Part shown: positions 1 to 64,000 of the stretch, piece by piece | Numbering within the stretch: the stretch's first letter is position 1 | Layout of the letters: each line of letters opens with the position of its first letter | Assembly: GCA_025602905.1 (NCBI GenBank) | Contig: JAHLKI010000023.1 | Location: 248,001 to 312,000, forward strand | From: Phlyctochytrium arcticum | Taxonomy: Eukaryota > Chytridiomycota > Chytridiomycetes > Chytridiales > Chytridiaceae | Length of the DNA stretch: 64,000 bases | Direction: 5' to 3' | Position numbers and translations under genes: made by a program | Notes under the pieces: generated by a model | Seen by the model: only the letters and a program-made list of their open reading frames with translations | The model's database searches: none | What the model was told of the DNA's origin: nothing

Positions 1-491
1 CAATAAATCCAAACGAAATCCCTATTTTTAGACGCAGCTGCAGTGATTGAATCCCGGTTTTTGAGCCTCAGCGCTTGTTTGGACACCCAAAGAAGCGTCT
101 CGAAACCCCCAATGCCATGGCCAATGCCAACAATGGAGCCCCCCCCACCCTGCTTTTTCCTGCTTTTTCCGCCTCGTTGTACCGTCCAGATCGGATGCTC
201 GCGCCCGCGCCGACAGGAATAGGAAACAACCGATGGCAAACAATGCCTGTCGACGCTTTTGGCAACGCAGATGTCCTATTTGCGCTTCTTGTCGTCTGTT
301 TTAGGCTCCAGAAAAAAAGAAATTGGGAAAAAAGGAGGCTTTGCGGGCTCACGGTGGGCCAGGCGGCGCGTCCATAAAAGGCCCCGCAGCAGCGGTTTCC
401 TCGTCTTTCCTCGCTCGCTCCAGATTGCACACATTGCCATCTACCTCTTTCCTTACTTACAACTTCAACCTTTAATACCTCTACTACAAAC
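1..491 (+). promoter_or_regulatory. Upstream and 5' leader region of the actin gene
   Basis: No gene is supported here. A TATA-like stretch (TCCATAAAAG) lies at 371-380, about 115 bases before the actin ATG. It is followed by a pyrimidine-rich leader with tracts of C and T up to 490, typical of strongly expressed fungal genes. The open frames across it are chance frames without domains. Confidence 0.5.
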
Positions 492-1814
<1,323 letters not shown>

Positions 1815-2194
1815 GCGGGATCGGCCACAGCGTTGGGCTAGGAGAAAAAGAAAAACCCATGAATCCGTGTGCGTGAAAATGACATTTAAACGGCACCGGC
1901 GGCGGCGATACGGCGTTGCCTGAGTTTTCGATATTACCTGTAGACGCAGTTATTGTATGAGCTTTTAATATACCTGAAGTTATATATTCCCTTGATTTGA
2001 CGTGCTTGTTCCTTTGTTGACCACATTTTGCCATTTGAATTCTTTCGCAGGGATTTTAACTTTGCCGCTCTTTTCCATTTGCCACTCCCATTCAGTCCAG
2101 TATTCAGTCAAATCTTCTTTCCTTACTGGAAGTTCATGCCTTCCTACTCGTATCCCGAGTACCACCCATGCATCGTGAGACATTGTCTCCTTAC

Positions 2195-2351
2195 CCCGGT
2201 GTACTCCAGTTACATCTGTTTTGTTGGCTGTTGAAGTAGGACCTGCTCAGCTGTAATGACTCTTATTTCCGAACCTGCCGAGGTCTGTACAGCAAACACA
2301 CAGGTCCTACTTCAACAGCCAACAAAACAGATGTAACTGGAGTACACCGGG
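2195..2351. repeat. Perfect 51-bp inverted repeat between two convergent genes
   Basis: Bases 2195-2245 are the exact reverse complement of 2301-2351, with a 55-base spacer. The arms start CCCGGTGTACTCC and end TAGGACCTG. The structure lies between the actin 3' end and the kinase 3' end, so either transcript could carry it as a large hairpin. No coding sequence is seen in 1815-2477. Confidence 0.9.
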
Positions 2352-2477
2352 ATCATCGGATGATGGCAACTTTATTCTATACAAAATGGAACGATTAGGA
2401 TAGGGGATTATGTCTGGATTCTAGTTATATAGTGGAAACGACAAAGTCTGAGATTTCTGGTCTAACTGAATGCTTAC

Positions 2478-4707
2478 TCAACAAGGATAGTGACCAAAGA
2501 ACCTTCGTCTTTCGTAGCGAGAAGTCAGCCAAGCCGAGTCCATCACTTTCTGCATCGTCCATCGCTTTGTCCAGTCCTTTTCAAGCATGCCTTCTAGTAG
2601 GCGTACTACATTCGTGGGAACTTCAAATGAGGGATCTTCCCGTTGTCGACGGCGCTGTTGATGGGCAATACAATCCAGAATGGGTGTCTCGACAATGGCC
2701 TCATCATTGTTAAAGGGATCGACTTTGAAAAGAATGATGAACAACAGATTGCCAAGAGCCCAAACTTCTTGTGCCTCCGGTAGGTATGGTTCACCGTATA
2801 TTGCTTCTGGAGACGCAAACTTTCGGGTTCCGTAAAATGAGGAGACTGTGTGTGGGGTGAGCGGTGTTGCCGAACCAAAATCAATCAGTTTGACGTCGAG
2901 TGTCTTGTGATTTATCAAAATGTTTTCATCTGTGAGTTGATAACAGTGCAAAGTTAGTTTCTGGAGCAAGGAGAGTACCAAAAAGACCCGCTCCTCACAC
3001 CTTTAATGTCATTATGGTACCAGCCCATGTAGTGCACAAAGGCCACATTCTCAACGACCTGTCCAAAGATGTCCGCGGCCGTATCCTCATCAATCATGCC
3101 CCACTGCTCAATTAGCTCGTACAGATCGCACCAGTCATCGCCGAGGTACTCCATCACAATGATAAAGGTGGGATCCATGGAAAAAAACTCTTCAAACTTG
3201 ATAACACCTTCATTCTCGCCGTGATCACGAAGATGCCGCATCACGTGGACCTCGAGTGGAATGCGACCGGTTGGTGAGGTCTCATCCGCCTTCCAATGCC
3301 ATACTGTTGTTTCTTTGATGAATTTGCACACAAATAGCTTGCCGTCCGAATTACGCTCCCCCAAGCGAACGGTCGAATGACCACCGGTCCCCAAATTTCG
3401 GACAACCTGTTGGGAAATATCATGGTCAAATTCCTGTCATCAAACTCGGATGCTGTAATGAGGGCGCTTACCGTGTACTTGCTTTCGAACCTATCTTCAT
3501 CAGGTAGAGAGGCCAGCTCTTCGTCGGTTAATGATGATCGTTTACGGAAAATTTTGGAATGGATTTTGGGGAGCAGATGCTGCAGTTTACGATGATTTTC
3601 CAGGGGCTCGCTTGTGGGCGCCATGGTCGTAGCCGCCTTGACCTTGCGGACATGCCAGAGTCGTCGAAGCAGAGGAACTTCTTTGTTGTGTTGTCGGTCA
3701 GACGGCACTGACGCCGCGTTGCGCTTGGGAGCTTTGCGCAGCCGATTCCAGCGGGAGCGAACTTCAGCAGTAGCAGGCTCCACCGATGATTCACGTGGAT
3801 GCTGGTCCATCACCAGCAAGTCTTGAACAGTTATGTCATTGTTGGCAGCGGACGAAGGAAGTTCCGGGCGGTGCAAAGATTGTTCCAGTTTGGATTTCTC
3901 CCCACGCGTCCTGTGGGAAAAGAGCGGAATTTTACCTATGAAAGGGCGACCGGGCAGCCAGCGAGACCGGCGCTTGTTGCTAGAGGCAGCCTCTGCCCGG
4001 GTGGGATCGGCAGCTTCTGCCGGCATGGGTAAGATCATGTCATTTTGGGATTGACTGGGGGATCCAAAGCTGGCCATATCCAGAGTCGCTTCACTGCTCA
4101 CTTGCTCTGCCGCTGAAAGTGGTATCCGCTGCTGCTGCTGCCCCCGGTATTTTGAACTGCTTTCCAAGTCAACTTCCCTATCGCTTTCTTCGCGATCATC
4201 ATCAATGCTGCAGATTCGGTCCTCCCCATGCTCCACGATGTCACTATCGTCGCTCTCATCTTCAGACTCTTCTTCGTCTTCGTCCAAGGTCGGCATCAAC
4301 GCCAACACATTGGAAGAGCCTTTCCGGGATCCTGAAGCTGCAGCTGAACCTCCGTCTGCATCAGGCAATGATTCCTCTTGGCTCACTACGAGCTTTTGCG
4401 ACAATTTGCTCGCCAGAGCAGACTCATCCCATTTTTCGTGGGCCAACATGAATGGATTTGATGGATTCACTTCTTCCGTCGTCACCCACTTTCGCAGCCG
4501 TCCTTCTCTTAGAGGTATTCTTGACTTGTACGGGAGAGTGTTGGCTTCCTCGATCCGGTCTTCTTTTGGCTTGGGACGGAGCTCAGATGGGATATAGATC
4601 CCCGCTCGGCGCTCTGTCATCGAATTTGGACAAGTGGAAAAACTTGGGGCCCCAAGTTCTTTAGCCGGGGTGACAAAGAGATTTCGAGGGTCTTGCTTCC
4701 TCTTCAA
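2478..4707 (-). CDS. Serine/threonine protein kinase, PAS-kinase-like catalytic domain
   Basis: Three exons on the minus strand: 4707-3472, 3406-3001 and 2929-2478, with GT-AG introns of 65 and 71 bases. The N-terminal ~410 residues are low-complexity, acidic and Ser-rich. The C-terminal kinase domain starts at the glycine loop GTGGHSTVRLG, has VCKF as the Lys strand, then the GRIPLEVHVMRHL segment typical of PAS kinases, DIKDEN across the second splice, LIDFGSA as the metal-binding motif, and GTRKFASPEA in the activation segment. No PAS domain is evident. The catalytic-loop HRD is written HND, so the Arg is replaced by Asn, although the catalytic Asp and Lys remain. The start at 4707 is the first in-frame ATG; one at about 4620 is possible. 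Confidence 0.8.
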
Positions 4708-5574
4708 TCAACCAAGCTCCGATACCCAAAAAATAGCCCGTAAACCGATACGCAAAGATGTTGACTCCAGATTAGCAGCAATGACAGTTAAATTTTGTTT
4801 TGCTTCTTCACTTTCAGGCTAAAATTTCCTCGAAACCAGCATCATCGTTGAGGGAACTTGAATTCTTATGCATCTCATTCATGAATTATTTTCTAGAGTC
4901 CACTTTTAACAAAGTTCTTTTTTTCAGGGCTCACCCTCAACGATTGAAAACCAGTCGGTGATTTTTTCCGATGATTACCTTGCATGAGTCGGTGCATGGA
5001 CCCCATGTCCCATATTGGCTTTTAACGATATTCAAAGTCCGCTATTTTTTACAGACTAACAGAACCTGGAGTTACATGGTTTTGGAGGAGCACTTCGAAT
5101 CATTCTTAGTTTTTTTTTTTGATTTGATTTGACCAAAGTAACGTTGGCATTAGTCGAGAAAAGTTTTAGATCTGGGCTCTAAGACAATAATTGAGAGTCT
5201 ATATGTCAATGTGAAAATAATATTCTCTCGGGAATCATCTCTGCTACAAGTTCGGGTATAGAGTAAAAGTCCTAATGGAGGTCCAAATACACCTCCACAA
5301 TTGCTTGAAAGAAATTTAGAAGTTGAAATTTTCCACAATCTCGCAACATAATGAGAGCTTTGGCAAAAGAAGGTAAGCAAGACGGAGAGGATAGCCTCCG
5401 GGGCAGCTGAAATAGTATTCTTGCCAAAAAGCTCCATATTTTTTCCAGGGGTCTCCCCGCAAAAATATAGATTTGTTTTTACCAAAAAGTATCATCGTGC
5501 AACACTACCGTACTTGCTCAGAAGCCAATACCAAAAAGTGTGCTCACAAACAGCAGTATTGGAGAGAAAAAGAA
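4708..5574. other. Intergenic region between divergent genes
   Basis: About 870 bases between two divergently oriented genes, so it should hold both promoters. AT-rich, with poly-T tracts near 5110. No TATA box stands out and no frame here has a recognisable domain. Confidence 0.4.
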
Positions 5575-8437
5575 ATGCAGAAGGTGACACTCGGCTCGGC
5601 GCATATTGCGGCAGAGTTTCCAGTGAACGGCTCAGAAGACAGTCGACTAGGGGATAAGTTGGATCTGAGGTTGAAACCCGGCACACGGTTAATCAAACCA
5701 GGATCGTCATCTCGAGCCGCCAAACTGTTGAAAGCTGGGCCGGATTGGTTGCCGCCTGCTGAACGTGGTCGACGTGGGAGCGGGGATTCACGCGGTGAAG
5801 GTCTGAGGCAGCAGCCCTTTGATACCGTGTCCGAGAATGAACTGGATGAGGCTTCGGAAGATCAGGCGGCCACAGCTGTATCATCCGATTTACTACACCT
5901 TCCTCCTCAACTTAAAAAATCGGATTCGTCGGCGTCGTCGTCACAGTCTCATGGGCCCTCATTGTCGGGGCGGAGAAGTCCTTTACCGTCGGTGCAATTC
6001 CAGTTACCCGCTTTGACGACCAAACCGTCTAAAACTGCCAGTGCCATGTCACTCTTGGGTCTTCCACATCGGACCTGGGCCCCCACCAACGGTCGCTCTC
6101 ATCCCAAGACACTTCCTATGCCCATCAGTCGCTCGAAATCCTTGTCATCTTCGGTGGATAGTGCGGATGCGCAGCAGCCGGAGTCGCTGCACGTTGCCCT
6201 CAAGCCTGTGTCGGTGAACCGGGCCCGGTCCATGACCGAATCAGCCGTCAGAAGTGGGACACCAGGGCGATATACTGATCCAACCGCCCCTTCAAGTAAT
6301 CCATTCGATCAACTCATCATCCTCCCATCAACCCCGCGCTCAACTACACCCAGCGAACATGATGAAACCGCCGGTGCCCTTCGCGTCTACGAACCCAAAA
6401 CAATCATTCGCGGGCGCCGACGAAACGCTTCGGAGCCTACACCCGTCCATCCCTCCCTTCTACCCAGTATCGAAGGCACAACTCAAGTCAACCCTCGCCG
6501 CGCATCCCATCTGTCCAATAGTAGGACCAGCCCTGGCCCCGCATGGAATGCCGGTGGACATGGTGGTATACCGGGAATGCAGGGTCAGTCGGCCGAGGAT
6601 AGAGAGTTGACGGATCTGATCTTTCGAACGGAGAAGTCCTTATTTTTCCGGAACAATGCTTTGGGAAAAGACGGGGACGGGAAACCCCAACCTATTTGGA
6701 GGCCGGGTGGGATGGATGAGGCGTCAAGACAAGAATTTATGAAGAAGCGTGAGATTTTGTATTTACACATTTCTGGCGAAATAGTGTACTTAAATTCTTA
6801 TTAGGCAAGAAAGCGCAAGAGTACGCCCAAAAGGCCCGGGAAGAGAACCGCCAACGACGACTAAGAAAACGGCACGGCGACGATGAAGACGATGAAGCAG
6901 AAGAGGATGCGCACAGTCGGGACGAACTATCCGTGCCCGAACCGCCCCTTCTCTCATTCCAAGCAACCTCAACCGAAAAGCTCAACGAGGCCATCGCATA
7001 TGGTTCGTACGCATATCTCCCAAGTTTGTATTTTTTTTCTGATCTGTCTCAAATGTAGAAGAACGGCTCCGGGCATCCGACGAGACGTCCACGACGATGA
7101 AACGGCGGTCGCAGATTGATATGACTGCGATTCTCATGTATGATCCGCTTGGCCAGCATTCGGCTATACGCGACTACCCGCGACTCTCACGGCCACCCAA
7201 GGCCCGAAAACAGCAGATTTCCAGTTCGAGTGAGGATCTTGGGACTGGTAAAGAGGAAATATGCTACGTTGAATAGTTTTGACATTGACGCGTGAGCTGA
7301 CTTAGATGAAGATGTGGAGGCTGCCCCCGACACAGTCCACTCCATGCGCACACTCTTCCTAAACGGTAACGTATCCCCCTCTCTCCTCCCTCCTCATCCT
7401 TTCAACAAAATCACCAACCGACCCTCTCTCTAGACTTTACCATCCTCTCCGCAAGCGCCACAACCCGCCACGAACTCGACATGCAAGACAAACTCCGCGA
7501 CGTGAATGCCATTGGGATGCTCCCCCGCGACATCAACTGGAACGATCAAGTCATATTACCCATGCATGTACCCGATATGGCCTGGAATTTACTCAGTTAT
7601 TTGAAATGCGGGGATATTGGGAATCCGGCTAAAGGGATGATGCCCGATGCGCTGGCGACGGGGATGATTACTTATATGGGTAAAGGAAAAGGGCGCTTTG
7701 CCTCTCTTGCTGCAATGGCAAGGCATGTATTTATCCATTTTGTGGGATGTAGGTGAACCGACCCGGTCAGATGAGGAGACTCGGTTGTTTTTGCGGACGG
7801 GGGTACATAACCTGGATCGAAAACGGTATTTATACCTCAAAGCCATTATTGGCCATCTCAGACGGTAAGATTTCGCATCATCGCTTCTCCCACATTTACC
7901 AGTTTTATCATTATTGAAATACTTTTATTTAATTTGCGCGGACCCACTAGCCTCGCATTGGCGGTAGCCGAGCCCATGCCATTCTTGTTACCGGCCATGT
8001 GTACTGTCCTGGCTCCCATCATCCTACCCCAGATCTACATTCCGCCCTTTCGGACCGGTCAACGCATGTCGATGAAAATGCGACTGAGCGATTTTCGGAC
8101 CGTGCCAGGGTTTAAAGCACCCGAAGAACCCCCACACCCGCCCGCCGTGAGCGTCACCCGCGACCCATCCGAAGCTGACTTGACCCTCCCCGTCATCGAC
8201 CCCAACGCAGCCATCATCGAAGAACGCGAAGCCTGTGTCGCAGGTCTGATCCGCGATACCATGGAGAAGGCGACTTCTGGAGAACTCTGTTTTGCGCCAT
8301 TGAGCGCTCAAGCGGAACTGGTCAAGAGTTTGGTACTGGAGTTTGAGAGTATTTTTGGGGAGCCTGATACCTCTTCGTCACGGAGTAGTAGCAGACGGAG
8401 ACGGGAGCGTGGGAATAGTAGTGTTAGAATTCCGTAG
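5575..8437 (+). CDS. Seven-exon gene of unknown function; possible RhoGAP-like C-terminal region
   Basis: Exons readable from splice signals and frame: 5575-6748, 6805-7002, 7059-7247, 7306-7365, 7434-7679, 7753-7864 and 7951-8437. Every junction is GT-AG and keeps frame. The N-terminal third is Ser/Pro/Arg-rich and disordered. After it comes a charged, probably helical stretch around residues 385-450 (KKRKKAQEYAQKAREENRQR). The C-terminal half is ordered and includes LRRLALAVAEPMPFLLP followed by LAPIIL, faintly like the last helices of RhoGAP domains. No arginine finger can be pointed out, so this is only a suggestion. An in-frame upstream ATG at 5473 would add 34 residues; 5575 is preferred because coding-like composition begins there. 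Confidence 0.6.
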
Positions 8438-8828
8438 ATTACGTAGTAGATAGCAAAAGAGCGTAGGCAGCAACACACACTTTTTTTATAATATTTATAT
8501 TTTGGGCATGAAACCAAACCCCATCACACCAACCAAGATATGGTATTTGATAGAAATGACTTGATATTTACGAAAAGAAAGAACAAAAAAAGTTATTCTT
8601 ACAGGAGGAGCGAGTTTCAATCGAGACACCGCTCAAACAAACAGCAGCAAACAAAAGAAAGGTATGATATAGGGTATCCACTATGGGGTAGACGAGAGGG
8701 AAAACAGAAAAGAGAGGTGCCAAGATACAAAAAATTCTGTCAAGGTCGACCGGGCGTGACTCCAGTCATTGACAATGACAAGAGGTGGAAAAGCGTTGAT
8801 TACAATGGGGTAGTAGGACTGGCAGATC
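8438..8828. other. Intergenic region between convergent genes
   Basis: About 390 AT-rich bases between two convergent gene ends. I see nothing beyond probable 3' untranslated sequence. Confidence 0.4.
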
Positions 8829-9920
8829 TCAGTACCCGGTGACAACACCCTGCTCGGCATAAGGCCACTGCCACCCTTTGTTGACCTGTTGGTTCTTGAC
8901 GGGATGCGCAAATCGGGGCAAAATATCGTTTTTGCGGTGGGGAAGGGCCTCGTGCATGACGTAGACGGCGACACGGTACATGGCCAGAACGGATGATACG
9001 ATCCAGAAATACTGTAAAGATATGTGAGTGAATGATTTAGAGGGAGGATGTGGTTACTTACACCGAGGATCTTGATGAGGGCGGCCGAGTGGAGGAACCA
9101 CCCAAAGACACCGCAGACGGAACCGGTAGCCAGCATAAAGAGTGTGCCAGTCCAGACCCAGTCACGGAACATGCTAAAAATGCATAATATATGAGTATAC
9201 GGGACTGAAAGGGGTTATGCGAAGACAAATTTTTTTTTACCTTCCGGCAGTCAGGATATAGGTGAGAGCGGCCAAGGGTGCCATCCAGATCCCCAGAGCC
9301 TCATTGTAGTTGTAGCGGTCGTCGAGGGGAACGACACCGGCGCCCATGAAGGCGAGGTACAATGCGACAGCCATAAAGTAGGAACCCCACATGGTGAAAA
9401 AGATGGATGCGAGGGTATCACGGGCACTATATTACAACATTTAGGTTTTGTGAGGTTTCAGGGATGATATGTCTGGGGCTTACCGGAACGAAAAGAATCC
9501 AGCAGCCATCTGCCCAATCCCACCAAACGTCAACAGCAACGGCCAAATCTGGAAGGCCGTCTCGGGGTTGCCGTACCAGGCACTCAACCACGTTGCCAAA
9601 ATGAACGATCCGGTCGCGTAGGCGGCCAGACCCATAGCTGCAGGAGGCGCCATGGGGGTGAGATGAACACGGACAGGGGGGAATGCCGTGTTGTTGGTGG
9701 GAGGGGATTGTTGAATGCCATTGGTGGCGGCGGATGCGTACCCCTGCCCATAGTTGTTTTGGTTGGAGTAAGGCTGGGAGTAGCCGTCGCGGGTATCGCC
9801 CAGCGTGTGGGTGGACGCATAGTTGTGCTCGTTTCCGGCGAGCGGGGTATCGAGTTCACGGGAATCCCGCGGTTGTTGCTGGTTGTCGTTGCGGTGACGG
9901 CCGATCTTTGGGATCTGCAT
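8829..9920 (-). CDS. GPR1/FUN34/YaaH-family membrane transporter (acetate/ammonium type)
   Basis: Four exons on the minus strand: 9920-9484, 9426-9241, 9173-9062 and 9011-8829, all GT-AG and in frame. The first ~90 residues are a polar Gln/Asn-rich cytoplasmic tail. Six hydrophobic segments follow, starting with PAAMGLAAYATGSFILATW (the position of the family's NPAPLGL signature, here degenerate) and including WPLLLTFGGIGQMAAGFF. Members of this family move acetate or ammonium across plasma or mitochondrial membranes. Family assignment is good; substrate cannot be read from the sequence. The start MQIPKIGRH is the only ATG before the tail. Confidence 0.85.
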
Positions 9921-12233
9921 GGTTGATGATGGGTTGGGGTAGAAAAGTGGTATTTGTCAAAGAAGTAGTAGTAGTCGAATCAAGAATAAAAGGTCTGGGG
10001 GAGGGGGGATGATGTCCCTTCCTTTACTCTTATAACTGACGCGTATTGTTACGCCCCTGGGTTGAAATTCACCACGGGCAGGGCCAAGGAAACAAAAAAG
10101 CAGCAAGTATAATGACGTATCAAAACGTTTACTATTACTCTGCACACGATCTTGAGGGTATTTTTTTGGTCAGAAGGATAGGGTCTACCCCCGTTTGCAT
10201 AACTGATTCACTGGATTCTTTTTCCTTTCTGACGCAGGAGGGTTTTAGTTTCCGCGCTGACCCCCGAATGCATGATGTGATGCATCGTGCATCACGGATA
10301 GATGATGTTCATGCTTTTAAACGCCCCCGTCGTTTGAGTTTTGTGTCGTTGTCAATATTTACATTTTGGGATAGCGCTGAGTTGTAGGAGCGACTAGCGA
10401 AAAGCCCAAATGTATGGGCGGAGTTTTCGGCGCGTGCATGACATAAGCAAGTCCTCGGTAACATTTCCGACCAAGAATCACAATTTTGCCTATATAGAAG
10501 CGGGGGTGATCCGATAGCACCCCCGTGTCAGATGCTTGTTCTGGATGTCCTGGTTTCATGTAATCCAACGCATGCAGAGTATATCCTTAAATCGTCTTTA
10601 AAGAATCGCAATTCCCAATCATGAAGTCAAAGCTGGTCTCGAACACTTTGTTGAGCGTTCGCAAGACTCTTTGTCCTGGGTTACGAAATCATCGTTACTG
10701 CTGACAGGGATGGGGTCGGCATCAAACTCTGGCCCCTCTCGAGTCCGACCAACATTTCCAAGGACAGTCCTGGCTGAAACCTTGAATAAAATTCTACTGC
10801 CACTGGAAAACCTATATGATACGATAGTCAAAATTCTTCTGCAAATGGTCCGTTTGTATATCGCCAGAACATTCTTGGCAAAGATAGAATGATATGTTGA
10901 ACCGCGCTCTCTGCGAGTTATGGTCATGCTCGTGTGTTATCAGATTTCGCGCAGGCGTTGCGTTGCGTATGTGTCCTTCCTTTCCTTTTTGTGTGCTCAA
11001 AATCATTTGACCTTTATGCCTCGCTATTCCTCGCGTACGTTACGTTGACAAGACCGCGAAAGAAGACTTGTAACGCCCCATGGGAGGGGTACAAAGGACT
11101 TTTTCCATTTTCAACAACACAGACACCGGGGTGGACAATGGCTCTCTGCTCACGGTTCTTGCCTTTGGCCATAGCCGCCGATGGTCATGCCCCTACCCGG
11201 TCCGAGGCCTCTGAGCCTCCAACAACCCCCCTTTTCCTCATAAGCAAACATTTTATGCATATTCGATATATTCCACACACACACATCCACCACTCGAACT
11301 CGACCAACCAGGTGTTATCATATAATATCGTACATTCCAAACTCGCAGCGCCATCACCCCCACTGGGACCAATCACCTTTGTCCAAAATGCCACCGCGCA
11401 TCAAATGAAATTACATTTCGAATACCTTTTCGACCACATGACTAGCGCCGTTTGCTGGGCAATTTTCGAAGCAATGAAATCTTCCAAGAATTGCGTTGTG
11501 TTTCATGCTTTTAGAGTTTTTTCGGCCGGGGTTGTTTCAGCCTTCGCTTCGTGATGGCTGCGCACTTGTTCTTGGCTGTGGTGAGTGGCTGTGCTGCAGC
11601 CGCGGGGAGGATTTCGAAGGATGCGGAAAGCTGGCGAAGTTGCGCGAAGGATCGGGAAAAAAAAGTCGTGGCGGACAGCTACGGGCTGCGGAAACTGCAA
11701 AGAAGAAACTTATCCACAGGCGCGTTTTTTTTGTACCGGGACTACCGGACAGAGCCGGGCGCATAACGGCCGGGACAGCCCGACAAAAAAAGGTATAGGA
11801 CGCTTTCCCCACATTCATTTTTTTTAGTGAGTAGCAATACGCTGCGTATGGGAAGTTGGCCTTTTTTTTGCATTGGGAAATGTGTTTTTTGTCTGCTGAT
11901 TCCCAATGGTTTTGTATCGTTCCCAATGGTTCCTTCAATGGGCTGTGGGGAAAATGACTGTGGGAAATGAGTAATTCAGCGACACAATGCGACGGAAACT
12001 TGTTTCGCATCACGCGGCGGTGCTCCGGTTGGCCCGTGACTAAGGCAAGTCGGAGATTTCGGATTCGGAATTTTGGGCTTTGGCGGGTCGGGGGGCATCC
12101 CTCCGGCTATAAAAGGCGAGCATCCCCAGGCATCCCCCTCCCTTCCTTTTCATCAGCTCTACTCAGTACTCAACTACTACTCACTACCACTTCACACAAC
12201 ACACACAACAACAACAACACAACACAAAGAACA
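9921..12233. other. Long intergenic region
   Basis: About 2.3 kb without a supported gene. Frames at 10934-11554 and 11537-12013 have no domain, no splice-supported extension and the codon look of chance frames. The final part is the promoter of the next gene, with a clear TATA box (TATAAAA) at 12108-12114, about 120 bases before the ATG, and an ACAACA-rich leader. Confidence 0.4.
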
Positions 12234-12446
12234 ATGGCCGGAGTCTCACCCCACCACCTCGCTACCTTTGCCCCCAAGGCCGGTCTCCTCCGCGGAAAGA
12301 ATGCTGCAAAGGACATTGACGCCGCCTACGCTACCCAGGGCATCAAGCTCTCCAAATCCCTCACCCGCGACTCTTCCTCTTCATCGGCTTCCACCTCGTC
12401 CCGCAAGGAACGCGTGCAGTCTTGGTTTGGCAAGATCTTCAAGTAG
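12234..12446 (+). CDS. Small basic Ser-rich protein of unknown function (70 aa)
   Basis: Starts MAGVSPHHLATFAPKAG and ends RVQSWFGKIFK. The ATG follows an AC-rich leader and a strong TATA box at 12108-12114, which together look like a highly expressed fungal gene. The middle is a serine run, and the C-terminus is basic and amphipathic. The upstream in-frame extension to 11967 runs through the promoter, so I reject that start. No family recognised. Codons are strongly biased to C-ending forms (CTC, TCC, GCC), which supports real and abundant expression. Confidence 0.65.
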   Translation: MAGVSPHHLATFAPKAGLLRGKNAAKDIDAAYATQGIKLSKSLTRDSSSSSASTSSRKERVQSWFGKIFK

Positions 12447-14432
12447 AGCGCTACTTGGAATCACAATCACCACCACTAATATGGTCGCTACTACCCCAGG
12501 GCTGGTAGATGCTTCATAGGAATCATCTCTGGCTCTTCCCTCGGCATCGAGTTTTTGTATGCACACCCCAGGGACGAACATTTGCTTCCCAACCCTCTAT
12601 CTCTCAAACACAACTACTGTATAGTCTATAAACACTTTCTTTATCCCAGACTTTGTATTCTGTATATCCATCTGTTGTAATCTTTCTCTTGTCTTGTTCG
12701 TCGTTTCGCGCGCCAAATAACATTTTGAAACCACCCAAAATCTAATCTTGCCTCAATGGAATCAATTCCATAAAACTCTAAAATTCTAAAATCTCGGTGG
12801 GTCGCGTGGTGCTTGGCGCCACTCGCTCGGTTGGTGAAACCCCATCACATGGCCCACCACTTTTGTCCATCTCCGGAAGAAATCCGTCCCAATGTGACCC
12901 TCCGGCGCCTCCGCCCTGGATCGAGCATTGTGATGCTTGGCGCATTCATTCATCAGATGCTTATTCTTTTCTTTTTCGAAAAAGGCGGATTCTATAAGCC
13001 CTATGATATAGAGGCTTTCAGTTGGCCAAACATAAACTCGAGGACCATGCACAGTCGGCAAGAAAGATACCGCAAATCGAGTATGTGATCTGATGGTAGT
13101 GGGTACTACTGGGCCATTATCTATCCCCGACTCCCCATGTTCCCCCATCCTCCATCTCCTACACCAAGACTTTTATCTCAGCTCCCAGCAGCTCGTGGAA
13201 TCTTGTTGGTCAAGGCCCAATGGTCCTGGGAGAGATAATCACACCTTTGTAGCATCCATGATGCCAATCTCAAAAGAAATAATCCCTAAATGAAGCAAGT
13301 CTTTTCAAAAGTAGATCATGACTGTTGCATGAATCTCTCATTATGATCTGGGTAATGTCACTGGTCCAGCGGTATTCAAGTTCAAGGTTAAGGATACCTA
13401 CCCCGTATGTATCACCCAGACAACGACTATTACAAAGTTGCATGGGCATGCATTAGGAGGGGATTGTTTTGGACAGATCTTACTTTTTGGCCATGTTGCT
13501 TACAAGTAACAGCTCTCCCAGTTCTTGGCATTGGTAACAAAACGAGAGATAAGCCGGAGAAGAATACAGCGGCATGCAAACGATAGAGATGGAGAAAGAG
13601 AGAGAGAGGTGTAGAGACCGAGCAGATAGAGAGCACTTGATAGCCTGAGCTTTGGATTGAGTCTGCTGGAGATGGAAAGAGAGAGAGAGAGGAAATCTAA
13701 ATGTTAAGAAGAAGAAAAATTCGAGCTATAGTTAGGTTAGAGACATATATATTAATCACATTTACATTCTTCGGGTGAGTGAAGGTTCAACTTTGTCTTC
13801 TTGTACGTCCGCAGGTATGGATGGGGGCCTAGGATGAAACACCGCCGCGAGATTTATTAAGGTTGGAGTTGAAATAACGATTAACGGCGACTGGGAGAGC
13901 CTGACAGAGTACCAGGATTATATTTGAATGTGTCTATAAGCATGGCACTGTGTCAGAGGCCGGCATCTATGTGTGTGTAAAATACAAGATGAGGGAGGTA
14001 CTTAGAGATATCTACTCCCGGGTATCCCCGGGGTATGCCACTTATGCCCTCCGGTACCTTCCGATGGCTCCCACCATATGAATATCAACCTACGGTGAGA
14101 AAAAGAAATTGAAACTGGATCTACAAACAACCAAACAACACAGGGGTAGACATATAGCCTCTCTCGTGCAAGCCTATGCTTCCTGGAAACGACGAACAAA
14201 ATGTCAAACGAGCCCCCACTAGACCAAATGAGGGTTGTAGTCTCTTAATAATGTGTATACTTCGGGTTCTGGCGCGGGGCACGAAGTGACTGGTGGTGAA
14301 TTCTTTTGTGGGAATTATGGAGATCTATAAAAGCCGATAGCTTCACCGAAAGGACGCTTTCTTTATCCGACATTGATTCAAAAAAATCACCCTCACCAAA
14401 CTCTTCCCCACTACAACCTTCCCGTCCCGACA
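12447..14432. other. Long intergenic region
   Basis: Nearly 2 kb with no supported gene. It contains purine-rich stretches (GAGAGAGA around 13590-13690). Near its end is a TATA box (TATAAAA) at 14326-14332, about 100 bases before the next ATG. Confidence 0.4.
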
Positions 14433-15020
14433 ATGACTCTCATCAAGAACCTTATGCTTGGCGCAATCACGGCAGCCGCGATGGTTCACGGTGTTCCTCA
14501 ACAACCCTCATCAAACACTCTTGGCGCTCGTCAAATCATTGACGGAATTGTTGTTGGAGCAAACTGTGGTAATGGAGCTGGCACGCAACCATCCTTTTTT
14601 GTCAACAAACAATGTTTTTGCGAGCAAGATGCAGACAAGCTCAGGGCCTGCGTCAAAAAAATCGCTCCCAACTTTCCGTTCCTCCCCAAACCGCCCAACG
14701 CCGATCGTGAGTGTCCCAGCCCGGTCGACGATTCGGAAGGATTTTCAAAGTGCATTGACGACCAATCGCCAAAGTCGCTTCCGAACGCAGAGGAAATCGC
14801 TGCCGGGTGCATTCAGTCTGAGAATGTAAAACCCTGTGGATCAGTAAATAGTGCGGGTGCGACTCCGAAGACTCCCTCAACCAGCAAAGCTCCTACTGGG
14901 GCGGCCGCTACCGAGGTCCCTACCGCTCCGAAGCTACCCAAGGACCCTACTGGCAAGAAGGCCAACAAAGTCAAGAAAGCTCAGAAGGCTAAGAAGGCCA
15001 AGGAGGCCACGTTTCTTTAA
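14433..15020 (+). CDS. Secreted Cys-containing protein with Lys/Ala-rich tail (195 aa)
   Basis: The N-terminus MTLIKNLMLGAITAAAMVHG reads as a signal peptide, with cleavage likely near VHG-VP. The mature part has about ten cysteines in NCGNG, QCFCEQ, ACVKK, ECPSP, KCIDD, GCIQ and PCGS, a spacing that suggests a small disulfide-bonded extracellular domain. The last ~60 residues are Pro/Thr/Ala-rich and end in repeated KKAQKAKKAKEA, so the protein could bind acidic polymers or the cell wall. No named family recognised. The TATA box at 14326-14332 and an ACAACC-rich leader support the start. Effector-like in character, but this is inference. Confidence 0.65.
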   Translation: MTLIKNLMLGAITAAAMVHGVPQQPSSNTLGARQIIDGIVVGANCGNGAGTQPSFFVNKQCFCEQDADKLRACVKKIAPNFPFLPKPPNADRECPSPVDDSEGFSKCIDDQSPKSLPNAEEIAAGCIQSENVKPCGSVNSAGATPKTPSTSKAPTGAAATEVPTAPKLPKDPTGKKANKVKKAQKAKKAKEATFL

Positions 15021-15598
15021 AACTAGCGTAACAGAACCCACAAAGTGTTGTATAGCTGAGACCATTTCAGCGCTCAAACTTTTGGTATATAGAGCATCAG
15101 AGAAACCACAATACTTGGTATTTTATAAAGAAAAAAAAAACATGTTGTAATTACGCTCATGAAGATCACTGTAGAATGGATGACTTGTGGGATGCGTATC
15201 AGCTCTGGCTGTGTATTCAGTTATCGGATCAAAGGTCTTGGGTTCTCTCCTCCCCGGCGGAGTTACTGGTACATGTGTTTACGTAATGGGATGGCAAACA
15301 TTTTTGACAGGCGTGAAGCCCTTATTTGACAGTTGGTGGGGAACCAAGATTTTTTCTTCTTTCATACTGTTCGCAAGTTGCTGTCTGTCGTCTCCCTGGC
15401 CATAAAAAGAAGATAGTCGCTACTCTCTCGTTGGCCCACGCTCCCACTTTGAAATCTTAGATCGTCCATCTCGCGATTCCATAGCAGATCAATGTTTCTC
15501 ACCACCCAATATCACTGCACTCTTTCCGGTACGGTTTTGTCTCTCTCGTTGTCTCTCGCTCTCTCACCCACACAGTAATAATAAATCCTTATACAGAT
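15021..15598. other. Intergenic region
   Basis: About 580 bases. It holds a poly-A tract after the previous gene and a CT-rich run (CTCTCTCGTTGTCTCTCGCT) just before 15600, which may be the leader of the next transcript. No gene seen. Confidence 0.35.
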
Positions 15599-16888
15599 AT
15601 GTCACAAACTTCTCAATCATTGGACAGTCCTGAAGAGGAAGATGGCACTAGGCACACCTCACTGATTACTCGCACCCGTCAAAGATTTGGAACTCTCGTC
15701 CGGATTTCAACTGGCCTCATCAAGCGTGCGCGGGAGACTGTTTGGCCAGTTATCCAAAGTGCCAGCACGGTGACAGAATCGTCCAGTACATGTCTGATCT
15801 GGTCGGATGGACTAGACAGACTTCCATGCCCACCGTCGACAAACTCGAGAATCGGACCGTTCATGAGGCTCGCGCATTACGCAGCCTCGTCAACCATGTG
15901 GAAGACGATTTCGAGAAAGCTCAACTGCCGATGCTATTGCACGTACCATTCCTGCAACTCCTTCCCGAATCACATGTTTGGCAATCTGTCTGGGATGCTT
16001 TGTCGCAAGGAAGCTAGAGTCTATACCTCTGCCACTACCTACAATATGAGAACACCGTCGCTCGCATTGGAAATGTCCCGTGGGGTACGTCGCAGTTCGA
16101 CACAGCCAGCACTTTGCGGCTTTCTTATACCTCCTTCGTTTTAGACGAGCGACTTTGACCTAGAAACCAGGGCGCTGCTTCAGCAAAATTTGGGAGAGCA
16201 TGACGACCTATGGGAGTACTGGTCGAAACAAACTTTCAAAGAAGCAAGCATTCCCCAGCTTGACGAGTGCGTTGAGAATCTCAAAACCATTTCGTCGGGC
16301 TTTACCAAAACTGATTCCCCAAAGACCAACAACCTTTCGCTGACTCACCTCTACTTCCACCAACCAGCAGGAGGTGTACCTTCGTTACATTGGAACTTGC
16401 AGTCATCCTATCACTCCAGCTGCCATCATCACGATTGCCTTTTCTGAGTGTCTGCCGTACTGCAAAATGGGTTCAGCATTTGTTGGCAACTTGTCTGGAG
16501 AAAAAGACGAGTAGTTTGATTGATTGGGTGGGTGGGGAGGGAGGGACCATGGTGGTCGAGTTTTTTTTTGATAATGGTTGGCTCGAGGACAAAACACAAT
16601 CGGAAGCACCAGCAGACTCATTTACCATCGTCATTGCCCATTACGATCCTGGGCACGACAAGTACGGGGAGCAGCATCCCCTACTACGCAAGATGATGCT
16701 GTTGTCCTGGATGGTGACGTTTACTTTAATGGACGTTGTCAGAGCCCTAAATGGACAGCTTGGTCGCCAACACCCCGCGTAAAACTGCTTGTAAGGCGAT
16801 CGTTTCCAAAACCCAACGACGGTTGATGGCCAGTGGAGTTATTACTGAATTGGATACAACCCGGGAGAATCTCAAACAGTACATTACC
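15599..16888 (+). pseudogene. Left part of an unclassified host gene cut by the viral insertion
   Basis: Several consecutive plus-strand frames look coding but are broken by stops or introns: MSQTSQSLDSPEEEDG from 15599, LRSLVNHVEDDFEKAQLPML around 15880-15940, and FTIVIAHYDPGHDKYGEQHP around 16620-16680. The last frame opens at 16752 (MDSLVANTPRKTACKA) and runs without a stop to the insertion point at 16888. There it continues in the same frame across the 5-bp target duplication into host DNA right of the element. The exon structure is not resolved, so I cannot tell whether the gene was intact before insertion or already decaying. No known domain recognised. Confidence 0.45.
16884..16888. 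repeat. Left target-site duplication (TTACC)
   Basis: The host bases TTACC directly precede the element's first bases TGTGATAG and recur right after its last bases CTATCACA at 41397-41401. A 5-bp duplication is what a retroviral-type integrase leaves; a sixth matching base (A) is shared if the terminal A is counted. Confidence 0.85.
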
Positions 16889-16988
16889 TGTGATAGTGCA
16901 CGAATAGTATACTAAAACTAACACCCCAATTTTAGTAATTACTAAAATTGGGGTGTTAGTTTTAGTATACTATTCGTGCACTATCACA
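16889..16988. repeat. Left terminal 100-bp perfect palindrome
   Basis: The 50-base left arm and its reverse complement meet at 16938/16939 (GTAA|TTAC). Arm layout: 28 bases TGTGATAGTGCACGAATAGT..ACTAAA, a 9-base block ACTAACACC, then CCAATTTTAGTAA. The outer 28 and inner 13 bases are identical to the right palindrome; the 9-base block is not. It could fold as a hairpin telomere or cruciform. Confidence 0.95.
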
Positions 16989-17248
16989 GGGCCGTTTTCC
17001 AACTATGTCCCAACTATGGGCCAACTATGAAGCCCGCTATGTGACCCTACTATAAGGCCGTTTCTCCACTATGTGACCTTATGATAAGGCCGCCTCCATC
17101 AAACATCGAGCCATCTTACACATTATGAATCATCCCTCTCCATATTTCATCGAGTGGTGCCGCTTGTTACGATAAAGGGACTTCCATCACTATCCTATCA
17201 GGATCATCAGGATCATCAGGATCATCGATATTACCCCCCGATACTGCT

Positions 17249-17467
17249 ATGTCTCTATGTGCTGCTTACGTAAGCATCCTGTCTCATCTCCTCTCATTCT
17301 ATCAAAAAAAGCAACGACCCCCCCGGTTGATCGTTGCTCTCCTTTCAGAGATACCAAATTTATCTTTTAGTGACCTTGGTGAAGACACTGTATCGAGCCA
17401 TCGACATCTGAATCGTTGTGAATCGCTTATGGAGCGGGCCCTTTACGGGACTTTCAACCCTTTATAA
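17249..17467 (+). CDS. Small open frame inside the left terminal repeat (uncertain)
   Basis: A 72-residue frame beginning MSLCAAYVS. Its last ~48 residues, including LIVALLSEIPNLSFSDLGED, are nearly the same as a frame in the opposite terminal repeat at 40890-41129. The reading frame is kept in both copies despite some base changes, and the end ESLMERALYGTF is shared. The conservation could simply follow from repeat identity. No domain recognised. It points inward from the left end. Confidence 0.3.
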   Translation: MSLCAAYVSILSHLLSFYQKKQRPPRLIVALLSEIPNLSFSDLGEDTVSSHRHLNRCESLMERALYGTFNPL

Positions 17468-18103
17468 AACATTCTACGTTATCGATATCGATATCATCCA
17501 GAAATGTTTCATTACAAGTCCCGGGACTTTTTCCGATAATAGTCCCCAGACTTCCAATCCTACATTCTGGATGTTATCGATATAACGCAATATCGATAAT
17601 CTAGGATCATCAGGATTATCGATATCTAGGGACTCCGTCCCGTCGAGGGCACTAGTGCCCGAGAACCCCCCGATACTGCTATGTCCCTCTCTGTGTGTCT
17701 TTTTTTAATCTCCCCCGATTCTTCAACTTCTCACTAATTAAAATGTTTGATTCATGCCCTTTTTGACTACTTTCCTTTTCTGGGCTCTGGGTCGGCTTTT
17801 TTCCACATTATTTCTGGTTTTTTCTCTTTCTTTTTCAATTTCTCCCTTGTTTTTTCTCTCTTAAATTGTACGAATTATTAAAAAACCAGAGACCCAGAGA
17901 CCCATTTTTTATCGAGCGCTTTCTTTTTCCGTTTCTATACCGTCTCACTCTATCATCACCTTGAACTAAATGTTTTCTACCACAATTTAGAGAAATCATC
18001 GAGACACTCTTGCACCCTTTTCTGGGAAACCCATTCTACTCACTTTTCCTTTCTATACCCCTCTTCATCAATCCCCGATTCACTCACTTTTTCCATTCTA
18101 TCC
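17468..18103. other. Inner terminal repeat and spacer before the primase-helicase gene
   Basis: Holds ATCGAT/GATATC-rich repeated motifs (17470-17640), the inner part of the terminal repeat to about 17760, one arm of a 140-bp inverted repeat (17777-17916), and pyrimidine-rich sequence downstream of the minus-strand gene that ends at 18104. No gene seen. Confidence 0.5.
17777..17916. repeat. Left arm of a 140-bp inverted repeat flanking the primase-helicase gene
   Basis: Reverse complement of 20801-20940 with scattered differences; both arms are 140 bases. Shared blocks include AAAAAATGGGTCTCTGGGTC and AAAAAGCCGACCCAGAG. The two arms enclose only the minus-strand gene at 18104-20611. Confidence 0.85.
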
Positions 18104-20611
18104 CTACACACTTTCGAGCCGTCTTTGCACCTTGCTATAACCATAATAATCCTCTTGTGCTTTTCTTTTTTCGAACGTGTTTGTAATCTCCTCTACATCA
18201 TCTCGTTGGATTTGGTATTGTGGTGGTGTAATCTCTTCACGTACAATTTCTAAATCCATGATGAATGTAGATTTTGAACGATTGGCTGGATCATATTTGT
18301 CACAACACTTATCTTTCCCTCCTCTCGCTTTGTTCTTGCACGATTTACAAATGTGTTCTCGAACAACTGTATATCCTAATGTTTTGAATGTGGAATAATC
18401 GTTATCGTCCCATTTGGCCTTCTCGTTTGGATGATTAAATCGCATAAAGTTTTGGTATGATTTTTTCACATCATCAAGTGAACATCGAATACGAGGCTCG
18501 CAAACAGTTTTTCGTACATAGAAACATGCACCTTTCGATTTATTTTCCTCTGGACTCGCAGTTAGAAATCTGTGTAGCCAATTCGTGGCCACACGTGCCA
18601 ATTCACGATTGTCAATATAGTAGGTTGGGGAAAAACTCCAAAAATCCCGACCCTTGTTCTTATTAATAACGTTAAAGTAGGCTGTTAAACATTTCAAGAT
18701 GAGGTCGGGCAGTTCGTTTTCAATAATGGTGGCCTCCAATGAGTTATCCTTTTCTTGAATGAAATGCTCGAATAGGAAGATTGGGATACGTCTTTCAATT
18801 GCCCCTTTCTTATCCTCATATCGAGGGAAAATGTTCCCTGCCATTATTAAAGGTACTCGAAATTTTCCAGACATGGCTTTCTTGTGTTTTCCTGGGATAT
18901 TGAGATGGTCGCCGTCAATCATATTTTGCAACATAGTCACATCTAGGACTTCCTGCATTTTATGAGGCATGTCGGGTACTACGAGCAAATCTTTATCATG
19001 CAAATTCTCTAATCCAAATACCTTTTCTTGATTTGCAGATATTACACCAATTTGGTCTGGTGGATGCATTGCTTTAACACAATTGAGAACCGTTGATTTC
19101 CCTGTATTAGATTCTCCTAGTAACAACAATGCAACATTTAATCTGTCATGTTGCCCGACTTTGAAAAATGTTCTTCCAACTAAGGCAAGTAAAATTTCGA
19201 ATATCTCTGAAATCTCCTCTACACTCTTGTCTTGTAATTGATAAAGAACCACACTGTCAAAAACAGGTGTGTGCATTTTCCCAGTGAACAATTGATCAAT
19301 ATAATATCGGGCTACTTTCTTCTTTGTAAACTTATGTTCATAAGCATAGAATTTTTGTGTGTCCAATTCGAGAATTCCATTCTGAAAAGCCAAGATATTC
19401 ATATCGACCTTCATAAAAGGAAGTTCTTCATCGTCATACACTTTCAAATGGTTAAGAATATCGTTAAATCGCTTCGGACTTGATTTAAACATCCGATTCT
19501 TTCGGAGAACATGATTGATAAATTCCTCGTACTTCATATAGCGAACATAAGCGCAAGGTTTTTTTTCCACTGGCTTATATATATAATCCTCTTTCTTCAG
19601 CAACTGATATTTTTGAGAGTATTTCCATAATTCGCTCATCAGAAGGAAATGAGGAGTATCCGCCTTTTTTTGTTCTTGTTCTTCCTGGGCTGGGTCGGTT
19701 ATCAATCGAGTAAAATGTTTATCTCCTGTACTTGGGCGACAAACAAATAAAAGGTTGTTACCATGGCGAACTAGAAAGGGGTGATTTTTGTGTGAAACGT
19801 GCTTTCGACTACAAATTGAACAATCAAAGTCTTCTGTTTCCTTCAATATGATTCTCTGGTATTTATCGATGGATACCATCTGGTGATTTTTGAAATATGT
19901 CGTTTTCTTGAACAATGTAAAGTCGTCACTATTGACGACATCATTTACAAAAAGTTCGGTAAATGACTTTACTTGTTGATTTTTATGGTCTGTGAATGAT
20001 TTCTTTCCGCATGTTTTTAGAATGTTTTCCTTGATCCAGTTTGGAAGTTCGGTAATTACAACGTCTTGTATCTTTTCGTTTGGTTGCCATACATACTGAC
20101 CAATTTCAGAAATACTCGGAGGGCACATCACAAATCCACCGTCTCCGCGAATATCGATCGCGCACAACTGTTCATCTATCGACATAACATTTGAATTTGT
20201 GGTTTTCACAACTCCTGCCAGTGTTTCGTCCCAAACGAAATAATAATGACGCCCCCCACTTGGCGTTTGACAACGAAGAGTTTGTGGTTCTCCACCATTT
20301 GCTTCACATAGTACATTCCAATCATTGAGTCCGGAAGTTTTTCTGTACATTTCCGAACTCACCGCTTGATTAGCAACCTTGTTATCAACATCGACTACAA
20401 TCACACCGGATTTAGAACCAGTAAGAACGCCAATATTTGCCTTTGCGCCATATATTTTTCCTACAGATTTGTTCCAATCTTTGACCGAGTAGTTTTTCCA
20501 ATCACCAAGTGGATGTTTTTTTGAGATATGCGCCGGGATTGGAACCAAACCTTTCTTTAATAGTTTGGTTTTTGCAGACTTCAATTCTTCGAGGGTTAGA
20601 CCGAAATTCAT
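18104..20611 (-). CDS. PrimPol (archaeo-eukaryotic primase)-SF3 helicase replication protein (835 aa)
   Basis: Likely the main replication enzyme of the element. Residues ~20-180 form a bifunctional primase-polymerase domain: GLVPIPAHISKKHPLGDWK at the start, catalytic VVDVDNK at ~72-78, SGGRHYYF at ~118-125 and IDIRGDGGFVMCPPS. A Cys-rich insert follows (CSICSRKH, ~264-271). The D5-type N-terminal region (NGILELDTQKFYAY, ~411) precedes a superfamily 3 helicase with Walker A GESNTGKST (~499-507), Walker B LLVVPDM (~542-548) and motif C VPLIMAGN (~586-593). The C-terminus has another Cys cluster (CKSCKNKARGGKDKCC). This architecture is known from virophages and Polinton-like viruses, where it replaces PolB. 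The gene is enclosed by inverted repeats at 17777 and 20801. Confidence 0.93.
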   Translation of the reverse strand: MNFGLTLEELKSAKTKLLKKGLVPIPAHISKKHPLGDWKNYSVKDWNKSVGKIYGAKANIGVLTGSKSGVIVVDVDNKVANQAVSSEMYRKTSGLNDWNVLCEANGGEPQTLRCQTPSGGRHYYFVWDETLAGVVKTTNSNVMSIDEQLCAIDIRGDGGFVMCPPSISEIGQYVWQPNEKIQDVVITELPNWIKENILKTCGKKSFTDHKNQQVKSFTELFVNDVVNSDDFTLFKKTTYFKNHQMVSIDKYQRIILKETEDFDCSICSRKHVSHKNHPFLVRHGNNLLFVCRPSTGDKHFTRLITDPAQEEQEQKKADTPHFLLMSELWKYSQKYQLLKKEDYIYKPVEKKPCAYVRYMKYEEFINHVLRKNRMFKSSPKRFNDILNHLKVYDDEELPFMKVDMNILAFQNGILELDTQKFYAYEHKFTKKKVARYYIDQLFTGKMHTPVFDSVVLYQLQDKSVEEISEIFEILLALVGRTFFKVGQHDRLNVALLLLGESNTGKSTVLNCVKAMHPPDQIGVISANQEKVFGLENLHDKDLLVVPDMPHKMQEVLDVTMLQNMIDGDHLNIPGKHKKAMSGKFRVPLIMAGNIFPRYEDKKGAIERRIPIFLFEHFIQEKDNSLEATIIENELPDLILKCLTAYFNVINKNKGRDFWSFSPTYYIDNRELARVATNWLHRFLTASPEENKSKGACFYVRKTVCEPRIRCSLDDVKKSYQNFMRFNHPNEKAKWDDNDYSTFKTLGYTVVREHICKSCKNKARGGKDKCCDKYDPANRSKSTFIMDLEIVREEITPPQYQIQRDDVEEITNTFEKRKAQEDYYGYSKVQRRLESV

Positions 20612-20999
20612 TTTGTTACTTGCAAGGACAACAAATGTATGAAAGTATACACTTGTTTGTCCTTATATAGCAATATAATGCATCTTTTCAAACCCAGTAT
20701 TACCCATTCTTTCACTCGATCTCTTTTGTTTTCATCTATCTTTTTTTAAAACATCTGTGCATATGCTGGTAATTTACATCGAAAAAGGAATATTTCAACA
20801 CTCGATAAAAAATGGGTCTCTGGGTCTCTGGTTTTTTAAAGATTCGTACAATTTAAAGGAATAAAACAAGAAAGAAAATGAATAAGAAAGAGGAAAAAAT
20901 AGAAATAATGTCGAAAAAAGCCGACCCAGAGTACCAGAAAGTTCTGCACACAAAAAAGACATTTAAAGAAATATGTCGTTCTTTAGATAAACCCAAAGA
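20612..20999. promoter_or_regulatory. Divergent promoter region with inverted-repeat arm
   Basis: Lies between the divergently transcribed primase-helicase gene and the Cys-rich gene at 21000. An AGTATAC box at about 20645-20651 sits ~35 bases upstream of the primase start; the same box occurs near other starts and in the terminal palindromes. The right 140-bp inverted-repeat arm is at 20801-20940. Confidence 0.5.
20801..20940. repeat. Right arm of the 140-bp inverted repeat flanking the primase-helicase gene
   Basis: Partner of 17777-17916. The best conserved core is CTCGATAAAAAATGGGTCTC at its start and GCCGACCCAGAG near its end. It lies upstream of both divergent genes, so one copy is promoter-proximal and the other 3' of the primase gene. 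Confidence 0.85.
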
Positions 21000-21608
21000 A
21001 TGACACATTATCGGGCAATTTTTGAGTCGGAACTGGTTAAAAATTCGGTTGCGGATACGTTGGAAGAGGCGATTCTAGAATGGACAGTAAAAGGTACATT
21101 CTACCGAGACAATCTTTGTATTTGTACGCACAAGATAAAGGAGAATTGCGAAGTTCAATCTGTAATAAATGGAAAGACATTAATTATTGGCAATTGTTGC
21201 ATTACACGTTTCTTTCCCGAACACGAGCGTGAGAAAATGTGTGAAGATTTGCGTAAAAGAAAGGCTATTACCAAGAAATGCGAAATATGTAAAAAGAGAC
21301 ATTATAAACAGTATGCTTTGAATGAGGAACTATGCGATAGATGTCATTTGGATGTACTAAAATGTGTCAAATGTGGCGATTATTTCCCATGTAGTGATGT
21401 CAAAGAGCGAACATGGAAAACTATGTGTTTGATCCACTGGGCGGAAAGTAAAAATGCGGTATTAAAGAGAGTTCCGAAAAAATATGATCCAAAGGAAGCG
21501 CGCCGAAAGACCCGCGATTGTGCTCGCGATGGATGTAATGCACGAATATCGAAGAAAAAGTCAGATTGGATAACATTGTGCGACAAACATTACAAGTATC
21601 GTTTTTAA
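21000..21608 (+). CDS. Cys-rich zinc-binding protein (202 aa)
   Basis: No named family is certain. The middle reads LCICTHKIKENCEV followed by IIGNCCITRFF, a pattern seen in small viral and phage zinc-binding proteins with a CxC...GNCC core. Then come CEICKKRH, CDRCHLD and CVKCGDYFP, giving several Cys pairs spaced for zinc ribbons, and a basic tail with CARDGCNARISKKKS. It may bind nucleic acid. It is divergent from the primase gene and its stop codon abuts the stop of the next minus-strand gene at 21609. No membrane segment or signal peptide. Confidence 0.7.
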   Translation: MTHYRAIFESELVKNSVADTLEEAILEWTVKGTFYRDNLCICTHKIKENCEVQSVINGKTLIIGNCCITRFFPEHEREKMCEDLRKRKAITKKCEICKKRHYKQYALNEELCDRCHLDVLKCVKCGDYFPCSDVKERTWKTMCLIHWAESKNAVLKRVPKKYDPKEARRKTRDCARDGCNARISKKKSDWITLCDKHYKYRF

Positions 21609-21824
21609 TCAATCATCTAATTCGAGTTTGAATGTTTCGAGTTTGGAATCTTTAAAAGTATCGTAACATGGATAACAACGAACACGATTCCTCATGTATG
21701 GAATTATAATTTGACACGTTACATTCTCACTCGAATAATCTTTACAAACACGACATCCGTCAGGGACAATAGGAGCGCCATTTTCAGCAAACTTGACTTG
21801 ATATGTTTTTGAATAGATAGGCAT
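21609..21824 (-). CDS. 71-aa zinc-ribbon-like protein, copy 1
   Basis: Starts MPIYSKTYQVKFAENGAPIV, has a CRVCKDYSSENVTC pair and a second RVRCYPCYD pair, then an acidic Leu-rich end (KLETFKLELDD). Two CxxC pairs suggest one zinc site. A near-identical copy lies at 22839-23054, with about nine residue differences in 71. Most of the changes leave the Cys pairs intact, which argues that both are functional. The 3' end abuts the neighbouring convergent gene with no gap. Function unknown. Confidence 0.7.
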   Translation of the reverse strand: MPIYSKTYQVKFAENGAPIVPDGCRVCKDYSSENVTCQIIIPYMRNRVRCYPCYDTFKDSKLETFKLELDD

Positions 21825-21951
21825 GAACGTTTGGGTCTGTATAATAATAATAGATTAAATTATCGTTTCCTTTAATACGCAAAATGATACATACCGTTTT
21901 CGATCCTTTCAGAGAAAGTTACGAACTTTTTCGCCACTCCCTTTCAAACAA

Positions 21952-22106
21952 TGTAGAAAAAACATGAAGAGAATAATCCTAGCAATTCTAGCCGGTATTT
22001 GAGAGATATTTTTAGAAACTGAAACGAAAAACGTTTTTTATAAAAGTAAAATGAAAATGAGAATGAGAGAGGCAAAAAAAAGGGCGAAAACGGGCTAGAA
22101 GTGTGA
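21952..22106 (+). repeat. Dispersed cargo-flanking repeat, copy A (partial)
   Basis: Matches the 3' two-thirds of copies at 36514, 39672 and 40466 in the same orientation. Conserved blocks: GTAGAAAAAACATGAAGAGA, CTAGCAATTCTAGCCGGTAT, AAAAACGTTTTTTATAAAAG, GAGAATGAGAGAGGCAAAAA and GGGCTAGAAGTG. The 5' block GATCATAGACTAGACATAGC found in the other copies is missing here. Confidence 0.85.
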
Positions 22107-22226
22107 GGAATCAATAGTTAAATAATACGTCACATTTTGCGAAAAATCGTTGCAAAATGTGTCACCATTTTTGCTATATAAAGGTTTGAAAATTATCATG
22201 TTGTACATAGAGCGCAACTGTTCAGA

Positions 22227-22850
22227 ATGACTACAATCTACAAACACGACGGTATAATGAGGACAGAAGTCAAACATGGGCTTGGAATAGTTGCTACGGA
22301 GAATATCGCTAAAAACACCATTCTAAATGTTGACGTCTTGATTGTAGGAGATCTTTATAAATGTATGGAGCAATTGGCTGAAGATGAACAATTATATACG
22401 GAACTTTGTCCCCGGGAACATATTGCGGAAAGTGAGATCCAACTTTTTGAAAAAGTTCTTTCGAATTCGTTCGGAAACAACGAATTAATTCTAGGTCATC
22501 ACCTATCTTTTTATAATCATTCGTGTAATTCAAATGCAGTATACGGTATACTGCATCTCACAGCAAAGGACGATAGCCTCACAGCAAAGGACGATAGCCT
22601 CAAATTGGGAATCGTGTTTTCTTTGCGAGATATTCCTGCGAATGAAGAAATCTGTCTATTTTATGGAGAGCGATTTGGACACGATGAGAATTTGATGGCG
22701 GGATCTTTTCATAAGTTTACTTGTAATTGCTCATTAACAAATATGAAGATTCGAGGTGAAAAATCCAAACGATTATTAGAAAAAGGACGGAGTTTAGCGT
22801 TAGAAAATCAGCAGAAAATACTGAAACTACTCTATGAATCAATCATCTAA
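22227..22850 (+). CDS. SET-domain protein (putative lysine methyltransferase, 207 aa)
   Basis: Resembles stand-alone SET-domain enzymes that transfer methyl groups from S-adenosylmethionine to lysine. Visible motifs in order: HGLGIVATENIAKNTIL (~17-33, N-terminal SET strand), FYNHSCNSNA (~95-104, the NHSC cofactor signature), RDIPANEEICLFYGERF (~134-150, catalytic Tyr region) and FTCNCS (~164-169, post-SET-like Cys). An in-frame direct duplication repeats LTAKDDS twice around residues 111-124, probably in a surface loop. The gene sits between two copies of a 71-aa gene and just after repeat copy A. Its last 12 bases overlap the end of the minus-strand gene at 22839. Substrate (host histone or viral protein) unknown. 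Confidence 0.82.
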   Translation: MTTIYKHDGIMRTEVKHGLGIVATENIAKNTILNVDVLIVGDLYKCMEQLAEDEQLYTELCPREHIAESEIQLFEKVLSNSFGNNELILGHHLSFYNHSCNSNAVYGILHLTAKDDSLTAKDDSLKLGIVFSLRDIPANEEICLFYGERFGHDENLMAGSFHKFTCNCSLTNMKIRGEKSKRLLEKGRSLALENQQKILKLLYESII

Positions 22851-23054
22851 TTCAAGTTTGAATGTTTCAAGTTTTGAATCTTTAAAATTATCGTAACATG
22901 TATAACAACGGACACGAGTTCTCATGTATGGAATTATAATTTGACACGTTACATTCTCCCTCGAATAATCTTTACAAACACGACATCCGTCAGGGACGAT
23001 AGGAGCGCCATTTTCATTAAACTTGACTTGATACGGTGTTGAATAGATAGGCAT
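22839..23054 (-). CDS. 71-aa zinc-ribbon-like protein, copy 2
   Basis: Paralogue of the protein at 21609-21824, with the same CRVCKDYS and RVRCYTCYD pairs. The DNA duplicate covers essentially the coding region, including the shared TCAATCATCTAA at the 3' end. That segment also supplies the last codons and stop of the SET gene here, whereas at copy 1 it lies just past the neighbour's stop. Upstream sequence differs from copy 1 and contains a GTATAC box (~23062), so the two copies are probably expressed differently. Confidence 0.7.
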   Translation of the reverse strand: MPIYSTPYQVKFNENGAPIVPDGCRVCKDYSRENVTCQIIIPYMRTRVRCYTCYDNFKDSKLETFKLELDD

Positions 23055-23224
23055 TTTGTACGGTATACTTTTAAAATAGTATAAGAATGTTTAAATATAG
23101 CATCAACCGCAGAGTCACTTGTACAGGATCTGTCGGCGGGTAAATAGGAGAAAGTGGGAACAATTTATCCGGTGTATTTTTCCAAAAAGCATCATTCTCT
23201 TCATCGGTTTCTTACATCATATTA

Positions 23225-23247
23225 CATCGATAACATTTTTATCGATG
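23225..23247. promoter_or_regulatory. ATCGAT hairpin upstream of the recombinase-like gene
   Basis: CATCGATAA and TTATCGATG form a perfect 9-bp stem around a 5-base loop, about 40 bases upstream of the ATG at 23285. An AGTATACT box follows at about 23274-23281. ATCGAT is also enriched in the inner terminal repeats, so a shared binding factor is possible. Confidence 0.5.
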
Positions 23248-23284
23248 AAATATTAAATTGTTATATAAACGATAGTATACTATA

Positions 23285-24313
23285 ATGGTTATCTTAGTTG
23301 GCAACATGACTCTCACACAATTTCTTAACAAAGAAGCAAAGTCATTCAAATCTGACTCCAAGAGAGTCTCACAGTACGAAGAAAAAGGAATCTTCAACAA
23401 AAATATATTTCTTGATATTGATGTAGTCAAAACTCGCATCCAAGAAGTGCATGGTGGAAATCTAGCAAAGAAATCTCTCGCTGACTATCTCGGCCTAGTA
23501 CGTCGTATATTGAATAAAGCCGGTTGTCAACACTGGGACATACAGGAGGAAGAATTCAAAAAACTTATTAAACGATACGATGTTTCCATTCACGAACTTC
23601 GCAACTCGACACCTCGATATAATGGTATTCCGCAACCCACGGACACCATAAATTATGAAAAGGTTGTGGAGAAGATGTTGGAAAAGTACGAATCGGTCGA
23701 ATACGTTTATGATAAACATGAACCGAGCCTTGAACAAATTGACGAATTACAAACTGTGATAATTGGGTTAGTGCCAGTTTTATTCTTCAATGTGCGAGCC
23801 AATTATATGACTTGGAAAAACTTCTCTCATAAGAACGTTTCTCATTTAAAGGATAACGTCCTCATAGCGGACAATTGCGGTAATGTTTCTATTCTTTGGA
23901 ATGAGCGGAAGCAGGACCGGATTAATTCTACTAAAAGAAAACGAGACGAATCGGTAGCAGAAGATGAAGTTATTGACACAAAATCATTCTCTCAAGCGAT
24001 GGGCAAAGTCCCGTATGATTCAATCAAAGGAGTAAACCCTGTTAAAATGGCGAGGATCTTGTCAAAATTCTTTTGGCGATTTCGAAAGAATTCTGAATAT
24101 ATTTTTGTTGATAAAGAGGGCAATCCGTTTAAGGAAGATTCGTTTCGTAAAAGAATAATTTCTGCAACGGGACATGGAATCGCAGAATTGAGAAGAGGAC
24201 AAATCACCTATATTCACAAGGAACCGTTGAATAATGAAACGCGTGAATACCTTTCATTACAAAATCATCATTCAAAGGAAGAGAACGAACTATATAATAG
24301 ACCCACTTTGTAA
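23285..24313 (+). CDS. Tyrosine-recombinase-like protein (342 aa)
   Basis: The N-terminal ~100 residues look like a helical core-binding domain (SLADYLGLVRRILNKAGC). In the C-terminal part, FFNVRANYMTW (Arg171) fits the first catalytic Arg. ELRRGQITYIH (Arg303/304), EYLSLQNHHSKEE (His328/329) and Tyr337 in ELYNRP fit the RxxH...H...Y end of tyrosine recombinases. The order and spacing (33 residues from Arg304 to Tyr337) are right for this family, but overall similarity is weak. Its role could be genome resolution at the terminal palindromes or a second integration route. It is divergent to the upstream 71-aa gene and convergent with the rve integrase. Confidence 0.65.
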   Translation: MVILVGNMTLTQFLNKEAKSFKSDSKRVSQYEEKGIFNKNIFLDIDVVKTRIQEVHGGNLAKKSLADYLGLVRRILNKAGCQHWDIQEEEFKKLIKRYDVSIHELRNSTPRYNGIPQPTDTINYEKVVEKMLEKYESVEYVYDKHEPSLEQIDELQTVIIGLVPVLFFNVRANYMTWKNFSHKNVSHLKDNVLIADNCGNVSILWNERKQDRINSTKRKRDESVAEDEVIDTKSFSQAMGKVPYDSIKGVNPVKMARILSKFFWRFRKNSEYIFVDKEGNPFKEDSFRKRIISATGHGIAELRRGQITYIHKEPLNNETREYLSLQNHHSKEENELYNRPTL

Positions 24314-24327
24314 TAGAAAAATATATC

Positions 24328-25689
24328 TTATTTCGCTCCTGACTCAAATTCCTCTACCAGATCCATAACTTCTCTTAAATTCGACAAGGGTTCAAAGGTA
24401 TCAGCAGAAGAATCATATCCTTGCCATCGGACGAGATACTCGACTTTCCGATTTCGTCTTCTTTTTCCATGAATGAAATCAACCTCGTAAAACCCAGGTC
24501 GATTTCGTCTCAATGATTGACGAGTCTGTTCAGGTTCTTCTTCAACTTCCTCACGTTCTTCAGGTTCTATATTCTGCTGTATAATATCATTCGGTATTTC
24601 CTCAACGTCGTCGAGTTGATCAACGATTCGTTTCGCCTTTTGTACAGAAAGATTAGTTATATTATCACTAATTTGAATCGGGGGAATCGGTAAAAGAGAC
24701 GTTTTTGGAAATCTGCCATACAGAATGTCTCCATTCTGTTTTGCGATTCGATAAGATGGTAGAAAATTCGCATGAGTTGATGCAAGTCTTTGAACAACAG
24801 TGTATATCTCCTGGTCCCAATATCCCTTTAATCCGGGTTTCTTCAGATCTCCCTTAATAATGCGCCTTTTCCGGATTCTTTGCCCTAAAAACAACGGTTT
24901 TCCAATTTGATGAACTTTGTATCTGCTCGCGATTGTTTTTTCAATTCGTGCCTTTGCAGATTCAAGTGTTTCAACATTTCCGCTTTCCATATCATTCGGT
25001 GAAAATCCTGTCGCAACACTTTTTACCGAGTTAATGTTATCGACAACAATTTGAAGATTATTCACCCACTTTTTATCATTATTTGACTCCATGATTTGAT
25101 ACAATTGACGTTTAATATCGCCTCCACGTCTTTCAACGAAAGCATTCGATTGTGGGCGATATGCTTGTGAATAAAAATGTTTGATCCCGCGATCTTCGAG
25201 TTCACTTTTAAAAATTTGTTGAAAATGAGAGCCTTGATCGGTCTGCATACTTGAAATCTTCTTTCCTTCTCGTCGAGCCATGTTTAAACATTTCCGCAGC
25301 GCTTCAGTAACTTCCTCTTCGGATTCACCTCTTAGTGGAGCAGCATAGCCTTTTTTTGTGAAACCGTCAATCATATGAAAAAATGCTGTGAAACCCCGAT
25401 CTGGATAAGTTCGCATTATTACAAGATCGGCCTGCACATATCCAGGTTTGGTGATTTGAAGGGGAGCAATCGAAGAGGCTTTATCCGGTCTTCTTTGTGT
25501 TTGCCATTCAGGTTTGTACTTTAAAAATTCGTTAAGAACTGACCTCTGGCTTCCCTCGAAGCGGGGGTAAACTTGTCGCGTCTTTGCCCAGAGAGAATCG
25601 CGTCCAGTCTTGAACGTTTTGTAAACACTCTCCAGTTGTTGTTTCTCGATATCGGTAAGTTCTCGCCACGACATCTCTTTATTATACAT
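24328..25689 (-). CDS. Retroviral-type integrase (rve) with C-terminal chromodomain (453 aa)
   Basis: DDE-superfamily integrase, as used by Polintons/Mavericks and chromoviral retrotransposons. The catalytic acidic residues are visible: YVQADLVIM (Asp88), MQTDQGSHFQ (Asp151) and SNAFVERRGG (Glu186), with Asp to Glu spacing of about 35. Residues 1-60 are helical. The C-terminus from ~398 (FYEVDFIHGKRRR, VEYLVRWQGYDSSADTFEP) is a chromodomain, which in chromoviruses directs insertion to marked chromatin. The 5-bp TTACC duplication at the element's ends agrees with this enzyme. No reverse transcriptase, protease or gag is present, so it is not part of a retroelement. A GTATAC box lies just upstream of the start. 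Confidence 0.93.
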   Translation of the reverse strand: MYNKEMSWRELTDIEKQQLESVYKTFKTGRDSLWAKTRQVYPRFEGSQRSVLNEFLKYKPEWQTQRRPDKASSIAPLQITKPGYVQADLVIMRTYPDRGFTAFFHMIDGFTKKGYAAPLRGESEEEVTEALRKCLNMARREGKKISSMQTDQGSHFQQIFKSELEDRGIKHFYSQAYRPQSNAFVERRGGDIKRQLYQIMESNNDKKWVNNLQIVVDNINSVKSVATGFSPNDMESGNVETLESAKARIEKTIASRYKVHQIGKPLFLGQRIRKRRIIKGDLKKPGLKGYWDQEIYTVVQRLASTHANFLPSYRIAKQNGDILYGRFPKTSLLPIPPIQISDNITNLSVQKAKRIVDQLDDVEEIPNDIIQQNIEPEEREEVEEEPEQTRQSLRRNRPGFYEVDFIHGKRRRNRKVEYLVRWQGYDSSADTFEPLSNLREVMDLVEEFESGAK

Positions 25690-25763
25690 TCAGTATACTT
25701 TTTACCGATTATTCTATCGATAAAAAGAAATTCTTTTTTTTAATTGTCCCCCTCTACATAACA

Positions 25764-27014
25764 TCACACCACACTCACTAATCCGCCGATACTGAGCGAA
25801 ACATTTTCGGCGTAAGAAACAAGTAATCTAACTTTTTGACTCGGAGGCGGAGATGCGTGAACGGTATGCAGTTTTAGCAAAGAGTCAGTTCCGGAAAAAT
25901 TTAATGCCGCTGAACTCGATTCGTCTTTCGACATAAATGACCAACCTATGCTGAATTGTTTCTGGTCATAATCCTTAAACGAGATATCCATATCACCAAG
26001 CGCATCAAAGTTATTGTTACTCAATTGTGAAACAAGTAGCGTTTGATTATCGCTCGGGGAATGCGTGAAACCCTGGACGCCTGATGGAATATGGAGAGCA
26101 CCAAGTTGAATCTTCCATTCTCGCAGATTTTGAGAATTGTACTCAAGGGCCTTGTCCTTCGATTGATCGCTCAGTATATCGTCATCAACAAAAACCGCTT
26201 CGAATCCGACTAAACTTCGTACTCCCGACATGTGGAGAATAAACGTATTTCTCAAGCCTCCGGAACAAGCATTTTCTGTTTGCGTAGTTCGAGTATAATC
26301 GTAATATATGGATTTTCCACTCGCGATTGCTCTAGTGACATCGACCACCAATTTTGGAGGTGGAGTTATATATGGAACGATACAGCGAACATTACTAACT
26401 CGCAATTCCGCCACTTGATTGGATGTGAAAAATCCGGTAGGATCAATTAGAGTGATTGAGACTTCGATTGCCTGGTTCGGGAGTGCCCAGGGATGGAAAA
26501 ACTGGTCATTATTTGGATGAAAGAAGCCAATGAAGGGGTGCGTATTCATTGTCACAGTTGGTGAATCTTTAAAGATATTGGTGTTTCCATAACCAGAGAG
26601 TTGATTTAAAAGTTTCTTTTGACCAACAGGCATGTTTTTATATACGGTGGCTAGATATGCGGGATAATTATCAATTCGTTGAACAACCTCTCCACCGGCT
26701 TTAATCGTCATAGTTTGAATAATACTCTCAAGTCCCAAATAGGTATTGGTAACGCCTGCTCCAGGGGTTATAAGAGAACCGTTTGCTCCGTAACATGAAA
26801 CATCCATCGATAGAATGAGTTTCTGAAGAATGAAACTTACAGAGTTGGAATCGAGTGTAACTTTGATAGGTGTCAAATTTCGACTTTTGCTTGAATAATC
26901 ACTTTGACCAACGGGACTGAAAATCTGAACTCCTTCACCTCTCGGGTCCGAATAGGGCCTTGCCCAACTATTGGAACTTACAAGCCAATTTTTGGGTATT
27001 TGTGTATCAGTCAT
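25764..27014 (-). CDS. Major capsid protein, double-jelly-roll type (416 aa)
   Basis: Probable main capsid shell protein. The sequence is beta-rich throughout, with no membrane segments. Features recalling Polinton-like virus capsid proteins are a strand-rich N-terminus (SVSFILQKLILSMDV), the GLESIIQTMTIKAGGEVVQR segment leading to a Tyr-rich helix (NYPAYLATVYKNM), and a second jelly-roll half with WALPNQAIEVSITLIDP and REWKIQLGALHIPSG. It is the first of a run of minus-strand structural genes ending at the minor capsid gene. A length of 416 is at the short end for the family. Identification rests on fold pattern and gene context, not on a unique motif. Confidence 0.8.
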   Translation of the reverse strand: MTDTQIPKNWLVSSNSWARPYSDPRGEGVQIFSPVGQSDYSSKSRNLTPIKVTLDSNSVSFILQKLILSMDVSCYGANGSLITPGAGVTNTYLGLESIIQTMTIKAGGEVVQRIDNYPAYLATVYKNMPVGQKKLLNQLSGYGNTNIFKDSPTVTMNTHPFIGFFHPNNDQFFHPWALPNQAIEVSITLIDPTGFFTSNQVAELRVSNVRCIVPYITPPPKLVVDVTRAIASGKSIYYDYTRTTQTENACSGGLRNTFILHMSGVRSLVGFEAVFVDDDILSDQSKDKALEYNSQNLREWKIQLGALHIPSGVQGFTHSPSDNQTLLVSQLSNNNFDALGDMDISFKDYDQKQFSIGWSFMSKDESSSAALNFSGTDSLLKLHTVHASPPPSQKVRLLVSYAENVSLSIGGLVSVV

Positions 27015-27056
27015 ATGTATATTCTATGATTTGATATGTGTCTAGAAAAAAAAAAT

Positions 27057-27593
27057 CTACCCGAAAATACCACCGAAATCATCAAAATCATCATCATCTT
27101 TTCCGACATTTCCATATCGTTCTTCTATGAAATCGTCATAATCACTTTCTTCTTCACCAAAAGTCACATAGTTTTGTTTACTCGTTTTTGCAACTGGCTG
27201 CTCGCTGCGCTGCGCTTTTTTTGATACGACTTTTTCTGCTTTTTCCGCTTTTTTCCGCTCTCGTTCCTTTCGTTTTCGTTCCTTTTCCGATTCTAATATT
27301 TTTTTCGCTTGTTCTATTCGATCCCTTTCTTCATTTTCTTTTCTCTCTTTGTCTCTCTTGGCTTGCATGGAGCGCAACTCTCGCGACCGAGCGTTCCGTG
27401 CCTTTTCAAGAGCGAGTTTTTGTTTCTCAGACATAATTCGTTTCGGTTTTGCTTCTTCTGGTGCCAGAACAACGGTTTTCTTCTCTTGCACAACTTCCTG
27501 TACCGGATCTACATCAGGAGCAATTTCTTCAGATACTTGTCTATCGGCACTCGATTCTTCGAAATTTTCAGAGTTTTCAGTTTCAGAAGACAT
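27057..27593 (-). CDS. Highly charged coiled-coil protein (178 aa), virion or scaffold candidate
   Basis: From MSSETENSENFEES the chain is acidic for ~50 residues. A long Lys/Glu/Arg helix follows (AKRDKERKENEERDRIEQAK) and then an acidic Asp-rich tail ending DFDDFGGIFG. The frame stays open to 27668 upstream, but that stretch contains a hairpin shared with the previous gene's 3' end, so I prefer the ATG at 27593. It lies between the two capsid genes, on the same strand. That position suggests a scaffolding, core or DNA-condensing role. No family recognised. Confidence 0.65.
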   Translation of the reverse strand: MSSETENSENFEESSADRQVSEEIAPDVDPVQEVVQEKKTVVLAPEEAKPKRIMSEKQKLALEKARNARSRELRSMQAKRDKERKENEERDRIEQAKKILESEKERKRKERERKKAEKAEKVVSKKAQRSEQPVAKTSKQNYVTFGEEESDYDDFIEERYGNVGKDDDDFDDFGGIFG

Positions 27594-27639
27594 GAATAAT
27601 TCGTATGTTTTACTTGTAAGTTTACAAAAAAAAATCACA

Positions 27640-27677
27640 GCACCCCCTGTGGGTGCGCTGAGGCGCAAGGCGCCTCA
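27640..27677 (-). terminator. Tandem GC-rich hairpins at the 3' end of the minor capsid gene
   Basis: Two adjacent perfect stems in AT-rich DNA: GCACCC-CCTGT-GGGTGC (27640-27656) and TGAGGCGC-AAG-GCGCCTCA (27659-27677). The stop codon of the minus-strand minor capsid gene (27675-27677) is inside the second stem. Mimiviruses and their virophages end transcripts at such hairpins, so a 3'-end signal is likely. Confidence 0.65.
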
Positions 27678-28400
27678 AGTGTGGATATCGCTAATATCGT
27701 CTGACAGAAGGAAACGAACAGTTAACGGGCTATTTAAAGAAATCTCATTTCCAGTCATCGAATCAATTAAATGAAATTCAATTTTGGAGATGGTGTCGTC
27801 CACGGGCAGCCATTCACCAGAATCGTTTGAAAACGTTACTACATCTCCGAAACTATCCGGCTGAACAGTACATACAACCATTTGTTCATTTTCGTTAAAG
27901 TCCGATAAGAAACGTACACCTTTAACAGAGATGTTACTTGTGAGAAGAATAGGATAACTCCCGCTTAAATTCACTGGATTTTTGAGAGTAAAGGATTTAC
28001 CATAACCCGTTTCACTCCATCGCGACATTCCAGTAAGAATATACGCTGTTGTTCCACGATTACCTTCGAGTATTTTGAAATCTTTGGCGCCATTTGTCGA
28101 TATTGTGAGTTTACGTGTCACTCCATCATAACTCGTAAAGTAATTTTGGGTACCAGCGCTCGATAAAGCAGTTCCAATTGCAGTTCCAATATTTCCAATT
28201 GTATAATTTCCGATAGGGATCTTTGCGGTTCTTGGCAGAACATCACCATCTTCAACAAATGCGATAGAGTTATTTGATTCTTGAACGAGATCATAGTCTT
28301 GAATAAACGATACCGACAAGATTTTCATATACTCGACTCTTCGTGGCTGGATCGAAAATGTTCGTTTCTTGAGGGAACAATAAGTAAATTCATTAAGCAT
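27675..28400 (-). CDS. Minor capsid (penton-like) protein (241 aa)
   Basis: Probable single-jelly-roll vertex protein. The segment IPIGNYTIGNIGTAIGTALS followed by FTSYDGVTRKLTISTNG matches the N-terminal pattern of penton proteins in virophages and Polinton-like viruses. KIEFHLIDSMTGNEISLN followed by VRFLLS matches their C-terminal strands. It is the 5'-most of three minus-strand virion genes and is divergent from the packaging ATPase 42 bases away, so the two may share a promoter region (28401-28442, with TATACC on one strand). The stop lies in a GC-rich hairpin. Confidence 0.75.
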   Translation of the reverse strand: MLNEFTYCSLKKRTFSIQPRRVEYMKILSVSFIQDYDLVQESNNSIAFVEDGDVLPRTAKIPIGNYTIGNIGTAIGTALSSAGTQNYFTSYDGVTRKLTISTNGAKDFKILEGNRGTTAYILTGMSRWSETGYGKSFTLKNPVNLSGSYPILLTSNISVKGVRFLSDFNENEQMVVCTVQPDSFGDVVTFSNDSGEWLPVDDTISKIEFHLIDSMTGNEISLNSPLTVRFLLSDDISDIHT

Positions 28401-28442
28401 CTTATCTTCTTGTCTTATACCAAAGGAAAAATATAAAAATCC

Positions 28443-29153
28443 ATGAAATTCAAACCGACCCCAATTTTTCCCAAAATGTCGGGGAAACCTGATTCCCGAG
28501 TGCCACCACCTTTAGCCTCTCATCCTCTATCGACGATTCTGGTGGCTCCGAGACGTAGCGGCAAATCTGCTTTGATTTGTGGACTAATTAATGAAATTTA
28601 TGCTCCGATATTCGACAAAGTTATCATCATGTCGGACACCGTCCAATTTGATAAGAGCATACAGGAGTTATCGAAGATCACCAAACATAAAAACATTTAT
28701 TTTACAGACGAAGTGAATAACTCAAGTATCGGAAATATTGTCGAGAGACAAAAGTCGGAAATGGGAAAAGAAAAAATTCTTCTCTTCATAGATGACTCGG
28801 CGGATGGGGCTAGATCAAAAGATCTTTCTCGGGAACTCGATAAACTATTTACAAAGGGACGACAATTTAACCTCAGCATAATCGTCTGTTGTCAGGCTAT
28901 TAGATCGCAGTTATCGAGCAAACAGAAAAATTGCTCCACAGAATGGATCGTTTTCAAAAACAACGCTGAGGATTTAAAGATATTGGCAAAGGTACTTACG
29001 ACCGCTTTCGCTGAAGAAAAGCAAGTTCTTCAATATTTAACAGAATGCACAAAAGAAAAATACGCATTTTGTTATGTGAATTTGATGGGAGCAAGTGCTG
29101 ACGAGATATATAAATATTGTGATTCAACGGGTTTTCATGATTATACATTCTAG
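28443..29153 (+). CDS. DNA-packaging ATPase, FtsK-HerA/A32 type (236 aa)
   Basis: Motor that should drive the genome into the capsid. Walker A is VAPRRSGKSAL (~34-44), with the extra basic residues typical of viral A32-like ATPases. Walker B is KILLFIDDS (~115-123), and LSIIVCCQAIRSQLSS provides the sensor Gln after the third strand. Length agrees with Polinton-like virus and virophage ATPases (200-260 residues). The last four bases overlap the convergent gene ending at 29150. Confidence 0.92.
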   Translation: MKFKPTPIFPKMSGKPDSRVPPPLASHPLSTILVAPRRSGKSALICGLINEIYAPIFDKVIIMSDTVQFDKSIQELSKITKHKNIYFTDEVNNSSIGNIVERQKSEMGKEKILLFIDDSADGARSKDLSRELDKLFTKGRQFNLSIIVCCQAIRSQLSSKQKNCSTEWIVFKNNAEDLKILAKVLTTAFAEEKQVLQYLTECTKEKYAFCYVNLMGASADEIYKYCDSTGFHDYTF

Positions 29154-29461
29154 GAAACGTTCCGACCGACCCTATCGATAAACTCATCGCCTTCTTTGTG
29201 CAGTTCATTCAATCTTTTCACAGCAGAACCAGATTTTTCAACTAGTTTCTCCGCACGTCCTCGAACATTTTCATTGAATAATTTGGGTGAGTCCTGTACA
29301 CTTTTGTTAACACCTTCGATAACACGTTGTCCCCTTTGGATTGCTCCTATCGCTGAAGTGGCAAATGAACGCCCTTTTGCTAGATAACTGGGAGCATTTG
29401 TCCATAAAGTCTTTGCATGGACTTTTGTTTTATTAAAAAAATTTCCGAACTTGTTGGCCAT
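29150..29461 (-). CDS. Small basic helical protein (103 aa), virion candidate
   Basis: The ATG at 29461 gives MANKFGNFFNKTKVHAKTLW. The remainder is amphipathic helix (VKRLNELHKEGDEFIDRVG). An upstream start at 29518 would extend into the divergent gene and is less likely. Between the ATPase and a large structural-type gene it may be a minor capsid, cement or membrane-active protein, but no family is recognised. The tail overlaps the ATPase gene by four bases, as is common in compact viral genomes. Confidence 0.6.
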   Translation of the reverse strand: MANKFGNFFNKTKVHAKTLWTNAPSYLAKGRSFATSAIGAIQRGQRVIEGVNKSVQDSPKLFNENVRGRAEKLVEKSGSAVKRLNELHKEGDEFIDRVGRNVS

Positions 29462-29511
29462 CTCTTCTTTTCTAGTAAGAAGAGATAATATTTTTCTGGT
29501 CATATATACAA

Positions 29512-31116
29512 ATGGCATTATATCGTGCGAATAATCTCGAATTTGCGGGGGTTAATAATCAAGCCCCGATTGCAAATTTACAAACTCGACAAAGAGGTGT
29601 TGCATTAGACTATGATCATCTGGATGAATTTGGAAAACCACGAATTGTTTATTCATGGAATCGAAATATACATGCTGAGGATTTTGGAACAAAAAAAAAT
29701 ACAGTCGCTCCAGTATATCAAGAAAGTGTATCAAGTACCGATTCCTTACGGATATCTGCAGCGCAACATATGACAAAGGCATATCGCGATGGGATGGATT
29801 ATATCCGGGCCGAAGAGGATCATCGGAAGAAACAAAAATATATTGACTCGATAACTCCGGGGAGAAGCGCAAATGTTACATTGGGAAATGGTTTTTATCA
29901 AACATCAGGAGCGCGAGATTATCTAAATGGAATAACTCCTAATTTTTCAGGAACTACAGCATCAACATCTGGCTTACCCATTCCAGATTCAACAGGAAAT
30001 GTATATAATTATAGTGCTGAAACCACCGCAATGACAGGTCTAACTTTTCAAGCCCCATCTGGAGGGACGGAGGCATCAAGTGAACCGAGTAATGGAAATT
30101 CTCGGAGTGGGGATAGGATAATTGTTACAAAGGAAACTGAAATTCGACAAGATCCCGAAACGGGTTTATCGAGTCTTCATTATGGAAGTGGCTCTACGAC
30201 CGCACTCGATCCTGCTATAAAACTGGAAACCGATATCCCCATGCCCGGGCTTTTTCCGACAAGTAGAAGAGATGATATTATCGAACGAGAAAATGTACAG
30301 GAAGAAGTACGCGTTCCATTTGAATATTTACCAACACCTCCTCCACAAGTTGTAGCCAATGACAGAGAAGATCCAGGTAGAGTTGCCGATATTCTTGAAG
30401 GAAATTCTTTTAATACTTCTCATTCTTCAATGCCAGCCAAAACTCCATTTAGAGATAGAGGAATACGAAGAGCGCCGATTATCAACAAACGTCAACCTCC
30501 TGTCAAAAGTGTTAAAAAGAGTCGTGAAGGTGTGATACTAGAAAATCCACTTTTAAGCGATGAAGTTGTTCCAACAGACCCGCAATTTTACCCGAGTGAG
30601 CCAGGTGTTCACCGTACAGATTCACATGGGCGTTCCTCTAGGTATCAACCATATACTAAAACCTTGACCTCGCAACGTCCAAAGGTTGAGATACCCCCCC
30701 AACTAGCCCAGCCTCGAAATCTACGAAGAGGACGAGATCTTGACGATGAAGGTGAAAATACACGTCCTTTGCAGAGACAACGAACCGACGAAGGTATTCA
30801 ATATTTGCAATCTGGACGCTCGGTAAGAAATGTCGAACGAGATATTATTCAAAGACGGGCTCAACGTGTAACTCGCGATATCGGTTATGATCGGTCTCAG
30901 GTACCCCCTCAACCAGTTGATTTAACACGTGCAGATTTTGCAACAAGCAGTGGTCTAGAACTTAGACCATTAGCCGCTCTTCGTGGACGAAGAGTAGCAG
31001 ATTATGTTCTCCCCACGTCTTCCTCGATATTCGGGGAAGAACCCACTGTTTCTTTGCGGAGACCTAGAGATGAGGAGGTTGTCGAAAGACCTCGAAAAAG
31101 AGCAAGACGTGGTTAA
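29512..31116 (+). CDS. Uncharacterised virion-associated candidate (534 aa)
   Basis: Not recognised. Residues 1-120 look ordered (MALYRANNLEFAGVNNQAPI, IVYSWNRNIHAEDFGTKKN). The middle is Gly/Ser/Thr/Pro-rich and likely disordered, and the last ~150 residues are strongly Arg-rich, ending RPRKRARRG. The basic tail could contact packaged DNA. It is followed by the fibre gene on the same strand after 51 bases, and it is divergent from the 103-aa gene 50 bases away. Its place in the structural block suggests a virion protein. Confidence 0.6.
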   Translation: MALYRANNLEFAGVNNQAPIANLQTRQRGVALDYDHLDEFGKPRIVYSWNRNIHAEDFGTKKNTVAPVYQESVSSTDSLRISAAQHMTKAYRDGMDYIRAEEDHRKKQKYIDSITPGRSANVTLGNGFYQTSGARDYLNGITPNFSGTTASTSGLPIPDSTGNVYNYSAETTAMTGLTFQAPSGGTEASSEPSNGNSRSGDRIIVTKETEIRQDPETGLSSLHYGSGSTTALDPAIKLETDIPMPGLFPTSRRDDIIERENVQEEVRVPFEYLPTPPPQVVANDREDPGRVADILEGNSFNTSHSSMPAKTPFRDRGIRRAPIINKRQPPVKSVKKSREGVILENPLLSDEVVPTDPQFYPSEPGVHRTDSHGRSSRYQPYTKTLTSQRPKVEIPPQLAQPRNLRRGRDLDDEGENTRPLQRQRTDEGIQYLQSGRSVRNVERDIIQRRAQRVTRDIGYDRSQVPPQPVDLTRADFATSSGLELRPLAALRGRRVADYVLPTSSSIFGEEPTVSLRRPRDEEVVERPRKRARRG

Positions 31117-31135
31117 GTTCATGGGAAAATTTAGT

Positions 31136-31167
31136 TCCGTATATGTTAAAGAATTGTTTTAACATAT
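31136..31167 (+). promoter_or_regulatory. Inverted-repeat leader of the fibre gene
   Basis: ATATGTTAAA and TTTAACATAT form an inverted repeat around GAATTG-containing bases, directly before the fibre ATG at 31168. It could be a promoter element or the 3' hairpin of the upstream gene. Confidence 0.4.
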
Positions 31168-34100
31168 ATGAGTGGTATTAACACCCGATCATCTTCAGGT
31201 TTAAGACTTTTATCAGATACGAATCTAGAGAGCCCCTTCGTATCGGGCACCTTAACAGGGTTTTCTAGTGATTCAGAAATAACTGGTTTTCGTAAAGCGC
31301 AAATTGACACAATTAGTAATCAGAATGGTGAATTAGAAGTTAACCGAATTATCGCCGAAACACCGATCGAAACCACCGTTTCAGACGGTGTAGTAGACGT
31401 CTCATTGAAGATCGATCAAAATCGTCTTCGAGTGACTGATCAGAATGAATTGACCACAGCCGATCTCGGTGTCGATTCGCCGCTTGATTTTTCAAGTGGG
31501 GACAATCGGATGTCTCTGAAATATGATGATTCATGTTTATATGTAAATGAAGAAGAAAAATTATCTGTTGTTCAACGATCGCCTAAAGTTGATAGTCCCC
31601 TTTTTATAAACGATGATGGGGAGATAGAATTACGTTATAGTAACCATTTACAAAATAATGAAGGTGGGTTTGAAGACGGGACATTCTTCGAAAAGGGCCT
31701 TGAATTGAAGATTGCTAACCCGCTTTATTTCGATCCATTTAATAGTCACAAGTTATCCTTGTCGATAGATAACAGTTTAGAAATAGATGATGGAGAGTTG
31801 AAGGTAGTAGAAAAAGATTATGAATTTCCGCTTTATCGAGACGATGAAACAGTCGGAATTGAGATCCATCATCCTCTATATCTTTCCCAAATGGGACTAT
31901 CGCTAAACGCCATTCCACCTTTTGGGACTACTGGAGAAGGCGCTCTAAAACTGAACCTTGATGAAGACACGCTTGAAGTCAAAGATGATAAACTTACCGC
32001 AAAATCACAAGATGCTACAAAATTGCTTAAAGGTGCTGGAGCGATCAGTGTTTACAAGGATCCTCTTGAAAGTCTTGAAGGGGCAATTGTTAAACTCGAT
32101 GTCGATCACGAAAACTTTCAACAAACAGGGAACAAGTTAGCATTCCGCTCTACAGCCCCTGGAGAGATTCCTTATGATTCCGGGTTGTCTTCATTGCGTC
32201 GAAGCGATGCTTTTGTTTATAACGAAACTTTTCAGCAATTAAAAGTCGACCATGTAAAACTTGCGCCAAATTTCTCACCAGATAATGATGAAGCAGTCAC
32301 GAGTTCATACGTCGACCAATTGTATCAAGCGGGATCTGGAGTGGATATATCAGCAAAGGTAAATTCTCGTCGCGAGATATCGATTCGTACAGATGCTTCT
32401 TTATCGATAGACGTGAATCAAAATTTGAGTGTGAACCCTTCAGCATTTGTAAATAATCAAAGTATCCGTGTCAATAGCGAAGGAAAACTTACCTCTGGAT
32501 TGCTTTTCCAGGCAATTAACAATCTCGGAATAAGAAACAACAATGAAGTGTTTTTAGATTTACATACACAGGGAAACTTAGAATTTGATGGATCTGTGCT
32601 TACCGATTCTCGAGCATTCGGAAATGGTCTTCACGAAAACTCTTCACACGAGGTATCTCTAGACTTGACAGTTGAGGGTGCTTTGGAAATGAATGCAAGT
32701 AAAACCAACATTCGCGAGGTTTTGAGTGCCAGTAATGGTGTTAAACGCGTGGGCAACTCGATTCAAGGGGCTTATGTAGGAGGAAATGGGATATCAATAT
32801 CGGGAAGTACAATCTCGTGTACATACGAAGCGCCCGAGCCAGAAGCCGAAACTCCATATATCGGCGGAAACGGTATCGCAGTTACAGGAAAAACTATATC
32901 AAACACACTCAGTATTTTACCAGGGACAGGGATTTTAATAACTGGGGGTCCCGGTGGGCCGTACACCGTATCGAGTATAGATACATTTACTCAAAAGAAA
33001 ACGGCTCAAGATCCAACTGAAAATAAAACATCAGACACTCCACAGGAGACGTTTAAATCAGGTTCTGGCTCAACAATTGTATCGAGTGGTGGACTTGCAG
33101 GAGGGCTTGGAGGAGCAATTGCTGGAGTAATATCTATTTTTGGTGGAGGGGCTGGACTCGCAGGGGTTGCTTCAAGTGCGATAGGAGCAGTAGGTGGTTT
33201 ATCGAATGCTGTCCTAGGTGGGAGTCTTGCCGGTGGGTTCATTTCTATATTTGGGCACGAACGAAAGCAGAGGAAAGATGGAAATGATAACGGTTTATAT
33301 AACGGAGATGGAACTGCAACTATCGAAGAAGGGTCAAATGTAATTATCGCAACAATGCCTGATGTTCTTGGATGCGACACAACGCGACTATTATTTGACA
33401 CACCGCCATCATGTAGTTATCTCGGGATAACAGGGGAATACAAAACACAGGCTATTAATTTGGACATGCTTCGTCAATATGATAATGAAATTATTCTACC
33501 GAAAATTATCGATACAACTTCTGACTTACTTGCTCCTTTGCTAGAATCAACTGTTCTCAATACTGCTCTTATATACGACCTTGAGGCAAATCTCAACAAT
33601 TTTCAACCGAAAATAACGTTGGAAAACAAACTCGATTATTCCCTGTTACAAAATGTTCCCAATTTGTCCGGTTTTGCAACAACATCAAATATCGCTGCAA
33701 ATTATGTTTCTAATTCTGCACTTTCTACAACGCTTACGGGATATGTTTCTTCATCATCTTTCGCATCAGGGATGTTAAGTAAGCAAAATACTATCACATC
33801 TTCCTCTAAATTGGATTATGCTTTGCTATCGAATGTACCAAATCTTGCTTTGAAACAAGATGTCATTACTTCGAGCGCTAAACTACCGTATAGTTTGATA
33901 AGTGGGACTCCAGATTTGGCTCCATATGCGTTAACAACTTCTTTAACATCAGGTTTAGCAACGAAACAATCGACAATTACTAATTCGTTATTGCTTTCAG
34001 GAGTCGATACAGTATCTTCTCCATTATTAACAGATACATTTACAAGCGTGCCAACAGGAGCATTAGGTGGAACTGCTACTTACGATAGTACGAACAAATA

Positions 34101-36498
34101 TGTAATTTTGCAACAAAACAATCAGACATATTCCAATGGCAATATTACCTATACAGTACCGAATCTTGGCAGATATTGGACTTTACAATGTGATCTGTTG
34201 TATTCATCATATCGGCAAGACGAAGGCATCACTGTTTCTTGCGGAGGTTATATTGCTTCTTTTAGCGGGTATTTTCAATATACTCGTTTGTATACACCAG
34301 ATGGAACGTACAAAGAAGTCGCTGCATCTCTCCCTCGAGACGTTTTTGCAACGGTAAGAATGAAAGTCATCTACGACACGATTCAATTATATGTTAATAA
34401 TACTCTAATTACAACTTGGACAAACAATTCAACAAACATTCCTCCAGCCACCAATGTAACTATTTTAATTAATGGTCAATCCGGAGGATTTGCTGCTACG
34501 AAATTGTTGGATAATTTGTCACTTGTTCAAGACAGTAATGCTACGGAATCGATAAAGTTTTCTCCACTTAATGGAAAGGTAACTAGTCAAATTTCCACAC
34601 TAGATGATGGAAATTACGGGTCATCAATGATTCTTTCTGCTTCCACAACATCTAGCGGAATTTTGCAAGAATTGATGCGATTGGGAACAACTGGTGTTAC
34701 AGTAAATAAAAAATTATTTGCAGTAGATGATATTTATACGAAGACACTCAAAGTTGCAACAGAATCCTTCGTTTCCACATCAATTAGTGCGATCCCTTTG
34801 TCCAATTATACACCTTTATCGACATTCAACAGTCGAGTCGCTACAGTAGATAATCGCTTTTCACCGATCGAGTCGAGACAGGCTTTGTTAAAAGCATTGT
34901 CAAATAAAGATACGATCGACTTATCGAGTGGGGATGTTGTCAATATTCTCCCTATTTCAAAACTTGACACTAGTACGTTACAAACTCTTATTACTTCGGC
35001 AAATGCTAGTCAAATCAAAACAACATTAGGTCTGTCCCCATCTGCGACAAGTGGGACTATTGAGTATGCAAATATTCTAAATAAACCAACATTCGGGGCT
35101 CTTTCCTTAAAGAATAGTGTCGACTTGTCAACATCAGATTCAATAGGAAATCTCGACTTTGCGAGAATATCAAATACTCCAAGTTATGTATTGACGAGCA
35201 ATTTCGATTCTCGTATTACACCAATCGAGACAAAGTTGACTGGTTTCGACTCTTCGATAACGTCGAAACTTTTGACTCTTAATCTCGGAACAGGAAGTCA
35301 ACCGTCAGGTATCGTTATTAATGCTCCGTCATCGGCTGTGAATGGTAATGCAGTTATCAATATGAACAACGCCTCGTCCAGTTGCAATTGGGGTCTGTAT
35401 CATTCAGGTCAAAACGGAACCGCTGGCTTGCTGAATGGAAGTCTCGGCTTTTACAATTTTACGTTATCTTCTCATATTCTTCAATTACGACCTGAAGGCT
35501 CTGTTATCATTACGACAACCACTGATTCTGCAAGTGCAACAAGTGGTGCACTTACAGTTGCTGGAGGTGTTTCGATCGCAAAGAAGTTATATGTAGGGAA
35601 TGATCTAATTATAGGAGGAAGTTCGTTAAGCACAAACATCACTACAAATTCGTACCTTTACGTAAAGGGAAATTCCAATCCTTGGACCACAACATTGTCT
35701 ACACCGGGTCTCTTCATGGTTTATGACACTTCGCAAAATTTCGGGGTTATTCAATCCATAGTGAAGAGTACAAATATTTCTTATCCGTTACGGTTGGAAG
35801 CCTCCTATGTACATATTCCAGGTACAACCGATTCCACCGGGGTGGATTCAGGGGCGTTTCTAGTGAGTGGAGGAGCCTCTGTTGCTAAAAAATTGGTCAT
35901 AGGGACTATATTGGACACTGGTGTATCAGCAACATCACAACATACGATTCAAACGTCTTCAGCATCTGATGTTCTCAAAATTAAGAATCGTGCTAATAAC
36001 GGGTACGCTTCCATTCTGTTTGAATCGGGTTCAAACGTGCAAGCCTCTATCGGTGTTGGCGGAAGCACAGTTTCAAATCCGACTACAAATCGACTCTATT
36101 TAAAATCTCCATCGATCTATCTCGATGCTCAAGACATTTCATACCCGGGAGGTTTTCTTACTCGAACACTTGGAAAAACGGTATTCGATAATCTAACTGT
36201 ATCTGCCTCAAATAGTGTTAGTTTTACAACAGAACGAAGCGTTCAGATGTTCACGGGATGTGTAAGTGCATTTGGGACGACTACCCAACAAGGGATAACG
36301 TTTTTATGTAAAATCGATGGAGTAGTAGTTAAAACTTTTTACTTCTTCTTTAATCAAGCAGGTTTGCATATGCGTTTACCTTTTTCGTTTATCTGTACAG
36401 ATCTTAGTCCAGGTGTTCATGGGTTTCAAATAACCGCAGCAGGAAACGTTTCGATGGATATCAATTCCAGGATAGACTTATGCTTCATTGAATGGTAG
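31168..36498 (+). CDS. Giant trimeric-fibre/attachment protein (1776 aa)
   Basis: The largest viral gene. Residues ~70-560 contain many short repeats of the type DSPLDFSSGDNRMSLKYD and NPLYFDPFNSHKLSLSID. The PL...G.L.L pattern is like adenovirus fibre shafts (triple beta-spiral). A Gly-rich hydrophobic stretch follows at ~635-695 (GGLAGGLGGAIAGVISIFGG). After it come phage-like repeats (LDYSLLQNVPNL, LDYALLSNVPNL), a lectin-like beta-sandwich region (~960-1130), and two SGALTVAGGVSIAKKLYVG-type repeats known in viral fibres (~1450 and ~1570). The C-terminus (~1660-1776) is a compact beta domain, plausibly the receptor-binding knob. Role by analogy: spike or fibre for attachment. Confidence 0.8.
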   Translation: MSGINTRSSSGLRLLSDTNLESPFVSGTLTGFSSDSEITGFRKAQIDTISNQNGELEVNRIIAETPIETTVSDGVVDVSLKIDQNRLRVTDQNELTTADLGVDSPLDFSSGDNRMSLKYDDSCLYVNEEEKLSVVQRSPKVDSPLFINDDGEIELRYSNHLQNNEGGFEDGTFFEKGLELKIANPLYFDPFNSHKLSLSIDNSLEIDDGELKVVEKDYEFPLYRDDETVGIEIHHPLYLSQMGLSLNAIPPFGTTGEGALKLNLDEDTLEVKDDKLTAKSQDATKLLKGAGAISVYKDPLESLEGAIVKLDVDHENFQQTGNKLAFRSTAPGEIPYDSGLSSLRRSDAFVYNETFQQLKVDHVKLAPNFSPDNDEAVTSSYVDQLYQAGSGVDISAKVNSRREISIRTDASLSIDVNQNLSVNPSAFVNNQSIRVNSEGKLTSGLLFQAINNLGIRNNNEVFLDLHTQGNLEFDGSVLTDSRAFGNGLHENSSHEVSLDLTVEGALEMNASKTNIREVLSASNGVKRVGNSIQGAYVGGNGISISGSTISCTYEAPEPEAETPYIGGNGIAVTGKTISNTLSILPGTGILITGGPGGPYTVSSIDTFTQKKTAQDPTENKTSDTPQETFKSGSGSTIVSSGGLAGGLGGAIAGVISIFGGGAGLAGVASSAIGAVGGLSNAVLGGSLAGGFISIFGHERKQRKDGNDNGLYNGDGTATIEEGSNVIIATMPDVLGCDTTRLLFDTPPSCSYLGITGEYKTQAINLDMLRQYDNEIILPKIIDTTSDLLAPLLESTVLNTALIYDLEANLNNFQPKITLENKLDYSLLQNVPNLSGFATTSNIAANYVSNSALSTTLTGYVSSSSFASGMLSKQNTITSSSKLDYALLSNVPNLALKQDVITSSAKLPYSLISGTPDLAPYALTTSLTSGLATKQSTITNSLLLSGVDTVSSPLLTDTFTSVPTGALGGTATYDSTNKYVILQQNNQTYSNGNITYTVPNLGRYWTLQCDLLYSSYRQDEGITVSCGGYIASFSGYFQYTRLYTPDGTYKEVAASLPRDVFATVRMKVIYDTIQLYVNNTLITTWTNNSTNIPPATNVTILINGQSGGFAATKLLDNLSLVQDSNATESIKFSPLNGKVTSQISTLDDGNYGSSMILSASTTSSGILQELMRLGTTGVTVNKKLFAVDDIYTKTLKVATESFVSTSISAIPLSNYTPLSTFNSRVATVDNRFSPIESRQALLKALSNKDTIDLSSGDVVNILPISKLDTSTLQTLITSANASQIKTTLGLSPSATSGTIEYANILNKPTFGALSLKNSVDLSTSDSIGNLDFARISNTPSYVLTSNFDSRITPIETKLTGFDSSITSKLLTLNLGTGSQPSGIVINAPSSAVNGNAVINMNNASSSCNWGLYHSGQNGTAGLLNGSLGFYNFTLSSHILQLRPEGSVIITTTTDSASATSGALTVAGGVSIAKKLYVGNDLIIGGSSLSTNITTNSYLYVKGNSNPWTTTLSTPGLFMVYDTSQNFGVIQSIVKSTNISYPLRLEASYVHIPGTTDSTGVDSGAFLVSGGASVAKKLVIGTILDTGVSATSQHTIQTSSASDVLKIKNRANNGYASILFESGSNVQASIGVGGSTVSNPTTNRLYLKSPSIYLDAQDISYPGGFLTRTLGKTVFDNLTVSASNSVSFTTERSVQMFTGCVSAFGTTTQQGITFLCKIDGVVVKTFYFFFNQAGLHMRLPFSFICTDLSPGVHGFQITAAGNVSMDINSRIDLCFIEW

Positions 36499-36513
36499 GG
36501 TAAGCAGCCAGTA

Positions 36514-36758
36514 GAGAATCATAGACTAGACATAGCCATATCGATCTAGGATTTATTTGTCTCCAAACATGAAGAGAAGAGATATAGATTTTTTTTTAAT
36601 CTTGTAGAAAAAACATGAAGAGAGAAATTCTAGCAATTCTAGCCGGTATTTGAGAGATATTTTTAGAAACTGAAAAGAAAAACGTTTTTTAAAAAAGTAA
36701 AATGAAATTGAGAATGAGAGAGGCAAAAAAAGGGACGAAAAAGGGCTAGAAGTGTTAG
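36514..36758 (+). repeat. Dispersed cargo-flanking repeat, copy B
   Basis: Full-length copy of about 245 bases, starting GAATCATAGACTAGACATAG and ending GGGCTAGAAGTGTTAG. It lies between the fibre stop and the 3' end of the minus-strand gene at 36773, opening the cargo segment. Confidence 0.9.
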
Positions 36759-36772
36759 ATCCACGGTGAGAT

Positions 36773-37099
36773 TCATTCTGTTTCGATTTGCAGAGTTTCC
36801 AATGCGTTATTATTATCTGTTGCGATAATCAAAACGTGTTTACAAATCGCGATATAGCCACTGGAATAAAGGAATTCTCTGTAATTTTGACGATATTCTG
36901 GCAGTTTCAATCGTGAACAAATTGAGGCAATCTTTTGAAAAATAAATCGGTTTTCACTAGTACATTTCACATAGATAAGAACTTTCTCTTTATCGCTAAA
37001 TTGCATCTGTTCGCATAGTTGCGTAAACGTTTTCCAATTGGTACACGATTTTGTGAAATTAAGAACCGTATGTCCCTCAATAATTCGTTTTATTGGCAT
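36773..37099 (-). CDS. Unrecognised small protein (108 aa)
   Basis: MPIKRIIEGHTVLNFTKSC start; mixed alpha/beta composition with FIFQKIASICSRLKLPEY in the middle and CKHVLIIATDNNNALETL near the end. No motif recognised. It is the 3'-most gene of a minus-strand cargo run, and its stop is 15 bases from repeat copy B. About 540 bases of non-coding sequence lie upstream. Confidence 0.55.
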   Translation of the reverse strand: MPIKRIIEGHTVLNFTKSCTNWKTFTQLCEQMQFSDKEKVLIYVKCTSENRFIFQKIASICSRLKLPEYRQNYREFLYSSGYIAICKHVLIIATDNNNALETLQIETE

Positions 37100-37641
37100 A
37101 TTTTATTTCGTTGCTATATAATGATCAGTCCTAAACATTGACTTAAAACTGTTTTTCTGCGACTGGTCCACCTGGACTTGCTATTTTATAAAGATTGTGA
37201 CACATATAGAGCGCCTTGAAACGCATCTTCCTAACCATAAAGAAATATTTCAAGAGGGAGGGGCACCGCTCCTACTAATAATTCGGTGTCAAACCAAAAA
37301 AGAGCATTAAAGTACATGCTGTTTTTGAAATGCGTTAGAATGACCTATTTTAATTATGTGTGTGTTATTGAACAAGTCCTGAAATACTGACTTTAAACTG
37401 TTTCAAACTTTTTCAACTTATCTCTAGATAGATTTTGCCTTTCTTCTCTAGTTGGTACAGAGGTATATGGAATTCTGGATATAAGTAAAAATTCATATTT
37501 ATTTCAAGGAGCCATTTGACAGGCGACTTACAAAACAGAAATAATGTCAAAAGGAAACGGTCCTCTTCCTACTAAGAATGCGACGGATCAAAAAGAACAA
37601 TATATATTCCTTGTTGTTTTTGAAAATGCCGGCTTACACTA
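37100..37641. other. Non-coding stretch with a degraded internal duplication
   Basis: Sequence around 37125-37330 resembles 37370-37620 (for example ACTGACTTTAAACTGTTT against TTGACTTAAAACTGTTT, and CTCCTACTAATAATTCGG against CTTCCTACTAAGAATGCG). It looks like an old tandem duplication that no longer codes. No open frame with support. Confidence 0.4.
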
Positions 37642-37938
37642 TTATTCCTCATCCTTCTCATCCTCATCATCCTCATCATCTTCTTTAAAGCAGTGTTTGT
37701 ATTTTGACTTCAAATGTGTAACATTTGCGAGATTTTCTAGGTATGTAAAAGTGCTTTCTCGAAACTTGACCAAATCTTTAATGGCATTTAAAAACTCTTT
37801 TTTCTTTTCAAAATCTGGGATCTTGGCTATAATTTTAACCACTCTACTTAGAATATCACAAATGTAATATCTATCTTCAATTGCCAACCATTCCTCATTA
37901 CTGCCGCTGTCTGTCACTGGTGGTTCCATTAGTTTCAT
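37642..37938 (-). CDS. Acidic-tailed helical protein, paralogue 1 (98 aa)
   Basis: A helical body (YYICDILSRVVKIIAKIPDF, then KKKEFLNAIKDLVKF and TYLENLANVTHLKSKYKHCF) and a tail of almost only Asp and Glu (EDDEDDEDEKDEE). It aligns with the neighbouring 86-residue protein at 38029-38289 over the KKKEFLN...YLEN...KYKxxF core, so the pair arose by duplication. Acidic tails of this kind occur in histone- or DNA-mimicking proteins, but no function can be assigned. Confidence 0.55.
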   Translation of the reverse strand: MKLMEPPVTDSGSNEEWLAIEDRYYICDILSRVVKIIAKIPDFEKKKEFLNAIKDLVKFRESTFTYLENLANVTHLKSKYKHCFKEDDEDDEDEKDEE

Positions 37939-38028
37939 TCTGTCTTTTAATTTTAGTATGCAGAATAAATGGTATTCTTTAAACGCACAGATTATAGAAA
38001 ACGAATAATATGAAAAATTGCGTGTTTT

Positions 38029-38289
38029 CTAATCTTCCTCGTCAACCATGACCCGCTTGTACTTTTTTTTAAAAAAACCTTTGTACTTTTCCTCTATCTC
38101 GGCTATGATAATCGAGTTTTCGAGATATTTTATTGTTTCCTCATCTAGATCGGGGATCTTTTTTTTTAGATCATTCAGAAATTCTCTTTTTTTATCTAAT
38201 GCGATAATTCTTTCGAAAATCTCAACAATACGTTGATGAATTTCATCTGATGGATTATCGCTGCTGCTATATCGATCAAATAGTACCAT
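38029..38289 (-). CDS. Acidic helical protein, paralogue 2 (86 aa)
   Basis: Shares with the 37642 gene the order IVEIFERIIA, DKKREFLNDLKKKI, TIKYLENSI and EEKYKGFFKKKYKR, then a short acidic end (VDEED). Its upstream 45 bases (38292-38336) are almost identical to those upstream of the gene at 38337-38690, suggesting a common promoter. Function unknown. Confidence 0.55.
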   Translation of the reverse strand: MVLFDRYSSSDNPSDEIHQRIVEIFERIIALDKKREFLNDLKKKIPDLDEETIKYLENSIIIAEIEEKYKGFFKKKYKRVMVDEED

Positions 38290-38291
38290 CC

Positions 38292-38336
38292 TTTACTTAT
38301 TCTCAAGAATAAAGAGTTTTCTTGAAAATGCGTTTA
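38292..38336 (-). promoter_or_regulatory. Duplicated 45-bp upstream element, copy 1
   Basis: CTTTACTTATTCTCAAGAAT and AAAGAGTTTTCTTGAAAATG (plus-strand reading) recur at 38692-38737 with a single change. Each copy begins right at the start codon of a minus-strand gene, so it is most simply a shared promoter/leader. It includes a CTCAAG...CTTGA dyad. Confidence 0.65.
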
Positions 38337-38690
38337 TCACGTCTCTTTCCTCAGACGATCCATTTCATTTTGCACTCTTTCCTTCCAGTTTGCATGCCAT
38401 GGATAATCCCTGGTATCAAAATATTTATTCTGCAAGTCGATACATGGCAGTTCTTTTCTGCAAACTTTACAACCAGGAAGTTCACGCTCTATCGGTTTAA
38501 CACTTTCCAAGTATTCCAAGTCATGCACATAATCTCTTGGGAAGCGATGCGGTAATTCAAATTCGCTTGGTTGATACTCTTTTACACATTTTTTCATACA
38601 GAAGGATCTGTCACATCCAAAACAGCATTCAGAATCACCTTCTAGGAACGTCTCGCCACATCCGTCACAAATTTCAATATCTAACCCCAT
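38337..38690 (-). CDS. Zinc-binding Cys-rich protein, RING/PHD-like spacing (117 aa)
   Basis: The N-terminus reads IEICDGCGETF then ECCFGCDRSFCMKKC: seven to eight Cys in C-x2-C...C-x2-C...C-x3-C spacing, enough for two zinc ions. A second pair, CKVCRKELPC, is near residue 80. The overall look is like a degenerate RING, PHD or FYVE-type finger, and I cannot decide among them. If RING-like it might act with the nearby F-box-like protein in ubiquitin transfer, which is speculation. Confidence 0.6.
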   Translation of the reverse strand: MGLDIEICDGCGETFLEGDSECCFGCDRSFCMKKCVKEYQPSEFELPHRFPRDYVHDLEYLESVKPIERELPGCKVCRKELPCIDLQNKYFDTRDYPWHANWKERVQNEMDRLRKET

Positions 38691-38691
38691 C

Positions 38692-38737
38692 TTTACTTAT
38701 TCTCAAGTATAAAGAGTTTTCTTGAAAATGCGTTTGA
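38692..38737 (-). promoter_or_regulatory. Duplicated 45-bp upstream element, copy 2
   Basis: Second copy of the element at 38292-38336, immediately before the start codon at 38690. The near identity over 45 bases, but not in the coding regions that follow, points to a recently copied promoter. Confidence 0.65.
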
Positions 38738-38744
38738 ATTACAA

Positions 38745-39179
38745 TTAGAGAAAATTCTCTTGTTCTTGCAATTGCCCGTCTAGAAATCCGAAAATGCTTT
38801 TAATGTTAGCCATTGACAGAGGTTTCGCATAAAATTCAGTTGCACCAGCGTCTATCGCTGCGTTTCCGAGATGAGGACTAGAAGAAAAAGCGATGATTTT
38901 TATCGGAGTTTCGTTTATATCCGTTTCAAATTTTCGAATAAAGGATATTAGTCTAAGCCCATCTGGAGCGCTATCTTTCTTTCCCCCCTCATGTTGGTTT
39001 ATGAAATTTAGATCTGTGAAAATCGTCTCAATATCTTCAAAGTTTGCATAAATAAGATCCATCGCAGTATCGATATTAAGACATATTACAATTGACAGTT
39101 GTTTGTAGATGTTTGTAATCATTCTTTTAACGATTTTTGCTCCGAGACTGTTATCATCTACTATGATCACAAAACGCAT
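38745..39179 (-). CDS. CheY-like response-regulator receiver domain (144 aa)
   Basis: A single receiver domain of two-component phosphorelays. All signature residues are present in order: acidic pair in RFVIIVDDN (Asp8, Asp9), phospho-acceptor in ETIFTDLNF (Asp56), Ser/Thr switch in IKIIAFSSSP (Ser99-100), and invariant Lys in DAGATEFYAKPL (Lys119). The alternating beta/alpha pattern and length fit a complete domain with no output module. Starting at 39179 places MRFVIIVDDN at the N-terminus, as in CheY; the longer frame from 39248 would overlap the next gene. It could intercept phosphate from fungal hybrid histidine kinases via Ypd1-like transfer proteins. Confidence 0.85.
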   Translation of the reverse strand: MRFVIIVDDNSLGAKIVKRMITNIYKQLSIVICLNIDTAMDLIYANFEDIETIFTDLNFINQHEGGKKDSAPDGLRLISFIRKFETDINETPIKIIAFSSSPHLGNAAIDAGATEFYAKPLSMANIKSIFGFLDGQLQEQENFL

Positions 39180-39220
39180 TAACTTTAATGTATCGCAACA
39201 AAAGAAACGATATTTGCGAT

Positions 39221-39625
39221 TCAGGAGGTACGGTTTACAAGACCCCATTTAACAGGCTGATAATCTTTTAATCGTCCGTCATACCTCCATTTCATACGGA
39301 TTTCTTTATCATCCCCTACCCACTCCTTTGTTATTATCCACTTATTCCTTATCCACGTGTAAGATGGATATTCATGTCTGCCACGATATTTTATACGAAA
39401 AGCGAACTCCTTATTTGTAGAACTTAATTTTATCGTTGCTGAATCCCCTTTATTACCTTTAACCGGATGAGAAATCGTTGCCCATTTCTCATTTTTTAAC
39501 CTCCTGCAAACCTCACGCACGGGATTAATATTATACATTCTTGCAACTGTATAATAGTCATCTGTATCCAAATAATCTAAAATACGCAATCCGACATCGA
39601 GAGGTAGATCGTCAAAGAGATTCAT
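39221..39625 (-). CDS. F-box-like protein (134 aa)
   Basis: The N-terminus MNLFDDLPLDVGLRILDYLDTDDYYTVARM fits the F-box pattern: LP x D V x L x I L x Y L followed by a helix. F-box proteins dock substrates to SCF ubiquitin ligases through Skp1. The rest (FRIKYRGRHEYPSYTW, MKWRYDGRLKDY) is Trp/Tyr-rich beta sequence without a named repeat and could be the substrate-binding part. F-box genes are known in giant viruses and poxviruses; here the short length is unusual. It begins just inside repeat copy C. Confidence 0.6.
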   Translation of the reverse strand: MNLFDDLPLDVGLRILDYLDTDDYYTVARMYNINPVREVCRRLKNEKWATISHPVKGNKGDSATIKLSSTNKEFAFRIKYRGRHEYPSYTWIRNKWIITKEWVGDDKEIRMKWRYDGRLKDYQPVKWGLVNRTS

Positions 39626-39671
39626 TTTCAATTGTTAGATCAATTTTTATAACAACGATACAACGCGTTCG

Positions 39672-39910
39672 GAGAGGATCATAGACTAGACATAGCCTTT
39701 TTGATCTAGGTTAATTTTGTTTCGAAACATGGAGATAAGAGATTCGTTTTTTAATTTATTTTGTAGTAAAAAACATGAAGAGAGAATTTCTAGCAATTCT
39801 AGCCGGTATTTTGGAGATAATTTTACAAGGAGAGAAGAAAAACGTTTTTTATAAAAGTGAAATGAAATTGAGAATGAGAGAGGCAAAAAAAAGGCTGAAA
39901 AAGGGCTAGG
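39672..39910 (+). repeat. Dispersed cargo-flanking repeat, copy C
   Basis: About 240 bases with the same blocks as copies B and D (GATCATAGACTAGACATAGC at the start, CTAGCAATTCTAGCCGGTAT, GAGAATGAGAGAGGC, GGGCTAGG at the end). It separates the F-box gene start from the HNH gene stop at 39915. Confidence 0.9.
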
Positions 39911-39914
39911 TTTT

Positions 39915-40388
39915 CTAAGAATTGTCATTCACAGAGTTTAATAGGTACAAACCTCCATTGTTGTTTGCTTCTTCTGCAGCCCGGTTATATGCAAATGCTG
40001 CAGCCTCCTTTGTTGTAAAGTAACCAAGATGCCTCTGTTTCTTGTTGATACATATGTTGGCTTGCCACTTGTTTTTTCCTTTGTGCCAGGAGACACCCTT
40101 GTATCCAGAAGTGTTATTAGTTGGATGTGATTTCCACTGATTATTTTGCTGAAGGGTTACAATCTCTAGGTTGCTAATTTGATTATCAGATTTATCGAAA
40201 TTGATATGATTGACATGTTCTGTAGGAGCAAGTTTTCGACCAAGATGTTTTTCCATTAAAAGACGGTGTATGTAATACCGTTGACCATCTACAAGAAGCC
40301 GCCTGTATCCAAGTGTTTCTGTATATCCACTGTTGCCATCTCTCCTTGTGACGGTGCCTTTAAGTAAATTGTATGCGAGTTCTTCCAT
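39915..40388 (-). CDS. HNH endonuclease with AP2-type DNA-binding domain (157 aa)
   Basis: Residues ~38-80 match the HNH_3 fold: YIHRLLMEKHLGRKLAPTEH, then VNHINFDKSDNQISNLEIVT with the HxN...N/H core. Residues ~92-145 form an AP2-like domain: SGYKGVSWHKGKNKWQANI and LGYFTTKEAAAFAYNRAAEE. This HNH-AP2 pairing is typical of free-standing homing endonucleases in phages and algal viruses. The gene is the only content between repeat copies C and D, as expected for a separately mobile cassette. All key residues are present, so it may be active. Confidence 0.88.
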   Translation of the reverse strand: MEELAYNLLKGTVTRRDGNSGYTETLGYRRLLVDGQRYYIHRLLMEKHLGRKLAPTEHVNHINFDKSDNQISNLEIVTLQQNNQWKSHPTNNTSGYKGVSWHKGKNKWQANICINKKQRHLGYFTTKEAAAFAYNRAAEEANNNGGLYLLNSVNDNS

Positions 40389-40465
40389 CAGTAAAGTTAT
40401 TTGATTAGGCTATATGCAATGCTTAAATAACAAAGTTTCTTCCACATCGGGACATTCAAAAATGA

Positions 40466-40713
40466 CAGAGGATCATAGACTAGACATAGCCTTTTCGATC
40501 TAGGTTTTGTTTGTCTTGAAACATGGAGAAAGAGATTCTTTTTTTTTTTTACTAATGTAGAAAAAAACATGAAGAGAGAAATTCTAGCAATTCTAGCCGG
40601 TATTTGAGAGATAATTTTAGAAAGAGAAAAGAAAAACGTTTTTTAAAAAAGTAAAATGAAATTGAGAATGAAAGAGGCAAAAAAGAGGGCGAAAAAGGGC
40701 TAGAAGTGTTAGA
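40466..40713 (+). repeat. Dispersed cargo-flanking repeat, copy D
   Basis: About 248 bases, beginning GATCATAGACTAGACATAGC and ending GGGCTAGAAGTGTTAG. It abuts the inner edge of the right terminal inverted repeat at about 40722. Confidence 0.9.
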
Positions 40714-40889
40714 TGCAATCGGGGACATGAATCAAACGTTTTTATTAGTGAGAAGTTGAAGAATCGGGGGAGATTCAAAAAAGACACACAGAGGGAATAG
40801 CAATATAAGGGGGCGCTATCGATACTCCTGATGATCCAGATGATCCTACAATATCGATATTGCGCAATATCGATATTACGTAGAATGTT

Positions 40890-41129
40890 TTATAAAGGTT
40901 TGAAAGTCCCGTAAAGGGCCCGCTCCATAAGCGATTCACAACGATTCAGATGTCGATGGCTTGATACAGTGTCTTCACCAAGGTCACTAAAAGATAAATT
41001 TGGTATCTCTGAAAGGAGAGCAGCGATCAACCGGGGGGTCGTTGCTTTTTTGGATAGAATGTGAGGAGATGAGACACGATGCTTACGTAAGCAGCCTGGA
41101 AGTCCCGTAACCGTAACAAGCGGCACCAC
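40890..41129 (-). CDS. Small open frame inside the right terminal repeat (uncertain)
   Basis: A 79-residue frame that shares its last ~48 residues (LIAALLSEIPNLSFSDLGED and onward) with the left-repeat frame at 17249-17467, but starts differently (MVPLVTVTGLPGCLRKHR). It points inward. No domain recognised; it may just reflect repeat identity. Confidence 0.3.
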   Translation of the reverse strand: MVPLVTVTGLPGCLRKHRVSSPHILSKKATTPRLIAALLSEIPNLSFSDLGEDTVSSHRHLNRCESLMERALYGTFKPL

Positions 41130-41296
41130 TCGATGAAATATGGAGAGGGATGATTCATGATGTGTAAGATGGCTCGATGTTTGATGGAGGCGGCCTTATA
41201 GTAAGGTCACATAGTGGAGAAGTGGCCTTATAGTAAGGTCACATAGCGGGCTTCATAGTTGCCGCATAGTTGGGGCATAGTTGACAAACGGCTCCT

Positions 41297-41396
41297 TGTG
41301 ATAGTGCACGAATAGTATACTAAACGAACGCAGCCAATTTTAGTAATTACTAAAATTGGCTGCGTTCGTTTAGTATACTATTCGTGCACTATCACA
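41297..41396. repeat. Right terminal 100-bp perfect palindrome
   Basis: Symmetric about 41346/41347. The arm is the same as on the left, except that the 9-base block reads CGAACGCAG instead of ACTAACACC. Both halves of this palindrome carry the changed block, so symmetry is exact. Confidence 0.95.
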
Positions 41397-41401
41397 TTAC
41401 C
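41397..41401. repeat. Right target-site duplication (TTACC)
   Basis: Copy of 16884-16888, right after the terminal CTATCACA. Confidence 0.85.
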
Positions 41402-42145
41402 ACTGCAGCAGCAGCTAGAGCGCACCTTCGCCGACCACTCAGTGACCAACAACCCCGTGAGCGTCGTGTTAGAATGGCCATGAATCGTCTTTTGTCCCAC
41501 GCACCCTTTATTTTGAACACTCAACTCCAAGCTGAACAAATATACGCTCATCATAACGTGGACCTTGGTCTAGCGGTTTCAGTGCGAAATATGCCATATC
41601 TCGAAAAGTATGGGACGGCAATGCAATCCGTTTGGAGGACAGAAATGGAACGGAAACTGGGGTAGGCATTACAGCCAGAAGAACTGCCATTATAGGCGCA
41701 AGGACGGGATCCCCCAAAGTACGCGCCTCGGAAAAAGGTGTACCCCATCCAACAGGAGGATGCCATATGGGTTTTTCGAAAGTGGTTGGACGAGCGCTTT
41801 CCGAATGCAGCGAATGAGTTGCCATTTCACTGGAAAAACATGAATAGTCCTGTGCACGAGTTTATACCATGGATGTCTGATGAATACCCCTTGCACCCGG
41901 CCTTGGAACAGTGGCGTGAAATTTTCGATGCGGATGGAGTAACCGGAACAAACATCCTCCGAGGATGTATCGTAGCATTAAGCGGGGATGTCACCACTCA
42001 GCAGTACCGTCTAACGCAGTCGGATGGACGTTCCACCATGGGAAAAATCTGGAAATTTGGCCCGCCGCGAACCACTGATGTGCTTCTGATTGATTCCCAA
42101 GACTGGAAGGGCACAGTCAAGAAAATGGGTGGTACAGTTTTGTAA
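41397..42145 (+). pseudogene. Right part of the host gene cut by the viral insertion
   Basis: Host coding sequence resumes in the same frame that was open at 16888 and continues through AAAARAHLRRPLSDQQPRER to about 41665. After a likely short intron it goes on as VYPIQQEDAIWVFRKWLDER, FHWKNMNSPVHEFIPWMSDE and IWKFGPPRTTDVLLIDSQDW to a stop at 42143-42145. The later exon is Trp-rich and looks like a folded domain. No family recognised. With the element in place this part has no start of its own except in the terminal palindrome, so the gene is presumably inactivated. Confidence 0.5.
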
Positions 42146-43906
42146 AAGGTCATGTGATCACTTGGACGGCCGACGCAATGCTCCCAAAATTCAAAAATCC
42201 GATTGACTGTGGTCACCACCCTGGCCGCGAACGGATGATTTGTTGCAGTAAATGGTGTTGTGTGCTCGTATCGTAGTTTTGTCTTTTTTTCGATTTTTTT
42301 CGAAGTGTCGATTTTTTTCGTAGTTTTGTTGTTTGTGGTGTAGTTGCGTTTTATTAGTGAGATGCCTAGGCTCTAGGTAGATAGATGGGCGTTGGCTAAT
42401 TTCAAAGTCTTCTGTCTGGCAGTTCATGATCATTTCGCTCGTTTTGTTGCTCGCTTATGCTTGTTTCTCTCGCTCTCTTGTTTGTTGGCTGTTTTGCTCG
42501 TTGATTCTAAACCCATGCGCGACGCGACGCGTGCTGCGCAGGGTTTTTTCTGTTCTTCATTTCACAGACTTTCTTTCTCCCCGTAGCGGATATTACTTTT
42601 TTTTCTGTGAAAATAGCATGGCAAAAGGTATCATATGTAGCAGCAGAAAGTAGCAAGTCGTCGGCAATTGGTAGGACAGACAGAGATGCAAATAGGTAGA
42701 TGGTAAGCCTCTTGGATGTAAATGGAGCGATAGATGGTTGCACTCCGGCAACGCAACTGAAAAAAGTGAATCGATAGATATTGTAGTGCCCGCCAGGCGT
42801 CCACTGGAACGTAAGGCAGTCCAAAATATATGGTAAGACAGAGCTGGAAAGAAAGAAATATAATGGCAGCCTCTTAGATTCAAACGTAATAAGCAAATGG
42901 AAAGCTCAAAGGTTATATGTAGAGATGGAAAGAGATGACACGATAGCTAGCAGCCTGTCAGATCAAATTAAAATAGGGCATAGATGGAGAAGAAAAGCTG
43001 GAAGACTGTCAGAAGCATACGCTAGGCGTGCAACGGAGAGCTGCAGTATGTCTGTAAGCATCTTACCATTCAATAATGAGAACGGACATCTTACACAATC
43101 GTGCAGATTTTGTTGCAAGAAAGGCTCTGGCTTGGGCCAAGCGAGACCCTCACTACTTTGAAGTAAGGCTTCAAAATGTTTCCTCTGCCTTGCACCAGAC
43201 TGGCTTCTGAGTCCGCACTCTGATATCCCAACTTCTGCGATTTCCCGGCTCACGGAGAAATCGAGATGAGAAGGTTGCAGAACACAGAGGGATATTTCAA
43301 TATGGCAACATTTCTCAATCACTTGTGTACAGTGTTTATAATTCTCCTTCCAGGATTGGTCCTTCGCTTCTAATCCAAGGAACCGATCCCGAAAGAAAAA
43401 TCGACTAGGCGGATCAATTTCACCTTCTCCAACAACGAAAGATTCAACTTTCCCAACACACCAGCTCTCAAACTCACCTCGTTTCTCACCTACTTCCATA
43501 ACGAAAGATTCGAATTTCTCAAAATCACCACCATCCCGCTCCAATTTGCGATTCACCTTTAACTTCTCTCAACAACACAAGTTTTAATTCTTCAACATCA
43601 CTACCGCATTCCTCTCGACCCAACAACTCGATTCTAGGCGGAAACCGGCGGAAACCTCAACTTGTCGACACCACCACCGAACTCCTCTATTTATCAACAA
43701 CTCGTCGTGGCTTCATACGTCTACCCCACACGAAATCGAAGGAAGAAAACCCCATCAAACATTACTGCCAATGAACAACACATTACTCTTGGGCTTTCTT
43801 CACTGTCCTCTCGGGATTGGGCGCCTCCCATTTGTCATTTCCGTCAAACACACCGCTGACGTCGTTGTCAAGTGGGCGCGTGTTGTCGAGCAAATAGTCG
43901 ACCTCT
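42146..43906. other. Accessory non-coding stretch
   Basis: About 1.8 kb. It contains T-rich runs (TTTTTTTCGATTTTTTTCG near 42290) and loosely repeated GATAGATGG/TAGATGG motifs with AGCCTCTTGGAT-like units around 42680-42960. A 197-residue minus-strand frame at 42963-43556 has no domain or splice support. No gene called. Confidence 0.35.
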
Positions 43907-45540
43907 TCAGTGATTTGAGCTAGCATGGTCTATAACATATTTTATATCCGTTCCGTTAGCGGCCGGCTCTTCGGGCACGGCTTGCATGCCCGCAGCACTG
44001 ATACCAACTCGCCTTGAATGCCAGCATATTGATGCACATCGCTCTGAAACGATTCGGGAATTGTTGCTGATTAATAACCGGGGCATCGAAACTCGCCAGC
44101 TGCTTGGCGACGTAGAACCCGTCTGATAGATAGACAACGGTGTATCTCATGTTGCTCACAGTGATACCAACGACTGGTAGTTCTGCGATCAGCCGTCGAA
44201 TCTTTTTTTCGTGCGGGCGTGCGGCAAGCACTCGGCGCGCGAGAGAAATGTGAATGTCTCGGAGAAGGAGTAACAGGCCAGACTGATCCTTCACAAACTT
44301 GGTGGTCTGACTCCGCTTCGCTCCGACATTCGCACAAGCGGCGACCTCCACACCCCAAGCTTGCTCGTACCACCCATAACCAGTCTACGTACTGGCCGCA
44401 TATCCTTCCGGTTGGCAAATTGAGGGCCGCAGAGCCACGAATCCGGCGGTCCTTTGACGCACGCGATTCCACTTCGCCACTGTTGTAATTGGGGAGTTAA
44501 TGATTTTTTTCACTTCAAACTGATACTCCTTGAAAACTCACAAGTGCGTTCCGACGGTTCCATGCAGAACGGAAAAGGCGGTTTGGTGAAAAGACACGTC
44601 GAGGTCCCGCTCCGAATGAATACTTGAGCCGAGGTTGTCATTCATTGCTTCAGTGCTACATGTAAACTGCGTTACACAAAGCAAAGCTCACCAAGTGGCC
44701 ATTAAATACCTACCTCCTACGCAATAACTCCAGAATGTAGGAAGCATCCTCCTTGTCCGCAGCTTCAAGGCATTGCCAATCGGCATCCCTCAACACTGAG
44801 GTCACCAACTTCCGCCGTCCGCCAATTAGAGGTCACTTTTGCGTTCTTCAATTAGTCCAAAGTCCCATACATGTCCCAAGCGCTTGATTTTATTACCGTT
44901 TCCAGGAGGATGCGGTTATCAATCTAAAAATAAATCCAACGTGGGCATGGATACGCGTCCCAAATCGTAAGAGGTGTTCGGAACAGCACTCACCTGCGAA
45001 ATATGATCAAGCAATTTTGCCTCGGCCGCTCCGTGGTTTATGTTCCAAGTAGACTGAAGCCTTTGGTCTGCTACCGCCGAAATCTCGTCCAGTTCAGCTG
45101 TCGATAAGAAAGAGGAGGGCGACATGACATTCTGATTCTCTGCAATTCTCTGGGGCAAGGAAACAGATGTAAGCGAATGTACTAAGAGGCTCCATAACAA
45201 TGTATCCTTACTTTTGGCAGCGGACTGCCGTCATTGCCACACTTTCAAATTTCTGGTGCTCCTTCATCAGCACGTCTACATAGGTCGTCCTCTTCGAAAA
45301 TAGCAGTAAAGGTTGAGCATCGGAGTCGTTGAACTGGTCTAGACTGTCATCACTCTCATCCGAAGGGATGCGAATGGGGGTACGTGGTGCCTGCGACCGT
45401 CGCCGTTTATTTCTTTGCTGGACATCGTCAGCGAGCATGTCCAGGCCTGACAACGCCAATGGCCGAGCATGGTCCTGAAGGTCTTTATCGAATACGAGGG
45501 TATCGTACACAGATGTGAACTCGGGGGAAGGTTTCTTGGC
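43907..45540 (-). CDS. Unclassified multi-exon host accessory gene (5' end uncertain)
   Basis: A chain of minus-strand exons can be joined by GT-AG signals in frame. The first starts AKKPSPEFTSVYDTLVFDKD (from 45540) and passes an acidic stretch (SDESDDSLDQFNDSDAQP). Later exons read IAENQNVMSPSSFLSTAELD, DADWQCLEAADKEDASYILE, SIHSERDLDVSFHQTAFSVL, and then KFVKDQSGLLLLLRDIHISL with PVVGITVSNMRYTVVYLSDG. The last ends DIKYVIDHASSNH at 43907. Exon edges in the middle are approximate. I do not recognise the family; the layout resembles lineage-specific fungal accessory genes. The first exon was not found, and tandem repeats lie directly upstream (45628-45843). Confidence 0.5.
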
Positions 45541-45627
45541 CTAACGGGATTATGGAAAGCAAGAGTAGAAGATGTGTTATTAGTCCTAGTTAAAAAGCTT
45601 GTCGGTGTGCAAGCCAGTAATTTGTCG

Positions 45628-45843
45628 TCATCCAGAAAGCGAAGGGCAGGACCCCTACCCCTCAAACCCAGACGCCGGCTGTTACACCCTCGCTGCGCTG
45701 CTCTCTGGCAAGAATGGACATATCACTGAACTTGCACAAAAATGTGAACCCTCATCCAGAAAGCGAAGGGCAGGAACCCTACCCCTCAAACCCAGACGCC
45801 GGCTGTTACACCCTCGCTGCGCTGCTTTCTAGCAAGAATGGAC
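45628..45843. repeat. Two ~92-bp direct repeats
   Basis: The unit beginning TCATCCAGAAAGCGAAGGGC and ending AGCAAGAATGGA occurs at about 45628-45719 and 45752-45843, with few differences, in the same orientation. It contains a TGCGCTGCT motif. No gene function seen. Confidence 0.8.
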
Positions 45844-46518
45844 CCCATTCATGTTTTTCAGGTTCGCCTCATTATTCTGCTGAGAAGGTATACCAACCTG
45901 TTGATCTATCGTATCTTTCAACTCAGAAAAACGGTCTCTAGACTCGGAGCTATCCGCAAGGTCTTGCAGCTTTGTTTTCCAACGGGATCACCAATCTAAA
46001 GCGCTAGCACTAGCTGCCAAACTTCTGCCGATATCAGCCGCCACATGTTCTAGCCAAGAGCATCCGCTGAGATTCTTGGTGTTTGTGTTTTGAAAATAGT
46101 CGTCGGAGCTGCTTATCCACTTGCTGGCTATGTTTGAAGATTGACTTTGACCGACGCGCGTCGAAAGCCTGGGGACTCCGGGGCGCTATGGCGCAGCCAT
46201 GGATGTAAAAATGGTCGTTTAATTATGGAAATAGGTTTTCTATTCCGATCACCATAACCCCCTAGCGGGGCCCTCTAATGCCCTCTATATATATGAGGAT
46301 TTATGTTTGTGGAGAGATACACTGTCAGATACATGAAATGTGGGAAAGGGGAAACATGTCACTAAAGCCATAAAAGGCAGCTACTTTACAATGGAGCTCC
46401 CCTCACCTGCCAGGAAGCGGCACAGTCATGCAACGCCAATGGGGTTCACACGATGGTCGCGACATCAGCGCGACAAACCCATCTTGACAGATCTTCCCAC
46501 TGCAATTATAGATTGAGA

Positions 46519-46899
46519 TAATCTTCTTATGTCAAAGGAGAGAGCAACTTTGGTGGTAGTGAGCACGATGATCTTGTATCGAATCGTGGTGGTGGCCAAG
46601 ATGAACAATCTAAACACTGACAGAGTATATTAACTGTATGGGTGATGATTCAGTTGATAGCTCGCGATGTGCCAGGGAACATTATGGTATACCTTGTTTA
46701 TGTTAAAGGCAAGAGCAACTTTGGTGGTAGTGAGCACAATGATCTTGTATCGAATCGCGGTGGTGGCCAAGATGAATGATCTAAACACTCACAGAGTGTA
46801 GCAACTGTATGGGTGATGAATCAGTTGATAGATCGCGATGAACCACAAGACTCTTCGGAATACCTTGTTTAGGCAATCTTCTTATGTCAAGGGAGACAG
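46519..46899. repeat. Tandem ~170-bp repeat, two diverged copies
   Basis: AGAGCAACTTTGGTGGTAGT followed by GAGCAC.ATGATCTTGTATC occurs at about 46543 and 46713. TCTTCTTATGTCAA.GGAGA occurs at both edges (46520 and 46875), so the unit is about 170 bases plus a partial third. Non-coding. Confidence 0.75.
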
Positions 46900-47041
46900 A
46901 CAGCAAACTTTGGTTTGAAAGAACAAATCTGGGTTCTGTAGATCACGCCACGGTCTCAGATCACCCCATCCAAAGTCTAAACTAGTGTTCCAAGAATGTG
47001 CCGCTACGACGCGACGTAAACAAATGGTTACCACTTGGGGG

Positions 47042-48246
47042 CGTACCATGAAAATTAGTATTCCGTACAACGTTTCTGTGAAATGTTCTCATTTGCCTTT
47101 TATGGGCCGTAATATAGCTCTTCCAAGCTTAAATTGTCGGAGTTGCCCTTGACTGCCCTTGAGGCCCTTGTTGTCCTTCTGACCCTGCTTCTGACCGGTG
47201 TTCAGACCGGCCTTCTCCGCGCCAACTACACTCCTACTCTTGTACATGATCTACTCTACTCCACGCTGTCGTGGTTATTAGGGTTCAAGTGAAGAATCAG
47301 CAGATGATTTGGCTGCCTTCGAAGTCTCTCTCACAGAAAATGTATTATTTTTACAATAATTTCCGCTGGCTAACATTACAGACATAAACAATTCCCTTAT
47401 AGTTTTCTTCCTCCGTTTCTACGTAACACTAGTTTTCTTTCATTGCCTAATGTCCTCCCTACAATCACTCAACTTCCAACTCCGTTGTCGCGCAGGAATT
47501 GCTCATAACTCCCAATTCCGCAGCCCTAACGTTTTACATCACGACAACGCTAGAAATGATATCATTATTGAATTCAGTGATGCCGATGTATCAAATGCAT
47601 CGTAATTGTTGTGGGAGGGTTGATGGGCTCACCTACGGTTCAGAATCTTCATTCGGGCGATGATTGATGGGATTGCAGTACTCTTACTGCTGTAGCATGT
47701 AGAGCCTTTGGATAGGCAGGTTTTTCGAATTGGCAGGGGTAGGGGTAAGCCTACTGCAAAGCACAATTTGGTGGGTCAGAATAACGCAATTGCTGATCTG
47801 GACACTGCGGCTCCTCGATCCCAAGATTTGAGAGTGCGCCGGGCGCATGATTCCCTATAGCCTTATAGACGCCGCTTGACTTGACCCGGCAGCGTGCGGC
47901 AGCGCATTGTCACTGCAGGTCAGATTGCCGGCATTGCGGGCGCCGTGGGTCAAGGGCAGATGGATCGTCCGTACGTACTTCGTTACTATGCGCACTATTG
48001 GGAGTAACGTCACAGGATACCTCAGACAAGGTAAGGGCTGATTGTAAGGAACAAGGGCAATCGTAACGCTCAAACATACGCAAGGCAACTGACGTTCTGG
48101 CGGCCGCGGACGCAAGTTCACGCAACTTCACCGTCTTCACGGAAACTCCGACAATTTAAGCTTGGAAGAGTTATATTACGGCCCATAAAAGGCAAATGAG
48201 AACATTTCACAGAAACGTTGTACGGAATACTAATTTTCATGGTACG
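47042..48246. mobile_element. 1.2-kb element with ~105-bp terminal inverted repeats (MITE-like)
   Basis: 47042-47147 matches the reverse complement of 48143-48246 with very few differences. The termini read CGTACCATGAAAATTAGTAT, and further in GGCCGTAATATA and TTCCAAGCTTAAATTGTCGG. The interior of about 1 kb has no long open frame, so it looks like a non-autonomous DNA transposon. A target duplication is not obvious at the edges. Confidence 0.6.
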
Positions 48247-48291
48247 GAATAAAAGCGCCCACCACTTGGCTCAATTCGTTCTGTTCATTCT

Positions 48292-48405
48292 ATAGTTCCG
48301 TACCTATGAATGGTCACACACACACTTTCTGTTTATGTCTAGATCTCCGTTCTGTGCCTATGAATAGTCACACATACTCTCTGTTCTTATGTCTGGATCT
48401 AGATG
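48292..48405. repeat. Tandem ~55-bp repeat pair
   Basis: CCTATGAATGGTCACACACA...TTATGTCTAGATCT is followed by CCTATGAATAGTCACACATA...TTATGTCTGGATCT. Two diverged copies, non-coding. Confidence 0.7.
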
Positions 48406-48568
48406 CACACGTATGTAAGAGGAAGCCAGACAAACCTGTCAAATGTTAGAATGCTAGGGCTTCATGCCTGTCAAAATGTTTTGCACGCAAGCCCCCACCA
48501 CTCCCAAGTCTCATTGACATGGCAGCTTTAGTATAAGAGTGTTGGCAGTTGAGTCGTGGTTATCGAAC

Positions 48569-48640
48569 GGTTCTTTGGTTTAGTGGTATAATACCCGCTT
48601 CGGGTGCGGGTGGTCCCGGGTTCGATTCCCGGAAGAACCC
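48569..48640 (+). tRNA. tRNA-Pro (anticodon CGG)
   Basis: A 72-base cloverleaf: acceptor GGTTCTT pairs with AAGAACC, anticodon stem CCCGC/GCGGG encloses loop TTCGGGT (anticodon CGG), and T stem CCGGG/CCCGG encloses TTCGATT. Box A (TGGTTTAGTGG) and box B (GGTTCGATTCC) are intact, and a TTTTTT terminator follows at about 48644. No intron. Close to fungal tRNA-Pro in sequence. Confidence 0.95.
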
Positions 48641-49142
48641 AACTTTTTTCTTCTTTTTCTGTGAGATGCCATTGTCTTCGTTTTGTAACTTTTGTTTTCC
48701 CACAGTCGTGATTGATCTTGTTCGGTCAAATGCCGACACCAGTCTGGAAAGCAAAATGTGCGGCCTTCTCATTGGCTATTTTTGATGAAACAATGTGGGC
48801 TCATCGACCTCTCATTACAATCAGAAACTCCAATTAGAGGGAAATTGATACGTTTCGACAAGTTCTGGTATTGACGGTCAGGGTTGTGAAGATACGCTAT
48901 GGACACCCGATAGAGTCCTGGGATGATGTTGGTATCATAGGTTGTTTTCTCAATCATCTTTAGGAAATGCCAAGGGATAGTTTTTAATTCGCCATGAACT
49001 AGGCACCGTGGGAGAAACGTGCATTTGAACTCATTCATTCCGTCTTGAAACTCTATGTAGAGGGAGAGAGACATCATACTTTTTATTTTCAACCCTCAAA
49101 TCGTGCAACTAAATTAAACGACAAATAATAAAAAACACATGA
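48641..49142. other. Intergenic region
   Basis: About 500 bases between the tRNA and the 3' end of the nucleoporin gene. A 107-residue minus-strand frame (48769-49092) has no recognisable domain, and I do not call it. Confidence 0.35.
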
Positions 49143-52100
49143 CTAGACTCCTCCGTCTTTTGGCGTCCCACCCTCACCACCACCACCACCACCACCACTG
49201 GCAGGTGAATTCGGACCTGTTCCACCACGACCCATCCCACGTCCGCGAGTCACAACTCCACCTCCACGTCGGGCACGCGTCGCGCGACGAAGGGCTCGGC
49301 CTCGGCCTCTAGTTCCGGGGGTAGGCGTTGGCGTGTCGGGATTGGCTAGAGCCGGTGTTCCCAATTGGGGTTGGGTTTGTTGTTGTTGAGGAATGGACTG
49401 AGTGGTGGATGGAGTCGTAATAGGAGTAGTTGGAGGTTCGACGGGTGCTGATGGCACTGCTATATTCCCTTGGATTAACACATGTCCACTTGTCCAAGTA
49501 GTATAAAAAGAAATACATACCAGCCTGTCCTCCTTGCTGATTCACGTTAACAGGAGGCGACGACGACATCCTCATGACTTTTCGTGGGACATCCACTCCA
49601 TTGCCTACAACAAAACCCAAATTTAATATTCACTTCATCGAAAAACCATGCCAAGAAACTAACCAGGCATGGGCGTATTGGACGCATTCAAGGCCGCCAC
49701 TTCCATTTGAGCCGCTTGGAGTTTACGTTTCAGGAGGGCCATACGGTTTGCAGCCGATTCGGTCGGTTGTTGGGGTTTCGGGGTTTGGGTTGGTGGTTGC
49801 AGTGGAGCGGCAGCGGGAGGGGGTGCGGGTGTGGAGGGGATGAAGGGGGGTGCGGTCACGTTGAGTTGGGCAGGTATAGGTGTCGACGCCGCTGGTACCG
49901 TGGTAGGATTTACACTGACGGATGACGGTTGTTGTTGCGGTGGTTGGTGTTGCGGCGTGCTCGGTGTGGGGTTGGGCGGTAGGAACGGTGTAGGTACAGT
50001 GACGGGCACAGACGCTTGTTGGGGTGTCGCCGGCATAGCTTGTGTGGTTACTCCTACAGCAGACGGTGCAACAGCCTCTTGTTCCAATGTTGCAAGCACG
50101 GGTTGTTGCGGGGTCAGTGATTGCGTCAACGGCAGGGCTTGATTTTGTTGTAACGAGGCCACTGGCGCCTGGATAGATGTTGCCGGGGCCATTGGGGTCA
50201 TGGATACAGTGACGGGTGCAGAGGACAACGACGCCTGTTGCGGTGTCGCCGGTATGGCTGGTGCTGTTACAGTAGGTGCGACAACAACCTCTTGTTCCAG
50301 TGAGGCAAGGACGGGTTGTTGCGGGGTCAGTGCTTGCGTCGACAGCAGAGCTTGATTCTGCTGTAAAGGGGCAAGGGGCGCTTGGGTAGATGTGGACAGG
50401 TCCATTGGGATCGTTGAGGTTGGCATAAGTGTAGGAAGGGTAGCAGCCAAACCCATTTCTAACCCAGCAGTGAATGCTTGCAGTGGGGGTAACTGTTGTT
50501 CTTGTTGTGATGGTTGCGATGGGACAGTGGGTACACTCGTAGTCGTGGCGGGTGCAACTTGCTGTCGAGGGTTAGCGGGCGCCTGGATAGACGTCGTCAA
50601 TTCCATGGGGATCACGGGGGTCGGCATAAACGCAGGAGCAGGAGCCGCTGCTGCAGCCAAACCCATATCTAACCCAGCCGTGGATGCTTGCAGTGGGGGT
50701 AACTGTTGTTCTTGTTCTGATGGTTGAGATGGGACAGTGGGGGCGCTAGTGCTTGCCGTCGAGGGTCCAACTTCACTCTCTTCAGGTCCCTGCATACCCG
50801 TGTCAACCTCATCTTCAATCTCGCCAGTTTCCGGCCCCTGGGCCTCCTCCGAATCCATCCTCTCGCCTTCCTCAGGCTCATATTGATAAGTCTCGGGGCC
50901 AGTAGTGAGTTCCTTCTCCAGCTCCTTGATTCGATCCGTCAAGGTCGTGGCCCGACGCTTCTCGGAATTCAGAGTGCCTTCCAAAAGCTGGTACCGCATT
51001 CTCAGCGTGTGCATCTCCTCGTCCGTTTTGGTCTTCCATTCGTCGACGGCGGTAGTAACCCGTTGCCGAGATTGCACTTCTGCCTCGGCCAGCTGCCGTT
51101 CGAGCTGAGCAACGCGCTCCCCATCAACCGCACTGGCACCCTCACCGGTCACAGGCACTCCTTCCCTGAGGGCAGTGATGTCCTTGTTGAGCTGCTGCAA
51201 CTGCTCAGAGAGCGCCGCGTTTTCATTCCGGGCAGCGGCCAAATCTGAGACTAGACCTCGGTTTCGTTCTTTAAACTTGACCAAGGTAGCATTCGCTTGC
51301 TGAACAACGTCCGAGCGCCGTTTGTCCATTTCCGCGCGCATGTTGACAAAATGCTCATTCTTTTCCGGATCATTGAGTAGCTCCTGGAGTTTCTGAATTT
51401 CTTGCTTCAACGCATTAATCTCAACATCCTTTTCCCCGCTCTGGTTCTCCTTCGTAGACAATTCATCCACTTTGGCGCGCAATTCACCCAACTGCTTGTT
51501 ACGACCTTCCAAAACCTCCTTTTGACGGCGAGCAATTTCGAGGAACTTGACATTCTTTTGCTCCAAATCTTTAATCGTTTGTGCGTGCTGCTCTGCGATC
51601 TGGGTAGCAGCCGCTTTCGCAGCCTCCAATTCTTCCTTGTCCTTGGCCAGCTGGTCAACATTCTGCTTCAAAGCATCGTGCTCGTGAGGATCGATGCGCT
51701 GGTACTTGCGAAGAATCTGATCCAAACGGTCTTTCCATCGCTTGTTTTCTTCCGTAAGCAACGTATTTTGCTCCTTGCGCGCATCCACCTCGGCGTGCAG
51801 CATACCAATTTGCTCCCGCATAGGCTCAAGTCCCTTGGCGCTTTCAGCCAATTGGGCCTCAAGCTCCTTTACTCGCTTGGCGCTCTGCTCCACTTGATCA
51901 CGGAGAGTGACATTGGACTCACGCAACAGATTTGCTTGCTCAATCTTATCCATGAGTTCCTTATGACGGCGGTCATCCTGCAAAACATCCTGAGTCCGGT
52001 TTCGCTCGTCGTCCAACGTCGCTCGGGTCTCATCCAGAGTTTGTTGCAAGTGACTCAACTCCAAGCGGAAGCGATGACTCTCTGACGAGGCAATATCCAG

Positions 52101-55100
52101 TTTTGTTTGAAGAATGTCGCGTTCGTTTCGGGCGTAGCGGACCAGCTCACGCAGTTCACGAATAACGCGATCTCCGCCTTCGGTTTGGGCTCCCTCCCCT
52201 TCCAATGCAGCATCACCCAGCTTTTGGCCTTCCTGCATTCGCTCAAATTGCGAGTGCAACAATTCATTTTGGGATTGCAAGTCTTCAATTCGGCGCTCAT
52301 ATTCCGCAACCTGCTCATCGAACTGTTTCTTTGTTGCTTCCCATGATTTAGTGGCATTGGACAGACTTCCCTCGGCCAGAATAACACGATGCTCTGCTTC
52401 ATTAATTTCCGTCTTGACTTTGGCACATTCGGCTTTCAGAGTTTGTACATTTTCAAGGGCTTTGCTGTGAGCCAGAACTTCTCGTTCATAACTTTCTTGC
52501 GCTTGCTGAGCGATTCGTGCATGTCTTATGACGTCCTCCTGCATGGCACTTTGCGAGGCCAGAGCGACCTCCTCGCTCTTCTTGATAGTCGTTACCTGCT
52601 GTTGCAGAACACGAACCTCTTGTTCATGCTCAGATTTGGCGGCTTCGAATTTATCCCGGGCCTCAATCAATTCTCGATCAGTAGTCTTCATCTGCTCAAG
52701 AATCTCATTGCGAGCAGCCTCAGAAGCTTGAATACGTGACTCCAAATCATTGATTTCTCGTTCTTTCTCGGATTTAAACGTGTCATAAGTTTCAGCGAAT
52801 TCAACGTATTGACGCTCGGTGGTATTAGCTAGCTCCTGAAGATTGGCCTCGCGTATCTTGGAAGCCTCAAGATCCTCGTGAAGAGTTGCGACGTGGCGCC
52901 GAACAGCAATCAGCTCCTTTTCTAATTCTCGCACCCGTTCCTCCGCGGTTCTGGGAACTCCATCAGCAGAGCCTTCATAGGCAGCCAGTCGGGCTTCCGT
53001 CAATGAAAGTCGGTCAGAGACTTCCGACAGTCGCTGAGTCAGATTCTCCTCCTTGTTTTTGGTCAGGGACAGTTCACCCTTGGCCTTTTCGCACTCTGCC
53101 GTTAGCCGCTCAATCTTCAATTGGCTGGAGCGAATGTCGGTATCCTTCCTAGAAATGGTGGTGCGCGCATCCTCCAGGGAATCTTGAAGTTGCTTGCGAG
53201 CCAGAGTCAATTCTCTGTCAACTCCGTCCAGCTTGTCTTCCAGTCGCCGCTTCTCAGTCCGCCAAGTCTCTTCACGAGTTTCGAGGTGTTTTTGCAAATT
53301 GCGGGCACGTTCGTTTGCGAGATTGCGCTCGTTGAGTAAATCTTCGCTCTCCCGAATCGCCCGATCCTTGCTCTGCTCCCAGACTTCCCGCTCCATCTTC
53401 ATTTGCTGAATTTGGCTAGACAATTGCTCGGCACGCAACCGCTCACTCATGAGACCATTGGTGAGTTCCTGTGCTTTCGCATCTTGTCTGGTAGCGGCAT
53501 TCGCCATAGACCCTATGCGTTCCCGCAACTGTGTAATTTCTCGAGATTGCATATCCGCATTGTCGGCTAAGAGCTGGTATCGTTCACCTTGGAATCGAAG
53601 TGAATTATTCAATTTTGCAACTTGGATCGAAAGTTCAGATTTCTCTTCCCGAAGGGTATCTACTTGTTTGGACAGTTCTTTGTTACTGGTTCCACTTTCT
53701 CTAATCAGATTGTCGTGGTCCTGTTGCAACTCTTTGTACATCCGCTCGTACTCAGATTCTGGCAACGCCCCAACGCCAAAGCTTTGACGTCCTCGTGGTT
53801 GGGGGGTTCTTGTCCTCTCAGGTGAGCCATCTACAGACTCGGCTCGACCATTGATCAAGCCTCGCAGATCATCCCTTTGCTTTATAACATAGCGGAGCTG
53901 TCGAGAAATCTTTTCCTCATTTTCCTCCAACTCCTTAACCCTGGCTTTGGCTTGCTCCAAGTCAGCTGCAGTGACACCAGTTTGTTGTTGTTGTAACTCT
54001 CGTTGCACTTCTTCCAACTGACGGGCAAACTTTCGAGCAAGCTTTCGCAAGTCAACATTTTGCCGAACCAAATCTTCCACATTGGATACCTCAACGAGAC
54101 GCTGGCTAATGAGAGAGTCAATGGGGGATTCTTCAACATCATCCTCAGCACCAAATCGGGAAATGAGTCCCATCAGGTAACGTTCAATTTCTTCACGATC
54201 ACCCAGACTTGATTCTTGCAACTGTTCGCAAAGAACGCGGACTTGACGAGAGAGATCACGGACATCTTGTCGCAAGTCATTGGCCTCTGTTACATTTTTG
54301 GAACTTTCTGCCTCGGCCTTGGCAGCGCTGGCAAGAGCTTCTCGCTTCTCCTCCAGAGCGCGGCTTAGGTCGACGAAAAGCTTGTCATACCGCTGTTGCA
54401 GCTTTTTACTGTCTTGTTCGAGATCCTCCACGTAAGGATTGAGCTGTTCCAACCTGTCGTACACCTCCCTAAATCTTTCCTGTGTGATATCAAGCTCTCG
54501 CTGCAACTCTACACGCTGTTGCTTTTCTTCTTCATATGAAGCATAAAGTGTTGTGTACGTCATGCCACGTAGTGTCAATCTGCTGGAAGAAGAAGGTGTA
54601 TCAAATACACTGGAATCATCTCGGCTGCTTCTGCTGGGAGTGGATTCACGCAGTTGGTGTTTCAGACGATCACTCTCTTCATAGAGCCTGTCAAACTGTT
54701 CTTTCCAATGCTCACTTTCTTGTTGAAGTTGAGCACAACGGTCTTCCAATTCAGCTTTAGTCTCGTCCCAATCTTCTTGAGCTTCCGTCATGGTTTTCTG
54801 CAACTCGTTCAAGTGAACTTGACTGTCTTTGACGTTCTTATTGTACAGCTCAGTCAGTCTTGTCTGGGCATCCATCTCTTTCTTGAATTGCTGTTCGTTA
54901 ACGACCAGTCGTGATTCGGCCTCGTTCAACTTCCGGATAAGATCTTGCACTTTATGTTCCAAACCATCGGCACGCTGTTGTAAGGCTCTTGCGCGACTTT
55001 CGACAGCACTCCGTTCTGAAACTGCAGTGTCTAGTTGATTTTGAGCCTCAGTCAGTTGGTGAGTCTATAAAGCCAAAAATTTAGTTTCGGCTCATGATAT

Positions 55101-55838
55101 CCCCTTTATATCTCGGACCTTTTGTAGGCGATATTGGTGAAGTTCTTCGGATTTTTGCTTGAGTTCCACATTCAACCATTCACTTGTCTTCTTTGCTTGA
55201 ACCACTTCTTGCTCCTTTCCAGACAGCAGCAACTTTTCCTTCATGTTTTCCGTTTCAAGTTCCGTAATTCGGTTATTGGCATCCCTGAGTTCCCCTCGTA
55301 GCCCATGGACTTGTTCTTGCAATCCCTCGGACTGCTCGGTAAGTCGAGTAATCTCTTGGTGTCTCTTGGACATGACAACCGTGAGCTCTTCCTTTTCGGC
55401 CTTTAATGCCTCAACGCGAGCGTGGACTGCAACATCCTGAACTTGTTTCAGCTGGCCATCTTTCCTGCTAATCTCCTGCCGCAGCTGCACAATGATTCCC
55501 TCTTAATCATTTGGAAGGTGTCAACTTTTCTCCACGCCACACAAGGCTTTATCTTCATGTTACCTTTTTCAGAGCTGACCACCTTTTCCGCCTCCAGAAG
55601 CGTTCGGAGTGCATCCAAATCTGCAGCAAGTGTCCTCTTCTCAGTATCGGACCAATGTATCCTGTCCTCTATTGTAACAAACAATGATTTCCGTTAGATT
55701 GTATCTGTTGATCGGCCGGCTTCGGTACCACCTACCATAGTTAGCAGCTGCCTTTTCCAGAGCAACCTCGAGTTCCTTCACTCGTGCTGCAAGGGCCGGC
55801 TCGCTAGATCCCGGCGTTGCCGGTATATCTGCCTCCAT
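49143..55838 (-). CDS. Tpr/Mlp-type nuclear-pore basket coiled-coil protein
   Basis: Six exons on the minus strand: 55838-55736, 55668-55564, 55501-55119, 55064-49664, 49604-49521 and 49459-49143, all GT-AG and in frame, giving about 2,100 residues. The first ~1,500 residues are nearly unbroken heptad coiled coil. The C-terminal ~600 are Pro/Gln/Thr-rich with repeated blocks such as APTVPSQPSEQEQQLPPLQA and SVPTVPSQPSQQEQQLPPLQ, and the last exon adds Arg/Gly-rich sequence ending in a Gly run. Long coiled coil plus a disordered tail of this size matches Tpr (animals) and Mlp1/2 (yeast), which form the nuclear basket and help mRNA quality control. Assignment is by architecture; another giant coiled-coil protein is possible but less likely. 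Confidence 0.75.
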
Positions 55839-56128
55839 ATTTGCGGCAGACTAGTCTTGCCCGTTCACCCTAGATCTGTTAATGGGTGACGGCGTCTCGT
55901 TCTGGTGAGTGTTTCAGGCCAAGATGGACGTTGTTACCATCAGGGCCGTAAAGCAGGTGGCTGGTGCAAGCTTGACGGATTAATCATTTGGAGTTTTCCC
56001 AACTGCAAATTCAACAACTCTTGGTCCACCTAAATCAACGAAGACGTCGCAGATCACAGAGAGGGCCACTACAGAGATACAAAAACTCATCTACTTGGCA
56101 ACCCAACACTACCAACTACTGTCTCGCC
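55839..56128. promoter_or_regulatory. Divergent promoter between nucleoporin and ISD11 genes
   Basis: About 290 bases between two divergent start codons. No TATA box seen; it should hold both promoters. Confidence 0.4.
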
Positions 56129-56380
56129 ATGCCTTCAAAGTCGCAGATCCTTCACCTTTATCGTGACCTCCTCCGGTCGTCCCGAGCATTCTCCTCCCAC
56201 AACTACCGAGACTATGTCTACCGACGAACAAAGGATGCCTTCAGAGAACACCGCACAGAAGCTGATCCACAAAGAATCAACGCTCTTTACGAGCGTGCCA
56301 AGCAGGACTTGATTGTCGCCAAACGACAAGGATACATTAATTCACAGTTTGATGTCGGCAAGTCTGTAATAGAGCACTAG
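56129..56380 (+). CDS. isd11: ISD11/LYRM4-like LYR-motif protein (83 aa)
   Basis: Accessory subunit that stabilises the mitochondrial cysteine desulfurase Nfs1, the sulfur source for Fe-S cluster assembly. The LYR motif is in QILHLYRDLLRSSRAF, followed by NYRDYVYRRTKDAFREHR and LYERAKQDLIVAKRQGYINS, the typical ISD11 sequence. Length (83) is normal for ISD11. The ATG at 56129 puts the motif ~10 residues in, as expected. No intron. The frame extends upstream to 55988, but that part is non-homologous leader. It is convergent with an Fe-S assembly gene (ISA1) next door. Confidence 0.9.
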   Translation: MPSKSQILHLYRDLLRSSRAFSSHNYRDYVYRRTKDAFREHRTEADPQRINALYERAKQDLIVAKRQGYINSQFDVGKSVIEH

Positions 56381-56546
56381 TTTCATCATCGCTCTCTCGT
56401 ATATCACTATATCCATCTGTACCATATTCCCTGCATATTCCTGTTATGTTTCCTTATTAATGAATGAGAGTGCTATAGTACATATATATTTACTTGATGA
56501 AATGTTGAGTTCTACTTTTCTACATGATGCCAATGCTAGCTGTGTC

Positions 56547-57210
56547 TCACACCATAAAACTCTCCCCACATCCGCACATCTCCTTGACGTTTGGGTTATT
56601 GAAGACAAAGGTCGACTGCAAAACATCGTCCACGTAGTCCATCTCGCTTCCGATCAGAGAAAAGAGGGCCTTGGCATCCACCACGACCTTGACCCCATCT
56701 TGCTCAATGACTTCATCGAAACGGGCTGGAGCAGAAATGTACTCTAAATCGTAGGAAAGACCGGAGCAACCCTTCTTCTTGGTGCCCACTTTCAGGTATT
56801 GTGGAGAATTTGGATCGGAGAGCATCACTCGTAAACGTTCCACCGCTCGTGGGGTCTAGGAGCATAGCAATCGTTAGACAAATGATGCACATTACAAAAT
56901 CTGAGATGGCATATACCAGTGTTAAGGCCGCTTTCTTGGCGGCAAACCTTGAGCTCAGTGGCGGCTTTCGTACCGGCATCCCTATTGAACCTGGCACTGG
57001 GGACGGTTGTGCTTGTTGCGTGGTGGTGACTATACGGCGTGGTTGTGGTTGAGTGGAGGAAGACGAGGGCGTGTTGTTATCGCGGGAAGAGTGAAGTGCT
57101 CGCGATGCGGTATATGTTACGGAAAATGTGCTGGGTTGGCGATCACACCTTGTCCGCAGTGAGATACGACGTACAAGACATGTGCTGTGCCGAACGGCAG
57201 AAAAGGACAT
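56547..57210 (-). CDS. isa1: ISA1-like mitochondrial Fe-S assembly protein (200 aa)
   Basis: A-type carrier that helps make [4Fe-4S] clusters in mitochondria. Two exons: 57210-56917 and 56855-56547, GT-AG, in frame (CTG|ACC). The N-terminal ~90 residues are Arg/Ser-rich and non-acidic, which fits a mitochondrial targeting sequence. The A-type domain begins TPRAVERLRVMLSDP and has the three conserved cysteines: GTKKKGCSGLSYD and, near the end, EMCGCGESFMV. Length and motif order match Isa1/IscA. Confidence 0.93.
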
Positions 57211-57850
57211 GATGAGACTTGAAACTTGTGAACAGCGGGTATCCCTGGTCAATGGAGTTGGCCAATCGTCGGGATTTGTGGCAAATAATGGCTGTCAAGA
57301 GACCACCAGCTCCGAAAGTGGCAAACTGCTCGGCAACAGGAGTTAGGGTTATCGCGTAAGCAGATGAATTTTCCCACAGCGACGCTGAGCGACGCTTCGA
57401 ATCATGAAAGAATTAGCATCCAAAACGCCCGAGATATTTACGGCGGATCGTCCGGCTACTTGGCATCTATGGAAGATCAGAGCCACGGCCAAGATGTAGT
57501 GCAAACACGTTAATTTATAACTCGACAACAACCTGGCTGACAACTTCTAGATGAAATGTTTTTCGACGACCTATTTTTGGAAACACCGACCCTCGGCGCA
57601 AGAACGGTTTGGTTAGTCAACGCAAATAATCTATTTCGACTTTGTCAGAGACTTACCCGGAAGTCAGTTCCGTTCTTGCCGCGCACCTGCAACTTCTCGT
57701 TATTTGCCAGAAAAGTACCTTAAGAGGGTCCTGCAACAACCCCGGGATTGACTCTCTAACGATTTCATCATCGTAAAAGTCTTTCTTGCCGGAACCAGGA
57801 CCAGAAAATCGAAGCTCTGATACCCATCACCACACTCTGTCAATCCCAGT
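57211..57850. promoter_or_regulatory. Divergent promoter region between ISA1 and AGC kinase genes
   Basis: About 640 bases between divergent starts. No gene or clear TATA box seen; pyrimidine-rich patches near 57760-57840. Confidence 0.4.
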
Positions 57851-59735
57851 ATGTTCAAACAAAAGAAGAGCACAGATGCGAGCGTTGCTGGGTCTCCACT
57901 CAAAAACCTGCTACGGCCTACGTCCAGTTTGCCCGCCGCTGTAGCACCTCCTCAGGCTGCCCCTCCCACAGAAACAGCCAGCGGTGCGTCGAATATTTCC
58001 CATCCAAATCAGGCGCAGTTGGGCGGTAGTGGCCTGCTGTTGATTCGTGTGGTTGAAGCGAGAAATCTGGTCTCAAATGGCCAACCAGTGCAAATTGCTA
58101 CGGCACAAGGAGGCGATGTCACAAAACTTCCGTATGCCATGATTGATTTCGACAAGAATGAGATTTTGGTCACTGCAAAGGAAGGAAATCCGGCATCAAA
58201 AACGGTTGTATGGGGACACCGCGCTCATTTGTAAGTTTGAATAATTTTTTGAAACATTTTCTAGGAACTAATGGTTTATACTTCAGTGATGTAAGTCGAG
58301 AAGCGGAAGTCACTATATCAGTGTACCAGCGTGGGGGATCCCCACAAGGCGATGCTTTGATTGGAAGCGTGCGAGCCAAACCACTTCTGGTGGATGGTAA
58401 ATTGCAAGATCAGTGGTTTCCGTTACAAGCCGACTCTGCGGGTGGAGATCAGCCAGCTGGCACTCTGGGCGAGATACATCTGCAATTTCATTTCAAGAAG
58501 AGCGGGGTGAGTATGTGTTTTGAAATGTCAGTTTAAGCCAGTCTCTTAAACTTCTCTTGTTCTCAGCAAGCGAAACCATTATCCATTGATGATTTCGAGC
58601 TCCTAAAAGTTATTGGCAAAGGATCGTTTGGTAAAGTCATGCAAGTTCGAAAACGGGATACCAACCGGATCTACGCCATGAAAATCATTCGCAAATCCCA
58701 TATTGTGGAACGAGCAGAGGTTGCCCACACATTGGCCGAACGGACGGTGCTAGCCAAGTTGGCACATCCATTCATTGTGCCATTAAAGTTCTCGTTCCAA
58801 ACGCCTGACAAGTTGTACTTGGTGTTGGCCTTTGTCAATGGAGGCGAACTGTTTCATCATTTACAGAAGGAGGGGAAATTTGCGCAGGACCGAGCCAAAT
58901 TTTACACTGCCGAGCTATTGAGTGCCCTGGAATGCTTGCATGGCTACAACATCATCTACCGCGATCTGAAGCCTGAGAATATCCTGCTGGACTTTACTGG
59001 ACACATTGCGCTCTGTGATTTTGGCCTTTGCAAACTGAACATGAAGGACGGGAACAAGACCAATACGTTCTGCGGCACGCCAGAGTATTTGGCTCCCGAA
59101 CTCTTGATTGGACAGGGATACACAAAGGTGGTCGACTGGTGGACGATCGGTATCCTTCTCTACGAAATGTTGACGGGTCTTCCACCATTCTACGATGAGA
59201 ATACCAACGAGATGTACAAGAAGATTTTGTCGGAAGAACTGAAATTTCCCGAGGACATGACACCCGTCGCGAAAGATTTGCTGAAGCAGGTACGTGATCA
59301 ACCCGTTTTTGCTACATTTCAAAACAACTCATTGATGTGAATATTTAGCTTCTGAATCGAGATCCCGTCAAGCGATTGGGGGCCAATGGTCCTGATGAAA
59401 TCAAGCGACACCCATTCTTTGCCGACATTAACTGGACACGTCTCATGTCACGAAAGTACCCTCCGCCATTCCGTCCAAACGTGACATCTGCAGTGGACAC
59501 GTCGAATTTCGATGAAGAATTCACATCTGAATTACCGCAGGACTCCCTAGTGGAAGCATCTAGTCATCTCACCGACGATGTTCAGCAACAGTTTGTCGGA
59601 TTCTCATATCAAGCCCAGGAAGGTATTGCTGGATCACTAGGCGGAGTCAATGGTGGTAGTCTGGTAGCACCCAACAAGTTTCAGAGTGTGCATGGAAGTT
59701 TCCGAGCACCAGGGGTGGGACGGCGTGGACTGTAA
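57851..59735 (+). CDS. AGC protein kinase with N-terminal C2-like domain (YPK/SCH9 type)
   Basis: Four exons: 57851-58230, 58287-58506, 58567-59289 and 59349-59735, all GT-AG and in frame. Residues ~55-220 form a C2-like region (GSGLLLIRVVEARNLVSNGQ ... GEIHLQFHFKKSG). The kinase follows: IGKGSFGKVMQVRK, AMKIIRKS, IIYRDLKPENILLD, LCDFGLCK, and the activation loop NTFCGTPEYLAPELL with its PDK1-site Thr. A C-terminal extension includes PPFRPNV and FVGFSYQAQ, the hydrophobic motif. KVVDWWTIGILLYEMLTGLP favours YPK1/2 over SCH9, while the C2-like domain recalls SCH9. Likely role: TORC2- or PDK1-dependent growth and membrane-stress signalling. Confidence 0.88.
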
Positions 59736-59991
59736 TGTTAGATGTTGGCTGGTCTTTGATTTCCCGCGCTCCTCAATATATAAATCGAAACGCAGTACAT
59801 CTGTCAAAGGTTATCAGCAGGTCTTTCCATGGTCCTCGTCGACGGTAGACTCCGTGCCAAATCTCTCAAAGACATCCGAGGAGAAAATATTGCGAATCTC
59901 AAGCAGATAAACTCGGACATCAGACACACATCATGCACATGCGACCCCCAAATTTTCATTAAAACGAAATATGAACAAGAATTCACGACCA
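59736..59991. other. Short intergenic region
   Basis: About 255 bases between convergent gene ends; nothing seen. Confidence 0.35.
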
Positions 59992-60813
59992 CTAGATGAA
60001 TCCAATCTGTGTTGAAAAAAGCGAGAATAGCGGTAAGTCATTTACATGAATCAAAAATTTGCAATGCAAGACAAACCTTGTTGGCAACGTCCAAAGCGTC
60101 AACATCGGCGGAGAGGCGAACGTAGGCCTTCTTGGTACCGTCAGGTCGGATGAGAGTGTTGACCTTGGCGGCGTCAACATCGTACAGCTTCTTGACGGCT
60201 TCCTTGATCTGGCGCTTGTTGGATCGGACATCGCAGATGAAGACCAGGGTGTTGTGCTCCTCAATCTTCTTCATGGCACTCTCCGTGTTCAAAGGGAAGC
60301 GAACGATCTTGTACTGGTCAAGCTCAGGGGCACGGGGAACCGAGCGACGGGGGTACTTGGGCTGACGGGTAAGCTTGAGGGTCTTGGGAAGGTAGAAGTG
60401 CGTGCCAGTGCGGATCTTGTGGACGCGCTTGGCAGTTCCCTTGAGGGCAGCCTTCTTGGCACCCTGGGCTTTGGTAGCCGCAGGGGTAGCTAATGGGAGA
60501 GCGGGGAAAGAGAGCTAAAGTCAGCATAATAAACCCATGATACGTTTGTTTATGTTTGGTAAAGTCATTCCACCGTTGGGCAGCACTCTTCCCTGATCCA
60601 CACAGCTCTCGGCCCCCCCCCCCACCAAACACATCGAGTAAGACCCGTCCAAATAACCTCCTTGACGATCCGTTCAACAAGGTGGCCACTGTGTTCCAAC
60701 TCTTGAGTCAAACTCGCCCTTGCGGCCGTCCTCCAGTCGACAAAGCTCCAAACTTGCCCCAAACGTCGGCGATGCCTACCTTTCGTCGTCTTGGTTGCTG
60801 CCTTTGGTGCCAT
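59992..60813 (-). CDS. rpl25: 60S ribosomal protein uL23 (L25/L23a)
   Basis: Three exons on the minus strand: 60813-60780 ([11 protein letters not shown]), 60489-60077 and 60006-59992 (IGFI, stop), joined by GT-AG introns to 153 residues. The body has the family signature: [54 protein letters not shown] and the end [12 protein letters not shown] (family ends KIGYI). uL23 sits at the exit of the peptide tunnel and is where SRP and chaperones dock. A tiny last exon of four codons is easy to miss. Confidence 0.96.
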
Positions 60814-61288
60814 TTCGATGATCCTCCTCCGCTGTTGAAAGAACGAAGATGTGAGGGGTGGGTGAAAAAGAGGGAACGCTGTCGCCTGCCTTCTGCCTTT
60901 GCTGTTACCGGGGCCGCTGCGCCAGTTGCGAGGCCAAAAGAAATGGCCCTGCGCCACGCCCCGCCCGCTGGTTGGCTGGATCTGGGCAGGCTGACATAAG
61001 CTGCTGCGCATTGCCATGTCAACAGCTGACTCACTGCCCGCCAATCAGCGGCGGCCATTGCACAGCCACTGCCGCCGTGGGTTATGGCTGGGCGATTGTA
61101 AACGGCCGTTGGTGGATGATTCAGCAGTGTTTTCCGGGCAATCCTTGTCCCTCATTAGCGAAATCCCTAGACGGCAAAGCACTCTCCACCAGAAGGAATA
61201 TCCTTAGTAGGATCTACTCAGAAGCGCCCATCTCCTCATACTCGTATTTCCTCCGTAACTCCGAGCGACAGCGTGATCCTGAGCAGCC
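60814..61288. promoter_or_regulatory. Divergent promoter between uL23 and SEC63 genes
   Basis: About 475 GC-rich bases between divergent starts, both for proteins linked to translation and secretion. No TATA box; repeated GCCGC/GCGGC blocks near 61040-61080. No gene. Confidence 0.4.
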
Positions 61289-63602
61289 ATGGCTGGCTCG
61301 CAGTATGCCTACGATGAGACGGGTGCCATCTTCAACTACTTCCTCCTCACCTTCCTGGCAATGGTGCTCATTCCAGTGACCTACTCGTCGCTCTTTAGCC
61401 GGAACACAGGTATGTAACTCGCTTCTGGAGATCCTCATGCGACTTTTTGTTTACGCGATCTTGCAAAACTAGCCGAAAGTGTAACGATATGCAAATGCAA
61501 GGAATGTCAACAGAAAAGAATCCGCTTGCTTGCTACCAAAAAAAAGGAGCAGCCGTTAATCTCTGTGCGGTATGTAACTTATTTCAAAAGGTATTTTTTC
61601 TGCGAAAACTAAAGGGGAACTTAGCTCGGTGGTATTGGTGCTCGGTTGGATCCTCTTAACCTATGTTGCGTACCAGGTCGCTACCACTACCATTGAGGAA
61701 AAGTCAACCTTTGATCCGTACGCGCTTCTTGGAGTAGATGCTGGAGCGGCAAAGGATGTGATCAAAAAGGCGTGGAAAAAGAAGGTTCTCTTCCATCACA
61801 CGGATAAGAACTTGAACAGTACAGAGTCAGAATTGGCAGCGCATGAATTGATGACAGAATTGGTCAACAAAGCTTACGATACGCTCAAGGATCCTGAGAA
61901 GATGGCGATTTGGGAGGAATGGGGACACCCAGATGGAAAGCAGTCATTTCAGTTGGGATTGGCACTGCCTAAGTGGCTTGTTGAGGAAGGCAACAACTTT
62001 AAGGTTCTGTCCATATACGTAGGAGTCTTTATGATCCTTTTGCCGGCGCTGGTAGCCCAATGGTGGAACAAGGCAAAACACATGAACAAGGAAAAGATTA
62101 TGCACCCGACGATGGCAAAATACTACCGAGAGTTGAAAGAATCACTTGGATTCAAGGCCCTCTTGGATATTTTGTGCAAAGCGGACGAGTTCTACACGCT
62201 CCTCTCATTAGACCGAGCCGATGTCCCCGCTTTGGAGCGTTTGACCGAACAGGTCAAGAAGGCCATGGAGGAAAACACTACGGACCGATGGAACAAAAAA
62301 CCGTTTTCTGCCAAGGACCCTCAAACCGCCATGCAGCAAAAGGTTCTCCTCTTGCTGCACTCACATATGCTACGCCTTGTTCCGGACGATCCAAAGCTGG
62401 CTAGGGAACAATTGATTGCTGCCGAGAAAAGTGTTCAGCTTGTAGGCGGCATGCTTCAGATTGCCATTACTCGCTCTTGGCTCAACATTGCTCTGAGCGT
62501 TGTCGATATGGGGCAGATGCTCACCCAGGCCGTCTACTTTCATCAATCCCCCATCATGCAACTCCCCTATATCACCGCGGATAAAATGAAGTATTTTAAG
62601 TCCAAGAAGCGGGACGTTGGTACCATTCGCGATCTTTTGGAGCTGGAGGATAAGGAACGCAATGACTTGCTCAGATTTTTGGAGCCGGAGCAGACAGATT
62701 TGGTCGTGCACGTTGCAAAACAATACCCCATGTTGCGTGTCACTCAGGCAAAATTTTCAGTGCTGGGCGAGCCAGCCATTATACCTAGTGCCTTGGTGAC
62801 CCTGACGGTCAAGCTTCAGGTTGCAACAGTTGAAGATTTGCGTCGTGATAAGGACAATGGATATGAATTGAAGGATGATGGAAGGGACGCGGAGGCGGAT
62901 GAGGAAGATTTGAAGAATAACTGGTGGGAGACTAAGGAACCTGCCCCACTGGTTCACGCACCCTATTTCCCTGCGGTATGTTTTTAACTTCTTGAATATC
63001 CTTGGTGAACGAAAATTAAATTCATTTGTAGGATCGACGGGCTACGTGGTGGGTATACTTTGGCGATGTCAAGCAAAACCGCCTTATCACGATCGGCAAA
63101 GTATCCGACCTGTCCGATGAGAAAACTGTACGCCTGCAGTTCCAGGCTCCACCGCGACCGGGACAATGGCAGTTTCAAGTACTGGTCAAATCAGATTCTC
63201 ATTTGGGCTGCGATGCACTTTGCGAATTAAAGGTGGGAACTTTGCAAAGGCTGTTTGTGTTTCTGTCTGAGTTCCCTTTTAACTCGTGCTCTATTTTTTT
63301 AGTTGGTTGTTGAACCCCCAGAAGCGGCTCCCCTTCAAGAGGAAGATGATGATATCTCTGACCCCGAAGAGGACTCTATCGCTGGGCAAATGCATCAAAT
63401 GCGTTCAGGAGGTGGCGCTGCATCACCAGCAAAGACAAACGGAAAGAAGCGATCATCAAAACGCGCAGACAAGGCAGAGGGTGAGGAGGACAGTGAGGCT
63501 GGGTCACAGTCGGAAGAGAGCGAAGCAGAGTCGGATGGTCAGGGCCGCCCGCCTGCCAGGGGCGAGTTTGACGATTCGGATGATTCGGATGAGGACGCTT
63601 AG
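61289..63602 (+). CDS. sec63: SEC63-like ER translocon DnaJ protein
   Basis: Five exons: 61289-61409, 61473-61569, 61625-62975, 63032-63232 and 63303-63602, all GT-AG and in frame. The N-terminus has a membrane span (IFNYFLLTFLAMVLIPVTYS), a short Cys-rich lumen-side segment (CKCKECQQKR) and a second span (VVLVLGWILLTYVAYQV). The J domain follows: DPYALLGVDAGAAKDVIKKA. Its catalytic tripeptide reads HTD in FHHTDKNLN, not HPD. A third span (VLSIYVGVFMILLPALVA) and the Sec63/Brl region come next, and the C-terminus is highly acidic (DSDDSDEDA), as in Sec63. Role: recruiting BiP/Kar2 to the Sec61 channel. Confidence 0.93.
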
Positions 63603-63870
63603 ATGCCATCAGACGTCCTTTACTTTTATTTTTTTTGGCCCGCGACATCTTGTCTTTCCTGTCTTTAGTGCTATTTTGTATTTTCATGTCTTTTTCTCTA
63701 TTTTACAAATGTATGTATTCATGCCTGGCTTTTGCTGATGATGAGATATAGTTTTAAAATCTTAAAACAATGAGAAAGATGCGTTTATGGGTGGGGCTGA
63801 AAATGTGAATGTACAGAATGAATAATAATGTTCAAGTGAGTGTTGGAGATATGAAGTTGGACGGGGGTTT
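63603..63870. other. Short intergenic region
   Basis: About 270 bases between convergent gene ends, AT-rich; nothing seen. Confidence 0.35.
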
Positions 63871-64000
63871 CTACGCAATCGCCGTGAAAATCTCCTTCAT
63901 GATCTTCGGGATGTCGCTAGTGTTGAGTGCAACGAAGGCTTTGCCGGGGGGCATACTTCGGGTCAACCTAATGATTCGACATCCAAAGTTAGAAACCACA
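63871..64000 (-). CDS. 3' end of an unidentified gene (partial)
   Basis: A minus-strand frame runs from the window edge to a stop at 63871-63873, reading NFGCRIIRLTRSMPPGKAFV then ALNTSDIPKIMKEIFTAIA. It looks coding (good composition, conserved-type ending) but is too short to identify. Continues beyond the window. Confidence 0.55.
   Translation of the reverse strand, partial: VVSNFGCRIIRLTRSMPPGKAFVALNTSDIPKIMKEIFTAIA

What the first reader, a model, noticed from the sequence alone, without database searches (positions are those of the whole stretch)
16889..41396. Complete, apparently intact Polinton-like virus integrated in a fungal chromosome
Seen: TTACC target duplication, inverted termini, lower GC than the host, and open frames for PrimPol-SF3, packaging ATPase, major and minor capsid-like proteins, rve integrase and fibre, with no internal stops. 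Known: Polinton-like viruses are mostly described from algae and protists, with few fungal examples. Inference: a live or very recent endogenous DNA virus of a fungus.
Basis: partly seen in the sequence, partly recalled or inferred. Interest (0 to 1): 0.92.

Follow-up and report, generated by a model that had tools for sequence, protein, structure and literature searches.

The report
Chytrid polinton-like provirus with hairpin-like ends
A complete-looking DNA virus sits in the chromosome of a chytrid fungus, and each of its two ends is a perfect mirror-image sequence, as would be expected if the free virus DNA ended in hairpins.

Summary
Window 16889-41396 (24,508 bp) is a polinton-like provirus (PLV) with an exact 5-bp TTACC duplication, GC 38% in a 49% flank, a double jelly-roll capsid protein, packaging ATPase, PrimPol-SF3, chromodomain rve integrase and a 1776-aa fibre-like protein. 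The host is almost certainly the chytrid Phlyctochytrium arcticum. Chytrid PLVs are already known (Spizellomyces group, Bellas & Sommaruga 2021; a GenBank Powellomyces 'MELD virus').

Each terminus is a perfect 100-bp palindrome bounded by TG...CA. In this genome 45 ends that I read give 23 distinct terminal palindromes, 21 of them with at most one arm mismatch, although arms differ between types; changes are mirrored in both arms, and in a second lineage the unpaired centre base is A in 4 ends and T in 4, as in flip/flop hairpins. Another PLV lineage in the same genome has ordinary ends. I infer a linear virus genome with terminal hairpins copied by hairpin transfer and then inserted by the integrase. 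Hairpins in free DNA, virions and activity are not shown, and the resolving enzyme is unknown. New variant of a known kind.

The parts
16884..16888 (.). target site duplication TTACC, left copy
16889..16988 (.). left terminal palindrome, 100 bp, 50 of 50 arm pairs, TGTGATAGTGCA...TGCACTATCACA
   Evidence: single-strand DNA fold -53.9 kcal/mol, z -21.2
16989..17760 (.). left terminal inverted repeat with subterminal CCAACTATG-type repeats
18104..20611 (-). PrimPol-SF3 helicase (D5-like), 835 aa
   Evidence: PHROG DNA primase 3.5e-37
21000..21608 (+). cysteine-rich ORF, 202 aa, unknown
   Evidence: no Pfam hit
22227..22850 (+). SET-domain protein, 207 aa
   Evidence: 3.3e-11
23285..24313 (+). 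putative tyrosine recombinase (motifs seen by eye only), 342 aa
   Evidence: profile comparisons and motif pattern negative
24328..25689 (-). rve integrase with C-terminal chromodomain, 453 aa
   Evidence: 29% to lineage-2 integrase
25764..27014 (-). major capsid protein, double jelly-roll, 416 aa
27057..27668 (-). ORF between the capsid genes, 203 aa, unknown
   Evidence: no hit above cut-off
27675..28400 (-). minor (penton-like) capsid candidate, 241 aa
   Evidence: 58% to lineage-2 homologue; fold untested
28443..29153 (+). A32-type packaging ATPase, 236 aa
   Evidence: Pox_A32 1e-7
29150..29518 (-). ORF 122 aa, unknown
29512..31116 (+). ORF 534 aa, unknown; a similarly placed ORF of 509 aa is in lineage 2
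31168..36498 (+). fibre-like protein, 1776 aa
   Evidence: homologue hits Av_adeno_fibre 6.3e-6
38745..39248 (-). response-regulator receiver domain protein, 167 aa
   Evidence: 4.4e-8
39221..39631 (-). F-box-like protein, 136 aa (below curated cut-off)
   Evidence: 4.3e-4
39915..40388 (-). HNH endonuclease with AP2-like domain (AP2 below curated cut-off), 157 aa
40723..41296 (.). right terminal inverted repeat
41297..41396 (.). right terminal palindrome, 100 bp, 50 of 50 arm pairs; 8 mirrored differences from the left one
41397..41401 (.). target site duplication TTACC, right copy

Best explanation
A recently inserted, complete-looking provirus of a polinton-like virus of a chytrid. Shown: capsid, packaging, replication and integrase genes, a 5-bp target duplication, and complete palindromes as the outermost DNA of the mobile unit. 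Inferred: the free genome is linear, and each end folds into a hairpin that serves as replication terminus. Copying around the hairpin writes one arm onto the other, so the arms stay identical while the arm sequence drifts, and any unpaired base at the tip flips orientation. The PrimPol-SF3 would replicate the DNA; the ends are then opened out to full-length duplex palindromes bounded by TG...CA, and the rve-chromodomain integrase joins the CA 3' ends to host DNA with a 5-bp stagger. It works like the flip/flop hairpin ends of poxviruses, ASFV or chlorovirus PBCV-1, or like parvovirus hairpin transfer, in a PLV body. Which enzyme resolves the hairpins (integrase, putative tyrosine recombinase or a host nuclease) is open.
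For: Perfect palindromes at both ends (folding z -21.2 and -22.0). Of 45 ends read, 23 distinct palindromes: 17 with no arm mismatch, 4 with one, 2 disrupted; between-type arm edit distance among the 21 is 1 to 30, median 15.5. Changes are two-sided: 7 of 30 pairs among the five types of 60 nt (5 of the 23 types), 0 one-sided, 0 of 500 shuffles reach it; window left against right end 8 of 50 pairs two-sided, 0 one-sided, 2 of 500 shuffles. Centre base A in 4 and T in 4 of 8 undamaged odd-length lineage-2 ends with the same arms. Exact 5-bp duplications directly outside the palindromes in 10 of 12 end pairs. Negative control: element C25:398331-414235 of another PLV lineage in the same genome has inverted repeats but no terminal palindrome (longest arm 4 and 5; host tiles at most 9 in 126). 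C40:7173-32115 is a mirror-symmetric inverted dimer by 8 of 8 coordinate pairs and 78 of 78 bases of its ends, as a snap-back product of hairpin-primed copying would be.
Against: No free viral DNA, read or particle was examined; a palindrome in a chromosome does not prove a hairpin in the virion. Flip/flop rests on 8 ends of the second lineage, independent A/T changes are not excluded, and the only other asymmetric centre read at two ends (C37/C17) has the same orientation at both; the window's own ends are symmetrical. No hairpin-resolving enzyme was identified: the putative recombinase has no profile support, fails my motif pattern and its model failed (pLDDT 36). Nine of the 45 ends were taken from a pattern search that already asked for both outer motifs. 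Three capsid fragments in the middle of C40 (19467-20682) are not mirrored.
Confidence: 0.68

Rival explanations
1. The palindromes are the substrate of a telomere resolvase (phage N15 style): the tyrosine-recombinase-like gene next to the integrase cuts and refolds the palindrome centre of a circular or concatemeric intermediate into closed hairpins.
For: A YR-like gene lies convergent to the rve integrase in both lineages (window 23285-24313; L036 5686-7185). Phaeoviruses are reported with a telomere resolvase and a telRL-like palindrome (PMC13236599, passages).
Against: No profile similarity to N15/phiKO2 protelomerase (thin alignments). In N15 the palindrome is an internal site of the phage map, here it is the outermost DNA of the provirus. 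A YR relative was found at 14 places against 62 for the capsid gene.
Confidence: 0.25
2. The palindromes are just a double binding site for the integrase, kept symmetrical by selection for protein binding, with no hairpin stage.
For: The outer part TG-5 nt-GTGCA is shared by both lineages and bounded by TG/CA, as expected for an integrase site.
Against: Selection for binding does not explain near-zero mismatch in the long variable middle of the arms, mirrored substitutions and length differences, or both orientations of the centre base.
Confidence: 0.15
3. A dead relic or assembly artefact: palindromes made by chimeric long reads or by gene conversion in the chromosome.
For: Perfect palindromes are a known product of missed adapters in long-read sequencing (recalled), and several copies in this genome carry stops or truncations.
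Against: The palindromes have fixed outer motifs and sit exactly inside 5-bp duplications at 10 of 12 end pairs; the window's viral genes are open; and a different PLV lineage in the same assembly lacks them.
Confidence: 0.06

Closest known systems
Spizellomyces punctatus group of polinton-like viruses (Bellas & Sommaruga 2021, PMC7805220; passages read)
   Same: Chytrid host; window MCP 68% identical to an S. punctatus protein; integrated; that paper reports rve or YR integrases, inverted repeats and, in three of its fungal or oomycete elements, 5-7 bp duplications.
   Different: The words palindrome and hairpin do not occur in the paper's main text. No chitinase is among the Pfam hits of the 18 of 21 window ORFs of 100 aa or more that were scanned, while the paper finds one in 52% of that group.
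Powellomyces chytrid fungus MELD virus 5 (GenBank TPA, seen as a search row only)
   Same: Hexon 66% identical to the window MCP.
Polintons/Mavericks
   Same: DJR capsid, A32 ATPase, rve integrase, inverted repeats.
   Different: PrimPol-SF3 instead of protein-primed PolB; 5-bp not 6-bp duplication; TG...CA palindromic ends instead of plain repeats. The C25 element of the same genome has Polinton-like ends (6-bp CGCGGG by eye).
Hairpin-ended large DNA viruses (poxvirus, ASFV, PBCV-1) and parvoviruses
   Same: Terminal hairpin potential with flip/flop, D5-like primase-helicase and A32 ATPase (families largely recalled; hairpin ends of pox, ASFV and phycodnaviruses named in passages of PMC12085832).
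   Different: This is a 24.5-kb integrating virus with complete palindromes at the provirus ends; closed ends not shown.

Membership tests
[quoted passage not shown]
Polinton-like viruses | A32-type packaging ATPase | tested here: met
Polinton-like viruses | minor (penton) capsid protein | tested here: inconclusive
   conserved neighbour gene, 58% to lineage 2; no family hit, fold not predicted
Polinton-like viruses | PolB or primase-helicase | tested here: met
   PrimPol-SF3
Polinton-like viruses | rve or tyrosine recombinase integrase | tested here: met
   rve + chromodomain
Polinton-like viruses | inverted terminal repeats and short target duplication, 14-40 kb | tested here: met
   24,508 bp
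Polinton-like viruses | forms virions | not testable with these tools
   no reads or particles
Hairpin-telomere DNA viruses (works like) | terminal sequence can fold completely on itself | tested here: met
Hairpin-telomere DNA viruses (works like) | flip and flop forms of the hairpin tip | tested here: inconclusive
   4 A: 4 T in lineage-2 ends; window ends are symmetrical and carry no information
Hairpin-telomere DNA viruses (works like) | covalently closed or self-primed ends in free DNA | not testable with these tools
   needs free viral DNA
N15-type protelomerase systems | protelomerase homologue | tested here: inconclusive
   hhalign probability about 0.1% for window and lineage-2 YR-like proteins, alignments thin; model failed

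The most novel reading that the evidence does not exclude
A clade of capsid-encoding polinton-like viruses with inverting hairpin telomeres, in which the rve integrase, whose TG/CA site stands symmetrically at both edges of the terminal palindromes, does double duty: it nicks the inner edge to resolve the hairpin during replication and uses the outer edge for integration. Hairpin ends would then have arisen, or been kept, in the same broad lineage as hairpin-ended giant and pox viruses, and snap-back inverted dimers (C40) and small capsid-less units with the same ends (C32, 8.5 kb) would be its defective and satellite forms.
Probability: 0.22. Interest if true: 0.88.

Novelty: new variant of a known kind. 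Interest (0 to 1): 0.68.

Why it matters
How PLVs with a PrimPol instead of a protein-primed polymerase finish their ends is, to my knowledge, unknown (recalled). Mirrored arm changes and centre-base inversion in integrated copies give a fossil record of how the free genome's ends were copied, and make the question testable in a chytrid. It also adds a fungus with dozens of capsid-gene copies: 62 matching places, some of them fragments of one gene, 26 of them uninterrupted over at least 95% of the query (my count), from at least three lineages with two different end types.

Tried and rejected
Tried without result: IMG/VR scans with the MCP, its alignment, the lineage-2 YR and the integrase, and a strict terminal palindrome pattern (no relative), so ends of relatives from other hosts could not be read. 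PDB sequence searches with the MCP and the YR-like proteins (nothing meaningful). AlphaFold2 of the YR-like protein failed (pLDDT 36); hhalign of window YR against lineage-2 YR gave 0.1%. A YR motif pattern that I wrote after reading the sequences matches the lineage-2 protein but NOT the window protein, so the window YR call rests on the eye and on gene position. Actin and EF-Tu hits did not place the host; the host name comes from protein records whose contig lengths equal C17 and C4, with fungal transcription-factor domains as support.

Considered and rejected: assembly artefact, chance palindromes, simple integrase site (see rivals). Literature: nine full-text searches listed no paper that I recognised as describing a PLV with palindromic or hairpin ends; only the listings, and passages of PMC13236599, PMC7805220, PMC10120064, PMC11071308, PMC11071296, PMC12085832, PMC12747079, PMC6431247 and PMC12220804, were seen; no paper was read in full and listings were capped. 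Most subscription journals and most preprints are not in the library, so the novelty of the ends is 'not found', not proven.

Dropped rows and misses: L077 (MCP copy with an internal stop) was left out of the dN/dS set, 12 of 13 genes used; many distant pairs had saturated dS. Palindromes with at most one mismatch were found in 36 of the 40 short end loci; L023 and L063 gave none, L020 and L022 are disrupted. Duplications were missing in 2 of 12 pairs, and one of the 10 positive pairs lies on two contigs (C37 and C17), paired by me. Lineages with 20-32% MCP identity: in the stretches read a terminal-type palindrome was seen only for C10 (26-nt arms); C6 held one AT-rich inverted repeat of 18-nt arms that I did not count; apart from C25 their true ends were not located, so nothing is claimed for them.

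Full report

Host. Protein records that match the window's YR-like gene name Phlyctochytrium arcticum, on contigs whose lengths equal C17 and C4 of this genome; fungal-specific transcription-factor domains are present at 11 places; the taxonomy places it in Chytridiomycota.

Family. In the same 31.5-Mb genome the capsid protein has 62 matching places (some are fragments of one gene), by my count 26 of them uninterrupted over at least 95% of the query; the ATPase has 49, PrimPol 23, the YR-like gene 14. Among the window, C17 and two C4 capsid genes dN/dS is 0.115-0.147 in six pairs. The nearest copy, C17:4304-28126, has a 99.0% identical capsid gene (dS 0.031) but a different PrimPol (38% over the N-terminal part), whereas the window's PrimPol is 97-98% identical to pieces at C17:63082-65584, one of which has a stop: modules are exchanged between co-resident viruses. 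Outside this genome the capsid protein matches other chytrids (Spizellomyces, Powellomyces, Gaertneriomyces), unnamed contigs, and a GenBank 'Powellomyces chytrid fungus MELD virus 5' (25 proteins in all, P. arcticum's own included). Bellas & Sommaruga 2021 already describe a PLV integrated in S. punctatus (passages).

The ends. Each end of the window element is a perfect palindrome: 16889-16988 and 41297-41396, 50 of 50 arm pairs each. They share outer and central parts but differ at 8 arm positions, and all 8 differences are mirrored. Thirty-eight places in the genome match the two outer motifs within 113 nt of each other, against 0 for the reversed control pattern (31, 7). I read 45 ends: 23 distinct sequences of 52 to 113 nt, 17 without arm mismatch, 4 with one, 2 disrupted. 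Nine of these ends were picked from the motif search; the rest by DNA similarity to a terminal region, by reading around capsid genes, or as the window's own two. Of the 40 short end loci have a palindrome with at most one mismatch. A second lineage with about 46% capsid identity has palindromes of different arm sequence but the same plan, TG-5 nt-GTGCA at the outer edge. Five aligned 60-nt types (of the 23) have 7 of 30 pairs changed on both sides, none on one side. In 10 of 12 end pairs an exact 5-bp duplication abuts the palindromes, so the complete palindrome belongs to the DNA that integrates. C4:900741-925880 and C5:1119671-1128805 lack it.

Flip and flop. Lineage-2 palindromes of the 61- and 63-nt types have one unpaired centre base. 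Read from host to element, it is A in 4 and T in 4 of the 8 undamaged ends, 2:2 within each arm type, with the arms otherwise identical; a ninth end is damaged at the centre. This is what inversion of a terminal hairpin at replication would leave. The C37/C17 pair, with an asymmetric centre of its own, shows one orientation at both ends. The window's palindromes are fully symmetrical and cannot show it.

Control. The C25 element of a third PLV lineage (30% capsid identity) in the same assembly has 0.63-kb inverted repeats at 84% identity but no terminal palindrome: longest arm 4 and 5, against 52 and 50 at the window ends and at most 9 in 126 host tiles. Its ends begin AGTAG and, by eye, have a 6-bp duplication. 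This speaks against the palindromes being an assembly habit.

Mechanism. Shown: ends, mirrored changes, duplications, genes. Inferred: terminal hairpins in the free genome, copied by hairpin transfer; opening to full palindromes; integration by rve. Open: which enzyme resolves the hairpin. The YR-like gene is a candidate in both lineages by position and motifs seen by eye but the window protein has no statistical support. The SF3-PrimPol and A32 ATPase resemble those of hairpin-ended large DNA viruses (recalled), which makes hairpin ends mechanistically plausible.

Verdict. The palindromic, probably hairpin-forming termini make it a new variant of a known kind.

Noticed in passing
G000 C40:7173-32115: Element with identical palindromes and a CCCTG duplication whose genes mirror around one centre (8 of 8 coordinate pairs sum to 39287): an inverted head-to-head dimer, with unmirrored capsid fragments in the middle. 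C10:5429/20830, C18:112855/132079 and C1:1325439/1342512 show mirrored gene pairs too.
   Followed up: partly
G000 C32:295777-304336: 8.5-kb unit with the same kind of terminal palindromes and an exact CTGAC duplication but no match to the capsid, ATPase, PrimPol or YR-like protein in the result lists: a possible satellite of these viruses.
   Followed up: partly
window 21607-23054, 36513-40703, 38291-38735: Repeats of 237, 218 and 45 nt, several copies of which lie directly after stop codons of cargo genes, a gene-plus-3'-repeat arrangement that recalls cassettes; may be shared 3' ends or recombination points.
   Followed up: no
G000 C25:398331-414235: PLV of another lineage with Polinton-like AGTAG ends and, by eye, a 6-bp CGCGGG duplication in the same genome.
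   Followed up: partly
G000 C37:236002 and C17:1427: Left and right palindromic ends on two contigs share the flank TACAG, suggesting that C37 and C17 are adjacent and the assembly broke inside an element.
   Followed up: no
[quoted passage not shown] most likely chance.
   Followed up: no
window 38745-40388 and 22227-22850: Cargo genes with a receiver domain, an F-box-like domain, HNH-AP2 and SET may act on host signalling and chromatin (function is a guess from the domains).
   Followed up: no
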